Shown here piece by piece: positions 1 to 64,000 of a stretch of DNA of 64,000 nucleotides. Numbering within the stretch: the first letter of the stretch is position 1; every line of letters starts with the position of its first letter. A program made the position numbers and the translations under genes. The stretch covers positions 60,191,028 to 60,255,027 of the forward strand of contig OZ024936.1 of assembly GCA_964017235.1 (NCBI GenBank), read 5' to 3'. The DNA is from Sabellastarte sp. h YS-2021 (Eukaryota > Annelida > Polychaeta > Sabellida > Sabellidae). Below the pieces are notes generated by a model. It had not been told where the DNA came from and searched no databases. It was given only the letters and a program-made list of their open reading frames with translations.

Positions 1-483
1 AATTTTTTGGAAAATTGGAGAGAGTAGTAACCCTACAAGTCGAAAATTTCAACAAAATTGCTCTATATCACACAGTTAAGGAGATACAAGCAATTTTGTG
101 TTTTACTCGTTAAGAAAATTGTTAATGCTTGATTAATTATCAATAATTCAGTCATTTCTTAACCTATCCCTGCCAAAATTTAATGTTGCCCAGATCTTTA
201 TATGAGGAAGGTATTTGCTAAATTTCAGGTGGATAGATAAATGCTTCGTAGGTTATCATCCGGACAAGGATGTCCTTCCAAAAAAGCATTGTTGGTCATG
301 TGACCTCTCTGATTGGTGAAAATGTCATTGCAGCATATTCAGAAAAATTTCCCAAGGCTACTGCATACACCTGCCAAATATGAAAAGAATCCGCCTTATG
401 GCTGCGAAGCTATTGCGAAAAGAAAACGCGGATCCGGCAGCTCCCCATACACAAAGAAGCATCCCTCGCAGGACACTTAATAA
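1..483 (+). repeat. HF1 repeat, terminal part (first copy)
   Basis: The first ~120 bases are a diverged monomer of the array seen at 41.6-52 kb, with the phrases for 'gtcgaaaatttc', 'gctctat' and 'gttaaggagata'. The remainder matches 52030-52408 along its length, including the run 'catgtgacctctctgattgg'. It ends in a degraded hairpin (AAGCATCCC / GGACACTT, 457-478) equivalent to the perfect hairpin at 52387-52408. The element continues off the left edge. No protein is encoded. It lies in an intron of the SLC30-like gene. Confidence 0.75.
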
Positions 484-1378
484 ACACTATAAAGCTTAGT
501 TCCAAGGATAAACAAAACATACTTTACTATCCTGCACCCACAATATTCCTACTGTCTTTGGTAAGAAAATTATACTGGTAACATATACTAAACCTAATAC
601 CTAAGGGAGCCTATGGCTATTGTATCTGATTGAGAAACAAACCATCCTAGATAGCAAGCAAACTAAGTGGCTGCATACAATTTTTTCATAGGGCATTTAT
701 GCTAAGGCTTTACAGCCCAAAACCACATGACTGGGTCCACAACATAAAATTTAGAGGACCAAATATAAGTGAGATATGTGTACCCCTTAATGACAGGCCT
801 AAGGTCGAACCGGATAACATGAAAAGACTCAAGGTCCAACAAGTTAATCAACTAGGCTGACTTCACATCTCAAACCTCCAAGACCAATTAAAATTGAGAT
901 AGAGTATTTTTAAAGCATGAATGACTGCAAGGTACCCGGGTCAAATCAGACCCGTGATTTTTAAAAAGCAGGTCTTATATCCCAAACCTTTAAGCGCAAT
1001 ACAAGTAAGATAAAATAACTTTTAGCTAAAAATTAGCTGTCTGACTTTGGATCACGACTAAAAGTGAGTTAGGCCCAAGATTCCAAATTCTAAACTTCCT
1101 TCAGTAGCTATGATACCTTTCCAAAAGCATTTAGCCAAATGAAATCTGTTTCTTAAAGACAAAGTATCAGAGAAACTTTCTCAAAGCCACACAAGCAAAA
1201 TGAAAAATTTGAATGATATCCACTTCATATTTTCCAAGTTATTTCACAGAGAAAATGTGGGATTGCAACATGTCCCGCTTTTGTGAGACTTAATTATACA
1301 ATTATTTAGAACGTAAACCGCCAATTTTTTTACAATGGCAAAAAGGGTGTTGGTGATGTGATAAAGATGGCACCGTAC
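484..1378. other. Intron after ZnT exon 4, with decayed HF3-like monomers
   Basis: No exon is seen here; the next exon of the zinc transporter must lie left of the window. Around 780-1080 there are two or more decayed monomers related to HF3: 'aaggtcgaaccggataacatgaaaagactc' style wording, followed by 'aaacctccaagaccaat', corresponds to the HF3 phrases about 'aggtcaaatccgacc' and 'aaacctctaggaccaat'. The rest is AT-rich sequence with nothing I recognise. Confidence 0.45.
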
Positions 1379-1525
1379 CTGCCCTATACCAGCCAAAACT
1401 CATCCTTTTTGTGGGAGCTCTGGCAGCAATAATCAGGGAAAACAATGAGATCATAAAGCTGGCAAAGTCTGTAAGCAGATGAGCTGCATCTGTAGCAATG
1501 GCAAGGCTGTTGGCAAGGATTCCAC
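1379..1525 (-). CDS. SLC30A2/3/8-like: SLC30/ZnT zinc transporter, exon 4 (TM2 with zinc site)
   Basis: This exon encodes residues ~96-144 of the deduced transporter. It carries the SLC30 signature '[17 protein letters not shown]' and ends '[11 protein letters not shown]', which in vertebrate ZnT2/3/8 corresponds to TM2 and the following loop. H111 and D115 form the HxxxD half of the intramembrane zinc site; the partner HxxxD in TM5 lies in later exons outside the window. The family exchanges Zn2+ for H+ and loads zinc into vesicles, usually as a homodimer. Read on the minus strand, the acceptor is 'ttatacttaag' and the donor is GGCAG|GTACGG. The exon is 147 bp with phase 1 at both ends, so it joins exon 3 as ...EIV-G-GILAN. 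It is intact, with no stop. Family is firm; which ZnT paralogue is uncertain. Confidence 0.93.
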
Positions 1526-2288
1526 CTTAAGTATAATAAGAAAATTACTCAAGTGGTTTATCATAAGAAAACAATAAATACAATTCAAGTCAAAATTTTG
1601 CTTTGTTTTAATACACCATTTTGTGGTGCTGTAAGTCGTCAAGAAATACTACAGTCGATGTGTCGGAACTAATAGATGATGGTGAACCAACGAAAGTCGC
1701 ACTAGTGTTGATCAAGGACTTCAGAAGAAATGTATTTATTAATTAGCCGATTTTAAATAAAAAACAAATTTGACCCTATCCAATAAAATACTGCATCTCG
1801 TGAGAATTTATATTTGCGGTTAAAAAATTGCCATTGTTGTTTCCACTTGAAAGCTGTGACAACTTTAAAATGTAACTGGTTTCTTTAAAAACGCTAATTA
1901 TCATAAGATTCTCACGAACGACCATGAACAAGTCGAGCCGCATCGTTACTGCACTACCATTTTGCTTCTATAATAATAAGCAAAATAATAACACATTTAC
2001 CAATGCAAAATATAGCTTTGAGTAATTGAAGTCTGCAGTGAATGCTAAAGAAATAAACTTGGGGGTTTACCGCCATTCCAGCAGAGATTTTAGTGCAAAC
2101 AAAAATCAGTAGATGCTATGTAAAAATATCAGTCTCATGATGTACATAGCATATTTGTAGCTTGTGTAATTAAATATTTATGAAAACTAAAAATTCTCCA
2201 GTCTGTATGTCCTGGTATTTAGGACAAACATGGCTCATGGTGGATAATAATTGTGTGAGTTGAGGGGTGAGGTAAGGATCAAAATATA
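1526..2288. other. Intron 3 of the ZnT gene, non-repeat part
   Basis: This is the part of the 995-bp intron between exons 3 and 4 that lies outside the MITE. It is AT-rich; I see no further exon, hairpin or array. The remainder of the intron is MITE copy 1 (2289-2513) and a few bases next to the exon 3 donor. Confidence 0.6.
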
Positions 2289-2513
2289 GAGTAAGAAATC
2301 TAAAATTCGCCAGGAATCTAAAATTCGCCACCTCTAAAACCTTAGTTAATTTTATGAAGAAAATTATGTTTTTGTCCAAAAATTAGTATTTTTCAGTTCA
2401 AAAAGCCTTAATTTACTATACAGTCAACAAATCTCATCACAGTTCATTTATTTTATTAGTATTTTCACATGTGGCGAATTTCAGATATGTGGCGAATTTT
2501 AGATTTCTTACTC
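2289..2513. mobile_element. 225-bp MITE with TA target duplication, copy 1
   Basis: The ends are inverted repeats: GAGTAAGAAATCTAAAATTC at the left and the reverse complement at the right, flanked by TA on both sides (2287-2288 and 2514-2515). Two further copies of exactly 225 bp occur at 2841-3065 and 38664-38888. TA duplications and short TIRs point to a Tc1/mariner-type non-autonomous element. Beside the left TIR is a second tandem 'aatctaaaattcgcca' phrase. On the gene strand it starts only a few bases after the exon 3 splice donor. Confidence 0.88.
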
Positions 2514-2520
2514 TACCTAC

Positions 2521-2634
2521 CCACAATTTCCACCACCATGAAAAGAAGGCACAGTATACTGGCAATGGCCAACTTTCGCATTGCTTTTTTGTCAAGTCGA
2601 CTGGCTGAATGATCCTTTTGATGGCAGTGGGCTC
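2521..2634 (-). CDS. SLC30A2/3/8-like: SLC30/ZnT zinc transporter, exon 3 (His/Cys segment and TM1)
   Basis: This exon encodes residues ~58-96: 'AHCHQKDHSASRLDKK' and then TM1, 'LAIASILCLLFMVVEIVG'. ZnT2, ZnT3 and ZnT8 have the same layout, with a short His/Cys motif (HCH) directly before TM1 and the E-x-V-G-G run at its end. In ZnT8 that N-terminal HCH motif helps bind cytosolic zinc; here it is inferred from position. Minus-strand acceptor is 'gtattttag|GAGCC' and donor is GTGG|GTAGGT. The exon is 114 bp, phase 1 at both ends, and needs no correction to join exons 2 and 4. The donor is followed at intron position +6/+7 by a TA and then MITE copy 1. Confidence 0.92.
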
Positions 2635-2840
2635 CTAAAATACAATATAGTTACAGCTTATGAATATTCAAGAGGTAAACAAGCATTTTGATTGGTTAAT
2701 GTATTGAGGTCCAAGGGCATTTACATTTCACTCATGCCCCTGTCAACTGTTATACCGAACTAAAACAGATACATGGCAAGTGTGACATAATTTATACACA
2801 CGTGAAAGCAATATTCCACTGCAGTGAATATACAGTTTTA

Positions 2841-3065
2841 GAGTAAGAAATCTAAAATTCACCAGGAATCTAAAATTCGCCACCTCTAAAACCTTAGTTA
2901 ATTTTATAAAGAAAATGATTTTTTTGTCTTATAATTGGTATTTTTTAGTTCAGAAAGCTTTAATTTACTATACATTCAACCAGCCTCATCTCAATTCATT
3001 TATTTTATTAGTATTTCCACATGTGGCGAAATTCAGATATGTGGCGAATTTTAGATTTCTTACTC
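2841..3065. mobile_element. 225-bp TA-flanked MITE, copy 2
   Basis: Same element and length as 2289-2513, in the intron between exons 2 and 3, again flanked by TA (2839-2840 and 3066-3067). Several single-base differences from copies 1 and 3 (for example 'attcacc' for 'attcgcc') show it is an independent insertion and not a recent local copy. Confidence 0.87.
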
Positions 3066-4440
3066 TACAGTCAAACTGATGACCTGAAATATCTCAGCGG
3101 CCAGCTGCATTACGACATGTAAATAACACATCTCAAAATGCAGAAAGTAAAATTTAACAGGACTTTCATCCTGAAACTTTCTCTGACAGGTGTGTTTGAA
3201 AAATATTCAGTTATTATAGTCATTTTTATATTAATACTGACTGTGGGCACTTAAATATTCTGAATTACATTTATGAGTTTCATATGATTTTTACTGATTA
3301 AGGAGAGTGTGACTAGATTTTAATAATTATAGAATGCTCTTTCTGATGGCAGTAACCTCCTAAAATACAATTGAATTACATCATTTGAATATTTCACACT
3401 GTAAAAAAGGCACTCTGACTGGTAAAGACAACATACAGAAGGATATGTTATTGTATGTTGTGAATAGTCATGAGGTTAAAGGCTCATTTTTGATTGGTTA
3501 AGACGAGACATTTTAATTATTATAATCCTTCTGATAAAAACTGTGGGCTACTAAGGCACTTTATCTTAAGATTACGGATGAGGCAAAAAGCATTTTTAAT
3601 GATTAAGGAATGTATGACCTGAGCTTAATAATTATAATTCTTCTGACACTGAGGTTTTTAAAGACATGTTTGCAATGAGTTTTAGGGATATACAGAGTCA
3701 AACTGATTGAATGATGGAATTGCATCAATTTTAGGTTTGAGTAATGAAATGTAACTTTATTTAATAACATACAAAATTTGTCACCTTACAAATCCTCGAA
3801 AATACTAAATAAGATACTGCTTGTCACTGTATCACGGCACAAACCTCAAATATGGCAGAAAACAGAAAGTTAGAATATTTAATATCATTTGGTTGTCACC
3901 TCTTGTACTTTCACAAACCAAATAAGAAGAAGCAGAAGTGATGGCAGCAATAAATTAAATAACTTTGGTAATTTCTGTATACCAATTGTGATAAGTTGGG
4001 GTGCTAATTTCTTGTAGAAATTACATTATCGTCCATTAAAATTGATTCTAAAAGGTGTAATATTTTGACATGATGTTAGTAAATATTTTATAGCCTTCCT
4101 TTATGTTAATGCATATTTTAAGATAAAGAAATCGCTCAAGACTACACTTAAAACAAGCAAAAATAAGGTCTTTGTGTGCAAGTTGTGCACAGCAACGGCA
4201 TGGAGCAGTAAAAATAAGAATATTAAATTCACCACAATATGAAAAATCCCCTTTTATTCAATTTCCTTTTTAGTTGCATTTTTCTGACATTGTTCTCTGA
4301 TTCTACCCTGATGAAAAATTGGTACAAAATAGATCTTTAGCACACTTTCAAAACTATTCAAGAGTTGTAGCTGAATGTATTACATGAGACAAGCCATTAC
4401 ATAAATCTGTACATCATTGGGAAACCTGTTAAATACATAC
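3066..4440. repeat. Intron 2 with decayed tandem units, some copying an exon acceptor
   Basis: Between ~3230 and ~3660 several decayed units share the phrases 'taataattata', 'cttctgat', 'ctcctaaaatacaat' and 'tttgattggttaa'. A first unit overlaps the start of exon 3 (2600-2700). The block at ~3340-3375 resembles the exon 3 acceptor and the first ~20 exon bases, read on the minus strand. The rest, 3660-4440, is AT-rich without recognisable features. Confidence 0.45.
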
Positions 4441-4499
4441 CAGCATCACCGCTCTCACCATCTGACTGTAAGTATTCTGAACTTGATCCATATCGATTG
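4441..4499 (-). CDS. SLC30A2/3/8-like: SLC30/ZnT zinc transporter, exon 2 (cytosolic N-tail)
   Basis: A 59-bp exon encoding 'NRYGSSSEYLQSDGESGDA', a Ser/Asp/Glu-rich, probably disordered cytosolic tail. Minus-strand acceptor 'tttatttgacag|CAATC' enters in phase 2 and donor GATGCTG|GTATGT leaves in phase 1, matching the start of exon 3 (G|GA for glycine). Exon 1 at 39871-40000 leaves in phase 2, so exons 1-2-3-4 form one open frame. A second acceptor, 'attgttacag' ending at 4537, would lengthen the exon to 4441-4536 but enters in phase 1, so it would need a different upstream exon. The tail is poorly conserved in the family, so assignment rests on splice phase and position. Confidence 0.72.
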
Positions 4500-4674
4500 C
4501 TGTCAAATAAAGAATAAGTGACAATATTCTTAAGATCTGTAACAATAAAACATTTTCATAACAAGTGTGTGGCGCAGTCAATTTCCCCCTTATTTCATAA
4601 CCATCCATGCAGCAGTTTTAGAGTTATGCTGTAAATAAATAAAAAACTTACAAACAAGCAAACAGAATGAAAGT

Positions 4675-5695
4675 GACTCCAATCTAATTTGAGACTATTC
4701 CGATAGTCTCAAATTTTGAATAATTTTCGCACTGTTGCATTCCCACTCATAGAATGAACATACTTGCATTCTCTTGCTGTGTTGTAACATTGATCTGAAA
4801 ACATTTTTCAAATATTTAGTGGATCCAACATTTTTAATATCTGAGATAGTTATTTAGTCAACCTTTGATAGCTTAACTAAATAACTTTGGCTGGTAGAAA
4901 TATGATCATTGTTTTGAGAACACACGCCAGGTTACAAACTGCAGAGACCACTGAAAAAATTTATTCAACACAGCTGGTAGAAGTTTGATCAGTGTTTTCA
5001 GAACCAGCTGGTTTTGAATAAATTTTTTCATTGGACAACCAGAGATCCTGCATCATACATCATGTTACAAACTGGAGATACCACTGAAAAAATTTATTCA
5101 GCATGGCTGGTAGAAGTTTAATTAGTGTTTTCAGAACAGGCTGGTTTTGAATAAATTTTTTCTTTGGTCAACCAGAGATCCCGCATCACACATCAGGTTA
5201 CAAACTGGAGAGACCACTGAAAAAATTTATTCAGCATGGCTGGTAGAAGTTTAATTAGTGTTTTCAGAACAAGCTGGTTTTGAATAATTTTTTTCATTGG
5301 TCAACCAGAGATCCTGTATCACACATCATGTTACAAACTGGAGAGACCACTGAAAAAATTTATTCAACATGGCTGGTAGAAGTTTGATCAGTGTTTTCAG
5401 AACCAGCTGGTTTTGAATAAATTTTTTCATTGGTCAACCAGAGATCCTGCATCACACATCATGTTACAAACTGGAGAGACCACTGAAAAAATTTATTCAG
5501 CATGCCTGGTAGAAGTTTGATGAGTGTTTTCAGAACAAGCTGGTTTTGAATAAATTTTTTCATTGGTCAACCAGAGATCCTGCATCACACATCAGGTTAC
5601 AAACTGGAGAGACCACTGAAAAAATTTATTCAGCATGGCTGGTAGAAGTTTAATTAGTGTTTTCTGGACAGGCTGGTTTTGAATAAATTTTTTTA
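4675..5695 (+). repeat. HF8 element: hairpin end plus 133-bp tandem array
   Basis: The left end has a perfect hairpin, TTTGAGACTAT-TCCG-ATAGTCTCAAA (4688-4713), preceded by 'agtgactccaatctaa'. From 4931 the phrase 'gttacaaactg' recurs at 4931, 5064, 5197, 5330, 5463 and 5596, an exact 133-bp period, about 5.7 units. Each unit holds an inverted pair 'tgaaaaaatttattca' / 'tgaataaattttttca'. The same hairpin with its flank occurs in reverse at 21.86 kb. It abuts HF3 monomers at ~5700. Confidence 0.85.
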
Positions 5696-6650
5696 CTGGT
5701 AGCTCAGTACCAAAGGTCAAATCCGACCACATCAAAAGATTCGCAGCCCATGATTTCCTATAGGTTGGTTCCACACTGCAAACCTCTGGGACCGATAATA
5801 AGCAAGTAATAACCAATTCTAAGTCTGGTATCCTAAATTTGACATTGAAGGAGGGTCCAAGGTCAAATCCTACCACATCAAAAGATTCACAGCCCATGAT
5901 TTCCTATAGGTTGGTTACCATCCCAAACCTCTAGGAAAAATTATAAGCAAGTTATAACCACTTTTAAGTTTCCCTATCCTCATTTGACCTTGAATGAGGT
6001 AACCAAGGTCATATCCGACTACACCAAAGATTCACAGCCCATGATTTCCTATAGGTTGGTTTACCATCCAAAACCTCTAGGACCAATAATAAGTGAGTTA
6101 TAACCACTTTTAAGTTTCCATTTTCTCGTTTGACCTTGAAGGAGGGGCCCAAGGTCAAATTCAACCACATCAAAAGATTCGCAGCCCATGATTTCCTATT
6201 AGGTTGGTTTCACATTGCAAAACTCTAGGACCAATAACAAGGGAAATATAAGCACTTTCGGTGACTGAAAAGAAATGCCTGTGGCAGCCATCTTGTTTTT
6301 CAAAATGAGGCCAATAATATATCCAGTCACGATTTTGTAATGATGAACATATCCTGCGAATTTGACATCTCTACCTATAATGTCCTTTGTTCTAGAGGGC
6401 CAACAAAACTCCTTGCTAACAGTTGAAAAATACCCATGGCGGCCATCTTGTTTTTCAAAATGAGGCCAAAAATATTCCCAGGCAAGATTTTATGGATACG
6501 AATATATATACTGCAAATTTGAGAAGTCTACGTATAATACCTGGCCTCTACAAGGTTAACGAAAAAATCTCTACACTGCGGCGGCGGCGGCGGCGGCGTA
6601 CTCATGCGTAATCCATAGTATCCACCGGATAGCATCCGGTGGATACAATA
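5696..6650 (+). repeat. HF3 element: ~145-bp array, YY1-like tail and end hairpin
   Basis: Four monomers of ~145 bp (5700-6240) carry 'accacatcaaaagattcg', 'cagcccatgatttcctat' and 'aaacctctaggaccaataat'. They contain TGACCTTGA and AAGGTCAAA, nuclear-receptor-like half-sites. The tail (6240-6560) has two 'ggcggccatcttgtttttc' phrases, then a (CGG)n microsatellite (6578-6599), and ends with the hairpin TATCCACCGG / CCGGTGGATA (6619-6645). The tail recurs at 22.2-22.6 and 50.4-50.84 kb. Confidence 0.85.
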
Positions 6651-7109
6651 AGCCTCCCTTTTCAAAGAGGTGCTAAATCAGTTTAATCAGGGCAAAGATA
6701 TGGGCTCTCAAGATAAAAGAAAACAGTGTTTCAAATATACTTTGTACATTTTACCTAGAGCAATGGGTTTCCTGTCTTTGTCAAATAGAAATTCTACAGT
6801 ACTGTTCTGCCAAATACTGAGTATGATCACAAATTAAAATGAATTTAATCCACAAATTTTCAAAGCTTAAAGGCTTGAGCAAATTTACCTTCCTTATACA
6901 TGTACATGTATTTCACATACAATCATTGAGATGAATTTCATATTTGAAAAATTCTGTTTCCCCTCCTTAATAGCAAAAATGCAAGTACTTTTGAACCAAT
7001 AAACAACCTTTTTTATGTCAAGCTAATAACAAAATGAAACTAAAATGCTTTTTTCAAAACAATTATTCTGTACTGGCAACTGTTGTTCAATATCTTTAAT
7101 ATACGGTAT
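6651..7109. other. Unremarkable AT-rich intron
   Basis: No array, hairpin, exon or transposon end is recognised between the HF3 hairpin and the SINE. Confidence 0.5.
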
Positions 7110-7121
7110 TACACACATATG

Positions 7122-7360
7122 GGGGGCCACGGTGGCAGAGTGGTAACACTCTCGCCTCCCACCTCTGAGGCCGGGGTTCGATCCCCGTCACGGCCTTAAG
7201 TGGGAAAGCTGGTAGTTGCTTGCCGTTGGTCGGCAGTTTACAGTACACAACCCTAGCGAACTCTATGTACTGGTTTCCTCTGCCCTTCCAACTACCCTTC
7301 GTGATATGACCTGTACAGTGTTGAAAGCGACGTAAAACCCCAAATAAATAAATAAATAAA
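7122..7360 (+). mobile_element. tRNA-derived SINE with 12-bp target duplication
   Basis: The head is tRNA-like, with Pol III box A TGGCAGAGTGG (7133-7143) and a perfect box B GGTTCGATCCC (7175-7185), spaced as in a tRNA. The body ends in 'gcgacgtaaaacccc' followed by (AAAT)n. A 12-bp duplication, TACACACATATG, flanks it at 7110-7121 and 7361-7372. Intact internal promoter, perfect duplication and uninterrupted tail suggest a recent insertion by LINE machinery. It is not a functional tRNA gene: the copy continues far past box B. The body family was not matched to a named SINE class. Confidence 0.92.
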
Positions 7361-7372
7361 TACACACATATG

Positions 7373-8325
7373 ATTTGAAGTATCTACTGAAATATGTCTA
7401 CTGTAATAACATTGCATATAAATACATACCACTCTGCATTATATTCCAATAATTTCCCTATACAGTAATGTATATAATCCTACTGTCATGCATTCACCTT
7501 CAGTTTACTGTCTAGAAAAAAACCCCTCTTCCCATTATACAATTATCTATGTATAATAGTACACTTGTCAGTGCAGCATGCCTCCAGATATTACAGTAAT
7601 AAATGCCAAAGGAACAGGAACACAGTCCTAGGAATTATACCATCCCAACCCCCTGAAATCTGAGGGAGGGCTTATCTGCTCCCCCACTGCAAGTGTTTAT
7701 GTTATCTGAAGACCATGTAATTAATAGCCCATCATCTGCATGTGTCTTGAGGTTGTAAATAACTACTCTCTCATTTACTGGAAGAAAGCAAGTATATTTA
7801 TCAAACCCAAACCACATTCTGTTTCTATATTTTTCATTCACTAGAATGTAATGCAAGAGTTGTATTTTATTGGTACACATAATTATTATCTCCAAAGAGT
7901 ATGTGTTGTTTTCAGGACTGTTTGTCTGTTTGTCAGCAGGATTACACAAATACTACTGCTTGGATCTTTCTTTAAAAAGTCATACGCTGGGTCACAGTCT
8001 GACTTAGATCCCACTAAATTTTGACTGATCTGGATCACTGTCTGCATGGAAAATAATAATAACAAGATGCACTCAGAGAGAGCAAAATGCTCGACTCCAT
8101 GTGACCAGTCTCTCAAGTGATATAAAGTATTTTAAGGGAAACAATGAAATAAAACCAAATATGTAAATTAATCTTCATAGCTATATCAAGTAGAAAGCCA
8201 AAGTCATTAAAAATACATTGAAAGGGGGCCTCTGGAAATTCATGAGTATTTTTTGTATCCAAAATAAGATCCAGATATTTCTTTTAGTAACTTCTTCCTT
8301 CAGTCAGGTCCTACCCACAATTTTT
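7373..8325. other. Intron with one member of an unnamed dispersed repeat
   Basis: 7620-7700 ('ggaattatacca...ctgaaatctgagggaggg...ctgctccccc') recurs in inverted orientation at ~14690-14780. Otherwise AT-rich sequence with no recognisable gene. Small ORFs on the minus strand (7.6-8.1 kb) look like chance openings. Confidence 0.4.
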
Positions 8326-8680
8326 ATGTCAGCTGACTTGTCAGTCAGCTGGCATTATGTTGTCACTCTGCGGCGTGGTCGTCCGCGTCCGCGTGAACAA
8401 CTTCTTCTCTAAAACTATAAGGCCTAGAGACATGCTGCTTCTTTTAAAAGATACCTTATCTATCGAGGATAAAAAAGTGTTCAAGGCATGCAAATCTGTC
8501 TGTTTGTCTGTTTGCTAGAGACATTACAAGGGAGGTACCCCCACCAAAAATGTGAAAAATTCAACACTTTATCACAATTTTCTCAGTGACTGTTGCAGGG
8601 ATTTCTCTCATATCTTGCATATATGTACTAGGCCAGAAGTAGATTCTCTTGTGTGAGTATGAGACCTGGATCTGTCTTAT
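8326..8680 (-). repeat. HF5 tail, inverted orientation
   Basis: Starts with the HF5 hairpin (ATGTCAGCTGAC / GTCAGCTGGCAT, 8326-8355). The remainder is the reverse complement of 36240-36577 and 40820-41115: shared phrases include 'ttcaaggcatgcaaatctg', 'tgcagggatttctctc' and 'cttgtgtgagtat'. The K-type monomers that should follow are missing because HF6 begins at ~8681. Confidence 0.8.
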
Positions 8681-8681
8681 T

Positions 8682-10690
8682 GTATCCCCGGACGAAAGTC
8701 GGGGATACTTAGGATTCAGTACAGTCACGCCGCCGCTGCCGCAGAGATTTTCTTTTGGACGCGATAACTTAAAAAATATTTTAGTTAGAACTTTCAAGTT
8801 TGGTATGTGTGTATATATGGGCAATGCCACGAACGCTATTGTTTTGTGACCTTGACCTTCAATCTCAAGGTCACTGGTGGCCTCTTAAAAGTCAGATTTT
8901 GGCCATTTTTTCACATTTTGGCCAGTTCTCACATACGGAAAGTTAGATCATCCTATGGCTGGTATATATAATACATATATATTTCCAGAAATTTGACCTT
9001 GAAGCTCTTCAATGAAGGTCATCCACTGACCGCCAAAGCACCTGACCGAGGGTCATTTTTGGCCTTTTTGGAGATATTTTCGCACTTAATGCTTACTACA
9101 TTGCATGGAAACTATTGAAAATGGCTTTGGAGGTTGACTACATGATGTGGTACCAGCATCCAGGCTTACCGGTTACAGATCTTCATTGAAGGTCATCCAC
9201 TGACCGCCAAAGTACCTGACCATGGGTCATTTTTGGCCCTCTCTTTGTTTGTTTGTTTATGAACAACATAACTCAAAAACTGACAGACGGATGTTGATGA
9301 AATTTTCAGGATATGTCCGAAATGGTAAAAGGAAGAAATGATTAAATTTTGGGAGTGATCCGGATCACTGTCTGGATCTTCTGGATCCATGAAATTTAAT
9401 TTTTAAAGACAGATAACTCAAAAACTTATGCATTTTGATGAAATTTTCAGGAAATATCCTAAATGGGACGAGGAACAAGTGATTAGATTTTGGGAGTAAT
9501 ATGGATCACTGTCTGGATCATCTGGATCCAGGCTGCCAGATGTGTTTGTGTACAAGATAGCTCAAAAACTTATGGACAGATTTTGATGAAATTTTCAGGA
9601 TATGTCTGAAAAGGTAAAAGGATGAAATGATTGAATTTTGGAAGTGATCCGGATCACTATATGGATCTTCTGGATCCATGAAATGTAATTTTTAAAGACA
9701 GATATCTCAAAAAGTAATGGATGGATTTTGATGACATTTTCAGCAAATGGCCTTAAATTGTGCGAGGAACAAGTGATTAGATTTTGGGAGTCATCTGGAT
9801 CATCTGGATCCAGGCTGCCACATGTGTTTGTGTACAAGATAGCTCAAAAACTTATGGACGGATTTTGATTAAATTTTCAGGATATGTCTGAAAAGGTAAA
9901 AGGATGAAATGATTGAATTTTGGAAGTGATCCGAATGACGATATGGAACTTCTGGATCCATGAAATGTAATTTTTAAAGACAGATACCTCAAAAAGTAAT
10001 GGATGAATTTTGATGACATTATCAGCAAATGTCCTAAATGGTACAAGGAACAAGTGATTAGATTTATGGCGTGATCTGAATCACTGTCTGGATCATCTGG
10101 ATCCAGGCTGCCACATAATTTTAGGATGGATTTTGATGATATTTTTAGGATATGTTAGAAATGGTAAAAGGAAGAAGTGGTAAAAGGAAGAAATTATTCA
10201 ATTTTGCGAGTGATATGGACCACTATCTGGATCTTCTGGATCCATGAAATGTAATTTTTAAAGACAAATAGCTTAAAAACGTATTGGTGCATTTTGATGA
10301 CATTTTCAGCAAATGGCCTTAAATGGGATGAGGAACAAGTGATTAGATTTTGGGAGTGATCTGGATCACTGGATCATCTGGATCCAGGCTGTCACATAAT
10401 TTTAGGATGGATTTTGATGATATTTTTAGGATATGTTAGAAATGCTAAACGGAAGAAGTGGTAAAAGGAAGAAATGATTAAATTTTGTCAGTGATCTGGA
10501 CCACTATCTGGATCTTCTGGATCTTCTGGATCCATGAAATGTAATTTTTAAAGACAAATAGCTCAAAAAGTCATGGATGGATTTTGAAATGGGACAAAAA
10601 ACAAGTGATTAGGTTTTGGGAGTAATCTGGATCATCTGGATCCAGGGGTTTTTTTGAAGGAAGTTATGGCCAGATAATTTTAGGGTGGAT
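8682..10690 (+). repeat. HF6 element: hairpin start and ~255-293-bp array
   Basis: It starts with the hairpin GTATCCCCGGA / TCGGGGATAC (8682-8708) and 'cgccgccgctgccgcag'. 8820-9240 has two blocks with 'cactgaccgccaaag' and 'tgaccttgaagc'. From ~9250 to 10690 about five units of 255-293 bp repeat 'ttttcaggatatgtc', 'ctcaaaaacttatgga' and 'ctggatccatgaaatg'. Many units contain the palindrome AGTGATCCGGATCACT or near copies. A related fragment is at 15.6 kb. No protein is encoded. Confidence 0.82.
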
Positions 10691-10717
10691 TTGATGATAG
10701 TCCAGAAATTGAGCTTC

Positions 10718-13607
10718 CATGGCAGAGGTCTACAGACAATACCATGGTGGTTGCCTATTTAAAGAGTGTGTGGGGGGGGAGGAAGTGAGGCCCTCTTTGT
10801 GCCCTACTATGGAGAATCCTGACCTGGTGCTCCAGGAAACAGGCTCAAGCCTGACACATTCACGCCTTAACTATGTCTCGCTCGGGGATACACTGCGTCG
10901 AGACGCAATGTCTAGTGTTTTTTTTAATAATTTTTTTTAATAATTCCAGAAAGCAAGTTGCACATAAACCATTTAGAGCTAAAAGTAGTCTTTCTAGAAT
11001 TTCAAACCTCCTGTTGCAACAAAACAGTACTGATAGCTACAGACAACACAACAGTTGTTGCCTATATCAACAAAGAATGGGGGATGAAATCGGGCTCCCT
11101 GTGTGCCCTACTGTCGAGAATCCTGTCCTGGTGCACCAGAAATCAGGTGACCCTCAGGGCACGTCACATCCCCGGCCGACTGATAGCAGACAAGCTATCC
11201 AGGCTTGGCCAGACCATTCAAACAGAGTGGTCACTTCACCCAGAAGTGTTTTAAGCTATATGCTCCCAGTGGCACCAGCCTCAAGTGGATCTGTTTGCCA
11301 CCAGATTCAGCAACAAAGTACCCCAGTTTGTGTCACCAGTACCAGACCCCCAGGCATGGGCAGTGGACACACTCAGCCTTTCCTGGGAGGGTCTGGATCC
11401 TTATGCCTTTCCACCAGCAGCCATCTTGGGCAAAGTGGTGGAAAAGTTACAGGACCCTTGCAACAGGCTAATCCTTATTGCACCGGGGTGGCCCAACATG
11501 CCCTGGTTCTGGGATCTGGTGGCCATGTCCAGTCAGATTCCACTGTGTCTGCCCAACATACCCAACCTGGTGTCTCAACCATTCAACCAGGTTCTTCACA
11601 GGAACCTAGCAAATCTGAACCTGCATGCCTGGCTCCTAGAGCCCCAGCTATCAAGGAGCAAGGGTTCTTTGAGGCAGTGGCAGCACGAATTGAAGCTCCT
11701 CAAAGAGGATCAACTAGATCAGTCTATGAGGCAAAGTGGTCCAATTTTACAAAGTGGTGCCTCAGTAATCAGGTGGACTTCAGGGCACCACCTCTGAAAG
11801 CCATTGCTGACTTCCTCCTGCATTTGTTTTAGGACAAGAAGTTACAGCCTGGCACTATTGATGGCTACAGATCTGCCATTGCCAAACTGAGCAACGCCAC
11901 CATTAATGTCAGCAAAGATGAGAATCTCAATCGTCTCCTGGATAGTTTCCATAGAGTCAGACCCAAGGGCAGGAGGGGCATCCCCTCCTGGAACCCTTCT
12001 CTGGTGCTACACCAGCTTATAAAGGCCCCCTTTGAACCTTTAAAAGAGGCCTCCTTGAAACACTTGACTTTCAAGACTGTTTTTCTAATGGCCTTGGGTT
12101 CTGGTAACCTCCTGGAAAGCTTCTCTGGTGCTACACTAGCTTACAAAGGCCCCCTTTAAACCTTTAAAAGAGGCCTCCTTGAAACACTTGACTTTCAAGA
12201 CTGTTTTTCTAATGGCCTTGGGTTCTGGTAACCTCCTGGAACCCTTCTCTGGTGCTACACCAGCTTACAAAGGCCCCCTTTAAACCTTTAAAAGAGGCCT
12301 CCTTGAAACACTTGACTTTCAAGACTGTTTTTCTAATGGCCTTGGGTTCTGGTAAACGCAGGAGTGAGATCCATGCTTGGTCACATAGGAACATTAGACA
12401 CCAGTCAGACTGGTCTAAAGTTTCCCTATACCCTTCACCCAGCTTTCTGTCCAAGTATCAGCTGGCTAAGGGAGGAGTTAGTGTGGCACCAGTGGTCATA
12501 CCAGCCCTGGCTCCTTCCATAGACAAGTCACTCAAGGGTGATAGGTCCTTATGTCCAGTTAGAGCTCTGCGCTACTACCTAAACAGGACCTAAGACCTTA
12601 GGCAGAATAACGAGTTGGTCTTTGTCTCCTTCAAGAAAGGTTTTGACAAAGAAATCTCAACTGTGATCCCATGCTATGAGCTCTCGGACCAAGAGTCCCT
12701 CACCCTACATCAGGTTAAAGCCCATGATGCTAGGGCCTTTGCTGCTTCTAATGCTTTTCAATCAGAAATCTCCGTAGAGCAGATTTTGTCAGCCTGTCAC
12801 TGGAAATCCCATAACACCTTCACCCAGTTTTATGGATGGATGTTGCTTGGGCTGAGTCTGAGCTTTTCCATCTAGGGCCTGTGGTGGCCGCTCAACAGGT
12901 ACACCACCAGACCCAGAACTGAGGAGATTTTGTATATATGTAAATATGACATAGTGTTAAATGTAAATATGTACAATATATAAAAAAAAACAAAAAACTG
13001 TGACTGGCTTCCCTTGGGAAGTTTATTTCTTATGGGACTGAACTCAGCCCTCTCTACCTATTCTCAGGTCTTCCTGAGAAAGAAGAGGGGGCGAACTTGG
13101 ACTTCCGGTTAACCGGTCAGTCCTATCCTACCTTGACCTCTGCGGTCACCTGACCCTGGGTCAAATATGGGCATATTCAGTTTTGTTCTTTTATGAGTTC
13201 ACACATGTCCCTAGCAGCTTAGCCGCCTTCCAAGCGGTAGTTATTCAGCAATTGTCCATTGGATAGGATGTATTAACGTAATAAAATTGCAAATTTAATA
13301 AGTAAATTATATTTTTATGAGTTAATACCCTATCCAATGGACAGGCAAGGCCCACCCAACCGGCCCCGCTATCAGCTTACTAGGGGTCTTACTAGGATTA
13401 GACATGAAAAGGATGCTATGACGTCACATTGTCTAGACAGGAAGAGGAAGTACGATGCACTCTCCTGGCCGGTCCTGCCGGTATTATATACAGGACGACT
13501 TTTTCTGACGTTTGGCGGGACCGGTCGTGCTGACTGGTAAAGCAATAGTCCATTGGATAGGGTATTAACTTATAAAAATTTAATTTACTTATTAAATTTG
13601 CAAAATT
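10718..13607 (+). mobile_element. DIRS-like retroelement fossil, family A, 5'-truncated
   Basis: A tyrosine-recombinase retrotransposon remnant. Parts in order: RNase H-like region (~10960-11250, with a decayed second copy of part of it at ~10720-10940), the C-terminal pol region (~11280-11650), a tyrosine recombinase region (~11840-12880) with the family's 'ACHWKSHNTFTQ' signature, an AT-rich 3' untranslated stretch, an internal complementary region (13250-13345) and a terminal repeat ending near 13607. Gag and RT are absent. It is broken in several places and internally rearranged. The same family is present, inverted, at 55.6-64 kb. Probably moderately old. Confidence 0.85.
13250..13345. 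repeat. Internal complementary region of DIRS family A
   Basis: Two back-to-back terminal signatures, 'tgtccattggatagg' and 'cctatccaatggaca', flank 'aaaattgcaaattt' and an AT-rich centre. The second half is the reverse complement of the terminus at ~13540-13607. In DIRS elements such a region is complementary to both element ends and is thought to template circularisation. The minus-strand copy has its counterpart at ~55890-55995. Confidence 0.8.
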
Positions 13608-13724
13608 GTGTATAAGTGTCTGTAAACAGTTAGTAGTAAGATAGACTGCAAATAAAGTAGCAATACAACAATAATCTTCATTTTGAAAACTTTTACAAAA
13701 ATCCATCAGCACAGTGCATGCCCC

Positions 13725-13930
13725 AAATTAAAAAGATGCTATGATGTCACACTGTCTAGACAGGAAGGAAGTGTGATATGCCACCTGGCAAATGCACAGT
13801 GGGCCTGGCCAGCCAGTGGAAACACAGGACAAATTTTTCTTTCATTTGGTGGGCTGACTTGCGCCAATCGGATTAGCAATTGTTCATTGGATAGGATGTA
13901 TCAACACAATGAAATATTACATTTAGAGGA
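13725..13930 (+). mobile_element. Older fragment of a DIRS family A terminal region
   Basis: A second, more diverged copy of the terminal repeat: 'gatgctatgatgtcacac', 'gtctagacaggaag' and 'attggataggatgta' match 13410-13450 and 13255-13275. No coding part accompanies it. It may be a remnant of another insertion or a duplicated end of the neighbouring copy. Confidence 0.65.
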
Positions 13931-14255
13931 TTTTGTTTGAATATGTTGTTCACCATTTTTGAGTCCGCTATTACATAGTCAAATTGCAGACATGTAGCTT
14001 ATTGCATAACTGAGCAATAGCTACTCTGATTTTCTCTCTGTTGAGTAAATACTTGTATCTTGAAAACCATTGCATTTAAAGTATTTTGTTCAAATATAAT
14101 ATTCACCTACTTTTGGGTTAGCTGTAACAGAGTAAAACTGTAGAGCTGTAGTGCATTACATAGCTGAGCGATAGCTACTTTCAGGTTCTCATAGCTGAGT
14201 AAATGTACTAAATGACCTGTTGATTCACCTACTTTGGGATCAGTTGATATTACAT
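13931..14255 (-). repeat. HF5 (K-type) monomers, inverted
   Basis: About two ~150-bp monomers, the reverse complement of those at 34.2-36.2 kb: 'ctgagcaatagctact', 'gaaaaccattgcattta', 'attttgttcaaata' and 'ttcacctacttttggg'. The array is cut on the left by the DIRS terminal fragment. A short HF6-like end ('gacagaggtttgtgttctc') follows at ~14262. Confidence 0.7.
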
Positions 14256-15580
14256 GCCTTGACAGAGGTTTGTGTTCTCTGAGTGCTCTTATTTACATTA
14301 CATTACATTACTAGATGCTAGTGACAAATGGACTAATATTGCTATATCTGTGTACAATGTGATACATTCCTTTGAGCACAAAATAAATTCGGTTGTACAG
14401 ATCTATCTACAGATAGATAAAAAAACCAAATCAGTAAAGAAAATATCACATCCTTAAACATTGCACCAATTAAACTATTCCTTAAATTGAAAATTGACCC
14501 AAACGTTTGTACTATTTTGTTTAATCAAGCTTCAAAAAAACTTGCAAGGTTGCACAAAAATCAAGTAAAATGATAGTAAAATACCCCTGTACACAACTTT
14601 ATAAATAGGCTAATTTGTGTGGATTACAGTTAGACAAGAAACCCCACATGTGGAATCATTTGTGGTAATTCATTATCAGCACCCTACCTAGTTAGAATAA
14701 ACAAAGTCAGAGGGGGAGCAGATAGACCTTCCCTCAGATTTGAGAGACTTGGATGATATAATTCCAGGACTGAACACTAGTTTTATGTACAGAGGGTGAA
14801 GTTTATTATCATGATTAAGCCTATGGGTTTTCTCACCGGGGTGCTTTTCCCACCTCATCCCTGCACTGCCCCTAACTATTTTAATGGTTACAAGAGTGTG
14901 TTCAGAGAATGCAATTGATAGCTTCTGGTTCTATTAAGATGATAAAACTGCTTAATTTACCGTGGTATAATCACAGTAATGAAGCTACTGTTGTACTGAC
15001 TCTTCATATAGTGAAAAGTAAATATTCTAGAGTTTTTATTTTTGATATACATGCATAACATATATAGATAAAAACTTTATTTCTAGAAACTGGTCTTTGG
15101 TTGAGTCGGCTTGTATTCCACAATTATTATTTTTTCTTTAAAAAAAATATAATTTAATCCAGTATTCACACTTGATGTCTAAAAATTCTGGTGTGATGTT
15201 GTTACTCTAATGAGGTGTGTGGTATACCCTATATGATAATGTCCTTAGACAATTTTAGATGAAAGAGTGCCTTCAATATTTTATCTTGCTTTATTTTTCT
15301 GACACATGTGATACTGTAATCATTATAAATTAGTATCTATCTATAAACAGGGTGCATGCTTACTTGAAGATCAAACTGTTAGTTCACCCCTAGTGTATAA
15401 AAGTGATGGGTGAAATCTCCATGAATGCTCCATATAACATTTTATTTAATTGATAACTATCTGGCCTGGCACAAGGCTGATAGCATATTTATCAAATTTA
15501 TCAGATTAACTTTGCTAAATTAATTTTTCAAGTTGATGCAGGCATCCCAATTATTATTTTACAACACCACAAACCACATT
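14256..15580. other. Intron; one dispersed repeat copy, otherwise unremarkable
   Basis: 14690-14780 is the inverted counterpart of 7620-7700. A short HF6 end signature lies at ~14262-14290. The remainder is AT-rich and without recognisable exons or transposon ends. Confidence 0.4.
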
Positions 15581-15584
15581 TTTA

Positions 15585-15965
15585 ATACCTCCACCAAGGA
15601 GCTCTACCAAGGAGGTTATGTTTTTGCCTGGGTTTGTCTGTCTGTCTGTCCATTTGTTTGTGAACAAGATAACTCAAAAACCTATGGACAAACTTTGATA
15701 TAATTTTCAGGATATGTCTGAAAAGGTAAAAGGAAGAAATGATTAAATTTTGAAAGTGTTCCAGATCACTATCTGGATCTTCTAGATCCATGAAATGTAA
15801 TTTTTAAAGATAATTCAAAAATTTACAGATGGATTTTGTTGAAATTTTCAGGAAATGTCCTAAATGGGACAAGGAACAAGTGATTAGATTTTGGGAATGA
15901 TCTCGATCACTGTCTGGATTAGCTGGATCCACGCTTGGCAGAGGTCTGCGCTCTTGGAGTGCTCT
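15585..15965 (+). repeat. HF6-related fragment
   Basis: Starts 'acctccaccaaggag...aaggaggttatgttt' with a (gtct)n run, then a full unit and a half of the 9.25-10.7 kb array ('aactcaaaaacctatgga', 'tttcaggatatgtc', 'ctggatccacg'), and ends 'ggcagaggtctgcgctcttgg'. This start and end are probably the true limits of the unit family, absent from the 8.7 kb copy's left side. Confidence 0.75.
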
Positions 15966-16084
15966 TATTATATCCTATTTTACTTAATGAAGTTAATATG
16001 TATCCTTGTTCAATTTAATTTAGCTTCTATTCTTGCAATATTGCTTCTTACAGAATCAAAACTTTACAAAATAATTCTCACTTA

Positions 16085-16577
16085 AGAGATTTTAAAAGGT
16101 TAAGGTTACTACGGCAAGGTCAAATCAAAGTCTCACTAAGACGTTGCTGATGTTGCACACCTACACCCCCTAACCAATGTCTATACCAAATATGAAATGG
16201 CCCGGACAAGCTTTTAAAGGTCAAGATCACTATGGCAAGGTCAAAGGTAAAATCAAGGTGACACTATGACAGTGTACACCTACATCCCCTACCCAATGTC
16301 CATACCATGTATGAACATCCTACACCTTACAGTTTCAGAGATATGGCAGGTACAAGATTTTAAAGGTCAATGTCACCACAGCAAGGTCAAATTAAGGTCA
16401 CACTATGACGTTGCACAACTACACCTCCTAACCAATGTCCATACCAAATATGAACAACCTACACCTTATGCTGTTTGAGATATGGCCTAGACAAGTTTTT
16501 CCCGCCGCCCGACCACCCGCCCAACCGGACGCCATGGGTGAAAACAATACCCCAAAGCCTTTTAAGGCTGTGGGGTA
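16085..16577 (+). repeat. HF7 element, short copy with end hairpin
   Basis: About three ~145-bp monomers with 'aaggtcaaatcaagg', 'gttgcacacctacacc' and 'aaccaatgtc...ccaaatatgaa', followed by the tail 'cccgccgcccgacc', 'gccatgggtgaaaacaat' and the hairpin TACCCCAAAGCC / GGCTGTGGGGTA (16549-16577). The full element is at 27.6-29.2 kb. Confidence 0.82.
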
Positions 16578-18287
16578 GAAATGAATAGAACTGGAAACAG
16601 GTTTTCCACTACAACATACCATTATGTTGAAATCCTCTTCATAGCAGAATTCTTGAAGTTCAAATCTTAAATTCAATGTATTTTAGAACCAAAATATTAT
16701 GATCATTAGAGCTTGGACTGAGTAATTTCTTGCATTGTTTACCTTAATGTTAGTTTTTTGACACAGAAACAAAGAAACCCACCAAAAAAACTAATATTCC
16801 TGCAAAGGTAGCTTCTCTGATATTATTCTGTTCTGTTGTGAATTTAAGGGGTCTGACATGTCCTATTTAATTAACCAACATTCTTGTTGAGAAAGGCTAT
16901 CTTTAATGTGTTACAAGATTCTTCACTTGATGTAAATTCTGACAGATTGTGAAGAAACTGAGCTCAGTAACTTTTTGTTAGTTTATTAAGTTAAATTTGT
17001 CAAGTTTTATCTAATCTTTCAAAATTGAGCATGTTAGTGTTCAACAGTGTATTAAGGGTCAATAATGGACAATATTTTATCTGGAGGGATATCAACAGGC
17101 AACACTATTAAGAATAATATAATGGGAATACTGCTGTTGGATTAATTCACGGTAAGAGATACAAATCTCTTTTTTTGGCTGATAAGCCCATGGTGTTGGT
17201 ATACATGTTTATCTTTTACAAATTAAATTTACTACATAATTAATTATATAGGGGATAAATTTAAAACGAATTTGCAAACAGAATATCATGATAAAATTAT
17301 TTGATGCATAGCTAGCCTATAATATTTTTTATTACTCAGATTAACTTAATTATTCTGCCTCAATAGAAATTTCCTTTTATACTCACCCATTCGTAAGTTT
17401 GCCAATTAGCATACTTATGAAAGGATGACATAAGAAAATATTCTTATATTCCCATCATACACAAATTTCAATTTAATCAAAAGTTATAAATTTAAGGTAA
17501 AACTTTTCAAAATATGTAAATACAGAAAGAAATTATATTAACCTTTTAGTATCATAAAAATATTTTTGCATGTATTTCATTCAACTAGTACTTTTGGTCA
17601 TTAAGCTCTCCATGTGTTATTCACACTGTAACATTCTATGTAACTTTGGAAGTATTCAGATAGTACTCTATTACATTAATCATTTCTTGACATGAGAGAG
17701 TCCTAAACCTTCTAATTAAACCCTCCTTTACTTCTCTCACTACATCAAGCTGCATGTAGCTTCTCCCTACATTTATCTGATGCCATAAACTCCAAGTCAC
17801 ATCTGGATTGCAATGTGTAACCAATGCTCACTGTTTATACTTTCCAGATGTTCTTGTGGTCAGTACATGTCAAACATTTTAATCTCCATAATTTCTGTGT
17901 ACACTGCAAATGTTGACAGCTCAGCTAATGAAAACATATCTTACAAGGGAATCTTCATGTTAGTATAGTAAGTCATACTATTTAGTTAAGAGGAGAAGTA
18001 TACCCGTTTATTATTGGTCAACTAGAAAGAGGCATATAGCAATATAAAGTCAAGATTAAAATCTAGCACAAATTCACATTTAGACAATTTTGGAACCATT
18101 AACCATGTATTTAAAATATATACTGGATTAGATACTGTTTGGTGGACTATTAAATCAATCAAGTAAGTGTGTTTCAGTTTCTATAATGAATATTAATTTT
18201 AAGAATATGTAGTGTAGCACAGTTGCCATTTGTTGTATCCATGACTTGTTGCTTTTAAACTGGCCATAATTTCACAGGATATACAAG
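16578..18287. other. Unremarkable AT-rich intron
   Basis: No arrays, hairpins, exons or transposon ends were recognised. Short ORFs (such as 17636-17824 on the minus strand) show no family features. Confidence 0.45.
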
Positions 18288-20775
18288 GCCACTGCCGCAG
18301 CGGTTATCTCCCGCCTTAGAATCAGTAAAAATGGAGAACTAAAGGAGATTTAAGGCCTTTGAAGTAAGATGACCCCACTTGACATTGAAGAAGGGGTCAA
18401 AGGTAAAAGTCAGCAATTTCAAAATAGTCTCAGGCCTTGACTTGGTATAAGTTGTTTTCACATTTGGAACCCCTAGTAGCAATGATAAGGGAGATATAAG
18501 GCCTTTTAATAGGATAATCCCATCTAACATGTGATATGACGGCCATTTTGTTTTTGAAACGAGGCTAAATTACTATCAGGCTAACTTTCCTAGCCATATG
18601 TATTTTGCGCATATTTAATCAAGCTAGCTGCAATATTTCACGTTTTAGAGCAGCTTTATGATTTTTAAATAATTGGCTATGGCGGCCATTTTGCTTTTCA
18701 AAATAAGCCAAAAATTTTTCTCAGGCATAACATTTGAAGGCCAGGAGTTTTGATGGTCTGTCTTTATATTCTGAAGCCATAGCACCAATAATAAGGATGT
18801 TTTAGTGCGACGACCTCATTTAACCTTGATGCAGGGGTCAAAGGTCAAATTCAACACCTGGAAAAGATTCCCTGTCCATGTCTTCCTACAAGTTGTTTTC
18901 AAATTCCAAAGCTCTTGGAGCAATATTTGGGGAGATATAAGGCCTTTTTAATAGGATAACCTGTCATTAAACATGTGATATGGCGACCATTTTGTTTTTT
19001 GAACTAGGCCAAAATTACTATCAGGCTAGTTTTTCTAGTCATATAGCTTTTGTGCAAATTTGAAGATGCTAGTTGGAATATTTCAAGATTTAGAGGACCT
19101 TTATGATTTTCAAACAATTAGCTATGGTGGCCATTTTGTTTTTCAAAATGAGGCTAAAATTTTGCAGAGACAGGTTTTCATAGCCATAAACATCCCCTGC
19201 AAATTTGGTGAAGATTTCTTTATAAATGAATGAGATATTAAGGTTTATGCAAAAACATGACAAACTTTAAACATGTGATATGGCGGCCATTTTGTTTTTT
19301 GAACTAGTGCCAAAATTACTCTCAGGGTAGCTTTTCTAGCCATATAGCTCTTGTGCAAATTTGAAGAAGCTAGCTGGAATATTTCAAGATTTAGAGCACC
19401 TTTATGATTTTCAAAGAATAAGCTATGGCGGCCATTTTGTTTTTCAAAATGTGGCTAAAATTTTGCAGAGACAAGTTTTCATAGCCCATATATAGTTTTT
19501 GTGCAAATTTGAAGATGCTAGCTGGAATATTTCAAGATTTAGAGGACCTTTATGATTTTCAAACAATTAGCTATGGCGGCCATTTTGTTTTTCAAAATGA
19601 GGCTAAAATTTTGCAGAGACAGGTTTTCATAGCCATAAACATCCCCTGCAAATTTGGTGAAGATTTCTTTATAAATGAATGAGATATTAAGGTTTATGCA
19701 AAAACATGACAAACTTTAAACATGTGATATGGCGGCCATTTTGTTTTTTGAACTAGTGCCAAAATTACTCCCAGGGTAGCTTTTCTAGCCATATAGCTTT
19801 TGTGCAAATTTGAAGAAGCTAGCTGGAATATTTCAAGATTTAGAGCACCTTTATGATTTTCAAAGAATAAGCTATGGCGGCCATTTTGTTTTTCAAAATG
19901 TGGCTAAAATTTTGCAGAGACAAGTTTTCATAGCCCATATATAGTTTTTGTGAAAATTTGATGAAACTAGCTGGAATATTTCAAGATTTAGAGCACCTTT
20001 ATGATTTTCAAACAATTAGCTATGGCAGCCATTTTGTTTTTCAAAATGAGGCTAAAATTTTGCAGAGACAGGTTTTTATAGCCATAAACATCCCCTGCAA
20101 ATTTGGTAAAGATATCTTTATAAATGAATGAGATATTAAGGTTTATGCAAAAACATGACAAACTTTAAACATGTGATATGGCGGCCATTTTGTTTTTTGA
20201 ACTAGTGCCAAAACTACTCTCAGGGTAGCTTTTCTAGCCATATAGCTTTTGTGCAAATTTGAAGAAGCTAGCTGAAATATTTCAAGATTTAGAGCACCTT
20301 TATGATTTTCAAAGAATAAGCTATGGCGGCCATTTTGTTTTTCAAAATGTGGCTAAAATTTTGCAGAGACAAGTTTTCATAGCCCATATAGTTTTTGTGA
20401 AAATTTGATGAAGCTAGCTGGAATATTTCAAGATTTAGAGCACCTTTATGATTTTCAAACAATTAGCTATGGCGGCCATTTTGTTTTTCAAAATGAGGCT
20501 AAAACTTTGCAGAGACAGGTTTTCATAGCCATAAACATCCCCTGCAAATTTGGTAAAGATATATTTATAAATGAATGAGACATTAAGGTTTATGCAAAAA
20601 CGTGACAAACTTTAAACATGTGATATGGCGGCCATTTTGTTTTTTGAACTAGTGCCAAAATTACTATCAGGCTAGTTTTTCTAGCCATATAGCTTTTGTG
20701 CAAATTTGATGAAGCTAGCTGGAATATTTCAAGATTTAGAGCACCTTTATGATTTTCAAACAATTGGCTTGAAAA
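18288..20775 (+). repeat. HF2 start with YY1-like array and ~450-bp higher-order repeat
   Basis: Begins 'ggccactgccgcagcgg' and TATCTCCCGCC, the HF2 left end. A first part (18350-18960) has HF3-like monomers with 'ggggtcaaaggtcaaa'. From 18970 the phrase 'acatgtgatatggcg' recurs at ~18970, 19271, 19719, 20169 and 20616; the last three intervals are ~447-450 bp, each a trimer of ~150-bp subunits. Every subunit has a 'ggcggccattttgttttt' phrase. The HF2 terminal hairpin is absent at the right end, so this copy is truncated. Confidence 0.8.
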
Positions 20776-20929
20776 TCATAGGATCACATAGCCTCTGGCA
20801 GGTGGAGGTAACAAGACAAATATATTAAAGGTGAAGGATAAAATATACTTTGAGATAATAAAGGTAGAACACCAACTTGATGATACTGTTCAGTAAACTG
20901 TCTCATCCTATTTCTACTTTCATTTTTTT

Positions 20930-21890
20930 TGTTCATTGGTTTCTCCAGTTCTGGGAACACTAATCAAGCTTGTACCAGTGTTGAATAAATTTTTTCACTG
21001 GTTTCTCCAGTTTGCAACGTGGTGTGTGCTCCAGTTCTGGGAACACTAATCAAGCTTGTACCAGTGGTGAATAAATTTTTTCACTGGTTTCTCCAGTTTG
21101 CAACGTGGTGTGTGAAGTAGGAACTCTGGGGTATCCATGAATAAATTTATTCAAAACCAGTCAGAGTTCTGAGAACACCAAACTTACACCAGTGTTGAAT
21201 AAATTTTTTCACTGTTTTTTTCAGTTTGCACTCAGGTGTGCACAGTAAGAAATCTGTGATTTTTTGACTGAATAAATTCATTCACACTTTCGCTTTTAAC
21301 TTGTGCAATATGGTGTTGTAACTGGGACTCCTAGGTTTGCAATTAATAAATTTATTCTGCCAAAAAGTAAGATGTGACAATCATACTAACTTTTATTGTA
21401 GTGCTGAATAAATTTTTTCAACCAATTGGTGTTCTAGCTTTGACTCCTTGGTTTGTAGAGAATAGATATGTTCTGAGCAACAGAACTATGTGAGAAACCA
21501 TACATCTTGCAGTGCTAAAGGAATTTTTTTCAGGAGATCGAGGGTTAAAAATCTGTAACTTGGTGTTGTAACTGGGATTTCTGGGTTTGTAATGAATAAA
21601 TTTATTCAGTCAAACAATAAGTAATGAAAATTCATTCTTGTTGCTGTACTGAATAAATTTTTTCAAAAGAGGGTGAAATATGCAGCTTAGTATTAATTGG
21701 GGACCCTATGACGACAAAGGTTGACTAAATATCTCAAACATTTGTGAAAACATAAAAATTGTATCCCTGGGAGAACTTTTCTCACTTCAAATGTTACATT
21801 AGCCGACATTAGAAAATGCCAAATAGGTTCTTTTATGTGTCAGTGCAAAATTTTTTCAAAATTTGAGACTATCGGAATAGTCTCAAATTA
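20930..21890 (-). repeat. HF8 element, inverted copy
   Basis: Decayed array units with 'gaataaattttttcactgg' and 'tgaataaatttattca', ending in the hairpin TTTGAGACTAT-CGGA-ATAGTCTCAAA (21862-21887) and its flank 'ttagattggagtcact'. It is the mirror image of 4675-5695. Unit spacing is irregular here, so this copy is older or more rearranged than the exact 133-bp array at 4.9-5.7 kb. Confidence 0.8.
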
Positions 21891-22239
21891 GATTGGAGTC
21901 ACTTATGAGTAATATATTTTGCAAAAATTGTGCACAGTAATAATAAACAAATAATACTATGTGCATATTCCAGTAATTCCCATCCTCAAAAACGAGTTAA
22001 AATGGTTACCTTCAATCGCCTGTTTGCAGACTTAAAATGTGTAAAGAATCTTTATTCTGCAAATATTTAACATATTTGTCATCTTTGTTCAGTTTTGAAT
22101 GGTATAAGGCTATGAGCTACAATTCTAATTTGTAATCTCTGGAACACTTATGTTAGCACAGGATTACTCCAATTGAATGGGACAGAAAACTCTGAGCCAA
22201 TAAATAAGCTTGGTCTGCATGTTACTGCACTTTTCATGA
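21891..22239. other. Unremarkable intron
   Basis: AT-rich spacer between an HF8 hairpin and an HF3 tail; nothing recognised. Confidence 0.4.
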
Positions 22240-22620
22240 CTGGAAAGAAACACTCAGGACGGCCATCTTGTTTTTCAAAATGATGCCAAAAATATTTCCA
22301 GTCAAGATTTTGTAATGATGAACATATCCTGCGAATTTGAAATCTCTACCTATAATACCCTTTGTTCTAGAGGGCCAACTAAACTCTTTGCTGAAAGTAA
22401 AAAAAAAAAAACACCCGTGGCGGCCATCTTGTTTTTCAAAATGAGGCCAAAAATATTCCCAGGCTAAAATTTTATGGTTATAAATATATCCTGCATATTT
22501 GAGAAGTCTACATTAATACCCTGGCTTCTCGAGGGGGAACGAGAAAATCTCTACACACTGCAGTGGCGTACTCATATTACATAATCCATAGTATCCACCT
22601 GATGCTATCCAGTGGATACA
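22240..22620 (+). repeat. HF3 tail without monomers
   Basis: Two 'cggccatcttgtttttc' phrases, 'aacatatcctgcgaatttga', then a short remnant of the GC-rich stretch and the hairpin TATCCACCTG / CAGTGGATA (22592-22618). It corresponds to 6270-6645 and 50440-50835. No ~145-bp monomers precede it, so it is a 5'-shortened or minimal copy. Confidence 0.82.
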
Positions 22621-24239
22621 ATAATTCAAATAATATTCACTCAACAGAGTAGTGAAAAATGTTTTACATGAGTTTTAAATTGTGGAAGGTTGAACTTTTA
22701 TAGCAGAGTAGATGATACCATTAGTTATCTTGCATATTGCAATTTATATCAAATTGGGTGACAGCTGTTTCTTTCTACAGTTATGCTGCTGAGAGAATGA
22801 AATGTGTTTGAGTTTCAAGTACTGAATTGAAATCAACTACATTCATGCTTTGTTTACCAATATGTCATGTCATTCATTACAGATTATTCAGAAATCATCA
22901 TTACTTTAATAAAGCAGCATTGCCATAATTTAAGCTGTAATATATCAAGTGATAACTCAACTTAAAATAATACAAATTAAGTTGAGAAAAAAATGTTAAT
23001 TGCTCAATATTATGTTGGAAATGATATAGAAACTTTAAATTATTATGATACATGGCATAAAACAATATTAAACAGTGGACTAAAAAATGTGAAATTTGCT
23101 AGAGCGAAAATCTCCTTCTATTTCATTTATATTTTTGTGATTTTTATCACTACATTCAGGCCTCTGCTTCGAACTTATGCAAAATGGTCACAAATTTTGA
23201 TTATTTTGGCTTGAAAGAAGTCCCTAGTAGCGAATTTTGTACACTGAAGTAAATTTCATACTCCATCATAAAAAGTTTGATAATAATTTGTAAAACATTT
23301 ATCATTTTAAACTTTTGGATGTATTTTAATGCTTGAAAAGAACAATTAGATTAAAGCCTATGTATGCAGTTCATGACCACACATGGAAATACCCATTAAC
23401 TGTCCCAAAACGTCACTACACATGTACTTCCAGTGAACGAAATCAACATCTACCCCTCTGCCAAAGACTGGTAACTATTCTAACAGGCCCCGTACCTATC
23501 TAGAGTTACATTAATGAGGTACAGATGTGTCTTGTAGCTTAAAATTTTTCATTTATATTTTTTTTAAATCAGTGACCTAAATTGGTGAGATTTTTACTAT
23601 CTACATTCTTGTCATTATTATAGAAAATAACATTAAACCAAATTATTCTTATGCGCTTGCCACCTGGTTAATTTTGAAACTCAATATTTATTTTACCTTT
23701 ATTGAAATACAGACTGGCAACTTTGGCTACAGACCTCAAATATTTTCCACCTTGAGGTCCAGTGAATCTGGGATACTTTCATGTAAACACATTGCATTTT
23801 ATAAAAACAACCTTGAACATCCTTCATAACTCAGTTTTATTCCAGAATTACACACTATATTGTACCTATGGTAGCCTTGCCACAGGCGTTTATATGTATA
23901 ATATAGACACAACTGTTTGATTGCATTATAAGTATTTTTCATAATACTCTCATACATATACTTAGCCTAGCTTGATGAGGAGTCTCCCAGACTAGAAAGG
24001 CCTCTGATTCAGTGTGCATTATGGCAAAAAATATTTCACGTTTGCATTATGGTTGAGACAGCCTGGAAGGCCAGGCTATACCTATGGTCAACACAACATC
24101 TCCTTCAGGAATCAAAGCACTTTGACCAATCCTGACTGCACAAGTACTGATCAGGTTCTGGTGATCGATCTTCCCCCAACTGAAAGACAGAGTCTCAAGG
24201 ATGACCAGTTATCAGCATCCCCAAGCCTCTTTAGTTTCC
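22621..24239. other. Intron, nothing firm recognised
   Basis: AT-rich sequence. A 73-codon ORF at 22993-23214 lacks recognisable motifs. A plus-strand ORF at 24014-24280 is discussed under the tRNA-like element next to it. Confidence 0.4.
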
Positions 24240-24390
24240 CACTGGAGGTAAGACCCAGTAACAGAAGACTGCTATTTTAAGTGGTGATCCACTATCATTA
24301 TGCATCTGCCTTTAACAGGGACTGAACCTAGGTCCTCTGTGTTCCTAGGTGAGCTTGTTTACCCATTTGGCCAGAAGGACATATACATGT
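24240..24390 (-). mobile_element. Possible tRNA-derived SINE head
   Basis: Read on the minus strand, 24373-24359 gives a box A-like TGGCCAAATGGGTAA and 24328-24318 a box B-like GGTTCAGTCCC, about 45 bases apart as in tRNA promoters. One box B base departs from consensus. The SINE body would then run left through the plus-strand ORF at 24014-24280. No target duplication was found, and an exon reading of the same region (with a good donor at ~24247) cannot be excluded. Confidence 0.35.
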
Positions 24391-24574
24391 ATACATGACT
24401 GTTGCAAACACTTGTTTTATTTGTTTGAATATAGATATTGCTTGTTTTCTATTGCTTGCCAAATTGTCAACTAATTATGGTAAGTGCACTAAATATGGTC
24501 ACCCCACATATTTTCTTGAAGATCTATTTTGACTTTTCTGCAAAAAAAAAAACAAACAAAAAATAATTTCATAC

Positions 24575-24769
24575 CTGAGTTCCTTTATCAAGGGAGACTT
24601 CTCCATCATTAAATCTTTGTTTCTAGCCTGTTTCTCTTGGAAAAGTTTGTTCCTGGCCATTGTACTAAAGTCTTGCAAATAGTCACACATTAAATTTGTC
24701 AGAAACTGTGGCCTAAAACATTTAGTCCTGGCATACATCATGTCATCTGGCCAAAGAATTTTACAGCTC
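24575..24769 (-). CDS. Candidate in-frame cassette exon in ZnT intron 1
   Basis: A 195-bp open stretch bounded, on the minus strand, by an acceptor 'cctgctctcag|GAGC' and a donor GGAACTCAG|GTATGA. It enters after one base and leaves with two, so it is phase 2 at both ends. ZnT exon 1 leaves in phase 2 and exon 2 enters in phase 2, so this segment could be included or skipped without changing frame. It would add 65 residues, rich in Lys, Arg, Met and Leu, containing 'KILWPDDMMYARTKCF' and 'SPLIKEL'. I do not recognise the peptide and no such insert is known to me in ZnT proteins. It could also be an exon of another gene or a chance ORF. Confidence 0.33.
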
Positions 24770-24779
24770 CTGAGAGCAG

Positions 24780-26990
24780 GTCATTTTTTTGTTATTTCCC
24801 GAATCAAAACAAAAAGGTCTCCATGTCAAGTGTGACTCTGGCACAAACCACTCAAAGTAACATCTTTATCTTGTCAAAAAAAAAAACCAAAAAAAAAAAA
24901 CCACAGAAAAATTAACCTTGCTCTAATATGCAATGTCCAACTGTATACACAATATCCAGTAACCTATATTACTGTAATTCATCCTCTATGATCATAATCT
25001 TTCATCAGCAACTACAACACTTCTCTCAGTTCCAGTAACTAGTTATCAAATGTCCAGTCATCCACAATCACAAGCACAATGCAGTTGTGTTGCTTTTAAC
25101 CATTTTTGATCTTTTTTTTCCAACCATTTTTGATTTTTTTTTTTTCAATTTGAGAAATAACACCTGAGAGTACACATTGACATCTGAACATACCAGATGA
25201 AAAACATTCACAGGCTTTCATTTAATATAATACCTTATAACCATCTGACTTCATGACGTATTTGCAACAAATGAGAAATTTGCCACTGAATGTGAAATTT
25301 GCAAGTGAGGATAACTCCCTTCTTTTTCCCTGACATGCTGCCAATTCTTTATACATTTGCAATGTTTTCCATTACACTATGCCCATTGTTAGATGGCATT
25401 GATGTTAGACAATGATATAAAACAGGTAGCTAAACCCATTTGTGATACATGTATATTGATACATATAAACCAGGGTTCACTTGGTGCATTTTATGGAAAT
25501 TATGTAAACTCAGACAATACAATGACAACTTGTGTAACATTAATGACGTCTAACATTAGTGACATGGGCGTACTCTTTAACAGGTACTTAAGTACTTTTT
25601 AAAACATCTTTAACGTTTCTAACAAGTTACACCCATACCATATTTTCACAAAAATAATATGGCACCCAATGAAGCAATGCTAAAAATCAAACCAAAACAA
25701 TGAAAAATCAATTCAATGATTTGTAGACATACATGTAAACACCTGGTATTTTGAAAAATGAGCTCTGCAACATAATGACGTGTGTTTTTTGTTATTGTTA
25801 AATTATTCACTTGTATCACTTACAATAATTATTGACATTTTTTTAAACTTAAAAATAGGGACTTGAAAAAAAATCCACTTTACATCAGGCCAGGAAATTG
25901 ACCCAGGCCCTAAGATTTATTAACTTATGTCTTACATCATGCCTTGAACCTTTGTATGAAAAAAAAGTTTCCCTTTGAGGAGAAGAGGAAATTTTACTAT
26001 TCATTAAAGCTACTACAGTAACAATAAATTAACACAATTTCATAAGGCCACCCCAAATACAACAAATATAAAAATATTCTCGTTTGGTTGTCCATGTTTG
26101 CTCCTGCCAACACAATAAGCATTAGTGAGGATAAGGTAAGTCGGGTTCTTTACACAACAAAAAATACTTTTTATTATTTTGTTATTTTACAAACTTTTAA
26201 TGCACTTAATTGTAATATATATCAAAATATATCAGGCGCCATAGAACATAAAGTTAACATTTAGGAAATTTCTTTTTCTAAATCTGATTTCTCCCATAAA
26301 AACAATTTGATTGTCATGTTGGTAGTTTTTACACAACAGCCAATTTATTTCACATACAATGTAAACAATGGAATGAAAGCAATGAAATCATAAAAATGGG
26401 CAATAAAAAAGGTTATTTCTATTAATTCAACAGCGAATGATAATTTTTTTTTATAACTATGCAGCATGAGCTCAATAGCAAACAACTGGTCAGTCAAGGT
26501 GCATTTTTATAACTACTGTAATATAAACAAAACCTTAATTAATGCTTATATAGATAGGACCAAAACTTGCATAAATATCAAATTTTTGAAAACTAATTAT
26601 CAGAAAATGTGTTGAACTTGCACCCTGTTCCTATTTTGTACCTCATGCAGAAAATACTCAAAATACTTCTTGTAGACTTCTAATGTTTGTACCAATTAGT
26701 TTCAATGATTTAATATGCAAATTGAAATGGGATAACACTTTCTTTCAATGAATTATAATCAAATTGCCATTGCTTAATCAATTATAATAAAACTGAAATA
26801 TGGTAAGTTACCTCTATATTAAGTCACATCTGCTGATCTCTAATGAAAAGTTTATATGAAATCACAGTGAAATACCAGAACAGTATTCTAGAATTTTTAT
26901 TAAATTAACAACACCAGGAAACAATATGTAGGAAATGTACTCGATTACAGTTATTTTCAATTTGACTGATTGAAGAATGTATATGTCACA
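24780..26990. other. Intron, homopolymer-rich, nothing recognised
   Basis: Several A/T homopolymers (24.87-24.9, 25.11-25.15 kb). No arrays, hairpins or transposon ends. ORF 25393-25602 has no recognisable features. Confidence 0.4.
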
Positions 26991-27057
26991 GTGGAGACTC
27001 TGATTCAGGGGAATAGATGATTATTCCCCTAGTGGAGATCCTAATTGGAGTTTCCAC
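26991..27057. repeat. Nested inverted repeat (cruciform-type hairpin)
   Basis: Perfect 9-bp arms AGGGGAATA (27007-27015) and TATTCCCCT (27022-27030) around a 6-base loop, inside outer arms GTGGAGACTC (26991-27000) and GAGTTTCCAC (27048-27057) with one mismatch. It may be the end hairpin of a further repeat family with no array in this window, as its form resembles the HF ends. Confidence 0.6.
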
Positions 27058-27585
27058 AAGTGCAATCATCGATTCCTCTGGCCCTATGCTTTGTAATGTC
27101 AATACTGAATGTGGTATTGAGGTTTTCGTGTGACAAAATGAAAACTGGTAATTCTGAAGGTTTGCAGAGACTTTTGCTAATAATTAACTGTTACTATAGG
27201 CTTTTTGTAACTAGTATAGGGATTGGTGCTCAATCTTTCAATATCGATCGATTATGATCCCACACAACTGCTGGTACTGAAACATACTACCAGCATTTCA
27301 CTAACAAAATAACATACACCAAACAGACAAAAATCAAACAAACAGAATAATTTTACTGCTTAATATATACTTTATAAAATCCTAAAAGGCACTCTTACGA
27401 CTGAAAAAAGGGTAAAATCTGGTGTAACGCTTGTTTACAATGTCAGCAACCTACTTCCTGTTTCACAGAAGAAATACAAAAGCTGATAGCTAGTAAACAT
27501 GGAAAGCATAAACGCTCATTTTATGTGCTTTTTGATCTTATTTTATATGACTTTTCTATTGTAAAAATAGCATCAGAGATGCCCG

Positions 27586-29243
27586 TACCCCACAGCCTAC
27601 GGAAATATTTTTAACACCATGAGATATGGAAGTACTGTATCAGTGCAAAGTTCAGGATACTTTCAGAGCACTGTCAGTTATATTAGGTCCAAACATGTTT
27701 TAAATGGAGAAAATAATGTCTAAAAGAAAGATAATGTATGTAAAGATGAAGTATTAAAACAAGATAAATCAATAACAAGATGACAGCATTAATCAGTAAA
27801 CTAAAATTACAACACTCTTTATCTACATCTGCATGGCCGAATTATGGTTTAGATGTTTTGAATATTACCATGCATACAGAAGTGGTAATACATTCAATGA
27901 ATGCTTATGTGTGGTGTTGGAGCAAAATCTGTGGCTCACTTGATGAAATTCCATCTCTTACAATGGGAAGTTATAAAAGTAAAATTCTTAATAAATTCTA
28001 ATATGACTTTAACAGTGCTTAATCTGCATCAAAAGACAGACCCAAAGGTGCAACAAGATTTTAAAGGTCAAGGTCACTACAGCAAGGTCAAAGGTCACAC
28101 CATGATAATGCATACCTATAACCCCTAACCAATGTCCCTACCAAGTATCAACTTCCTTACAGTTTCCGAGATATAGCCCAGAAAAGATTTTATAGGTTAA
28201 GGTCACTACGGCAAGGTCAAAGGTCAAATCAAGGTCACACCATGACGTTGCACACCTACACCTCCTAACCAATTTCCCTAGTACGTATCAACTTCCTACA
28301 CCTCACGGTTTCCAAGATATAGCCCGGACAAGATTTTATAGGTCAAGGTCACTATGGCAAGGTCAAAGGTTAAATCAAGGTCAGACCATGACGTTGCACA
28401 CCTACACCCCCTAACCAATGTCCCTACACAGTATTAACATCCTACACCTTACGGACTACAGCAAGGTCAAAGGTCAAATCAAGGTCAGACCATGACGTTG
28501 CACACCTACATCCCCTAACCAGTGTCCCTACCAAATATCAACTTCCTACACCTTACAGTTTCCGAGATATAGCCCAGACAAGATTTTATAGGTTAAGGTC
28601 ACTACGGCAAGGTCAAAGGTCAAATCAAGGTCACACCATGATGTTGCACAACTACACCCCCTAGCCAATGTCCCTACCAAGTATCAACTTCCTACACCTT
28701 ACGGTTTCCGAGATATAGCCCGGACAAGATTTTATAGGTCAAGGTCACTATGGCAAGGTCAAAGGTTAAATCAAGGTCAGACCATGACGTTGCACACCTA
28801 CACCCCCTAACCAATGTCCCTACCACATATAAACTTCCTACACCTTACGGTTTCCGATATATAGCCCGGACAAGATTTTATAGGTCAAGGTCACTACGGC
28901 AAGGTCAAAGGTCAAATCAAGGTCAGACTATGACGCTACACCCCCTAACCAATGTCCCTACCAAGTATCAACTTGCTACACCTTACGGTTTCCGGGATAT
29001 AGCCTCGACAAGATTTTCAAACTCAAGGTCACTACAGCAAGGTCAAAGGTCAAATCAAGGTCACACATTGACGTTGCACACCTACACCCCCTAACCAATG
29101 TCCATACCAAGTATCAACTTCCTACACCTTACGGTTTCTGAGATACAGCCCGGACAAACTTTTTCCCGCCGCACACCCGCCCACCCATCCGGACACCATG
29201 GGTGAAAACAATACCCCGACAGCCCTTAAGGGGCTGTGGGGTA
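27586..29243 (+). repeat. HF7 element, full copy with DR1-bearing array
   Basis: Left end 'taccccacagcc' (27589-27600) is the inverse of the right-end 'ggctgtggggta'. The array (28046-29140) has ~146-bp monomers with 'gcaaggtcaaaggtcaaat', 'catgacgttgcacac', 'ccctaaccaatgtcc' and 'acggtttccgagatatag'; one monomer near 28452 is shortened. Most monomers contain AGGTCAAAGGTCA. The tail has 'cccgccgcacacccg' and a hairpin TACCCCGACAGCCC / GGGGCTGTGGGGTA (29212-29243). Confidence 0.85.
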
Positions 29244-29689
29244 AAAATGTATTTTTGATGCCTAATAACTTCCAATAACAAGGATTACATGTATTAACTT
29301 TATGTGGCTGGCAAAACAGTAAATAAAAGTAGTACTTTCATCATCTGTAAACCCTGTTTTAACTTTAAAATATGTTGTTCATTTCTACATAAAACTTGTC
29401 CATGTGTCTTTCAACAGACAATTACATGAAACAGCTAGGAATCACTAATGGAATGACTAATTAATGTTGAAATAATTATTGAATTATTGCTCATTTAAAT
29501 ACATCTAAGACTACTGGACTACTGGCATCTGACCACATGATGCAAAATTCGTAGAAATTATGGTGATTATGTCTTATTTTTTAAAGGGGGTATCCTGTAG
29601 TGATTTTCACACACTGTCGCAAATGTCACATTTCACTTTATGTAGAATCTAAATCAATTTGCAGACTCTAAGGTACAGCTAAACATAAA
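29244..29689. other. Unremarkable intron
   Basis: AT-rich spacer between HF7 and a LINE fragment; nothing recognised. Confidence 0.4.
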
Positions 29690-30045
29690 CAATTTGAATA
29701 ATCGTAGGTCCAATAACATGGCAAGGTCATACTTGAGAAGACACAGGGGTACAGGGGTGACAGGAAGGCTTATGGCAGATAGGCTTTTTGCAAACACCTA
29801 CGTTTTGAGCTTTTTTCTGATGGAGGCACTAGACGTTGCACTGTGTACATTGTCAGGAAGGCCATTCCAAATCTTTGGAGCATCAATTGCAAAACAATGG
29901 CCAAAGTGTTTGACGGACTTGTAGAGTGAGGAGTGGACAGTCTGGAACTGTCACATATTGATCGCAAGGGTGACTATGTCTGGTATTACATGAGCAGCTG
30001 CTCAGAGACAAGGATGATCTAATAAAGCTTGCAGAACCACTGTAG
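29690..30045 (-). mobile_element. Non-LTR retrotransposon (LINE) 3' fragment
   Basis: Minus-strand reading gives the ORF2 C-terminus typical of several LINE clades: 'SLRSICDSSRLSTPHS' and then, in another frame, 'FAIDAPKIWNGLPDNVHSA' and 'RKKLKT*VFAKS'. The first part resembles the 'LRS..SS.L.VP' segment and the second the 'F...AP..WN.LP..IR' segment that follow the reverse transcriptase. At least one frameshift separates the two and one in-frame stop follows KLKT. The copy is strongly 5'-truncated; the clade (CR1/L2-like?) is a guess. Confidence 0.7.
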
Positions 30046-30761
30046 AGAAATGTATAAACCACATTTCCTACTCTATCATTTCAGATTAACAAAAAAAAAT
30101 TTAACATAATGTTATCAAAAGAAAGATTAAATGAGTAATTCTTTTGCCTTGGATTTTCTATTTCTTATTTTGACAAAGCATCGTTTTCAATATCATTGAT
30201 AGTTTTGACACTAAAAGATTTTTACAGATCAGAATGACATTTTGTTTGGGACAAAAAACAAGGCTGCCAACAAAAACAAGAATAGTTTTGCTAGCCTTAC
30301 ACAGACACTTGAATATGAAAAATTATGTAATGATCTCGCACATTTATCTAAAGTTAATATGACATGGTCTCCAGTACTCTCCACTGATACAGCTGTTTTC
30401 TGTACTTATCAATGCCTTTACGTCTTCATTCTGGCCATATAAACATCTGCAAATTCACTATAAATGATCTCTTTCTACATCCATAATAAAAGCTTTATGT
30501 TAATATTCCATGTCATTTAATACTGTAATAACAGCTAAAATGTAATTAAAGACACCATTTATTAAACATATTTTTTTTTTAAATTTTATTACAAGATATG
30601 ACAAATCAATACAAATGGAAGGAACAAGAGTCAGTATAAAATGTTTGCTTACATGGATAAATGGACAGAAATCAAGAATAGGTAATTTGAGTACTGTTAC
30701 AGTGCTAAATCTCCCTCATATGCCAGACTCTAAGATAGCAGAGCTACAAGAGTAAAAAAAA
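30046..30761. other. Unremarkable intron
   Basis: No arrays or known element ends. An ORF at 30242-30442 has no recognisable features. Confidence 0.4.
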
Positions 30762-33734
30762 ACAAGACCACTGCCGCGGTGTGTATCTCCCGCCGAGCAT
30801 TAAAGGGGAGGAAATACCTTTTCCGAGATATTCACAATTTTTCATTTTCCGCTAAAATCCAAGATGACATTTTTCCCCTAGGCACAGAATACTGTTGTAC
30901 TACCCTGTGGGTCAAAAATTCACTGGAAATCGCTCTGTCTGTTACCATTTCGAAGATATTTTCATGTTTATTTTTTGCTAAAATCCAAGATAGCCGCCAA
31001 AAGTGGCAAAAATTGAATTTTTTCCCTTTTGCATAGTATACTCATATAAAACATATAAAAAATTCAAAACATCTCTTGACCCTGCAAATTATCTCACTTG
31101 GAATTTACAAAAGTCTGAAAGGTCTCTTTTTTCCCAATTTCGGTGTGGAATTTTACAGTTGTGGGTGGAAAGTGGTAGATTTTGTAACCTTGAGCTTCAC
31201 TAATGAACCTCCATACCAAATTTTAGAAAGCTAGGCTTAATAGCATTCCTTAAAATGTCTGGAAACCAAAGAGCTACTCAAAAGTAGCAAAGTAGCTATT
31301 ACTCAGTTAGCTATAGAGCTATCATCACCAAAAGCAATCCCATACAAGCTATTAACCCAATAAACCTGCATGCCAAATTTGGTAAAGATAGGATAAGAAC
31401 TGGTCAAAGAATTTGCCAAATGTGTGATAATGCAATTGAAGACGAGTTTCATTTTCTATGTATTTGTCCTATATACCAAAATCTTAGAGAAAATCTGTAT
31501 TCATCATATTATAATATATCCAATGATTTTATTGATTTATCCGATGACCAAAAATTTGTTTATATGTTGAAACAACCTATACGTAACCTAATTAAATATG
31601 TAACTTTAGCATGGAATTTAAGGAAAAGTAAGCTATTTTATTAAACATTTATCTGGTTTTACAAATTCACCACACAGTACTAATTTACAGTTTTATTTTC
31701 AAAGTGACATACAAGCCCATGTGGGCTGGGTAACTCATCATTATGTATTTTTTGTTGTTGTTACTGTTATATAAATTGTTACATGTCACTATAATAAATA
31801 AACTCTTATGTCTTATGTCATGTACTACCCTGCGGGTCAAAAATTCACTCAAAATCGCTCTATCTCTTACGGTTTTTGAGATATTAAGACTTTTTCATTT
31901 TCCGCAAAAATCAAAGAAGCTATTATTCAGTTAGCTATGGACCTACAGCGCTGAAACTTTGCCACGACACAGAACATTAAAAAGTACATGAACAACATAT
32001 TTGACAAAAATCCTGTAAATTTAATAGTTTTGCTGTTATAAGTGATTTACTCAATGGAGAACCATCAAAGTAGCTATTACTCAGTTAGTTATGGACTTAC
32101 AGGTCTCAAAATTTGGCATTACACAGTACATAAAAAAGTAGCTAAACAACATATCTGAGAAAAATCCTTTAAATTCAACAGTTTTGCTGTTATAAGTGAT
32201 TTACTCAATGGAGAACCATTAAAGTAGCTATTACTCGGTTAGCTATGGACCTACAGCTCTCAAAATTTGCCATTTCACAGTACATCAAAAAGTAGGTGAA
32301 GAACATATTTGACAAAAATCCTCTAAATTCAACAGTTTTGCTGTTAAAGGTGATTTACTCAATGGAAACCCTCAAAGTAGCTATTACTCAGGTAGCTATG
32401 GAGATACAGCTGTGAAAATTTCCCATGACACAGTACATCAAATAGTAAGTGAACAACACATTTGACAATAATTCTCTAAATTTAATAGTTTTGGAGTTAT
32501 AAGTGATTTACTCATTGTTGAAATTCAAAGTAGCCATTACTCAGTTAGCTATGGAAATACAGCTCTGAAACTTTTCCACGACACAGAACATCAAAAAGTA
32601 ACTGATTAATATATTTGACAATAATTCCCTAAATTCAATAGTTTTGGAGGTATAAGTGATTTATTCAATGTTGAAATTAAGAATTTCAAATTTCAAAGTA
32701 GCTATTACTCAGTTAGCTGTGGACTTACAGCTCTGAAAATTCACCATGACACAGTACATCAAAAAGTAGATAAACAACATATTTGACAAAAATCCTCTAT
32801 ATTCAATAGTTTTTGAGTTATAAGTGACTCGTTGAATGGTCAACATAGTGTAGCTATTACTGAGCTAGCTATGGTGCTACACCTTGGAAACCTCACCATG
32901 ATATAGTACATGAAGGAGTTGTTCAACAACATATTTGAGACCAATATCGTAAGTAACAGTTACAAAGATAAAAGCAACTTACTCATTTTGGTCATTGTTA
33001 AAAACAGAAAATAGCTATTACTCACTTAGCTATCAAGATAGACCCCTAAAAATGGTACCATCTTGTAGGCATGGAGAAAGTAGCTGAACAACATATTTTA
33101 CAGAAATGCTCTAAATGCAGTCGTTTTGGAGTTATGAGCACTTTACTGAAAGTAGCCACCATTGCTATTACTCACTTAGCTATGGACCTAGGTCTGAAAA
33201 AACAGCATCAAATGAAAAGACATAAGCAATAAGGTCATAAAACATTGAAAAGGCCAAGGAGAAACTGGTGAGGATACCTGCAATACTTTTCTTTGGACAG
33301 ACCTTTAGGCCTTACATTCTGCTATTTGCAGAGATTTGGCAAGGCTCTGGCGGCCATGTTGTTTTTCAAAATAGGCCCAAAATCAATACCAAGCAGGCTA
33401 TTTTTAGGCTGTATAAAAGTGCAACTACACACTTATGGTAGCTATCTAAATCAACGAAAAAAAACCCATGGCAGAACACCTGAAAAAAAAACCATAGCAG
33501 CCATCTTGTTAACACCCGTGGCGGCCATCTTGTTTTTCCGAATCAACCGTAAAAGATTCCCAGGCAAGTTTTTCCAATGATGAATTTATCCTGCAAATTT
33601 GGAAACTCTAGCTATAATATTTTAAGAGATAGAAAGGCTTTTGTAAAAACGTGACAAATGGACGCACGCACGCATGGACAGAGGGCATTTTATAATCTCC
33701 CGTACCGGGCCTATTAGCCGGCGGGAGATAATAA
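30762..33734 (+). repeat. HF2 element, both ends present, mixed monomer types
   Basis: Left end 'acaagaccactgccgcgg' and TATCTCCCGCCG (30783 on); right end CGGCGGGAGATA within a hairpin region, ATCTCCCG...CGGGAGAT (33690-33734). Inside are, in order, H-type YY1-like monomers (30800-31036 and 31816-31920), K-type ~150-bp monomers (31920-33230) with 'agctattactcagttagctatgg', and HF3-like YY1 phrases (33345-33540). A LINE fragment interrupts the left part (31037-31815). This is the only HF2 copy here with both ends. Confidence 0.83.
31037..31815 (+). mobile_element. LINE fragment inside HF2, itself split by repeat monomer
   Basis: Two coding pieces in LINE order: 31040-31200 ('KKFKTSLDPANYL', 'FRCGILQLWVESGRF') and 31383-31644 ('GQRICQMCDNAIEDEFHFLC' and 'CPIYQNLRENLY'), the second with the C-x2-C...H..C motif seen at LINE ORF2 C-termini; it stops at 31642-31644. 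A 3' untranslated part follows to ~31815. Between the pieces, ~31203-31380 is a K/H-type satellite monomer closely resembling 45300-45500, so the LINE is interrupted by it. The copy is 5'-truncated. Confidence 0.75.
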
Positions 33735-34172
33735 GCCCAATCCAATAGCTTTGTAAGTCCAAAACTGAGCTCTTTATAACTTATTTGTGGGTTTTAAACA
33801 AAAATGTAAAGTTGCAAATATCATCCCAAAATAAAACAACAGTTGAGGAATAAATTTTGCAGATATTTGTGAAAATAATCCCTTTGATTGACTGTTATTG
33901 TGCTGTTTGCGCCTTAGAGTCTGCTCTGCTTAATAAAGGGGAGGTAATTGTAAGTAAATGCCCTACAGATGTCCAATTAGAATTAGAAGTAAATGATCAA
34001 AAATATTAGAATTCTCACAAAAAAGGTGGGATGTACCTCATACTAAAGCCCTAAATAGACAAGTGAACAGAAACAGGATTGCACAAACAAATTTTCAGGC
34101 AGAGAAAATATGCTAGATAGAAAACAAAAATTAGCATTAGACAAAAAAAAACAAACAAGCAAGCAATCATTA
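33735..34172. other. Unremarkable intron
   Basis: Spacer between the right end of HF2 and the start of HF5; nothing recognised. Confidence 0.4.
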
Positions 34173-36577
34173 CCCGTGAACGGGCTCTGTGTCAGCTGAC
34201 TGTGTGTTTTGAGTTTCAGAGTAGACGTGAAAGAAGGTCACAAAGGTTGTGCTCTGCAAATGGTATTTAGAAGTAAAGTATAAAGTTAGCTGTTAAGGTG
34301 TAAAAAGTAGGTGGAAAACATATTTAAACAAAATACCGTAAATGCAATAGTTTTCGAGTTACAACTGATTTACTCAACAGTGAGAATCACAAATTAGCTT
34401 TTGCTCAGCTTTGCACAAAGCTACATGCCTGAAATTATACAATGTTATAGCTAAGCAAAAAATAGATGAATCACATATTTAAACCAAATACTGTAAATGA
34501 AATAGTTTTCAAGATACAACTGATTTACTCAACAGTAGGGTTGTAATCATTAGTGATTTCTGTAGATCGAGGATCGCCTGTTAGATGCGAGTTGAACTCG
34601 AGTTGAACTCGAGTAAATGACACAAATATAAATAAAATAACAATGTCCAAATATTGTCATTAAGGAATCCGCCATTACGTATAGATATATATGAGCACTT
34701 TATGGAACAGCCACGTAAATCAGGGAAATAAAAAACCGACCATTGCTCATTGATTTTTACGTCTTTATGGTTAAAAAAATTGCAAAAGTGGTAGTTTGTA
34801 ACAACATTAGTATATCATTATATATTTCTTAAAAACTCGAGTTTAAATTGCGTAAACCGATGTCATCCCCAAATATCGCCCATCGAGTTACGACTCGAGT
34901 TTCGGTCAACTCGTTACAGCACTACTCAACAGTGAGAACCTCAAAGTAGCTATTGCTAATCAATGCAATGAGCTACAGGTCTGAAACTTTTATGGCTGAC
35001 CCAAAAGTTGCTGAATAACATATTTCAAGGAAATTCTCTAAATGCAAAAGTTTTCAAGTTACAATTGATTTACTCAACACACTGAAGACCTGAAGCAACT
35101 GCTCATGTATGCAATGAGCTGCAGGTCTGCAACTTTACTATGTTATATCGTAAAATAGGTGAACAACACATTTAAAAAAAATACTGTAAATGCAATAGTT
35201 TCAAGTTACAACTCATTTACTCAACTTTGATAACTTAAAAGTAGCTATTGCTCAGCTATGCTATGAGCTACGGATATACAATTGCATTATGTTATAACCG
35301 ACTGAAAAGTAGATGAATAATTCATTTAAACAAAATACTGTCTATACAATAGTTTTCAAGTTACAACTGATTTACTCAACAGTGAGAACCTGGAAGAAGC
35401 TATTGTTTAGCTTTGCAATTAGCCACATGTCTGCAATTTTACTACGTTATAGCTGACCCAAAAGTACATTAATAACATATATAAAGAAAATTCTCTAAAT
35501 CCAATAGTTTTCAAGTTACGAGCGATTCACACAACAGTGATAACCAGAAAATAGCTATTGCTCAGCTATGCAATGACATACAGGTCTGCAATTCCACTAT
35601 GTTATAGCTGACCCAAAAGTAGGTGAATAACATATTTAAACAAAATACTGTAAATGCAATAGTTTTCAAGTTACAACTGATTTACTTGACAGTGAGAACC
35701 TCAAAGTAGCTATTGCTCAGCTATGCTACAAGCTACAGGTGTGCAACTTTACTATGTTATAGTTGACCCAAAAGTAGATGAATAACATATTTCAAGGAAG
35801 TTCTCTAAATGCACTAGTTTTCAAATAATAACTGATTTACTCAACAGTGATAACCTCAAAGTACCTCTTACTCAGCTATGCAATGAGCTACATGTTTGAA
35901 TTTTACTATGTTATAGCTTACCCAAAAGTAGCCTAATAACATATTTATACCAAATTCTCTAACTGCAATAGTTTTCAAGTTACAAGTGATTTTACTGAAA
36001 GGTACTGAAAAGTAAAAAAAACTAGCTATTAGACTAGTATACTCACTTAGCTATAGAGATAGACTTCCAATTTACTCACCAAGTTGTAGCTATAGAAAAA
36101 GTAGCTGAATAATATATTTTAACAAAATGCTCTAAATGCAATACTTTTCAAGTTATAAGTGATTTAGTGCACGATTTCATTAATTTTAATGCATTAAAAA
36201 TTATTTTAAAAATCCATAAAAAAAAATTAAGAAAGATCAAGGCCTGATACTCACACAAGGGAATCTACTTGTGGCCTAGTACATATATGCCAGATATGAG
36301 AGAAATCCCTGCAATAGTCAATGAGAAAATTGTGATAAAGTGTTAAAATTTTCACATTTTAGTGGAGATACCTCACTTATAATGGCTCTAGCAAACAGAC
36401 AAACAGACAGATTTGCATGCCTTGAACAATTTTTCATCCTCTATAGTTGAGGTATCTTTTAAAAAAACAGCATGTCTCTGGGCCTTGTAGTTTTGGAGGA
36501 GAAGTTGTTCATGCGGACAAGTACGCCACGCCATAGAGTACAAGATAATGTCAGCTGACTCACAAGTCAGCTGACAT
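34173..36577 (+). repeat. HF5 element, long copy with K-type array
   Basis: Left end CCCGTGAACGGGCTCTG and GTGTCAGCTGAC (34173-34200); right hairpin ATGTCAGCTGACT / AGTCAGCTGACAT (36548-36577), so GTCAGCTGAC marks both ends. The array (34280-36180) has about a dozen ~150-bp monomers with 'aatagttttcaagttac', 'gatttactcaacagtg' and 'tagctattgctcagct'. The unique tail starts at ~36235. An hAT-type MITE interrupts it at 34536-34924. A shorter sister copy is at 40160-41115. Confidence 0.85.
34536..34924. mobile_element. hAT-type MITE with 8-bp target duplication
   Basis: Ends TAGGGTTGTAA and TTACAGCACTA are imperfect inverted repeats (two mismatches in 11). The 8-bp CTCAACAG is present on both sides (34528-34535 and 34925-34932), and the uninterrupted monomer reads 'tttactcaacagtgagaa', which shows the empty site directly. 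The 389-bp body has several CTCGAG palindromes in both halves and no ORF. Eight-base duplications and this TIR form are typical of the hAT superfamily. Confidence 0.82.
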
Positions 36578-36579
36578 AA

Positions 36580-36960
36580 AAAAAACACTGCTCCAGCGTT
36601 TATCTTCTACCAAGTATTAGGCAAAAATGGAGGTATACATAGTTACAGACCAAGAAACCGGGTTCAAAGCCCAAGGAGCAGTAAGGGAGACAAGAAATTG
36701 GGTGTTGTAGACCCAAAAAAGGCGGGTTGCACAATCAGTATCAGGGATAGGGTTCTGTAACAAATTTCAAGTTTACTAATTGTTTGTAAAAATGAGTCTT
36801 GTCCAAAAATGGAATTTCAAAATGGCAGCTGTGTTGTTTTTCAAAATGGCACCAATTTCAAAACCAACCTAGCCCAGGTGTCCTACCATTCTAACCAGTT
36901 TCAAATCAACTGGCAGAACTGTCTTCAAGTTAGAGTCCAGCAACCAAACTTTTGGGCGAA
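36580..36960 (+). repeat. HF2-like fragment with YY1-like phrase
   Basis: 'cactgctccagcgtttatcttctacc' resembles a decayed HF2 left end. 36800-36960 contains 'aaaatggcagctgtg', 'caaaatggcaccaatttc' and 'aagttagagtcc', homologous to 38030-38280. The 85-codon ORF here is an accident of this repeat. Confidence 0.5.
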
Positions 36961-37607
36961 TGTTGGACACTTCAACCCAACAGGCGAGTTGGTTGCACCC
37001 ACCCACCAAGGAACATTACCTTACAGCTTTCAAACCTTTGTGTATCTTTCTTGTAATACGCACTGATGAAAACAAATACATGTATTTACAAATGTTTTTC
37101 TTGCCCCACACTTTTGAAACTGAATCTGACAGGTGTGCTCATTGATGTTAATGAGTTGTACTTGATATATCCAACATTTTCTTTCCATTTTATATAGGCT
37201 GCCACAAACCAGCATTTCAAAGTCAAACTTTAAGATATATGCACTTTATCTGCATAATAAGTTTTTGTAAATTGTCCTGATGGATTGTCAATCAACTCTT
37301 GTCACTTCCTACACGTCTGAAACTTGCTCATTAATATTAATGAGTGAATTTAAACCAATTTTGTTTCGTTATTATCTCCATTTTATATAACCTTTCAATG
37401 ACCAGTATTATAAACTTTAACATGATATATATCCAACTTAACATTATAACAAAAGGATTCCTCTGATGCTTTTGAAAATTCATTGCTACAAGCCATCTTC
37501 ATTTCACAAACTTAAATAAATGAATTCATGTAATTCAAGTACTACACATTGCTCAGGTCACAAGAGCCTTCAAAACTCAGTTTAACTGGAAGAAAATTTG
37601 TGAAGAA
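36961..37607. other. Unremarkable intron
   Basis: Three loosely similar lines ('cattaatattaatgagt...ttttatata') at 37130-37420 hint at an old duplication; nothing else seen. Confidence 0.35.
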
Positions 37608-38280
37608 ACAAGACCATCACAGTGGTATGATCTCCCGCCAGGAATAAAATACTAAATGATATAAAAATATGAAGTTTCATTGACGCTCAAAAAAGTATTA
37701 AATACAATCTTTTTAAAACCTTTTGGTAGAGCAAAGTAGACATCAAATCCAGATGCCATGATCAAATACTGAAACAAAATGTCTGAAATAACCTGTAACA
37801 CAAGTAATTTACTCAATGTTGGGCCTACGTCTCAGAAAAGTTGCCCGACACAGTACACCACAAAGAAGGTCAACCAATTATTTCACACAAATGCTCTAAA
37901 CACAATAGTTGTGCAATTATAAGTGATTTACTCAACGGCGGACTATCAAAGTATTATATTTTTTTAATTATATTTATTATTTCTAACAGTGACACGTAAC
38001 ATACAATTATATAGTAGCCTATTAGTCATGCCCTAGCATCCTGTTAAGTTTCAAATCAATCAACTGAAGCGTCTTCAAGCTAGAGTCCTGAAACAGAATT
38101 TCAAGAGATGCCGGCCATGGCAGCCATCTTGTTTTTCCAAATGGCACCAATTTTCAAAGCAACCTAGCCTAGGTGATACTGCCCTGTTAAGTTTCAAATC
38201 GATCAGCTTAAGCATCGAGTTACAGTCTGGAAACAAAATTTCAAGATGGCAGCCATGGCTGAGAAATTTCAAGTAAAAGA
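37608..38280 (+). repeat. HF2 fragment
   Basis: Left end 'acaagaccatcacagtgg' and GATCTCCCGCC (37608-37640). One or two K-type monomers (37790-37960) are followed by ~125-bp units with 'tgttaagtttcaaatc', 'atcttgtttttccaaatggc' and 'caagatggcagcc' (38040-38260). No right hairpin, so truncated. Confidence 0.65.
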
Positions 38281-38575
38281 GTGACATTTTTATATCCACT
38301 GATGCCCTGTATATAGAATATCTCGGAAACCTTGAAGTGTAGGAAGTTGATACCATGGTAGGGATATTGCTTGAGGATTGTAGGTGTGCCATACCATGGT
38401 GTAATCTTGATTTGACCTTTGACTTGTTGTAGTGACCATGAGTTTAAAAATATTGTCCAGGCTATTTCTTGGATTCTATAAGATATAGAAGGTCACAATG
38501 ACACTTGGTAGGGACATTGGTTGGGGGGTGTAGGTGTGCATCATCATGATGTAACCGTTAACTGTGGAACTGCCA
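38281..38575 (-). repeat. HF7 monomers, inverted
   Basis: About two monomers, reverse complement of the 28-29 kb array: 'gaaaccttgaagtgtagg', 'ttgatttgacctttgac', 'tagggacattggttgg' and 'gtgtaggtgtgca'. No end hairpin. Confidence 0.72.
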
Positions 38576-38663
38576 AAGTGTGTTCACATGCCATATTTGA
38601 GACATGTTTCTCTTATGACAAAGATATATGGATTGCTGTAACTGATTATTTGATGTACATGTA

Positions 38664-38888
38664 GAGTAAGAAATCTAAAATTCGCCAGGAATCTAAAATT
38701 CGCCACCTCTAAAACCTTAGTTAATTTTATGAATGAAATGATGTTTTTGTCCAAAAATTGGTATTTTTCAGTTCAAAAAGCTTTAATTTACTATACAGTC
38801 AACAAATCTCACCACAATTCATTTATTTTATTAGTATTTTCACATGTGGCGAATTTCAGATATGTGGCGAATTTTAGATTTCTTACTC
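38664..38888. mobile_element. 225-bp TA-flanked MITE, copy 3
   Basis: Same ends, flanking TA and length as 2289-2513. It differs from copy 1 at only a few visible positions, so the family spread within the gene at both ends of intron 1. Confidence 0.88.
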
Positions 38889-39870
38889 TACTTTTACTTT
38901 ATTGTGCTATTTCCATTGACAGCTATACTTCAATTAATGAATTTTACAGCTTTGTAATTTTTAGATCTATGCTGTCATCTTGCCATTGCATTATCTTGTT
39001 TTTAACAACTTTATCTTAACATACATTTCCTTTCTCTTAGATGTTATTTCTCTACCTAAACATTATTTGGACCTTTATACAACTGACACTGCTCTCAAGT
39101 ATCTCAATCTTTGTATTGTTTCACTACTTCTATATCTCTTGGTATTGAAATCTTTTTCCCCAGGCTGTGGGGTATAGGCATATTTGATGCTAGTTTCTGT
39201 TTTTGTCATTGAGAAAGTTTTCCTATAATATCTATGTGGCACAGAAATCTCCAAGTTACATTTCACAAAAACAGAGCTAAAAGATAGGTATGACAACAAC
39301 ACATGTATACAAGGAATACATACAAAATTATCTCATAATGGGTTTTAGTAAATTACATCTTTGAAGGTTTCAGGTAATTAAAATAAAATAACAAATGTTT
39401 GTTGTCAAATAATATTCAAATAGTATCACTTGGGGAAAAAACAACAAATGTACAAAGTGAAAAATAGCCAGCTTCGGTAAGCAAGAACCCAGCCTGCAGG
39501 TACAACTAAATGAGCAATAACATTGAGATTTGGGAAAATCTAAAGAACAACTTCTGTTCTAAGAAGTATACAGAATCCACTAGATATTGTCAGATGTAAG
39601 TGGACCTTGGTTCTATTCCAAGTAGAGACAGATATATACTATAGTGGTTCACATGACCACTAAAAACGGAAGTTCTCTGTGTCAAGTGTCATGCTACAGA
39701 ACCTCATGAACAAAGATAAACGGTTATTCCCGACGGTATTTCAGTCAGGAAAATGTCATCACCAGAGCTGGTGCTGTAAGCAAAGGTGAAATGACACTTT
39801 GAGCAAAGTAGTAACGGAGATATTGAGCAGAGATTGAATATTAAGAGTTGTCAATAAGAACAAAACCTAC
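38889..39870. other. Intron 1 next to exon 1
   Basis: A partial palindrome CCCCAGGCTGTGGGG (39161-39175) resembles an HF7 end without its array. Otherwise nothing recognised. Confidence 0.35.
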
Positions 39871-40000
39871 TTATCTCGTCTCAACAGAGGTTCTCTTTCT
39901 TCACCCATATGATCAGTGTCACAAAGTGATGTACACCTGTGGTGCCTCTGTCTTTTTGGATTTTCTGCAGTTACAGCAGCCATGTCTAGATCACTAGAGT
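39871..40000 (-). CDS. SLC30A2/3/8-like: SLC30/ZnT zinc transporter, exon 1 (start codon, dileucine tail)
   Basis: On the minus strand an acceptor 'catatttgtcag' is followed by ACTCTAGTGATCTAGACATGG; the ATG at 39983-39981 has G at -3 and G at +4. It opens a frame of 37 codons plus AA before the donor GATAA|GTAGGT. The peptide starts MAAVTAENPK and ends 'EEREPLLRRD', an acidic dileucine motif ([DE]xxxLL) of the kind that sorts vesicular membrane proteins through AP adaptors. Phase 2 exit fits exon 2 at 4499. Because an acceptor precedes it, an upstream, probably non-coding, exon is expected right of 40000. The N-tail is not conserved in sequence across the family, so this is an inference from splice signals, phase and motif. 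Confidence 0.62.
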
Positions 40001-40159
40001 CTGACAAATATGAAAAGTTTTAATAGAAACATAACGCAAGCAACAAAGGTACAAAATTAGGGTTTCATGTGCATTTTCTTTGTAGTCAGCTCTGTCCTTT
40101 TACAAACTGGACCCCTTAGTGGTACAAACTTGGGTTGTAGCAAATTAAAATCAAGCAAT

Positions 40160-41115
40160 CAGTGTCGTGAACAGGCTCTGTGTCAGAAAATGACACAAAA
40201 GTTGTGCCCTGCAAATGGTATTCAGGAGTAAAGTACAAAGTTAACTATTACGGTGTAAAAGGTAGATCAAAACATATTTAAAGAAAATACTCTAAATGCA
40301 ATAGTTTTCAAGTTACAACTGATTTACTCAACAATGATAACCTCAAAGTAGCTATTGCTCAGCTATGCAATGAACTATAGATCAGCAATTTTACTATGTT
40401 ATTGCTGACCCCAAAGTAGATGAATAACACATTTACACAAAATTCTCTAAATGCAATAGTTTTTAAGTTACACGTGATTTTACTCATCAATGTATTTTGA
40501 TAACTAGTGCACGGTGTTCCCCTTTGTGGGGAAGATATTGTGCCTGCAAAGCAGCAGATAAGATGAGATTAGATTAGATTATGGAAGGTACTGAAAAGTA
40601 AAAAAAAAACTAGCTATTACTCACTTAGCTATTGGGATAGACTCGTAAGTTACTCACCATGTTGTAGCTATAGAAAAAAGTAGCTGGACAACATATTTAA
40701 CAAAATGCTACAAAAATGCAATACTTTTCAAGTTTCAAGAAATTTAGTGCATGATTACATGGATTTTAATGCATAAAATTATTTTAAAAATTCATAAAAA
40801 AAAATAATTAAGACAGATCCAGAACTGATACTCACACAAGGGTACTTACTTGTGGTCTAGTATACATATGCAAGAGAGAAATCCCTGCAATAGTCAATGA
40901 GAAAAAACAAATTTTTGGTGGGGATTCCTCACTTGCAATAGCTCTAGCAGACAGACAAACAGATCTGCATGCCTTGAACAATTTTTCATCCTCGATAGAT
41001 ATGGTATCTTTTTTAAAAAATAGCGTGTCTCTGGGTCTTGTAGTTTTAGTGGAGTTGTTGTTCACGCGGACACTGATGCCACAGAGTAATGCCATAATGT
41101 CAGCTGACTGACAAC
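40160..41115 (+). repeat. HF5 element, short copy
   Basis: Starts 'gtcgtgaacaggctctgtg', has about three K-type monomers (40230-40500 and 40575-40760), then the tail seen at 36235-36577 ('ctgatactcacacaagg', 'ccctgcaatagtcaatgag', 'gatctgcatgccttgaac') and ends in the decayed hairpin 'atgtcagctgactgacaact'. An insert at ~40485-40575 with a (gatta)n run breaks the array. Confidence 0.8.
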
Positions 41116-41629
41116 TTCATATTTAAATGTAAGAATTTAAAGATGTTACTGCTTAAATTTCAAAAAGCATACACACATTTTATGCATAGGTTTATTGACT
41201 TTATTCTCCATTAATACAATTTCGTGCCTTTTGTAATGATGTAGTACTTGCATCTCATACAGAACTAGACCAAGGACGCATCTGTGGCCTGATGCAAGAT
41301 GTATCCACCGGAAAAGGACAGCTAACATAGTTTCAAAGATAAACAGCATTTTTCAATAATAAGCAAGTTTTAAGCACTTTTAAGTTTGGCTACCCTCATC
41401 TGACCTTGAAGGAGGGGCCCAAGGTAAAATCTGACCAAATCAGAAGATTCGCAGCCAATAATTTCCTATAAGGTGGTTTCAGATCGCCAAACTCTATTAC
41501 CAACTAGAAATAGGACGCCCTGTTCCTTGTAGCTGCGGCATATGAATAGAAACAGGATAGCATAGAAGAACACACATTATCATGTGTAATGTCCACCCTA
41601 TCAACCTTTTGTTAAGAAGATAGAAGCAA
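41116..41629. repeat. Intergenic/upstream sequence with one HF3 monomer
   Basis: 41340-41510 is an HF3 monomer ('atctgaccttgaaggagggg', 'gattcgcagccaataattt'). 'gtatccaccggaaaaggac' at ~41288 is a partial HF3 end. The rest is unremarkable. It lies upstream of the deduced ZnT start. Confidence 0.5.
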
Positions 41630-44600
41630 ATTCCTGTTTATCTATTTTTGGCAAAAATTCGAAAATTCAAAATGGCCGCCATTTTTGGGAAAAGGAAAAT
41701 TTTTTCAAAATTGCCAAGAGTACATTTCTTAGATAGCCTATGGGTCGAAAATTTCAACGAAATAACTCTATTTTGCACGGTTAAGGCCAGTTTGTGTTTT
41801 TCCATTTTTGGCAAAAATTCGAAAATTCAAAATGGCCGCCATATGTGGGGAGGGGAAAATTTTTTGAAAATTGCAAAGAGTACATTTCTTAGATACCCCT
41901 TGGGTCGAAAATTTCGCCGAAATCACTCTATCTCGCACGGTTAAGGAGATAGAAGCAAATTTGTGTTTTGCCATTGTTGGTAAAAATTCGAAATTCAAAA
42001 TGGCCGCCATTTTTGGGGAGGGGAAAATTTTTTGAAAATTGCAAAGATTACATTCCTTAGATACCCTGTGGGTCGAAAATTTTGACGAAATCGCCGAAAT
42101 CGCTCTATCTCGCATGGTTAAGGAGATAGAAGCAAATTTGTGTTTTGCCATTTTTGGCAAAAATTCGAAAATTCAAAATGGCCGCCATTTTTGGGGAGGG
42201 GAAAATTTTTTTGAAAATTGTAAAGATTACATTCCTTAAATACCCTGTGGGTCGAAAATTTCGATGAAATCGCTCTATCTCGCACGGTTAAGGAGATAGA
42301 AGGAAATTTGTTTTGCCATTTTTGGCAAAAATTCAAAATGGCCGCCATTTTTGGGGAGGGGAAAATTTTTGGAAAATTGCAAAGAGTACACTCCTTAGAT
42401 ACCCTGTGGGTCGAAAATTTTGCCGAAATCGCTCTATCTCGCACGGTTAAGGAGATAGAAGCAAATTTGTGTTTTGCCATTTTTGGCAAAAATTCAAAAA
42501 TTCTAAATGGCCGCCATTTTTGGGGAGGGGAAAATTTTTTGAAAATTGCAAAGATTACATTCCTTAGATACCCTGTGGGTCAAAAATTTCGACGAAATCG
42601 CTCTATCTCGCACGGTTAAGGAGATAGAAGCAAATTTGTGTTTTGCCATTTTTGGCAAAAATTCGAAAATTCAAAATGGCCGCCATTTTTGGGGAGGGGA
42701 AAATTTTTGGGAAAATTGCAAAGAGTACACTCCTTAGATACCCTGTGGGTCGAAAATTTCGACGAAATCGCTCTATCCCGCATGGTTAAGGAGATAGAAG
42801 CAAATTTGTGTTTTGCCATTTTTGGCAAAAATTCGAAAATTCAAAATGGCCGCCAAGAGTACAATGCTCAGATACCCTGTGGGTCGAAAATTTTGCCGAA
42901 ATCGCTCTATCTCACATGGTTAAGGAGATAGAAGCAAATTTGTGTTTTACCATTTTTGGCAAAAATTCGAAAATTCAAAATGGCCGCCATTTTTGGGGAG
43001 GGGAAAATTTTTGGAAAATTGCAAAGAGTACACTCCTTAGATACCCTGTCGGTCGAAAATTTCGACGAAGTCGCTCTATCTCACACAGTTAAGGAGATAG
43101 AAGCAAATTTGTGTTTTGCCATTTTTGGCAAAAATTCTAAAATTCAAAATGGCCGCCATTTTTGGGGAGGGGAAATTTTTTTTGAAAATTGTAAAGATTA
43201 CATTCCTTAAATAGCCTGTGGGTCGAAAATTTTGCCGAAATCGCTCTATCTCACATGGTTAAGGAGATAGAAGCAAATTTGTGTTTTACCATTTTTGGCA
43301 AAAATTCGAAAATTCAAAATGGCCGCCATTTTTGGGGAGGGGAAAATTTTTGGAAAATTGCAAAGAGTACACTCCTTAGATACCCTGTCGGTCAAAAATT
43401 TCGCCGAAATCGCTCTATCTCGCACAGTTAAGGAGATAGAAGCAAATTTGTGTTTTGCCATTTTTGGCAAAAATTCTAAAATTCAAAATGGCCGCCATTT
43501 TTGGGGAGGGGAAATTTTTTTTGAAAATTGTAAAGATTACATTCCTTAAATAGCCTGTGGGTCGAAAATTTCGACGAAATCGCTCTATCTCGCACGGTTA
43601 AGGAGATAGAAGCAAATTTGTGTTTTGCCATTTTTGGCAAAAATTCGAAAATTCAAAATGGCCGCCATTTTTGGGGAGGGGAAAGTTTTTGGAAAATTGC
43701 AAAGAGTACACTCCTTAGATACCCTGTGGGTCGAAAATTTTGCCGAAATCGCTCTATCTCGCACGGTTAAGGAGATAGAAGCAAATTTGTGTTTTGCCAT
43801 TTTTGGCAAAAATTCTAAAATTCAAAATGGCCGCCATTTTCGGGAAGGGGAAAATTTTTGGAAAATTGCAAAGAGTACACTCCTTAGATACCCTGTGGGT
43901 TGAAAATTTCGACGAAATCGCTCTATCTCACACAGTTAAGGAGATAGAAGCAAATTTGTGTTTTGCCATTTTTGGCAAAAATTCTAAAATTCAAAATGGC
44001 CGCCATCTTTGGGGAGGGGAAAATTTTTTTAAAATTGGCAAGAGTAGAATTCTCAGATACCCTGTGGGTCGAAAATTTTGCCGAAATCGCTCTATCTCGC
44101 ACGGTTAAGGAGATAGAAGCAAATTAGTGTTTTGCCATTTTTGGCAAAAATTCTAAAATTCAAAATGGCCACCATTTTCGGGAAGGGGAAAATTTTTGGA
44201 AAATTGCAAAGAGTACACTCCTTAGATACCCTGTGGGTTGAAAATTTCGACGAAATCGCTCTATCTCACACAGTTAAGGAGATAGAAGCAAATTTGTGTT
44301 TTGCCATTTTTGGCAAAAATTCTAAAATTCAAAATGGCCGCCATCTTTGGGGAGTGGAAAATTTTTTTAAAATTGGCAAGAGTAGAATTCTCAGATACCC
44401 TGTGGGTCGAAAATTTTGCCGAAATCGCTCTATCTCGCACGGTTAAGGAGATAGAAGCAAATTAGTGTTTTGCCATTTTTGGCAAAAATTCTAAAATTCA
44501 AAATGGCCAGGAGGGGCAAATTTTTTAAAAATTACCAAGAGTACAATGCTCAGATACCCTGTGGGTCGAAATTTTTGACGAAATCGCTCTATCTCGCACG

Positions 44601-45635
44601 GTTAAGGAGATAGAAGCAAATTTGTGTTTTGCCATTTTTGGCAAAAATTTGAAAATTCAAAATGGCCGCCATTTTTGGGGAGGGGAAAATTTTGGGAAAA
44701 TTGCAAAAAATTACATTTATTAGATACCCTGTGGGTCAAAAATTTCGACGAAATCGCTCTATCTCGCACGGTTAAGGAGATAGAAGCAAATTTGTGTTTT
44801 GCCATTTTTGGCAAAAATTCGAAAATTCAAAATGGCCGCCATTTTTGGGGAGGGGAAAATTTTTTGAAAATTGCAAAGATTACATTGATTAGATACCCTG
44901 TGGGTCGAAAATTTCGACGAAATCGCTCTATCTCGCACGGTTAAGGAGATAGAAGCAAAATTTGTGTTTTGCCATTTTTGGCAAAAATTCGAAAATTCAA
45001 AATGGCCGCCATTTTTGGGGAGGGGAAAATTTTTGGAAAATTGCAAAGAGTACATTCCTTAGATACCCTGTGAGTCAAAAATTCTGTCCAAATCGCTCTA
45101 TCTCTTACGGTTTCTGAGATATTAAGATTTTTTCGTTTTTCGCAAAAATTCAAGATGGCCGCCAAAAGTGGCGAAAATTGAAAATTTTCAATTTTGTACA
45201 GAATACTCTTCTACTACCCTGTGAGTCAAAAATTCTGTAGTACCTAAATGGCTATTACTCATGTACTGACAAAGCTATCAGTCCCAAATGCAATACCAAG
45301 CGAGCTATGGACATAACAATCTTGTATTCAAAATTGTAGTAAAATATCTTTAATTATCTTGGCTTAAATGCACGGAAACCAATGGGTACTGAAAATAGCT
45401 GTACTTAAGTATTACTCAGTAAGCAAAAGAGGTACAACAGCCAAAAGCAATCCCAAGCAAGCTACTGACCCAATAAGCCTGCATACCAAATTTGGTGACA
45501 ATAGCTCTAATACTTTTCCTTTAAATGAGCGGAAACCATGCGTGACGCCGGACATCGGACGCCGGACATCGGACACCGGACATCGGACGGCGAAAAAAGC
45601 AAAAATAATATATCCACCCCCCAGGGGGGTGGACA
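41630..45635 (+). repeat. HF4 element: 169-bp YY1-palindrome satellite array
   Basis: About 21 monomers, usual spacing 168-170 bp, each with AAAATGGCCGCCATTTT, 'ataccctgtgggtcgaaaat', 'atcgctctatctcgcac' and 'gttaaggagatagaagcaaa'. A few monomers are shortened, such as the one at ~42850. Adjacent 338-bp dimers are nearly identical (42940-43277 with 43279-43616; 43794-44131 with 44132-44469). The array passes at ~45230 into K-type sequence, then a 'cggacatcgga' triple repeat (45549-45592) and the hairpin TCCACCCCCC / GGGGGGTGGA (45613-45633). ORFs of ~100 codons on both strands are products of the repeat. Confidence 0.88.
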
Positions 45636-46245
45636 TAATAATAAGCGAGTTATTAGCACTTTTAAGTTTGCCTATCCTCGTTTGGCCTTGAAGGAGAGGC
45701 CCAAGGTCACATCTGACCACATCAAAAGATTCGCAGCCCATGATTTCTAATAGGCTAATTTCCCATTGCAAACTTCTAGGACCAATACTAAGTAAGTTAT
45801 GACCACTTTTAAGTTTGGGTATCCTCATTTGACCTTGAAGGAGGGGCCCAAGGTCAAAACTGACTACATCAAAAGATTCGCAGTCCAGGATTTGCTTTAT
45901 GTTGCTTTTACATTACAAACCTCTAGCACCAATAATAAGCGAGTTATAAGCACTTTTAAGTTTGGCCACCTCGTTTGACCTTGAAGGAGAGGCCCAAGGT
46001 CAATTTGACCACATCAGAAGATTCACAGCCCATGATTTCCTATAGGTTGGGTTTCACATTGCAAACATCTAGGACCAATAATAAGCGAGTTATAAGCACT
46101 TTTAAAATTGGCTATCCTCGTTTGACCTTGAAGGAGGGGCCCAAGGTCAAATCTGAACACATTCAGAAGATTCGCAGCCCATGATTTCTTAAAGTTTGGT
46201 TTGCCTTTGCAAACCTGTAGGACCAATAATAAGCAAGTAACTAGA
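45636..46245 (+). repeat. HF3 monomer array without tail
   Basis: Four ~145-bp monomers: 'tttgaccttgaaggag', 'ggcccaaggtcaaa', 'agattcgcagcccatgattt' and 'aataataagcgagttataa'. It abuts the HF4 hairpin on the left and HF1 on the right; no HF3 end hairpin. Confidence 0.83.
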
Positions 46246-46650
46246 GGATTGCTCGCAAAAAAAAAGATAATGTTTTTGCATAGCAAAAACAAAGCATCCC
46301 GAAAAGGATATAAAGGTGAGTGCTAAAGTATTAAGAAAATGCTTCCTTTCTAGCCTTATACTGTTGTGGCAACCAAAGTCAGCACAGTCTGCTCTATCTA
46401 GCACGGTTTTCAAGATATAAGCATGTTTGTGTTTTGCAAAAAATTCGAAAATTCAAAGTGTCCGCTATATTTGGCGAGACAAAAATATCTTGAAAATTGG
46501 CATGGCTACTCTGCAGAGATACCCAGCAGGTCAAAAATTTTGTTGAGTTCGCTCCATCTAGCACGGTTTTCGAGATATAAGCATTTTTGTGTTTTGCAAA
46601 AACTTTGAAAATTCAAAACGGCCACCATTTTTGGGGAGATAAAAATTTTT
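46246..46650 (+). repeat. HF1 element, left part before HF2 insertion
   Basis: Two to three monomers with 'ctctatctagcacggtttt', 'gagatataagcatttttgtg', 'tggcatggctactctgcagag' and a YY1-like 'aaaacggccaccattttt'. It stops within a monomer at ~46650, where HF2 sequence starts; the same monomer resumes at ~48749. Confidence 0.8.
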
Positions 46651-48748
46651 GACAAGACCACTGCCGCGGTGTGTATCTCCCGCCGAGCATTAAAGGAGAA
46701 GAAATAGCTTTTCCAAGATATTCACAATTTTTTATTTTCGTGTGTGAAAGCTCTTCCAAAAGTAGGTGAATGAGTTATTTGAGAAAAATTGGCTATCTGC
46801 AATACTATTAAGAGATAATTCACATTTACTCCTTTTGAGTAGGTGAGTAATTACCTACGGGTCAGGAAATTCACCAAGTGAAAGTTCTCCCAAAAGTAGA
46901 TGAATGAGTTATTTGATAAAAATTGGGTATCCGCAAAACTTTTAGAGATAATTCGCATTTACTCATTTTGAGTAGGCGAATAATTAGCTATGGGTCTGAA
47001 ACTTCACCAAGTGAAAGTTCTCCCAAAAGTAGGTGAATGAGTTATTTGAGAAAAATTGCCTATCTGCAATACTTTTAGAGATAATTCGCATTTACTCATT
47101 TTGAGTAGATGAGTAATTAGCTATGGGTCTGAAACTTCACCATGTGAAAGCTCTCCCACAAGTAGATGAATGAGTATTTGATAAAAATTGGGTATCCGCA
47201 ATACTTTTACAGATAATTAGCATTTACTCATTTTGAGTAGGTGAATAATTAGCTATGGTGTGAAACTTCACCAAGTGAAAGCTCTCCCAAAAGTAGGTGA
47301 ATGAGTTATTTGAGAAAAATTGGCTAACTGCAATACTTTTAGAGATAATTCGCATTTACTCATTTTGAGTAGGTGAGTAATTAGCTATGGGTCTGAAACT
47401 TCACTAAGTGAAAGCTCTACCAAAAGTAGGTGAATGATTTATTTGAGAAAAATTGGCTATCTGCAAAACTTTTAGAGATAATTCGCATTTACTCATTTTG
47501 AGTAGGTGAATAATTGCCTATGGGTCTGAAACTTCACCATGTGAAAGCTCTCCCAAAAGTAGATGAATGAGTTATTTGATAAAAATTGGGTATCCGCAAT
47601 ACTTTTACAGATAATTAGCATTTACTCATTTTGAGTAGGTGAATAATTAGCTATGGGTCTGAAACTTCACGGAGTGAAAGCTCTCCCAAAAGTAGGTGAA
47701 TGAGTTATTTGAGAAAAATTGGCTATCTGCAATACTTTTAGAGATAATTAGCATTTACTCATTTTGAGTAGGTGAGTAATTAGCTATGAGTCTGAAACTT
47801 CACCATGTGAAAGCTCTTCCAAAAGTAGGTGAATGAGTTATTTGAGAAAAATTGGCTATCTGCAATACTTTTAAGAGATAATTCGCATTTACTAATTTTG
47901 AGTAGGTGAGTAATTATCTACGGGTCTGAAACTTCACCATGTGAAAGCTCTCCCAAAAGTAGATGAATGAGTTATTTGATAAAAATTGGGTATCCGCAAT
48001 ACTTTTACAGATAATTAGCATTTACTCATTTTGAGTAAGTGAATAATTAGCTATGGGTCTGAAACTTCACGGAGTGAAAGCTCTCCCAAAAGTAGGTGAA
48101 TGAGTTGTTTGAGAAAAATTGGCTATCTGCAATACTTTTAGAGATAATTCGCATTTACTCATTTTGAGTAGGTGAGTAATTAGCTATGAGTCTGAAACTT
48201 CACCATGTGAAAGCTCTTCCAAAAGTAGGTGAATGAGTTATTTGAGAAAAATTGGCTATCTGCAATACTTTTAAGAGATAATTCGCATTTACTCATTTTG
48301 AGTAGGTGAGTAATTATCTACGGGTCTGAAACTTCACCATGTGAAAGCTCTCCCAAAAGTAGATGAATGAGTTATTTGATAAAAATTGGGTATCCGCAAT
48401 ACTTTTACAGATAATTAGCATTTACTCATTTTGAGTAGGTGAATAATTAGCTATGGGTCTGAAACTTCACCATGTGAAAGCTCTCCCAAAAGTAGGTGAA
48501 TGATTTATTTGAGAAAAATTGGCTATCTGCAATACTTTTAGAGATAATTCATATTTACTCATTTTGAGTAGGTGAGTAATTATCTACGGGTCTGAAACTT
48601 CACCATGTGAAAGCTCTCCCAAAAGTACATGAATGAGTTATTTGATAAAAATTGGGTATCCGCAATAGTTTTTGAGATAATTCGCATTTACTCATTTTGA
48701 GTAGGTGAGTAATTACCTACGGGTCTGAAACTTCACCGAGTGAAAGCT
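46651..48748 (+). repeat. HF2 element (J-type ~135-bp array) nested in HF1
   Basis: Starts with the HF2 left end 'caagaccactgccgcgg' and TATCTCCCGCCGAGC, then about 15 monomers of ~130-140 bp: 'gtgaaagctctcccaaaagt', 'gaatgagttatttga', 'atttactcattttgagtagg' and 'agctatgggtctgaaact'. Two variants (ending '...ggctatctgc' and '...gggtatccgc') alternate, and from ~47550 to 48480 they form a ~400-bp trimer repeated. No HF2 right hairpin. Monomers are homologous to the K-type of 31.9-33.2 and 34.3-36.2 kb. Confidence 0.85.
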
Positions 48749-50358
48749 CTTTGGGATAGCTGCTCTGCAGAGATACCCTGAAGATCAAAAATTTCGTCGA
48801 AATCGTTCTATGTAGCACGGTTTTCGAGATATTAGCATTTTTGTGTTTTCCAATTTTTGCACAAAAATTCGAAAATTCAAAATGGCCGCCATTTTTGGCA
48901 AGACAAATTTTTTTTGAAAATTGGCATGGCTACTCTGCAGAGATACCCTTTGGATCAAAAATTTCGTCGAAATCGCTCTATCTAGCACGGTTTTCGAGAT
49001 ATAAGCATTTTTATGTTTTGCAATTTTTGCAAAAAATTCAAAATGGCCGCCATTTTTGGGGAAAAATTTTTTTTTGAAAATTGGCATGGCTACTCTGCAG
49101 AGATACCCTGTGGGTCAAAAATTTCGTCGAAATCGTTCTATCTAGCAGGGCTTTCCAGATATAAGCATTTTTATGTTTTGCAATTTTTGCGAAAAATTCA
49201 AAATGGCCGCCATTTTTTGCGAGATAAAATTTTTTTGAAAATAGGCATAGCTGCTCTGCAGAGATACCTTGGAGGTCAAAAATTTCGTCGAAATCGCTCT
49301 ATCTAGCAGGGTTTTCGAGATATAAGCATTTTTATGTTTTGCAATTTTTGCGAAAAATTCAAAATGGCCGCCATTTTTGCGAGACAAAATTTGTTTGAAA
49401 ATAGGCATGGCTGCTCTGCAGACATACCTTGGAGGTCAAAAATTTCGTCGAAATCGCTCTATCTAGCAGGGTTTTCGAGATATACGCATTTTTATGTTTT
49501 GCAATTTTTGCGAAAAAATTCGAAAATTCAATATGGCCGCCATTTTTGGCGAGACAAAATTATTTTGACAATAGGCATGGCTACTCTGCAGAGATACCCT
49601 GTGGGTCAAAAATTTTGTCGAAATCGCTCTATCTAGCACGGTATTCGAGATATAAGCATTTTTATGTTTTGCAATTTTTGCGAAAAATTCGAAAATTCAA
49701 AATGGCCGCCATTTTTGGCAAGACAAAATTGTTTTGAAAATTGGCATGGCTACTCTGCAGAGATACCCTGCGGGTCAAAAATTTTGTCGAAATCGCTCTA
49801 TCTAGCAGGGTTTTCGAGATATTAGCATTTTTATGTTTTGCGATTTTTGCGAAAAATCCGAAAATTCAAAATGGCAGCCATTTTTGGCGAGATAAATTTT
49901 TTTTGAAAATTGGCATGGCTGCTCTGCACAGATACCCAGTGGGTCAAAAATTTCGTCGAAATCGATCTTTCTAGCAGGGTTTTCGAGATATAAGCATTTT
50001 TATGTTTTGCAATTTTTGCGAAAAATTCGAAAATTCAAAATGGCCGCCAATTTTGGCAAGATAAAATTTTTTTGAAAATAGGCATGGCTACTCTGCAGAG
50101 ATACCCTGTGGGTCAAAAATTTCGTTGAAATCGCTCTATCTGGTACGGTTTTCGAGATATAAACATTTTTATATTTTGCAATTTTTGCGAAAAATTTGAA
50201 AATTCAAAATGGCCGCCATTTTTGGCGAGACAAAAATTTTTTGAAAATTGGGATAACTACTCTGCAGAGATACTCTGCGGGTCAAAAAATTCGTCGAAAT
50301 CGCTCTATCTAGCACGGTTTTCGAGATATAAGCATTTTTGTGTTTTCCTTATTTGGAA
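48749..50358 (+). repeat. HF1 element, main array
   Basis: Ten monomers of ~160-170 bp with 'aaaatggccgccattttt', 'ttggcatggctactctgcag', 'caaaaatttcgtcgaaatcg' and 'cggttttcgagatataagc'. Ends 'ttcataataattaattaagg', where an HF3 tail follows. The reverse frame ORFs are artefacts of the repeat. Confidence 0.87.
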
Positions 50359-50369
50359 AATTCATAATA

Positions 50370-50836
50370 ATTAATTAAGGTTGGTTTCATATTGCAAACC
50401 TCTAGGACCAATAATAAGGGAGACATATGCCCTTTTCATGAATGAAAAGAAACGCCTGTGGCGGCCATCTTGTGTTTCAAAATGAGGCCAAAATTATTTA
50501 TTTTCAGTAAAGATTTTGTAATGATGAACATATCCTGCGAATTTGAGATCTCTATCTATAATGCCCTTTCTTTTAGAGGGCCAACAAAACTCCTTGCTGA
50601 AAGTCAAAAAATACCCGTGGCAGCCATCTTGTTTTTCAAAATGACACGAAAAATATTCCCAGGCAAGATTTTATTGTTATGAATATATCATGGAAATTTG
50701 AGAAGTCTACCTGTAATACCCCGGCCTCTAGAGGGGTAACTACAAAATCACTACATACTTCGGCAGCGGCATACTCATGCATAATCCATAGCATCAACAG
50801 GATGCTATCCGAATTGCATGTTATCCGGTGGATACA
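50370..50836 (+). repeat. HF3 tail inside HF1 territory
   Basis: Begins at an HF3 monomer end ('aaacctctaggaccaat'), has two 'gcggccatcttgt'/'gcagccatcttgtttttc' phrases, and ends at a decayed, longer hairpin (50791-50835: 'gcatcaacagg...tatccggtggata'). It matches 6200-6645. Confidence 0.8.
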
Positions 50837-51215
50837 AAAATCAAACATGAAACAAATACAGGTACTTTTACATTTTGCAGTTCACATAGTTGCCATCTCA
50901 GAAATATTAAACCTCAAATTACCTGGACTAGAACCCATAATACAGAGGTACAAGCCCAAAAGTTAAATGCTGAGTTTGTTGATAAATCGATCACAGATCA
51001 AAATAATTAAAACAAGTAACAACAAATTCAAACACGTTAGACAATCTTTTGTGAAATAATATTTGAATCAAAACTTTGTGTGTCAGACACCATAATTTTA
51101 TACTGACCATGTAAACCACAGCACAACTTTATTCAATACTTTACCAGTATAAATTTTACAACAAACATGCTTAAATATATGTAACCATAGATATTATTAT
51201 GTATATAAAACATTT
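50837..51215. other. Unique spacer within HF1 region
   Basis: AT-rich sequence between an HF3 hairpin and the resumption of HF1 monomers; nothing recognised. Confidence 0.4.
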
Positions 51216-52408
51216 ACATGTTGTCGAAATCGCTCTATCTAGCACAGTTTTTGATATATAAGCATTTTTGTGTTTTGCAATTGCGAAAAATTCAAAAACT
51301 CAAAATGGCCTCCATTTTTAGTAAGACAAAGATTTTTTGGAAAAAGAGTTAGTTAATCTGGAGAGATACCCTGCTGCTCAAAAATTTCATCGAAATAGCT
51401 CTATCTCATACGGTTTTCGAGATATAAGCATTTTTGTGTTTTAGAATTTTGGCAAAAAATTGGAAAATTAAAAAATGGCCGCCATTGTTGGCGAGATAAA
51501 ATTTTGTTGTTAGTAGTGTAAGCTAATCTGCAGATACCCTGTTGCTCAAAAAGTTCGTTGAAATCGCTCTATCTTGCACAGTTTTCGAGATATAACCATT
51601 TTTGTGTTTTGCCATTTTTGCGAAAAATTCGAAAATTCAAAATGGCCACCATTTTGGCGAGATAAAAAATTTTGGGAAAATGTGTTAGTTAATCTGCATA
51701 GATACCCTGTGGGTCATAAATTTTGTCAAAATCACTCTACCTCACATGGTTTTCAAGATATAAGCAGAGATACCCTGTGAGTCAAAAATTTTGTCGAAAT
51801 CGCTCTATCTCGCAGTTTTCGAGATATAAGCATTTTTGTGTTTTGCAATTTTTGCGAAAAATTCAAACATTCAAAATGGCCACCATTTTCGACAGGAAAT
51901 TTTTTTTTGAATGGCAACTCGACATGGCGAGATAAAAAAATACCCTGTGGGTCAAAAATTTTGTCGAAATTGCTCTATCACACACGGTTTTCAAGATACA
52001 GGCATTTTTGTGGTTTCCTTATTGGGAAAATTCGCAATGATTAATTAATCATTAATTACTGGGCCATTTCTTAACCTGAGTGAATCAATGCCAAAATCTA
52101 ATGATTTCCAGATTTTAATAAAATTAATGTATTTGCGAAATTTCAGGTGAATAGATAAAATCCCTTTCAAGTTATCATCCGGACAAGCTTACCCATCGAA
52201 AAAACACATTTCTGGTCATGTGACCTCTCTGATTGGTCGAAATGTCACTGCAGCATATTCCAAAAAATTCCCCATGGCTACTGTATACACCTGCCAAATT
52301 TGAAAAGAATCCACCCAACGGTCACAGAGTTGTAAGGAAAACACAATGTGGAGCCGGGGGAGGCTGATTTCCTCCTATACACAAACAAGCGTCCCACAAG
52401 GGACGCTT
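51216..52408 (+). repeat. HF1 element, right part with terminal hairpin
   Basis: Five partly shortened monomers (51220-52020), then a unique tail (52030-52386) containing 'ggtcatgtgacctctctgat' and the perfect hairpin AAGCGTCCC-ACAA-GGGACGCTT (52387-52408). The tail matches 130-478, defining the HF1 right end. Confidence 0.87.
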
Positions 52409-53950
52409 AATTCCAGTGGAGCAGTGGACAGACCAAACCGTACAGCCCTGAATCGGTAGGATTGACCTTGGATGTGAAAACACAGGCATTTCCTTTATTG
52501 TGGGTTTACTGAGTGTTGTTGAAATCTGTGGATGTTAACCATTTGCCTTTCTACACTGAAGTAGTTATGCTTTTTGTTGTCTCCATTTTGAATTTCTCTG
52601 ATTCCAAATTTTTGTTCAATGAGCTCAGATCTAGGATAGACCTTCACTGGTTGTTGGGTTTTGGGACCAAGAAAAGTCTGTTGAAGAAGGCCAGAGATGT
52701 CTGATTTTGGAACTTTTCTATTGCATTCTTTTCTATAGGTGCATGTAAAGCCCCATCAGAAAGCTGTACCTGAGGGGATGTACATAGTCACTTATTATTT
52801 GAGACCTGGTCAAAGTTGGTCAGTTCTGGAAGGGGAGGGTGTAGCCTTCTCTGAGGACTCTTGTGACCTTGTAGCTTGGCCTACGGTGGCCTAAGTTTTC
52901 GAAAAACTGGTTCAGTCTGGCTCCCACTTTCAGATTTTGAGCAAAAGTATGGACATTGGAGACAGGTTGGACAGAAGACAACTGATCTACAAAGGAAACA
53001 TCTTTCACATATTTTACATTTTGTCTTGTGCCTTTTGTCGCCAGTACACCAGTACAATTTAAATTTAAAGTCTTACAATTGTTCACAAGTGTCTCTGTCC
53101 TTCCGGCTCTCTCCACAAAACCCCTCTGCGTAACACACAAATTGTCATTTATAAGAACTGTGATTCTTGGTCGGTCACTGCTGGTGACCTTGACCTGACC
53201 TTGTTTGCTGTGACCACGATGGCAGAGTGTTTTCCATGCTAGTGGACCAGATTTCCAGCTGGTGTTTGGTGCTTGCTCGGTAGGCTGAGAATATGGATGC
53301 TACAGGCCAGAATTCTTATGGGAGCTACCAGAGAAATGTTTGTCATCATGGTAAGATATTTCTTCCTCTACTTGCAAGATCACATTGTCCGGAAATAGAG
53401 GTAATATGAAGGAGTGAGTTTCTGAGAGCAGATAGTGTGTCAAGTTTAACCCCTACCTTCAAATAATCCAGGTACCTATCCTGCCTGACCAGAGTAAGGT
53501 TTGCCATGTTAATAAGCACAATGTCTGACATGTCCTGCATAGTTCTAGCCATGGTCTGTACTATACTCTGATTTAAAGTCATTACATAGGCTAGTTCCTC
53601 AGCAGCTTCCTATGGCATGATGGCCAGCTTCCCCTTGGCCTTATCATCCTGAATGATCTGAAGCTGGGTGAGCATACTATCTTGAACTAGTCAAACAACA
53701 ACTAAACCCTGCTTTTTTGTTGTAAAATGAAGGTTGAGTCTCTGGCCAAAGTCTCTCATCTCGTAAGGGTTGCTGTGCTACAGGCCGTAAAGCAGGTGAT
53801 CCAGCAGATAGGGACTCTGGTAAAAGAACTGTTGATTTTTTTACCAGTTCATTTGGCCAGTAATGCAGGTGTTCCACTGGAGAAGACCCTGTAACCGACC
53901 CTACGACCCTAGTCATGGGAAAAAGTGCACAAAAATGCTGAGTCGGTTAT
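52409..53950 (-). mobile_element. DIRS-like retroelement fossil, gag/RT part
   Basis: Minus-strand remnant directly abutting the HF1 hairpin. Recognisable parts: a gag-like region (~53920-53350, with the family's 'RYLDYLKVGVKLDTLSAL' segment) and the start of the reverse transcriptase region (~53140-52500, 'VGARLNQFFENL' and 'LFLVPKPNN'). It has neither terminal repeats nor recombinase here and is broken at several points; it looks older than copy B. It is not obviously part of the A copy that ends at 55616. Confidence 0.72.
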
Positions 53951-54241
53951 AAAATCCCAACAGGACAGTAAAGCTACTGACAGGTCGTAATGGTCATCAT
54001 GACAAGACGTAGAGTCAGGGATGTTTTTTGCATGGCCAGTCATAGAAGTATTACAATAAGCCCTAAACCCCTAACAGACAAGCCGCATCACAAACAGACA
54101 AGCCGTGAAGAGAAACAGACAAGCCTGGAGCATGTTCCCGACCCTTCCCGACAGGACTAATTGTTTTTTGGGGTCGATATCTATAGTCGGAATCCAGAAT
54201 CGTGATCCATATCACACTATATAAACCCCCTCCCTTGTGAT

Positions 54242-55518
54242 GTGTCATTCATTTCACACTTCAAAGATGACAGGAACACAGCAACAGCAACTGATAGATC
54301 ACATGAGGGTCCTTTTGTTTTTATTGAGTTAAATATTTTGCTGTACATGTTGATTTCAAGACACAGAAGACAGCACAACCCAGCACCTGCCCAGACAGCA
54401 TCATCATCACCCCCACCACCCCCAAGGAGAAGGAAGTCACAGAATCCATGGGTCATGCCCTGGATACTGTGGAGAGAGGAGATAGGTTGTTAAAGAACAC
54501 TCTTAAATGAGTTAATCACTACTGACATACCAGGCTACAGAAACTTTACCAGGATGGAACCAGCCTTTTTTTATTTGATTGAAGAAAGAATCGCCCACCC
54601 ACCCCCACCCCCCCACCCCCCCCACCCCCCACCCAACTCAGGAAGTCAATCACCAACTTCAGGAAGCCACTGGAAGTTGGGATTGAAACTGGCAGTTACT
54701 TTGAGACACTTATCCACAGGGGAAAGCTACACTTCACTGCAATACCAATGGAGGGTTGGAAGAATGACCATCTGCAAATTTGTCTCTCAGGTCTGCAAGG
54801 CCATTTTGAAAGAATTTCAACACGAGTACTTGATGTTTCCCACTGAGCCTGAAGACTGGAAGAAAATTGAAGAAACATTTAGAAACACTCAGATGGAATG
54901 TCCCCCATGCCTTGGCTGGTCAAGCCTTACAGTAGACAACTGACCAGGGAGGAGAGAATAGCCAACTACAGGATATCCAGGGGGAGGAGGGTGGTCGAGA
55001 ACTCATTTGGTATACTTGTCAAGAGATTCAAGGCACTGTTGACCACCATGGAGCAGAGGCCAAAAGTAGTCAGAGACATTGTGTTAACATGTGTGGTACT
55101 AGACAGCATGCTGAGAAGCCATCAGGGGGGAGCAGACAGAACACCCACTCCAGCCGACGACATACTAGCACCACAGGCAAACCAGGGGGAACAGGGACAC
55201 CATGAGAACTTGAGAAACCCATCGAGGGAGGCCAAACATCAACGAGACCTACTGAAAGCTATTTCAATCACATGGGGGCGCTGGTTGGGCAGGAGGACAG
55301 AGTTTAAGAAGACTGAGGGGGAGAATATGCTGTCATCTATCAGACTCCTTTTCAGGACTACCCAAATAATCCAAGAACTTTTATTTAGCAAAGTGTTGCC
55401 TCAAAAACAACCCCAATTTTGTAAAATTTTATGTAAATTCAATTTCACCAAAAACATGCCCCATCACAAAGACAAATCCCTCCCAAACTCAGTTCACAAA
55501 AATAAATTTCATCACTAA
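54242..55518 (+). pseudogene. PIF/Harbinger transposase relic, central part deleted
   Basis: Resembles HARBI1-type nucleases. The N-terminal frame begins at 54242, has a Pro-rich stretch, 'NPWVMPWILWREEIG', one in-frame TAA (54491-54493), then 'TLLNELITTDIPGYRNFTRM' and 'KLAVTLRHLSTGESYTSLQY' up to 'CPPCLG' (~54914). There a deletion joins, in another frame, 'VKPYSRQLTREERI' and 'SRGRRVVENSFGILVKRFK'. The family's GAIDG motif and all sequence to the second catalytic Asp, roughly 100 residues, are gone; the presumed third acidic residue (E of VVENSFG) remains. A C-rich run at 54594-54640 has replaced the conserved stretch before 'TNFRKPLEVG', which lies in a third frame. Terminal inverted repeats were not found. 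It cannot encode an active transposase. Confidence 0.85.
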
Positions 55519-56309
55519 CAGATTAAAACTCAGGTCCTCAATTTCCAAAGTTGACATCCTACCCCAAACATGACCTGGCTTTATTCTCAGAAAAAATAAC
55601 TTACAAAATAGTAGAAAATTGCAAATTTAATAAGTAAATTAAATTTTTATAAGTTAATACCCTATCCAATGGACAATTGCTTTACCGGTTGGCGCGACCG
55701 GTCCCGCCAAACGCCAGAAAAAGACGTCCTGTATATAATACTGGCAGGACCGGTCAGTAGTATGCATTCGCTAGGTGGCGCATCATATTTGCTTCCTGTC
55801 TAGACAGAGTGACGTCAGATCATCTTTTTCGTTGTCTAAACAGATTTAGACCCCTAGTAAGCTGATAGCGGGGCCGGTTGGGTGGGCCTTGCCTGTCCAT
55901 TGGATAGGGTATTAACTTATAAAAATTTAATTTACTTATTAAATTTGCAATTTTATTGCGTTAATACACCCTATCCAATGGACAATTGCTGAATAACTAC
56001 CGCTTGGTAGGCGGGTAAGCAGCTAGGGACTTAAGTGAACTCATAAACAAAAACTGAGAAGGCCCATTTGACCTAGGGTCAGAGAACCCTGAGAGGTCAA
56101 GGTCGGCTGTCAACTAACCGGTTAACCGGAAGTCTACCGACACTGCCCCCCCCCCTTTTTCTTTCCCTCCCAGTGATGATCTGGGAAGGGAAGAGAGAGA
56201 GAGAGAGGGGCTGAGTTCAGTCCCAGAAGAAATAACAACTTCCAAAAGGAAGCAAGTCAATTATGTACATTTGTAAATTTTAATTACTTAAATGTAGCTT
56301 TTATAAGCT

Positions 56310-56475
56310 ACAAGCTTACCATGTGGGACTTAATGCTGTTCTCGGGTTGCCACACCCGGGGCCAACGTCTTAGAAAAAAAGACAGTTCTTGTTAGCCACC
56401 GGATACACTGCTAGTTGTCATCACGTGATAACCTCTGACCTCTCGCCCTACTTTCTCGTTGAAATTTTCTAAAAC
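56310..56475 (-). repeat. DIRS copy B inverted terminal repeat, left
   Basis: Reverse complement of ~62235-62400, for example 'cccggggccaacgtcttag' against its mirror. Only one difference was seen over ~140 compared bases. DIRS elements characteristically have inverted termini where LTR retrotransposons have direct ones. Confidence 0.88.
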
Positions 56476-56534
56476 CTACCCCTCAGCTGTAAACAGCGGG
56501 GAGGCAGGGTGGGACTCTTCTAAGTCCCACATGG

Positions 56535-56615
56535 TAAGCTTGTAGCTTATAAAAGCTACATTTAAGTAATTAAAATTTACAATTTTATTACGCTACAATA
56601 GCTTACCATGTGGGA
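56535..56615. repeat. DIRS copy B internal complementary region
   Basis: First half 'gtcccacatggtaagcttg...tttaagtaatt' is the reverse complement of the left end (56275-56340); second half 'aattttattacgctacaat...gtgggac' is the reverse complement of the right end (62373-62408). The two terminal signatures are joined here head to tail, as expected of a DIRS circle-junction template. Confidence 0.87.
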
Positions 56616-59600
56616 CTTAATGCTGAATTCAACCGCCCGGTGGCGGGATTACAGCTGAGACTGGAAGATATGTCATTTTTTCTAAGATTTTGAATTAATA
56701 TGTATAGAATAGTGCCAGAAATACCAGTCTGAGTCCCATTTACAGTGCCCCGATCCCGAAGACCGGGCCTGTAACGAGCCAAAAACCTAAATAAAATGAG
56801 AGACAGTGCTCACTTCGAGGTCTAAGGGTCCCTGAGGGCCCTTCACTAGTGACTGACCAACCCATGGTTGGACATCTCATAAATTTTTTACAACCTGAAT
56901 ATGAGATTAATGACAACTAAATAAGTCCTTAATAGAAGTTACTTGATAACTGAAAAACAAAAATGACCTTACCCGTAACATCTTGAAGGTAAAGGAATAC
57001 CTAGATCCTGGGAGAGACTCCTGAAGACTTGGTTGTAGCGGATGTGCCCTCCCCCCCCCCCTTTTTTCTTTCCGAGGACAACTGGTCTGAGGGGAAGGAT
57101 CTAGGACTTGTTGTGCCGCCACTACGGGTCCCAGATACATATTGTTGTCGGTGTCCGACCAAGTAAGGTCTTTTAGGTAAAAATTTGTAAATGTGTTGTG
57201 AGCTTTCCAGTGACAGGCTTGCATGATTTGGTCCACCGATACCCCACCGTAAAAGGCCTTAAAGGCCGCGAAGGCCTGGATGTCATGCGTTTTGACTTGG
57301 ACCAAGTCCAAGGCTGGTTGATCTGCTTGTTTGTAACAAAGTAGGATGGTTTGTTTCAACCATGAAGAGAGAGTAGCGGGTCTGATGTCTGAGGTATGTC
57401 CTTTCTTAAAGGAGATGAAAAGGAGAAAACGAGACCCTCTCAGGTCTTTGTTCGGTCCAAATAAAACCTCAGGGCCCGTACGGGACACAGGGTCCTGTCT
57501 TCCTTAAATTGTTTATCTACAATGGTAGTCAAAGCAGGAATAGTCACCGGAGATACACTTTGAGAACCTTCTCTTGCTAGTTGGTTTTTGGCTATGAAAT
57601 CAGAAGAAGGGAACAAGCCAACCTTTTCCCATTGGCCTAGATTAGATACTTGTTTGCGACCCAGGCATGGATTTCGCTGCGGCGCTCGCCGGAGGCCAAA
57701 GCTAGCAAGAAAGCAGTTTTAGAGTAAGATGTTTGAGGTCTGTGTCTTTCATGGGCTCAAATGGTGCTTTTGTGAGCTCGTTGAGGACAACAGAGAGGTT
57801 CCACTTGGGTAAATTTCTGGAACTTTTGGGATGATCCCTGTGAAAACTGGAGAGTAACCTATGAAGGTCTGCATTGTGTGCAAGATGTTGGGCCGTTGGG
57901 CCCAAAGTGTCAACGATTGCAGTCCTGTAACCATCAAAGGTCGAGGGGCGCCTGTTTAGGTCTTGGTACAGGTACATGAAAAAAAAAATCTGAGATTTGT
58001 TTCACAGATGGAGTGGAGAAATCCACCGAATTTTCTCTGCACCATTTTTCAAATAGGGACCACTTGACTTGTAGATGGTCCTTGTTGAAGACCGCTGAGG
58101 GGCAGCAATTCTCTCTGCCACCTCCACAGAGAAGCCTTGTTCTTGGAGTTGTCCGCTCCTAGACACCAGGCGTGGAGGTTCAGGTGCTGGGGGTTGTTGT
58201 GGAACACATACCTGTAGGACTGTTGAGTAGGGTCGTTGACACTGGGAGTTGTAGTGGGATCTCTGTTGAGAGCTGCACTAGGTCCCAAAACCAGGGCATC
58301 CCTGGCCAGCCTGGGGCTATTACGATGATCAGACAAAAACATTGCCTGATCTTTTGGATCACCTTGTGAAGGAGCCGTAGGAGGGTACGCCTAGGCCGTG
58401 AGGTTGGTCCAGTTTGTGTTTAGAGCATCTATGTCCCAGGCCCTTGGGTCTGGGATAGGAGACACGTACAGTGGGAGCTTGTGGTTCAGGTGAGTGGCAA
58501 ATAAGTCTACATGAGGTGTGAACCACTTCTGGCAGATCTGTTTGAACACCTGTGGGTGAAGAGACCATTCTGTTGACTGTACTTGGTTGGACCTGTACAG
58601 TAGGTCGGCCATCACATTCAGGCACCCTAGAACGTGCCTGGCTTTCAATGTTATGAGGTAGTGATGGCCCCAGGTCGTGATCTTCCACAGGAGAGTGCAC
58701 ATCTCTGCTGAGTGTGTTTCTCCTTGTTGTTGATGTAGGCTACCACTGTTGAGTTGTCCATCGCAACTAACACTGTTTGATTCTAGCACTGGTCCTTGAA
58801 GTCTCGAAGGGCCAGGGAGACCGCCTTCAATTCTAGGACATATATGTGTAGCCTTTTTTCCCGATCTGACCACAGAACCTTTGTGGAATTTTTGGTCTAA
58901 GTGAGTGCCCCAACCTTCGTGTGAGGCGTCGGTAAAGAGTTGGATACTGTGGTGTTTGGGATGAAGGTCTGCACCTTTCATCACGTTTGAGGGATTTTGC
59001 CACCAATCTAGGTGGGCTGCAATGGCTTCTGTCCAAGGAAGGAGGTTGTCCAGCGACTGAGGATATCTCCAGTGCTCCTTGAGATGAAACTGAAAGGGCC
59101 TCCTGTGAAGGCGTCCCTCCGGGACCATTTTCCACGTTGAGGCTAGCAACCCAATTAGAGACATCAAACATCTTGCAGTCAAAACACGTTTTGACTTGAG
59201 TAGTAGGATCAAATCCTGAAGTTTGAGCCATCTCTCTTGAGTGGGTTTTACAAGGGCTGAATCTAGGTGGTATTTGTAGTCCATGAACGAAAAACACCTG
59301 AGTAGGTTTCAGTTCTGATTTTTCCTGATTTATTATCCACCCCAAGGACTGAGTTAGGTCTGCCACTGTCTATGTGTTCACTTGGGCTTCCTCCTGAGAC
59401 TGGGACCTGATCAGCCAGTCGTCCAGGTATTGGTGAATTCTGAGTCCTCTTGAGAGGGCCATTAGTTTCAATTCCTTTACGATCATTGTAAAGACCTGGG
59501 GGGCTGTGGCTAATCCGAATGGGAGGGAGGTGGATTGGAACACCTGTGACTTGTAGCAAAACCTTAGGTATTTCCTTGAGTTTGGATGGATGGGGATGTG

Positions 59601-60849
59601 TAGGTAAGTGTCCGATAGGTCTATCGACGATACCCTCTCCCCTGGAATCAGGGAGGTCCTGATGGACTCTGGAGTTTCCATTTTGAACTTTTCTACGTGT
59701 AGAAAAGTGTTGAGCCTGTTTAGGTCTATGACTGGCCTCCACCTTAGGTGAGGCTTGGTACTAGGAACAGGCGACTGTAAAACCCGAGAGATTTTACATT
59801 TTCCACCCTTTCTATTGAGTTCTTTGACAGAAGAGACTGGATACAGAGGCCAGGACTTGGTCTTTGAAGGGCCTTGTATTCTGACCGGGTCAGAAGTCTG
59901 ACTGGACTTGGATTGAAAAGAATGACAGGATTTGTTTGCCAGTCTTATCTGAAAGAACGGATGAGAACTCCTACTGGTGGACTGAGTGAGGCTGGAGGAG
60001 TCATTGGGGGGAAGGGTTTTTATACCCTCGTCCCCTGGTGTGGGTCGAGAGACCTTGGAGCCTCGGCTACTCGATTTCCCCCTACCTGGGGAAAACGATG
60101 GATACTGCTAGGGATGGAATGACCCCCATTGGGGTGGTTCCTGTAGGAGCCTCTAGATGTGGGGAATTGGAAAGGGTTGATTAATAGGGCCTAAACCCTA
60201 AGTGTTATTACAGGTGCCTTGATGAGGGACTCCTGTCCCTCCTAAAGTAGTTGTGAATGGGGAACTTTAAGATCTAAAGATCCAGTATCTCACCTGAATT
60301 CACCATACCCCTTCTGAGCTTATATGCACCATGGAATTGAGTTTGACCTGTCTGGAGGTAGCCATGCTACTGTCTTAACATATATATATATAACCAGGTT
60401 ATATTGAGGAGAACCTAGTGAAGAGCAGCCTGAAGCTCAACTCTTGCTGACCAGAAGGGGAGGAGGGGCTTACCCAAGGAGGCCCCTAAGGAGATACAAA
60501 TTTGAAAACTTGTTCCATTTTAAGGGAAATTAAACGGCCCAAGTTCCTGTTGGCCTAGTAAATCATTCAGAGTCCAGACTGTGGAGGATCTAGGCATAAA
60601 TTCCCTGGGGGCAGGGAGGTTCAAAAAACTGCCTAAGTTTCAATGTCCTCAAAAATTGTTTAGGGTGAAGTCAGGCAACCTACTTCCCTAAAATACAGAG
60701 CCAGGACTGAATGAAGGACCTTGTTTAGAAGGCCTCTTGGGCTTGAGGACTTGGACTTGAACTTGGACCCAAGCCTCCAATAGGTGATATTTACTGCCAG
60801 GCTGGTGAACTATTAGTCCAAGTGTGTGTTAGAATAGTTCAGAGTTCTG

Positions 60850-61115
60850 ATCTGGAACCATCATCCGAACATCAGATTTAAGATCTGATCATCCGAGGAT
60901 TAGATCTAGATACAATCGTCCGAGCATCGGATTTTAGATTAGATCATCCGAGCATTGGAACTTAGTGTGACATCCGACCATCCGAGCATAGGATGGAGAA
61001 GCAGACATCCGAGCCTCGGATCTGATATCTGAGCATCGGGTCTAGATGCAATGAAAATCCGAGTATCAAATCATACTTGGGATACTGCATCCGATTCTCG
61101 GATGCATTAAAAATC
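60850..61115. repeat. Short-period CCGAGCATCGG cluster inside DIRS copy B
   Basis: About ten imperfect copies of CATCCGAGCATCGGAT spaced ~25-40 bases. Each core CCGA-nnn-TCGG is a small inverted repeat. It lies between the terminal repeat and the RT region. Function unknown. Confidence 0.7.
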
Positions 61116-62234
61116 TCGGATGAACTAAGATCTTATCTGAATTTAAGCAGGGATCTGATCCACCCTGGAGAAAGAAGTTGGATATTATAATTTCTATGTA
61201 AGCTTTCCTTAAGGTAAGCTTTGTCTTTCCTTCTTGAAGGAACTACACAACTAGATTTACGTAAGTAAATCTACTGTGACACAAGGTCACCTGCCCCACC
61301 CGCCTCACTGCAGGTAGGGTTAGTTGTGAGATAAGGAAAGCAGAAATTACACAGAATTTTATTAAATAACATAGAATCTAAAGAAAACAAGTAATATAAT
61401 TTAAAACTGGATGAATTAAAATATAATTAAAATAATGGGTAACCAAGGTTACCTTATAGTCTAAAGAGACACGTAATGTCTAGACGATTAATGAAGGATT
61501 CTATTCCTGTTTATTTAAGTATTAACCTTATAAATGGTCAATAACACAGGAAAGAAGGGATAAAATATATTATTTAATTTTATTTTATTTATAAACGTAC
61601 TGTAAGAAACCCGCGTCTCTCAGCACATGCGGTCTAGACGTGACGTCATCACAGGGGTTTCCCCGAGGATTCCCCCAGTTAGAATCGTGCTTTATATCAT
61701 ATTTTAACCCTTAAAATGGACCAATAGAGTAGAAGAACGGGGATAAACCGTTGCAAAATTTATTTCATTTGATTTCAACAGGCATATATTCCTGTATATA
61801 AACTACCTACGCGAGACGTGCAGATTGCTAAGAAATGCTGTCTCGATAAAAAAACTGGAAGTGGTTTCGATTATTTCACTCGACAAGGACTCGCTTGTGT
61901 TACATTTATACACTTTTAAACCCTAAAAATGGTCAAATAATGAAGCAGATAGGGCTAAATATTTTATTTTATTTTATTTTACTGACAGGCATATATATAT
62001 ATATCCTGTATTAGAAACCACATGAACGAGTCACCATTGCTTTACAACGTGAACCCGGAAGTGGACTTCCGTTGTAAAATATGGTAAAGATACTTATCTG
62101 AGCTATGAAAAGGCATCGAATTGTGATTCTATGCAATAAAATAAAGAAACTGATGTAGTTTCCATATCCAACAATAAGTATATCCTTGTAAAAATGAAAA
62201 TAATATTCCTTGTAAAATAAAGCATAGTAATTCG

Positions 62235-62400
62235 CGTGGCCAACGAGAAAGTAGGGCGAGAGGTCAGAGGTTATCACGTGACGACAACTAGCAGTGTATC
62301 CGGTGGCTAACAAGAACTGTCTTTTTTTCTAAGACGTTGGCCCCGGGTGTGGCAACCCGAGAACAGCATTAAGTCCCACATGATAAGCTATTGTAGCGTA
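62235..62400 (-). repeat. DIRS copy B inverted terminal repeat, right
   Basis: Mirror of 56310-56475. The element edge lies at 'cgtaataaaatt' (~62408), after which the 3' untranslated sequence of the A copy ('catatttacattattt') continues. Confidence 0.88.
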
Positions 62401-64000
62401 ATAAAATTAACATATTTACATTATTTACATATTTAACATATTTACAATATGTACATATTTACATAAATACAATATCTCCTCATTTCTGGGTCTGGTGGTG
62501 CACCTGTTGGGCAGCCACCACAGGTCCCAGGTGGAAGAGCTCTGCGTCAGCCCATGCAACATCCTTCAAATAGGACTGGGTGAAGGTGTTGTGGGATTTC
62601 CAGTGGCAGGCTGACAAGATCTGATCTAAGGAGACCCCTGATTGGAAGGCCTTAGATGCAGCAAAGGCCCTAACATCATGGGCTATAACCTGATGTAAGG
62701 AGAGGGCCTCCTGGTCAGAGCTCATAGCACAGAATCACAGTCTGTTGATCCATGAGGAGATGGTGGCAGGTGAGATGTCTTTGTCAAACCCTTTCTTGAA
62801 GGAGACAAAAACTAACTCCTTATTCTGCCTGAGGTCTGAAGTCCTGTCCAAGTAGTAGCGCAGGGCTCTGACTGGACATAGGGACCTGTCACCCTTGAGT
62901 GACCTATCCAGAGATGGTGCCAGGGCTGGAATAACAACTGGAGCCACACTATCTTGGCCCTCCTTAGCCAGCTGATTCTTGGATAGGAAGCTGGGTGAGG
63001 GGTACAAAGACACCTTAGACCAGTCTGACTGGTGTCTGATGTTCTTATGTAACCAAGCATGGATCTCACTCCTGCATTTACCTGAACCCAAGGCCAGTAA
63101 GAAAACAGTCTTGAAAGTCAGATATTTCAAGGAGGCCTCTTTAAGGGGTTCAAAGGGAGCCTTTGTGAGCTGGTGCAGTACCAGGGAAAGGTTCCAGGAG
63201 GTGATGTCCTTCCTGCCCTTGGGTCTGTCTCTATGGAAACTATCCAGGAGACGAGTGAGATTCTCTTCTTTGCTGAATTAATGGTTGAATTGCCCAGTTT
63301 GTCAGCAATGGCTGATCCATAGCCATCAATAGTGCCTGGTTGCAGCTTCTTGTCCTGAACAAGAGCAGGAGGAAGTCAGCAATGGCTTTCAGAGGTGATG
63401 CCCTGAAGTCCACCTGATTACTGAGGCACCGCTTTGTAAAAATGGCCCACTTTGCCTCATAGACAGATCTGGTTAATCCTCTTGAGGAGCTTCAATTCGT
63501 GCTGCCACTGCCTCAGAGAAGCTTTGCTCCTTGATTGCTGAGGCTCTAGGAGCCAGGCATGTAGGTTCAGATTCGACAGGTTCCTGTGAAGGACCTGGTT
63601 GAATGGTTGAGACACTAGGTTGGGTATGCTGGGCAGACACAGTGGGATCTGGCTTGACATTGCTACCAGGTCCCAAAACCAGGGCATGTTGGGCCACCCT
63701 GGTGCAATCAGAATTATTCTGTTGCAGGGGTAGTCCTGGCGCTTCTCCACCACTTTGCCCAAGATGGCTGCCGGTGGGAAGGCGTATGGGTCCAGGTCCT
63801 CCCAGGATAGGCTGAGTGCATCCACTGCCGAAGCCTGGGGGTCTGGGACCGGTGAGACAAACTGTGGGTTTTTGTTGTAGAATGTGGTGGCAAATAAGTC
63901 TACTTGATGATGATGCCACCGGTTGCATATAGCTTGGAACACTTCTGGATGAGGTGACCACTCTGTTTGAATGGTCTGGCCAAGCCTGGATAGCTTGTCT

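Follow-up and report, generated by a model that had tools for sequence, protein, structure and literature searches.

The window analysed here, a stretch of 64,000 nucleotides from the genome of Sabellastarte sp. (contig OZ024936.1, positions 60,191,028 to 60,255,027), contains 17 GC-rich hairpins, compared to a mean of 1.28 and a maximum of 5 in 60 dinucleotide shuffles. Four of them reach a score of at least 11, compared to a mean of 0.08 and a maximum of 1 in the shuffles, and the number of hairpins in the window is beyond chance expectation. Seven are the tips of elements belonging to families B, C, E, G, H, and I, four are one same inverted repeat within the monomers of the B array, two lie at a single spot near 34588, and the remaining four are at 8846, 11970, 27007, and 61086. 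The hairpin of family A is AT-rich and hence falls outside this set. Terminal hairpins were located at 4686 and 21860 (A), 6618 and 22591 (B), 8326 and 36548 (C), 8682 (H), 16548 and 29212 (E), 45609 (I), and 52387 (G), and the hairpins of a first-pass annotation (HF numbers) were matched to these families by coordinates. That annotation had proposed at least eight families with one architecture. We found seven with a clear terminal hairpin, only six of which follow a common plan, and the eighth family that fits the plan, J, has a diverged hairpin and was apparently absent from the earlier list. The internal arrays of 130- to 170-bp monomers that it described were recovered as tandem arrays with monomers of about 133 to 169 bp (145/282 bp in H) and copy numbers that differ between copies. 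Arrays make up most of the length of several elements, and those of I and G are related to each other despite differing ends.

Each family had also been credited with end palindromes, which is correct for the tips of B, C, E, G, H, I, and A; neither the hairpin at 34588 nor that at 11970 is an element end. The former is internal to a 389-bp element (34536 to 34924) that lies in the array of the copy C2, is flanked by an 8-bp duplication, CTCAACAG, and is not a Helentron; it may be hAT-like. The latter lies within a coding-like repeat, possibly DIRS-like, that is 87% identical to positions 63078 to 64000 of the window. This hairpin is not kept in the relative near 63195, and three frames in the repeat gave no Pfam match.

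The largest feature is element A (HF1), which spans 17,234 bp (4671 to 21904), has terminal inverted repeats, and encloses the hairpins at 6618, 8326, 8682, 11970, and 16548. Within it lie the 5' hairpin of B1 (6618 to 6646, minus strand, the element running leftward); the 5' part of C1 (8321 to 8679, plus strand, hairpin 8326 to 8355), which is interrupted by H; H itself (8682 to 10912, plus strand), read in the window only and with approximate ends, with a 5' hairpin at 8682 to 8708 and an array at 9254 to 10587; and E1 (16084 to 16581, minus strand), an array with a 5' hairpin at 16548 to 16577. The 3' end of H consists of an inverse subTIR (10880 to 10891, two mismatches) and the palindrome TGCGTC-GA-GACGCA. 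To the right of A, on the minus strand, are B2 (22226 to 22624, 5' hairpin 22591 to 22619) and two copies with both ends. E2 (27564 to 29247) has a 5' hairpin at 29212 to 29243, an array at 28091 to 29157, and a 3' subTIR at 27586 to 27597 with a palindrome, and C2 (34157 to 36582) has a 5' hairpin at 36548 to 36577, a 155-bp array, and a 3' subTIR at 34189 to 34200 with the palindrome CCCGT-TC-ACGGG. J, a 317-bp nonautonomous element with both ends, follows at 36691 to 37007 (minus strand), and the 3' end of E3, with a piece of E-type array to its left, is at 38952 to 39196 (plus strand). B3 (41270 to 50838, minus strand; ends approximate) has its 3' end near 41301 and a degenerate 5' hairpin at about 50790 to 50835, and its array is split by two minus-strand elements. 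One is I (41502 to 45636), with a 5' hairpin at 45609 to 45637, a 169-bp array at 41611 to 45112, a 3' subTIR at 41590 to 41599, and the palindrome ACACAT-TATC-ATGTGT. The other is the 5'-truncated G2 (46239 to 50377), with 133-bp and 169-bp arrays and a 3' subTIR at 46292 to 46300 (one mismatch) with a palindrome; leaving it out does not restore the phase of the B array, and its 5' part is missing. G1 (51218 to 52412, minus strand) is a 169-bp array with a 5' hairpin at 52387 to 52408.

Families B, C, E, G, H, and I share one plan: a T-rich flank, a 5' subTIR with an inverted repeat that together form the hairpin, an array, and then an inverse subTIR with a palindrome. In the hairpin, the 5' subTIR makes up the first arm and its complementary inverted repeat the second. 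Within the window, the inverse motif that the first-pass annotation reported at the opposite end is complete in E (12 of 12 letters) and I (10/10), matches at 11/13 in B, and has one mismatch in 12 for C, two in 12 for H, and one in nine for G2; for E1 and G1, neither this motif nor a 3' end was found there. The 3' palindrome was read in the window for C, H, I, G2, and J, and for B with a longer loop; for B, G, and H, the 3' end is known from the window reading only. The boundaries of the elements were compared among copies elsewhere in the genome. For each search, 40 of 519 to 3,883 candidates were scored, so well-kept copies are favoured, and the slices that were read came from high-scoring matches: the 20 highest for C, G, and the 3' end of E, 20 among the best 21 for E, and 20 among the best 22 for B. 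In each of B, C, E, and G, all 39 non-self scored matches end just past the 5' hairpin, and the flanks beyond it are unrelated among the 20 slices per family, taken from the 22 best matches. For I, 31 of 39 matches stop at q125-131, seven continue into the flank of B array, and one stops at q144. Thus, the hairpins mark boundaries common to the copies, sharply in B, C, E, and G and for the most part in I, and the refuting condition named in the first-pass annotation, copies that lack a common boundary there, does not hold for these families. At the 3' end, every one of the 39 matches stops at q97-110 for E and at q129-148 for C, and for I 37 stop at q139-152 and two reach q167; all 20 E slices carry the inverse subTIR, the GCATC/GATGC palindrome, and then five to eight T. 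Ends in the B, C, E, and G slices are T-rich, and the run of A or T there may be part of the element or of the target. In one C copy (L089), a motif recurs in the flank, and five A were read there. The single empty site that could be read, that of I in B3, shows either no duplication or a 2-bp one (AA/TT): the letters around I are CTATTACC/AATAATAAGCGAG, those of the B monomer are CTAGGACC/AATAATAAGCGAG, and the B3 monomer is restored exactly when I is left out. The palindrome of I lies about 73 bp inside its 3' end, compared to 8 to 35 bp in mite HINEs in the cited part of PMC4067079. Canonical Helitron ends (5' TC, 3' CTRR, a hairpin about 11 bp inside, and an A/T target) were absent from the hairpin ends read.

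The first-pass annotation had suggested looking for an autonomous Rep-helicase element with the same ends. A Rep-helicase element of like layout exists in the same genome, outside the window: a 12.3-kb Helentron (the C3 locus) that has the plan of the six families, array included. It contains one stop-free frame of 2,245 amino acids with DUF6570, Helitron_like_N (90.1 bits), and PIF1 (96.6 bits), the latter two both over the Pfam cut-off. Residues 2042 to 2238 align to positions 6 to 225 of the 225 of the Exo_endo_phos profile, a sub-threshold match (21.4 bits against a cut-off of 24.5; E, 0.00023). The Rep motif, QxRG(S/L), has S, the Helentron type (VEFQHRGSPHLH). Because a hairpin scan of pieces of this locus gave none at the setting used, its ends were found by comparing copies. 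The 5' end of the family consists of T5, a hairpin, a GTCC/GTCT microsatellite, and a 164- to 187-bp array, and the 3' end consists of the subTIR GCAACCCGCCT, an imperfect palindrome, and then T in all 14 slices read. These features bear on whether the window families belong to Helitron2, with palindromes at both ends and a Rep-helicase without an endonuclease, rather than to the Helentrons. Helitron2 elements do have palindromes at both ends according to the cited part of PMC4067079, and the endonuclease match of the C3 protein is sub-threshold; that match nevertheless covers nearly the whole profile, and the same source gives the S of the Rep motif as a Helentron mark, although this concerns the C3 protein. 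We consider assignment to Helitron2 improbable.

The C3 Helentron has gene-less derivatives. Three of these, L157, L158, and L159, are 99.8, 98.9, and 99.5% identical to its last 612, 609, and 612 bp, respectively, and in each the array directly precedes the matching 3' part. In the window, J resembles the C3 Helentron at both ends and in the monomer, with 38 of 47 positions matching at the 5' end, 70 of 102 in the monomer, and 16 of 17 at the 3' subTIR; judged from its sequence, J appears to be a diverged relative of this Helentron with both ends. The subTIRs of B, C, E, G, H, and I were not found in the C3 locus except for one two-mismatch match of C, which lies within the coding frame. The ends of this Rep-helicase element match those of J and of its own derivatives but are not those of B, C, E, G, H, and I. 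The genome holds 23 further Helitron_like_N matches, and the end comparison covers the C3 family alone.

Element A differs from these families. Its tips, AAGTGACTCCAATCT, are inverted, with hairpins at 4686 to 4715 (plus strand) and 21860 to 21889 (minus strand), and it is flanked by the target duplication ATGA (4667 to 4670 and 21905 to 21908). A 133-bp array lies in its left end (4931 to 5700, plus strand). The tip is kept in 30 of 30 loci, and 39 non-self scored matches include 10 opposite-strand end pairs. Read by eye and with the window pair included, nine of 10 end pairs have a 4-bp target duplication; one (C5) is without it. Elsewhere in the genome A measures 19.5 to 29 kb, and five other copies cover 66 to 88% of the window copy. 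Identical inverted tips, paired 17 to 29 kb apart, and the 4-bp duplication rule out HF1 as a Helentron, the affinity suggested for it. From that duplication, a cut-and-paste-type transposase is the most likely means by which A moves. Four frames from pieces of five copies (frames of at least 150 amino acids, listed by pieces, so that frames spanning piece borders could escape) gave no Pfam match over the cut-off. The large size and inverted ends of A would also suit a self-synthesising element of the Polinton/Maverick type. The tips of Polintons/Mavericks begin with AG and their target duplication is 6 bp. The 4-bp duplication of A, together with the absence of matches to a polymerase, an integrase, or a capsid protein from the frames scanned (four frames in the other copies), makes this origin very unlikely. 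Inverted ends that hold tandem repeats also characterise the Tetris foldback transposon of Drosophila, as described in the cited part of PMC7492417; unlike Tetris, A is 17 to 29 kb long and filled with other elements.

Taken together, these results make it very probable that B, C, E, G, H, I, and J are nonautonomous Helentrons (HINEs of the Pearl type) and that A is a separate giant element with terminal inverted repeats and HINE passengers. The Helentron and Pearl affinity put forward for all of the hairpin families is thus supported for most of them (inverse subTIR, palindrome, and T-rich flanks in B, C, E, G, H, and I, and common boundaries in B, C, E, G, and mostly I) and fails for HF1, which has inverted ends with a duplication. 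Because the ends of the six differ in sequence from those of the only autonomous Helentron read, their membership rests on structure. Alternatively, DDE transposases could have moved the same six as foldback-like or MITE-like elements, and their hairpins would be palindromes of terminal inverted repeats that arose by chance or were selected. In favour of this, A does have inverted ends, palindromic tips, and a 4-bp duplication in this very window, and Pearl was originally named a MITE (cited part of PMC7492417). We give this little credence, given that the two ends of E, C, and I are unlike (one has the hairpin, the opposite one the inverse subTIR and another palindrome), that the empty site of I shows no duplication beyond 2 bp, and that a Rep-helicase element has the same layout. 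That the hairpins are not mobile-element ends at all and the arrays were amplified and shuffled as satellites, as the share of array in several elements and the related arrays of I and G might suggest, is scarcely credible when matches among copies from many contigs end at one and the same base, beyond which the flanks are unrelated, and leaving out I restores the B monomer. As nonautonomous Helentrons, the families would move as known rolling-circle transposons do: a Helentron Rep-helicase-endonuclease would nick the T-rich 5' junction, peel off one strand, and halt at the 3' palindrome, and the peeled strand would be joined into a T-rich target without duplication, carrying the tandem array along.

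The closest described system is Cg_HINE of Crassostrea gigas, which in the cited part of PMC7492417 likewise has a 5' subTIR with a complementary inverted repeat, a short microsatellite, a satellite-like array, and a 3' subTIR with a palindrome, as well as nested elements and unrelated ends with related arrays; its T-rich target is probably shared by the present families too. This likeness is one of structure. Short arrays of approximately 160-bp repeats between conserved ends, as found here, were also described for the bivalve Pearl (Gaffney et al. 2003, as cited in the relevant parts of PMC7492417 and PMC4067079), a likeness by description and not by sequence. Helentrons of mites and flies, in the cited part of PMC4067079, resemble C3 in their Rep-helicase, C-terminal endonuclease-like region (the C3 match being sub-threshold), and S in the Rep motif. 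With their HINE/DINE-1 partners, they share with the present families subTIRs and a 3' palindrome, and probably also their T-rich target without modification. Their nonautonomous partners have the same ends as the Helentrons, as do J and the C3 derivatives here, and in some copies tandem repeats. Unlike the mite and fly Helentrons described there, the gene-bearing copies here carry an array with a second 5' hairpin inside. The oyster HINEs could be tied to no autonomous Helentron in the cited part of PMC7492417, and autonomous copies were not seen in the oyster genome according to that of a second study (PMC7992393); here, one family comprises both an autonomous copy and gene-less derivatives. 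In the open-access literature, we found no clam report tying an autonomous Helentron to HINEs.

In oysters, HINE-borne arrays rank among the chief forms in which satellite DNA is dispersed. In the worm, element A would be a second route for the spread of HINE blocks, as cargo of a giant transposon. Since a gene-bearing Helentron with an array and near-identical gene-less derivatives coexist in one genome, it becomes possible to test both the enzyme and how the array arose. All six copies read of the C3 family (three gene-bearing loci and the three gene-less derivatives, the slice of L159 stopping short of the outer 5' end) have at least one further complete 5' hairpin inside the array, joined at the same TTCGTTTTT junction, and therefore each has several 5' ends and one 3' end. 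We tentatively suggest, as a reading less likely than not, that the satellite-like array is part of the autonomous Helentron and lengthens by re-using its 5' end. If this is true, rolling-circle slippage or self-targeting at the monomer T5 would be the engine of the Pearl/HINE arrays, seeding satellites.

The window (C14:60191028-60255027, in an assembly of 1.786 Gb and 647 contigs) was found to hold 17 GC-rich hairpins; 60 dinucleotide shuffles averaged 1.28 and never exceeded 5. The tips of families B, C, E, G, H, and I accounted for seven and one inverted repeat inside the B monomers for four, with a single spot near 34588 supplying two and lone sites at 8846, 11970, 27007, and 61086 the remaining four. 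Most families came with tandem arrays, with periods of approximately 133 to 169 bp in the window. The first-pass annotation had proposed that such families share one Helentron-like architecture, and genome copies were examined for a common boundary at the hairpins. Searches with the 5' ends of B, C, E, and G returned 765, 901, 1325, and 1316 candidates, respectively, and all 39 nonself matches scored per query ended just beyond the hairpin (query positions q62-78, q103-112, q98-110, and q82-90). In 20 slices per family, out of the 22 best matches, conservation extended past the hairpin into a short A/T stretch, beyond which the flanks were unrelated. The shared boundary was thus borne out for these four families and for most copies of I, 31 of 39 matches ending at q125-131, 1 at q144, and 7 continuing into B-array flank. 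On the 3' side, 39 of 39 matches ended at q97-110 for E and at q129-148 for C, and 37 of 39 at q139-152 for I (2 extended to q167). All 20 E slices read GGCTGTGGGGTA, then a GCATC/GATGC palindrome, TA, and 5 to 8 T, and within the window C, H, B, G2 (a G copy), and I carried the inverse subterminal motif (subTIR; 0 to 2 mismatches) followed by a palindrome.

The PF14214 profile gave 24 matches in this genome and 0 in 14 control genomes, and one of the 24 loci was examined over its full length. It is a Helentron of approximately 12.3 kb (C3:168666692-168678958) with an open 2245-aa frame that lacks stops and carries DUF6570, Helitron_like_N, and PIF1 above cut-off; Exo_endo_phos scored 21.4 bits, below the cut-off of 24.5. 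Its Rep motif, VEFQHRGSPHLH, bears the S given as a Helentron mark in PMC4067079. Comparison with a copy on C4 placed its 5' end at T5/AGGTGGGTTGCGTGTAACCAACCCGCCT, after which come a GTCC/GTCT microsatellite and repeats of 164-187 bp, and T5 preceded the hairpin in all five 5' ends examined (gene-bearing L155, L156, and L174 and gene-less L157 and L158). At the 3' end lies the subTIR GCAACCCGCCT, inverse to its 5' counterpart. For a 3'-side query, the best 40 of 3883 candidates were scored; 38 of the 39 nonself matches ended at q692-712 and 1 at q673, and the terminus CTCTTG/T was present in 14 of 14 slices. Because its frame is open and the 3' ends at those 39 other scored places are 97-100% identical to its own, this Helentron looks young.

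In the gene-less derivatives L157, L158, and L159, the array was directly joined to the 3'-terminal 609-612 bp of the Helentron (98.9-99.8% identity), with no intervening genes. Each of these loci and of L155, L156, and L174 had at least one extra complete 5' hairpin within its array, after TTCGTTTTT. Multiple 5' ends with a single 3' end per array would be consistent with a rolling-circle model, such as that summarised in PMC12628747; insertion of the element into its own T5, followed by joint mobilisation, would fit the internal hairpins equally well. The window element J (317 bp, 36691-37007, minus strand; palindrome TTGGGT-ACCCAA) resembled the Helentron at both ends, with 38/47 in the hairpin region of the 5' end and 16/17 in the 3' subTIR, and also in the monomer (70/102). 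The proposed link to an autonomous Rep-helicase element with the same ends therefore found a counterpart in part: judged by sequence resemblance, J is tied to the autonomous Helentron via both ends and the remaining window families via layout only.

Several elements were nested. B3 (41270-50838) was split by I (41502-45636) and G2 (46239-50377), both inside it. When I was removed in silico, the B monomer became continuous, reading CTATTACC/AATAATAAGCGAG (intact monomer, CTAGGACC/AATAATAAGCGAG), and the insertion site was compatible with either zero duplication or a 2-bp AA duplication. G2 lacked its 5' part, and its removal did not restore the B3 phase. H interrupted C1 at approximately 8680, and a 389-bp element with the duplication CTCAACAG interrupted the C2 array. 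In 7 of 39 I copies the adjoining B-array flank was that seen in the window (45600-45680), and at L114 a G element lay next to the same AATAATAAGCG spot of the B monomer. For the seven I matches, either recurrent insertion at one B-monomer spot or composite copies would account for the shared flank, and the I and G positions together may likewise reflect either a target hot spot or copied composites. G2 carried two array types consecutively (46743-48750), 133 bp and 169 bp. The 169-bp arrays of I (41611-45112) and G (48751-50346) were related (60-80%) and their ends unrelated, similar to the module exchange described for Cg_HINEs.

The window also contained a DDE transposon remnant (54883-55515, plus strand; DDE_Tnp_4, E 4.6e-8, above cut-off) and a reverse transcriptase frame (59373-60107, minus strand; RVT_1, E 1e-11), the latter adjoined by broken frames at 56910-59308 and with relatives of its region at 10855-12870 (plus) and 62415-64000 (minus). 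A 230-bp repeat at 2284-2516, 2839-3068, and 38659-38891 (92-97% identity) contained 18-bp units, AATCTAAAATTCGCCAG, and their near-inverse.

Element A (4671-21904), with a hairpin at each inverted tip, had been counted among the Helentron-like families as HF1. A search with window 4606-4900 (best 40 scored of 519 candidates) gave 10 opposite-strand pairs (20 matches) among the 39 other matches, spaced 19.5-29 kb, compared to 17.2 kb in the window. When the flanks of nine of these pairs and the window pair were examined, the tips AAGTGACTCC...GGAGTCACTT were bordered by an identical 4 bp at both sides in 9 of 10, the C5 pair lacking the duplication. Such paired ends and target duplications contradict the Helentron-like assignment. 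The tip was retained in 30 of 30 excised loci, with a 1-base hairpin-loop change in one. Pieces of five other copies matched 66-88% of the window copy. Since the stretches at 6618, 8326, and 11970 were matched in 4 of these 5 copies and those at 8682 and 16548 in all 5, the hairpins there are passengers of A. No transposase was recognised among the frames listed in those pieces, with four of the frames scanned with Pfam.

The plan of the other window families is the same as that of the nonautonomous Helentrons (HINEs) described in the oyster (PMC7492417) and the mite and fly (PMC4067079) studies. The oyster study reports that no relation could be established between its autonomous Helentrons and its HINEs, and among the papers listed in searches of the open-access literature we found no clam report of an autonomous Helentron with a matching HINE partner set. 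The present analysis adds these families to that record, together with an autonomous element, the array it carries, its derivatives, and element A.
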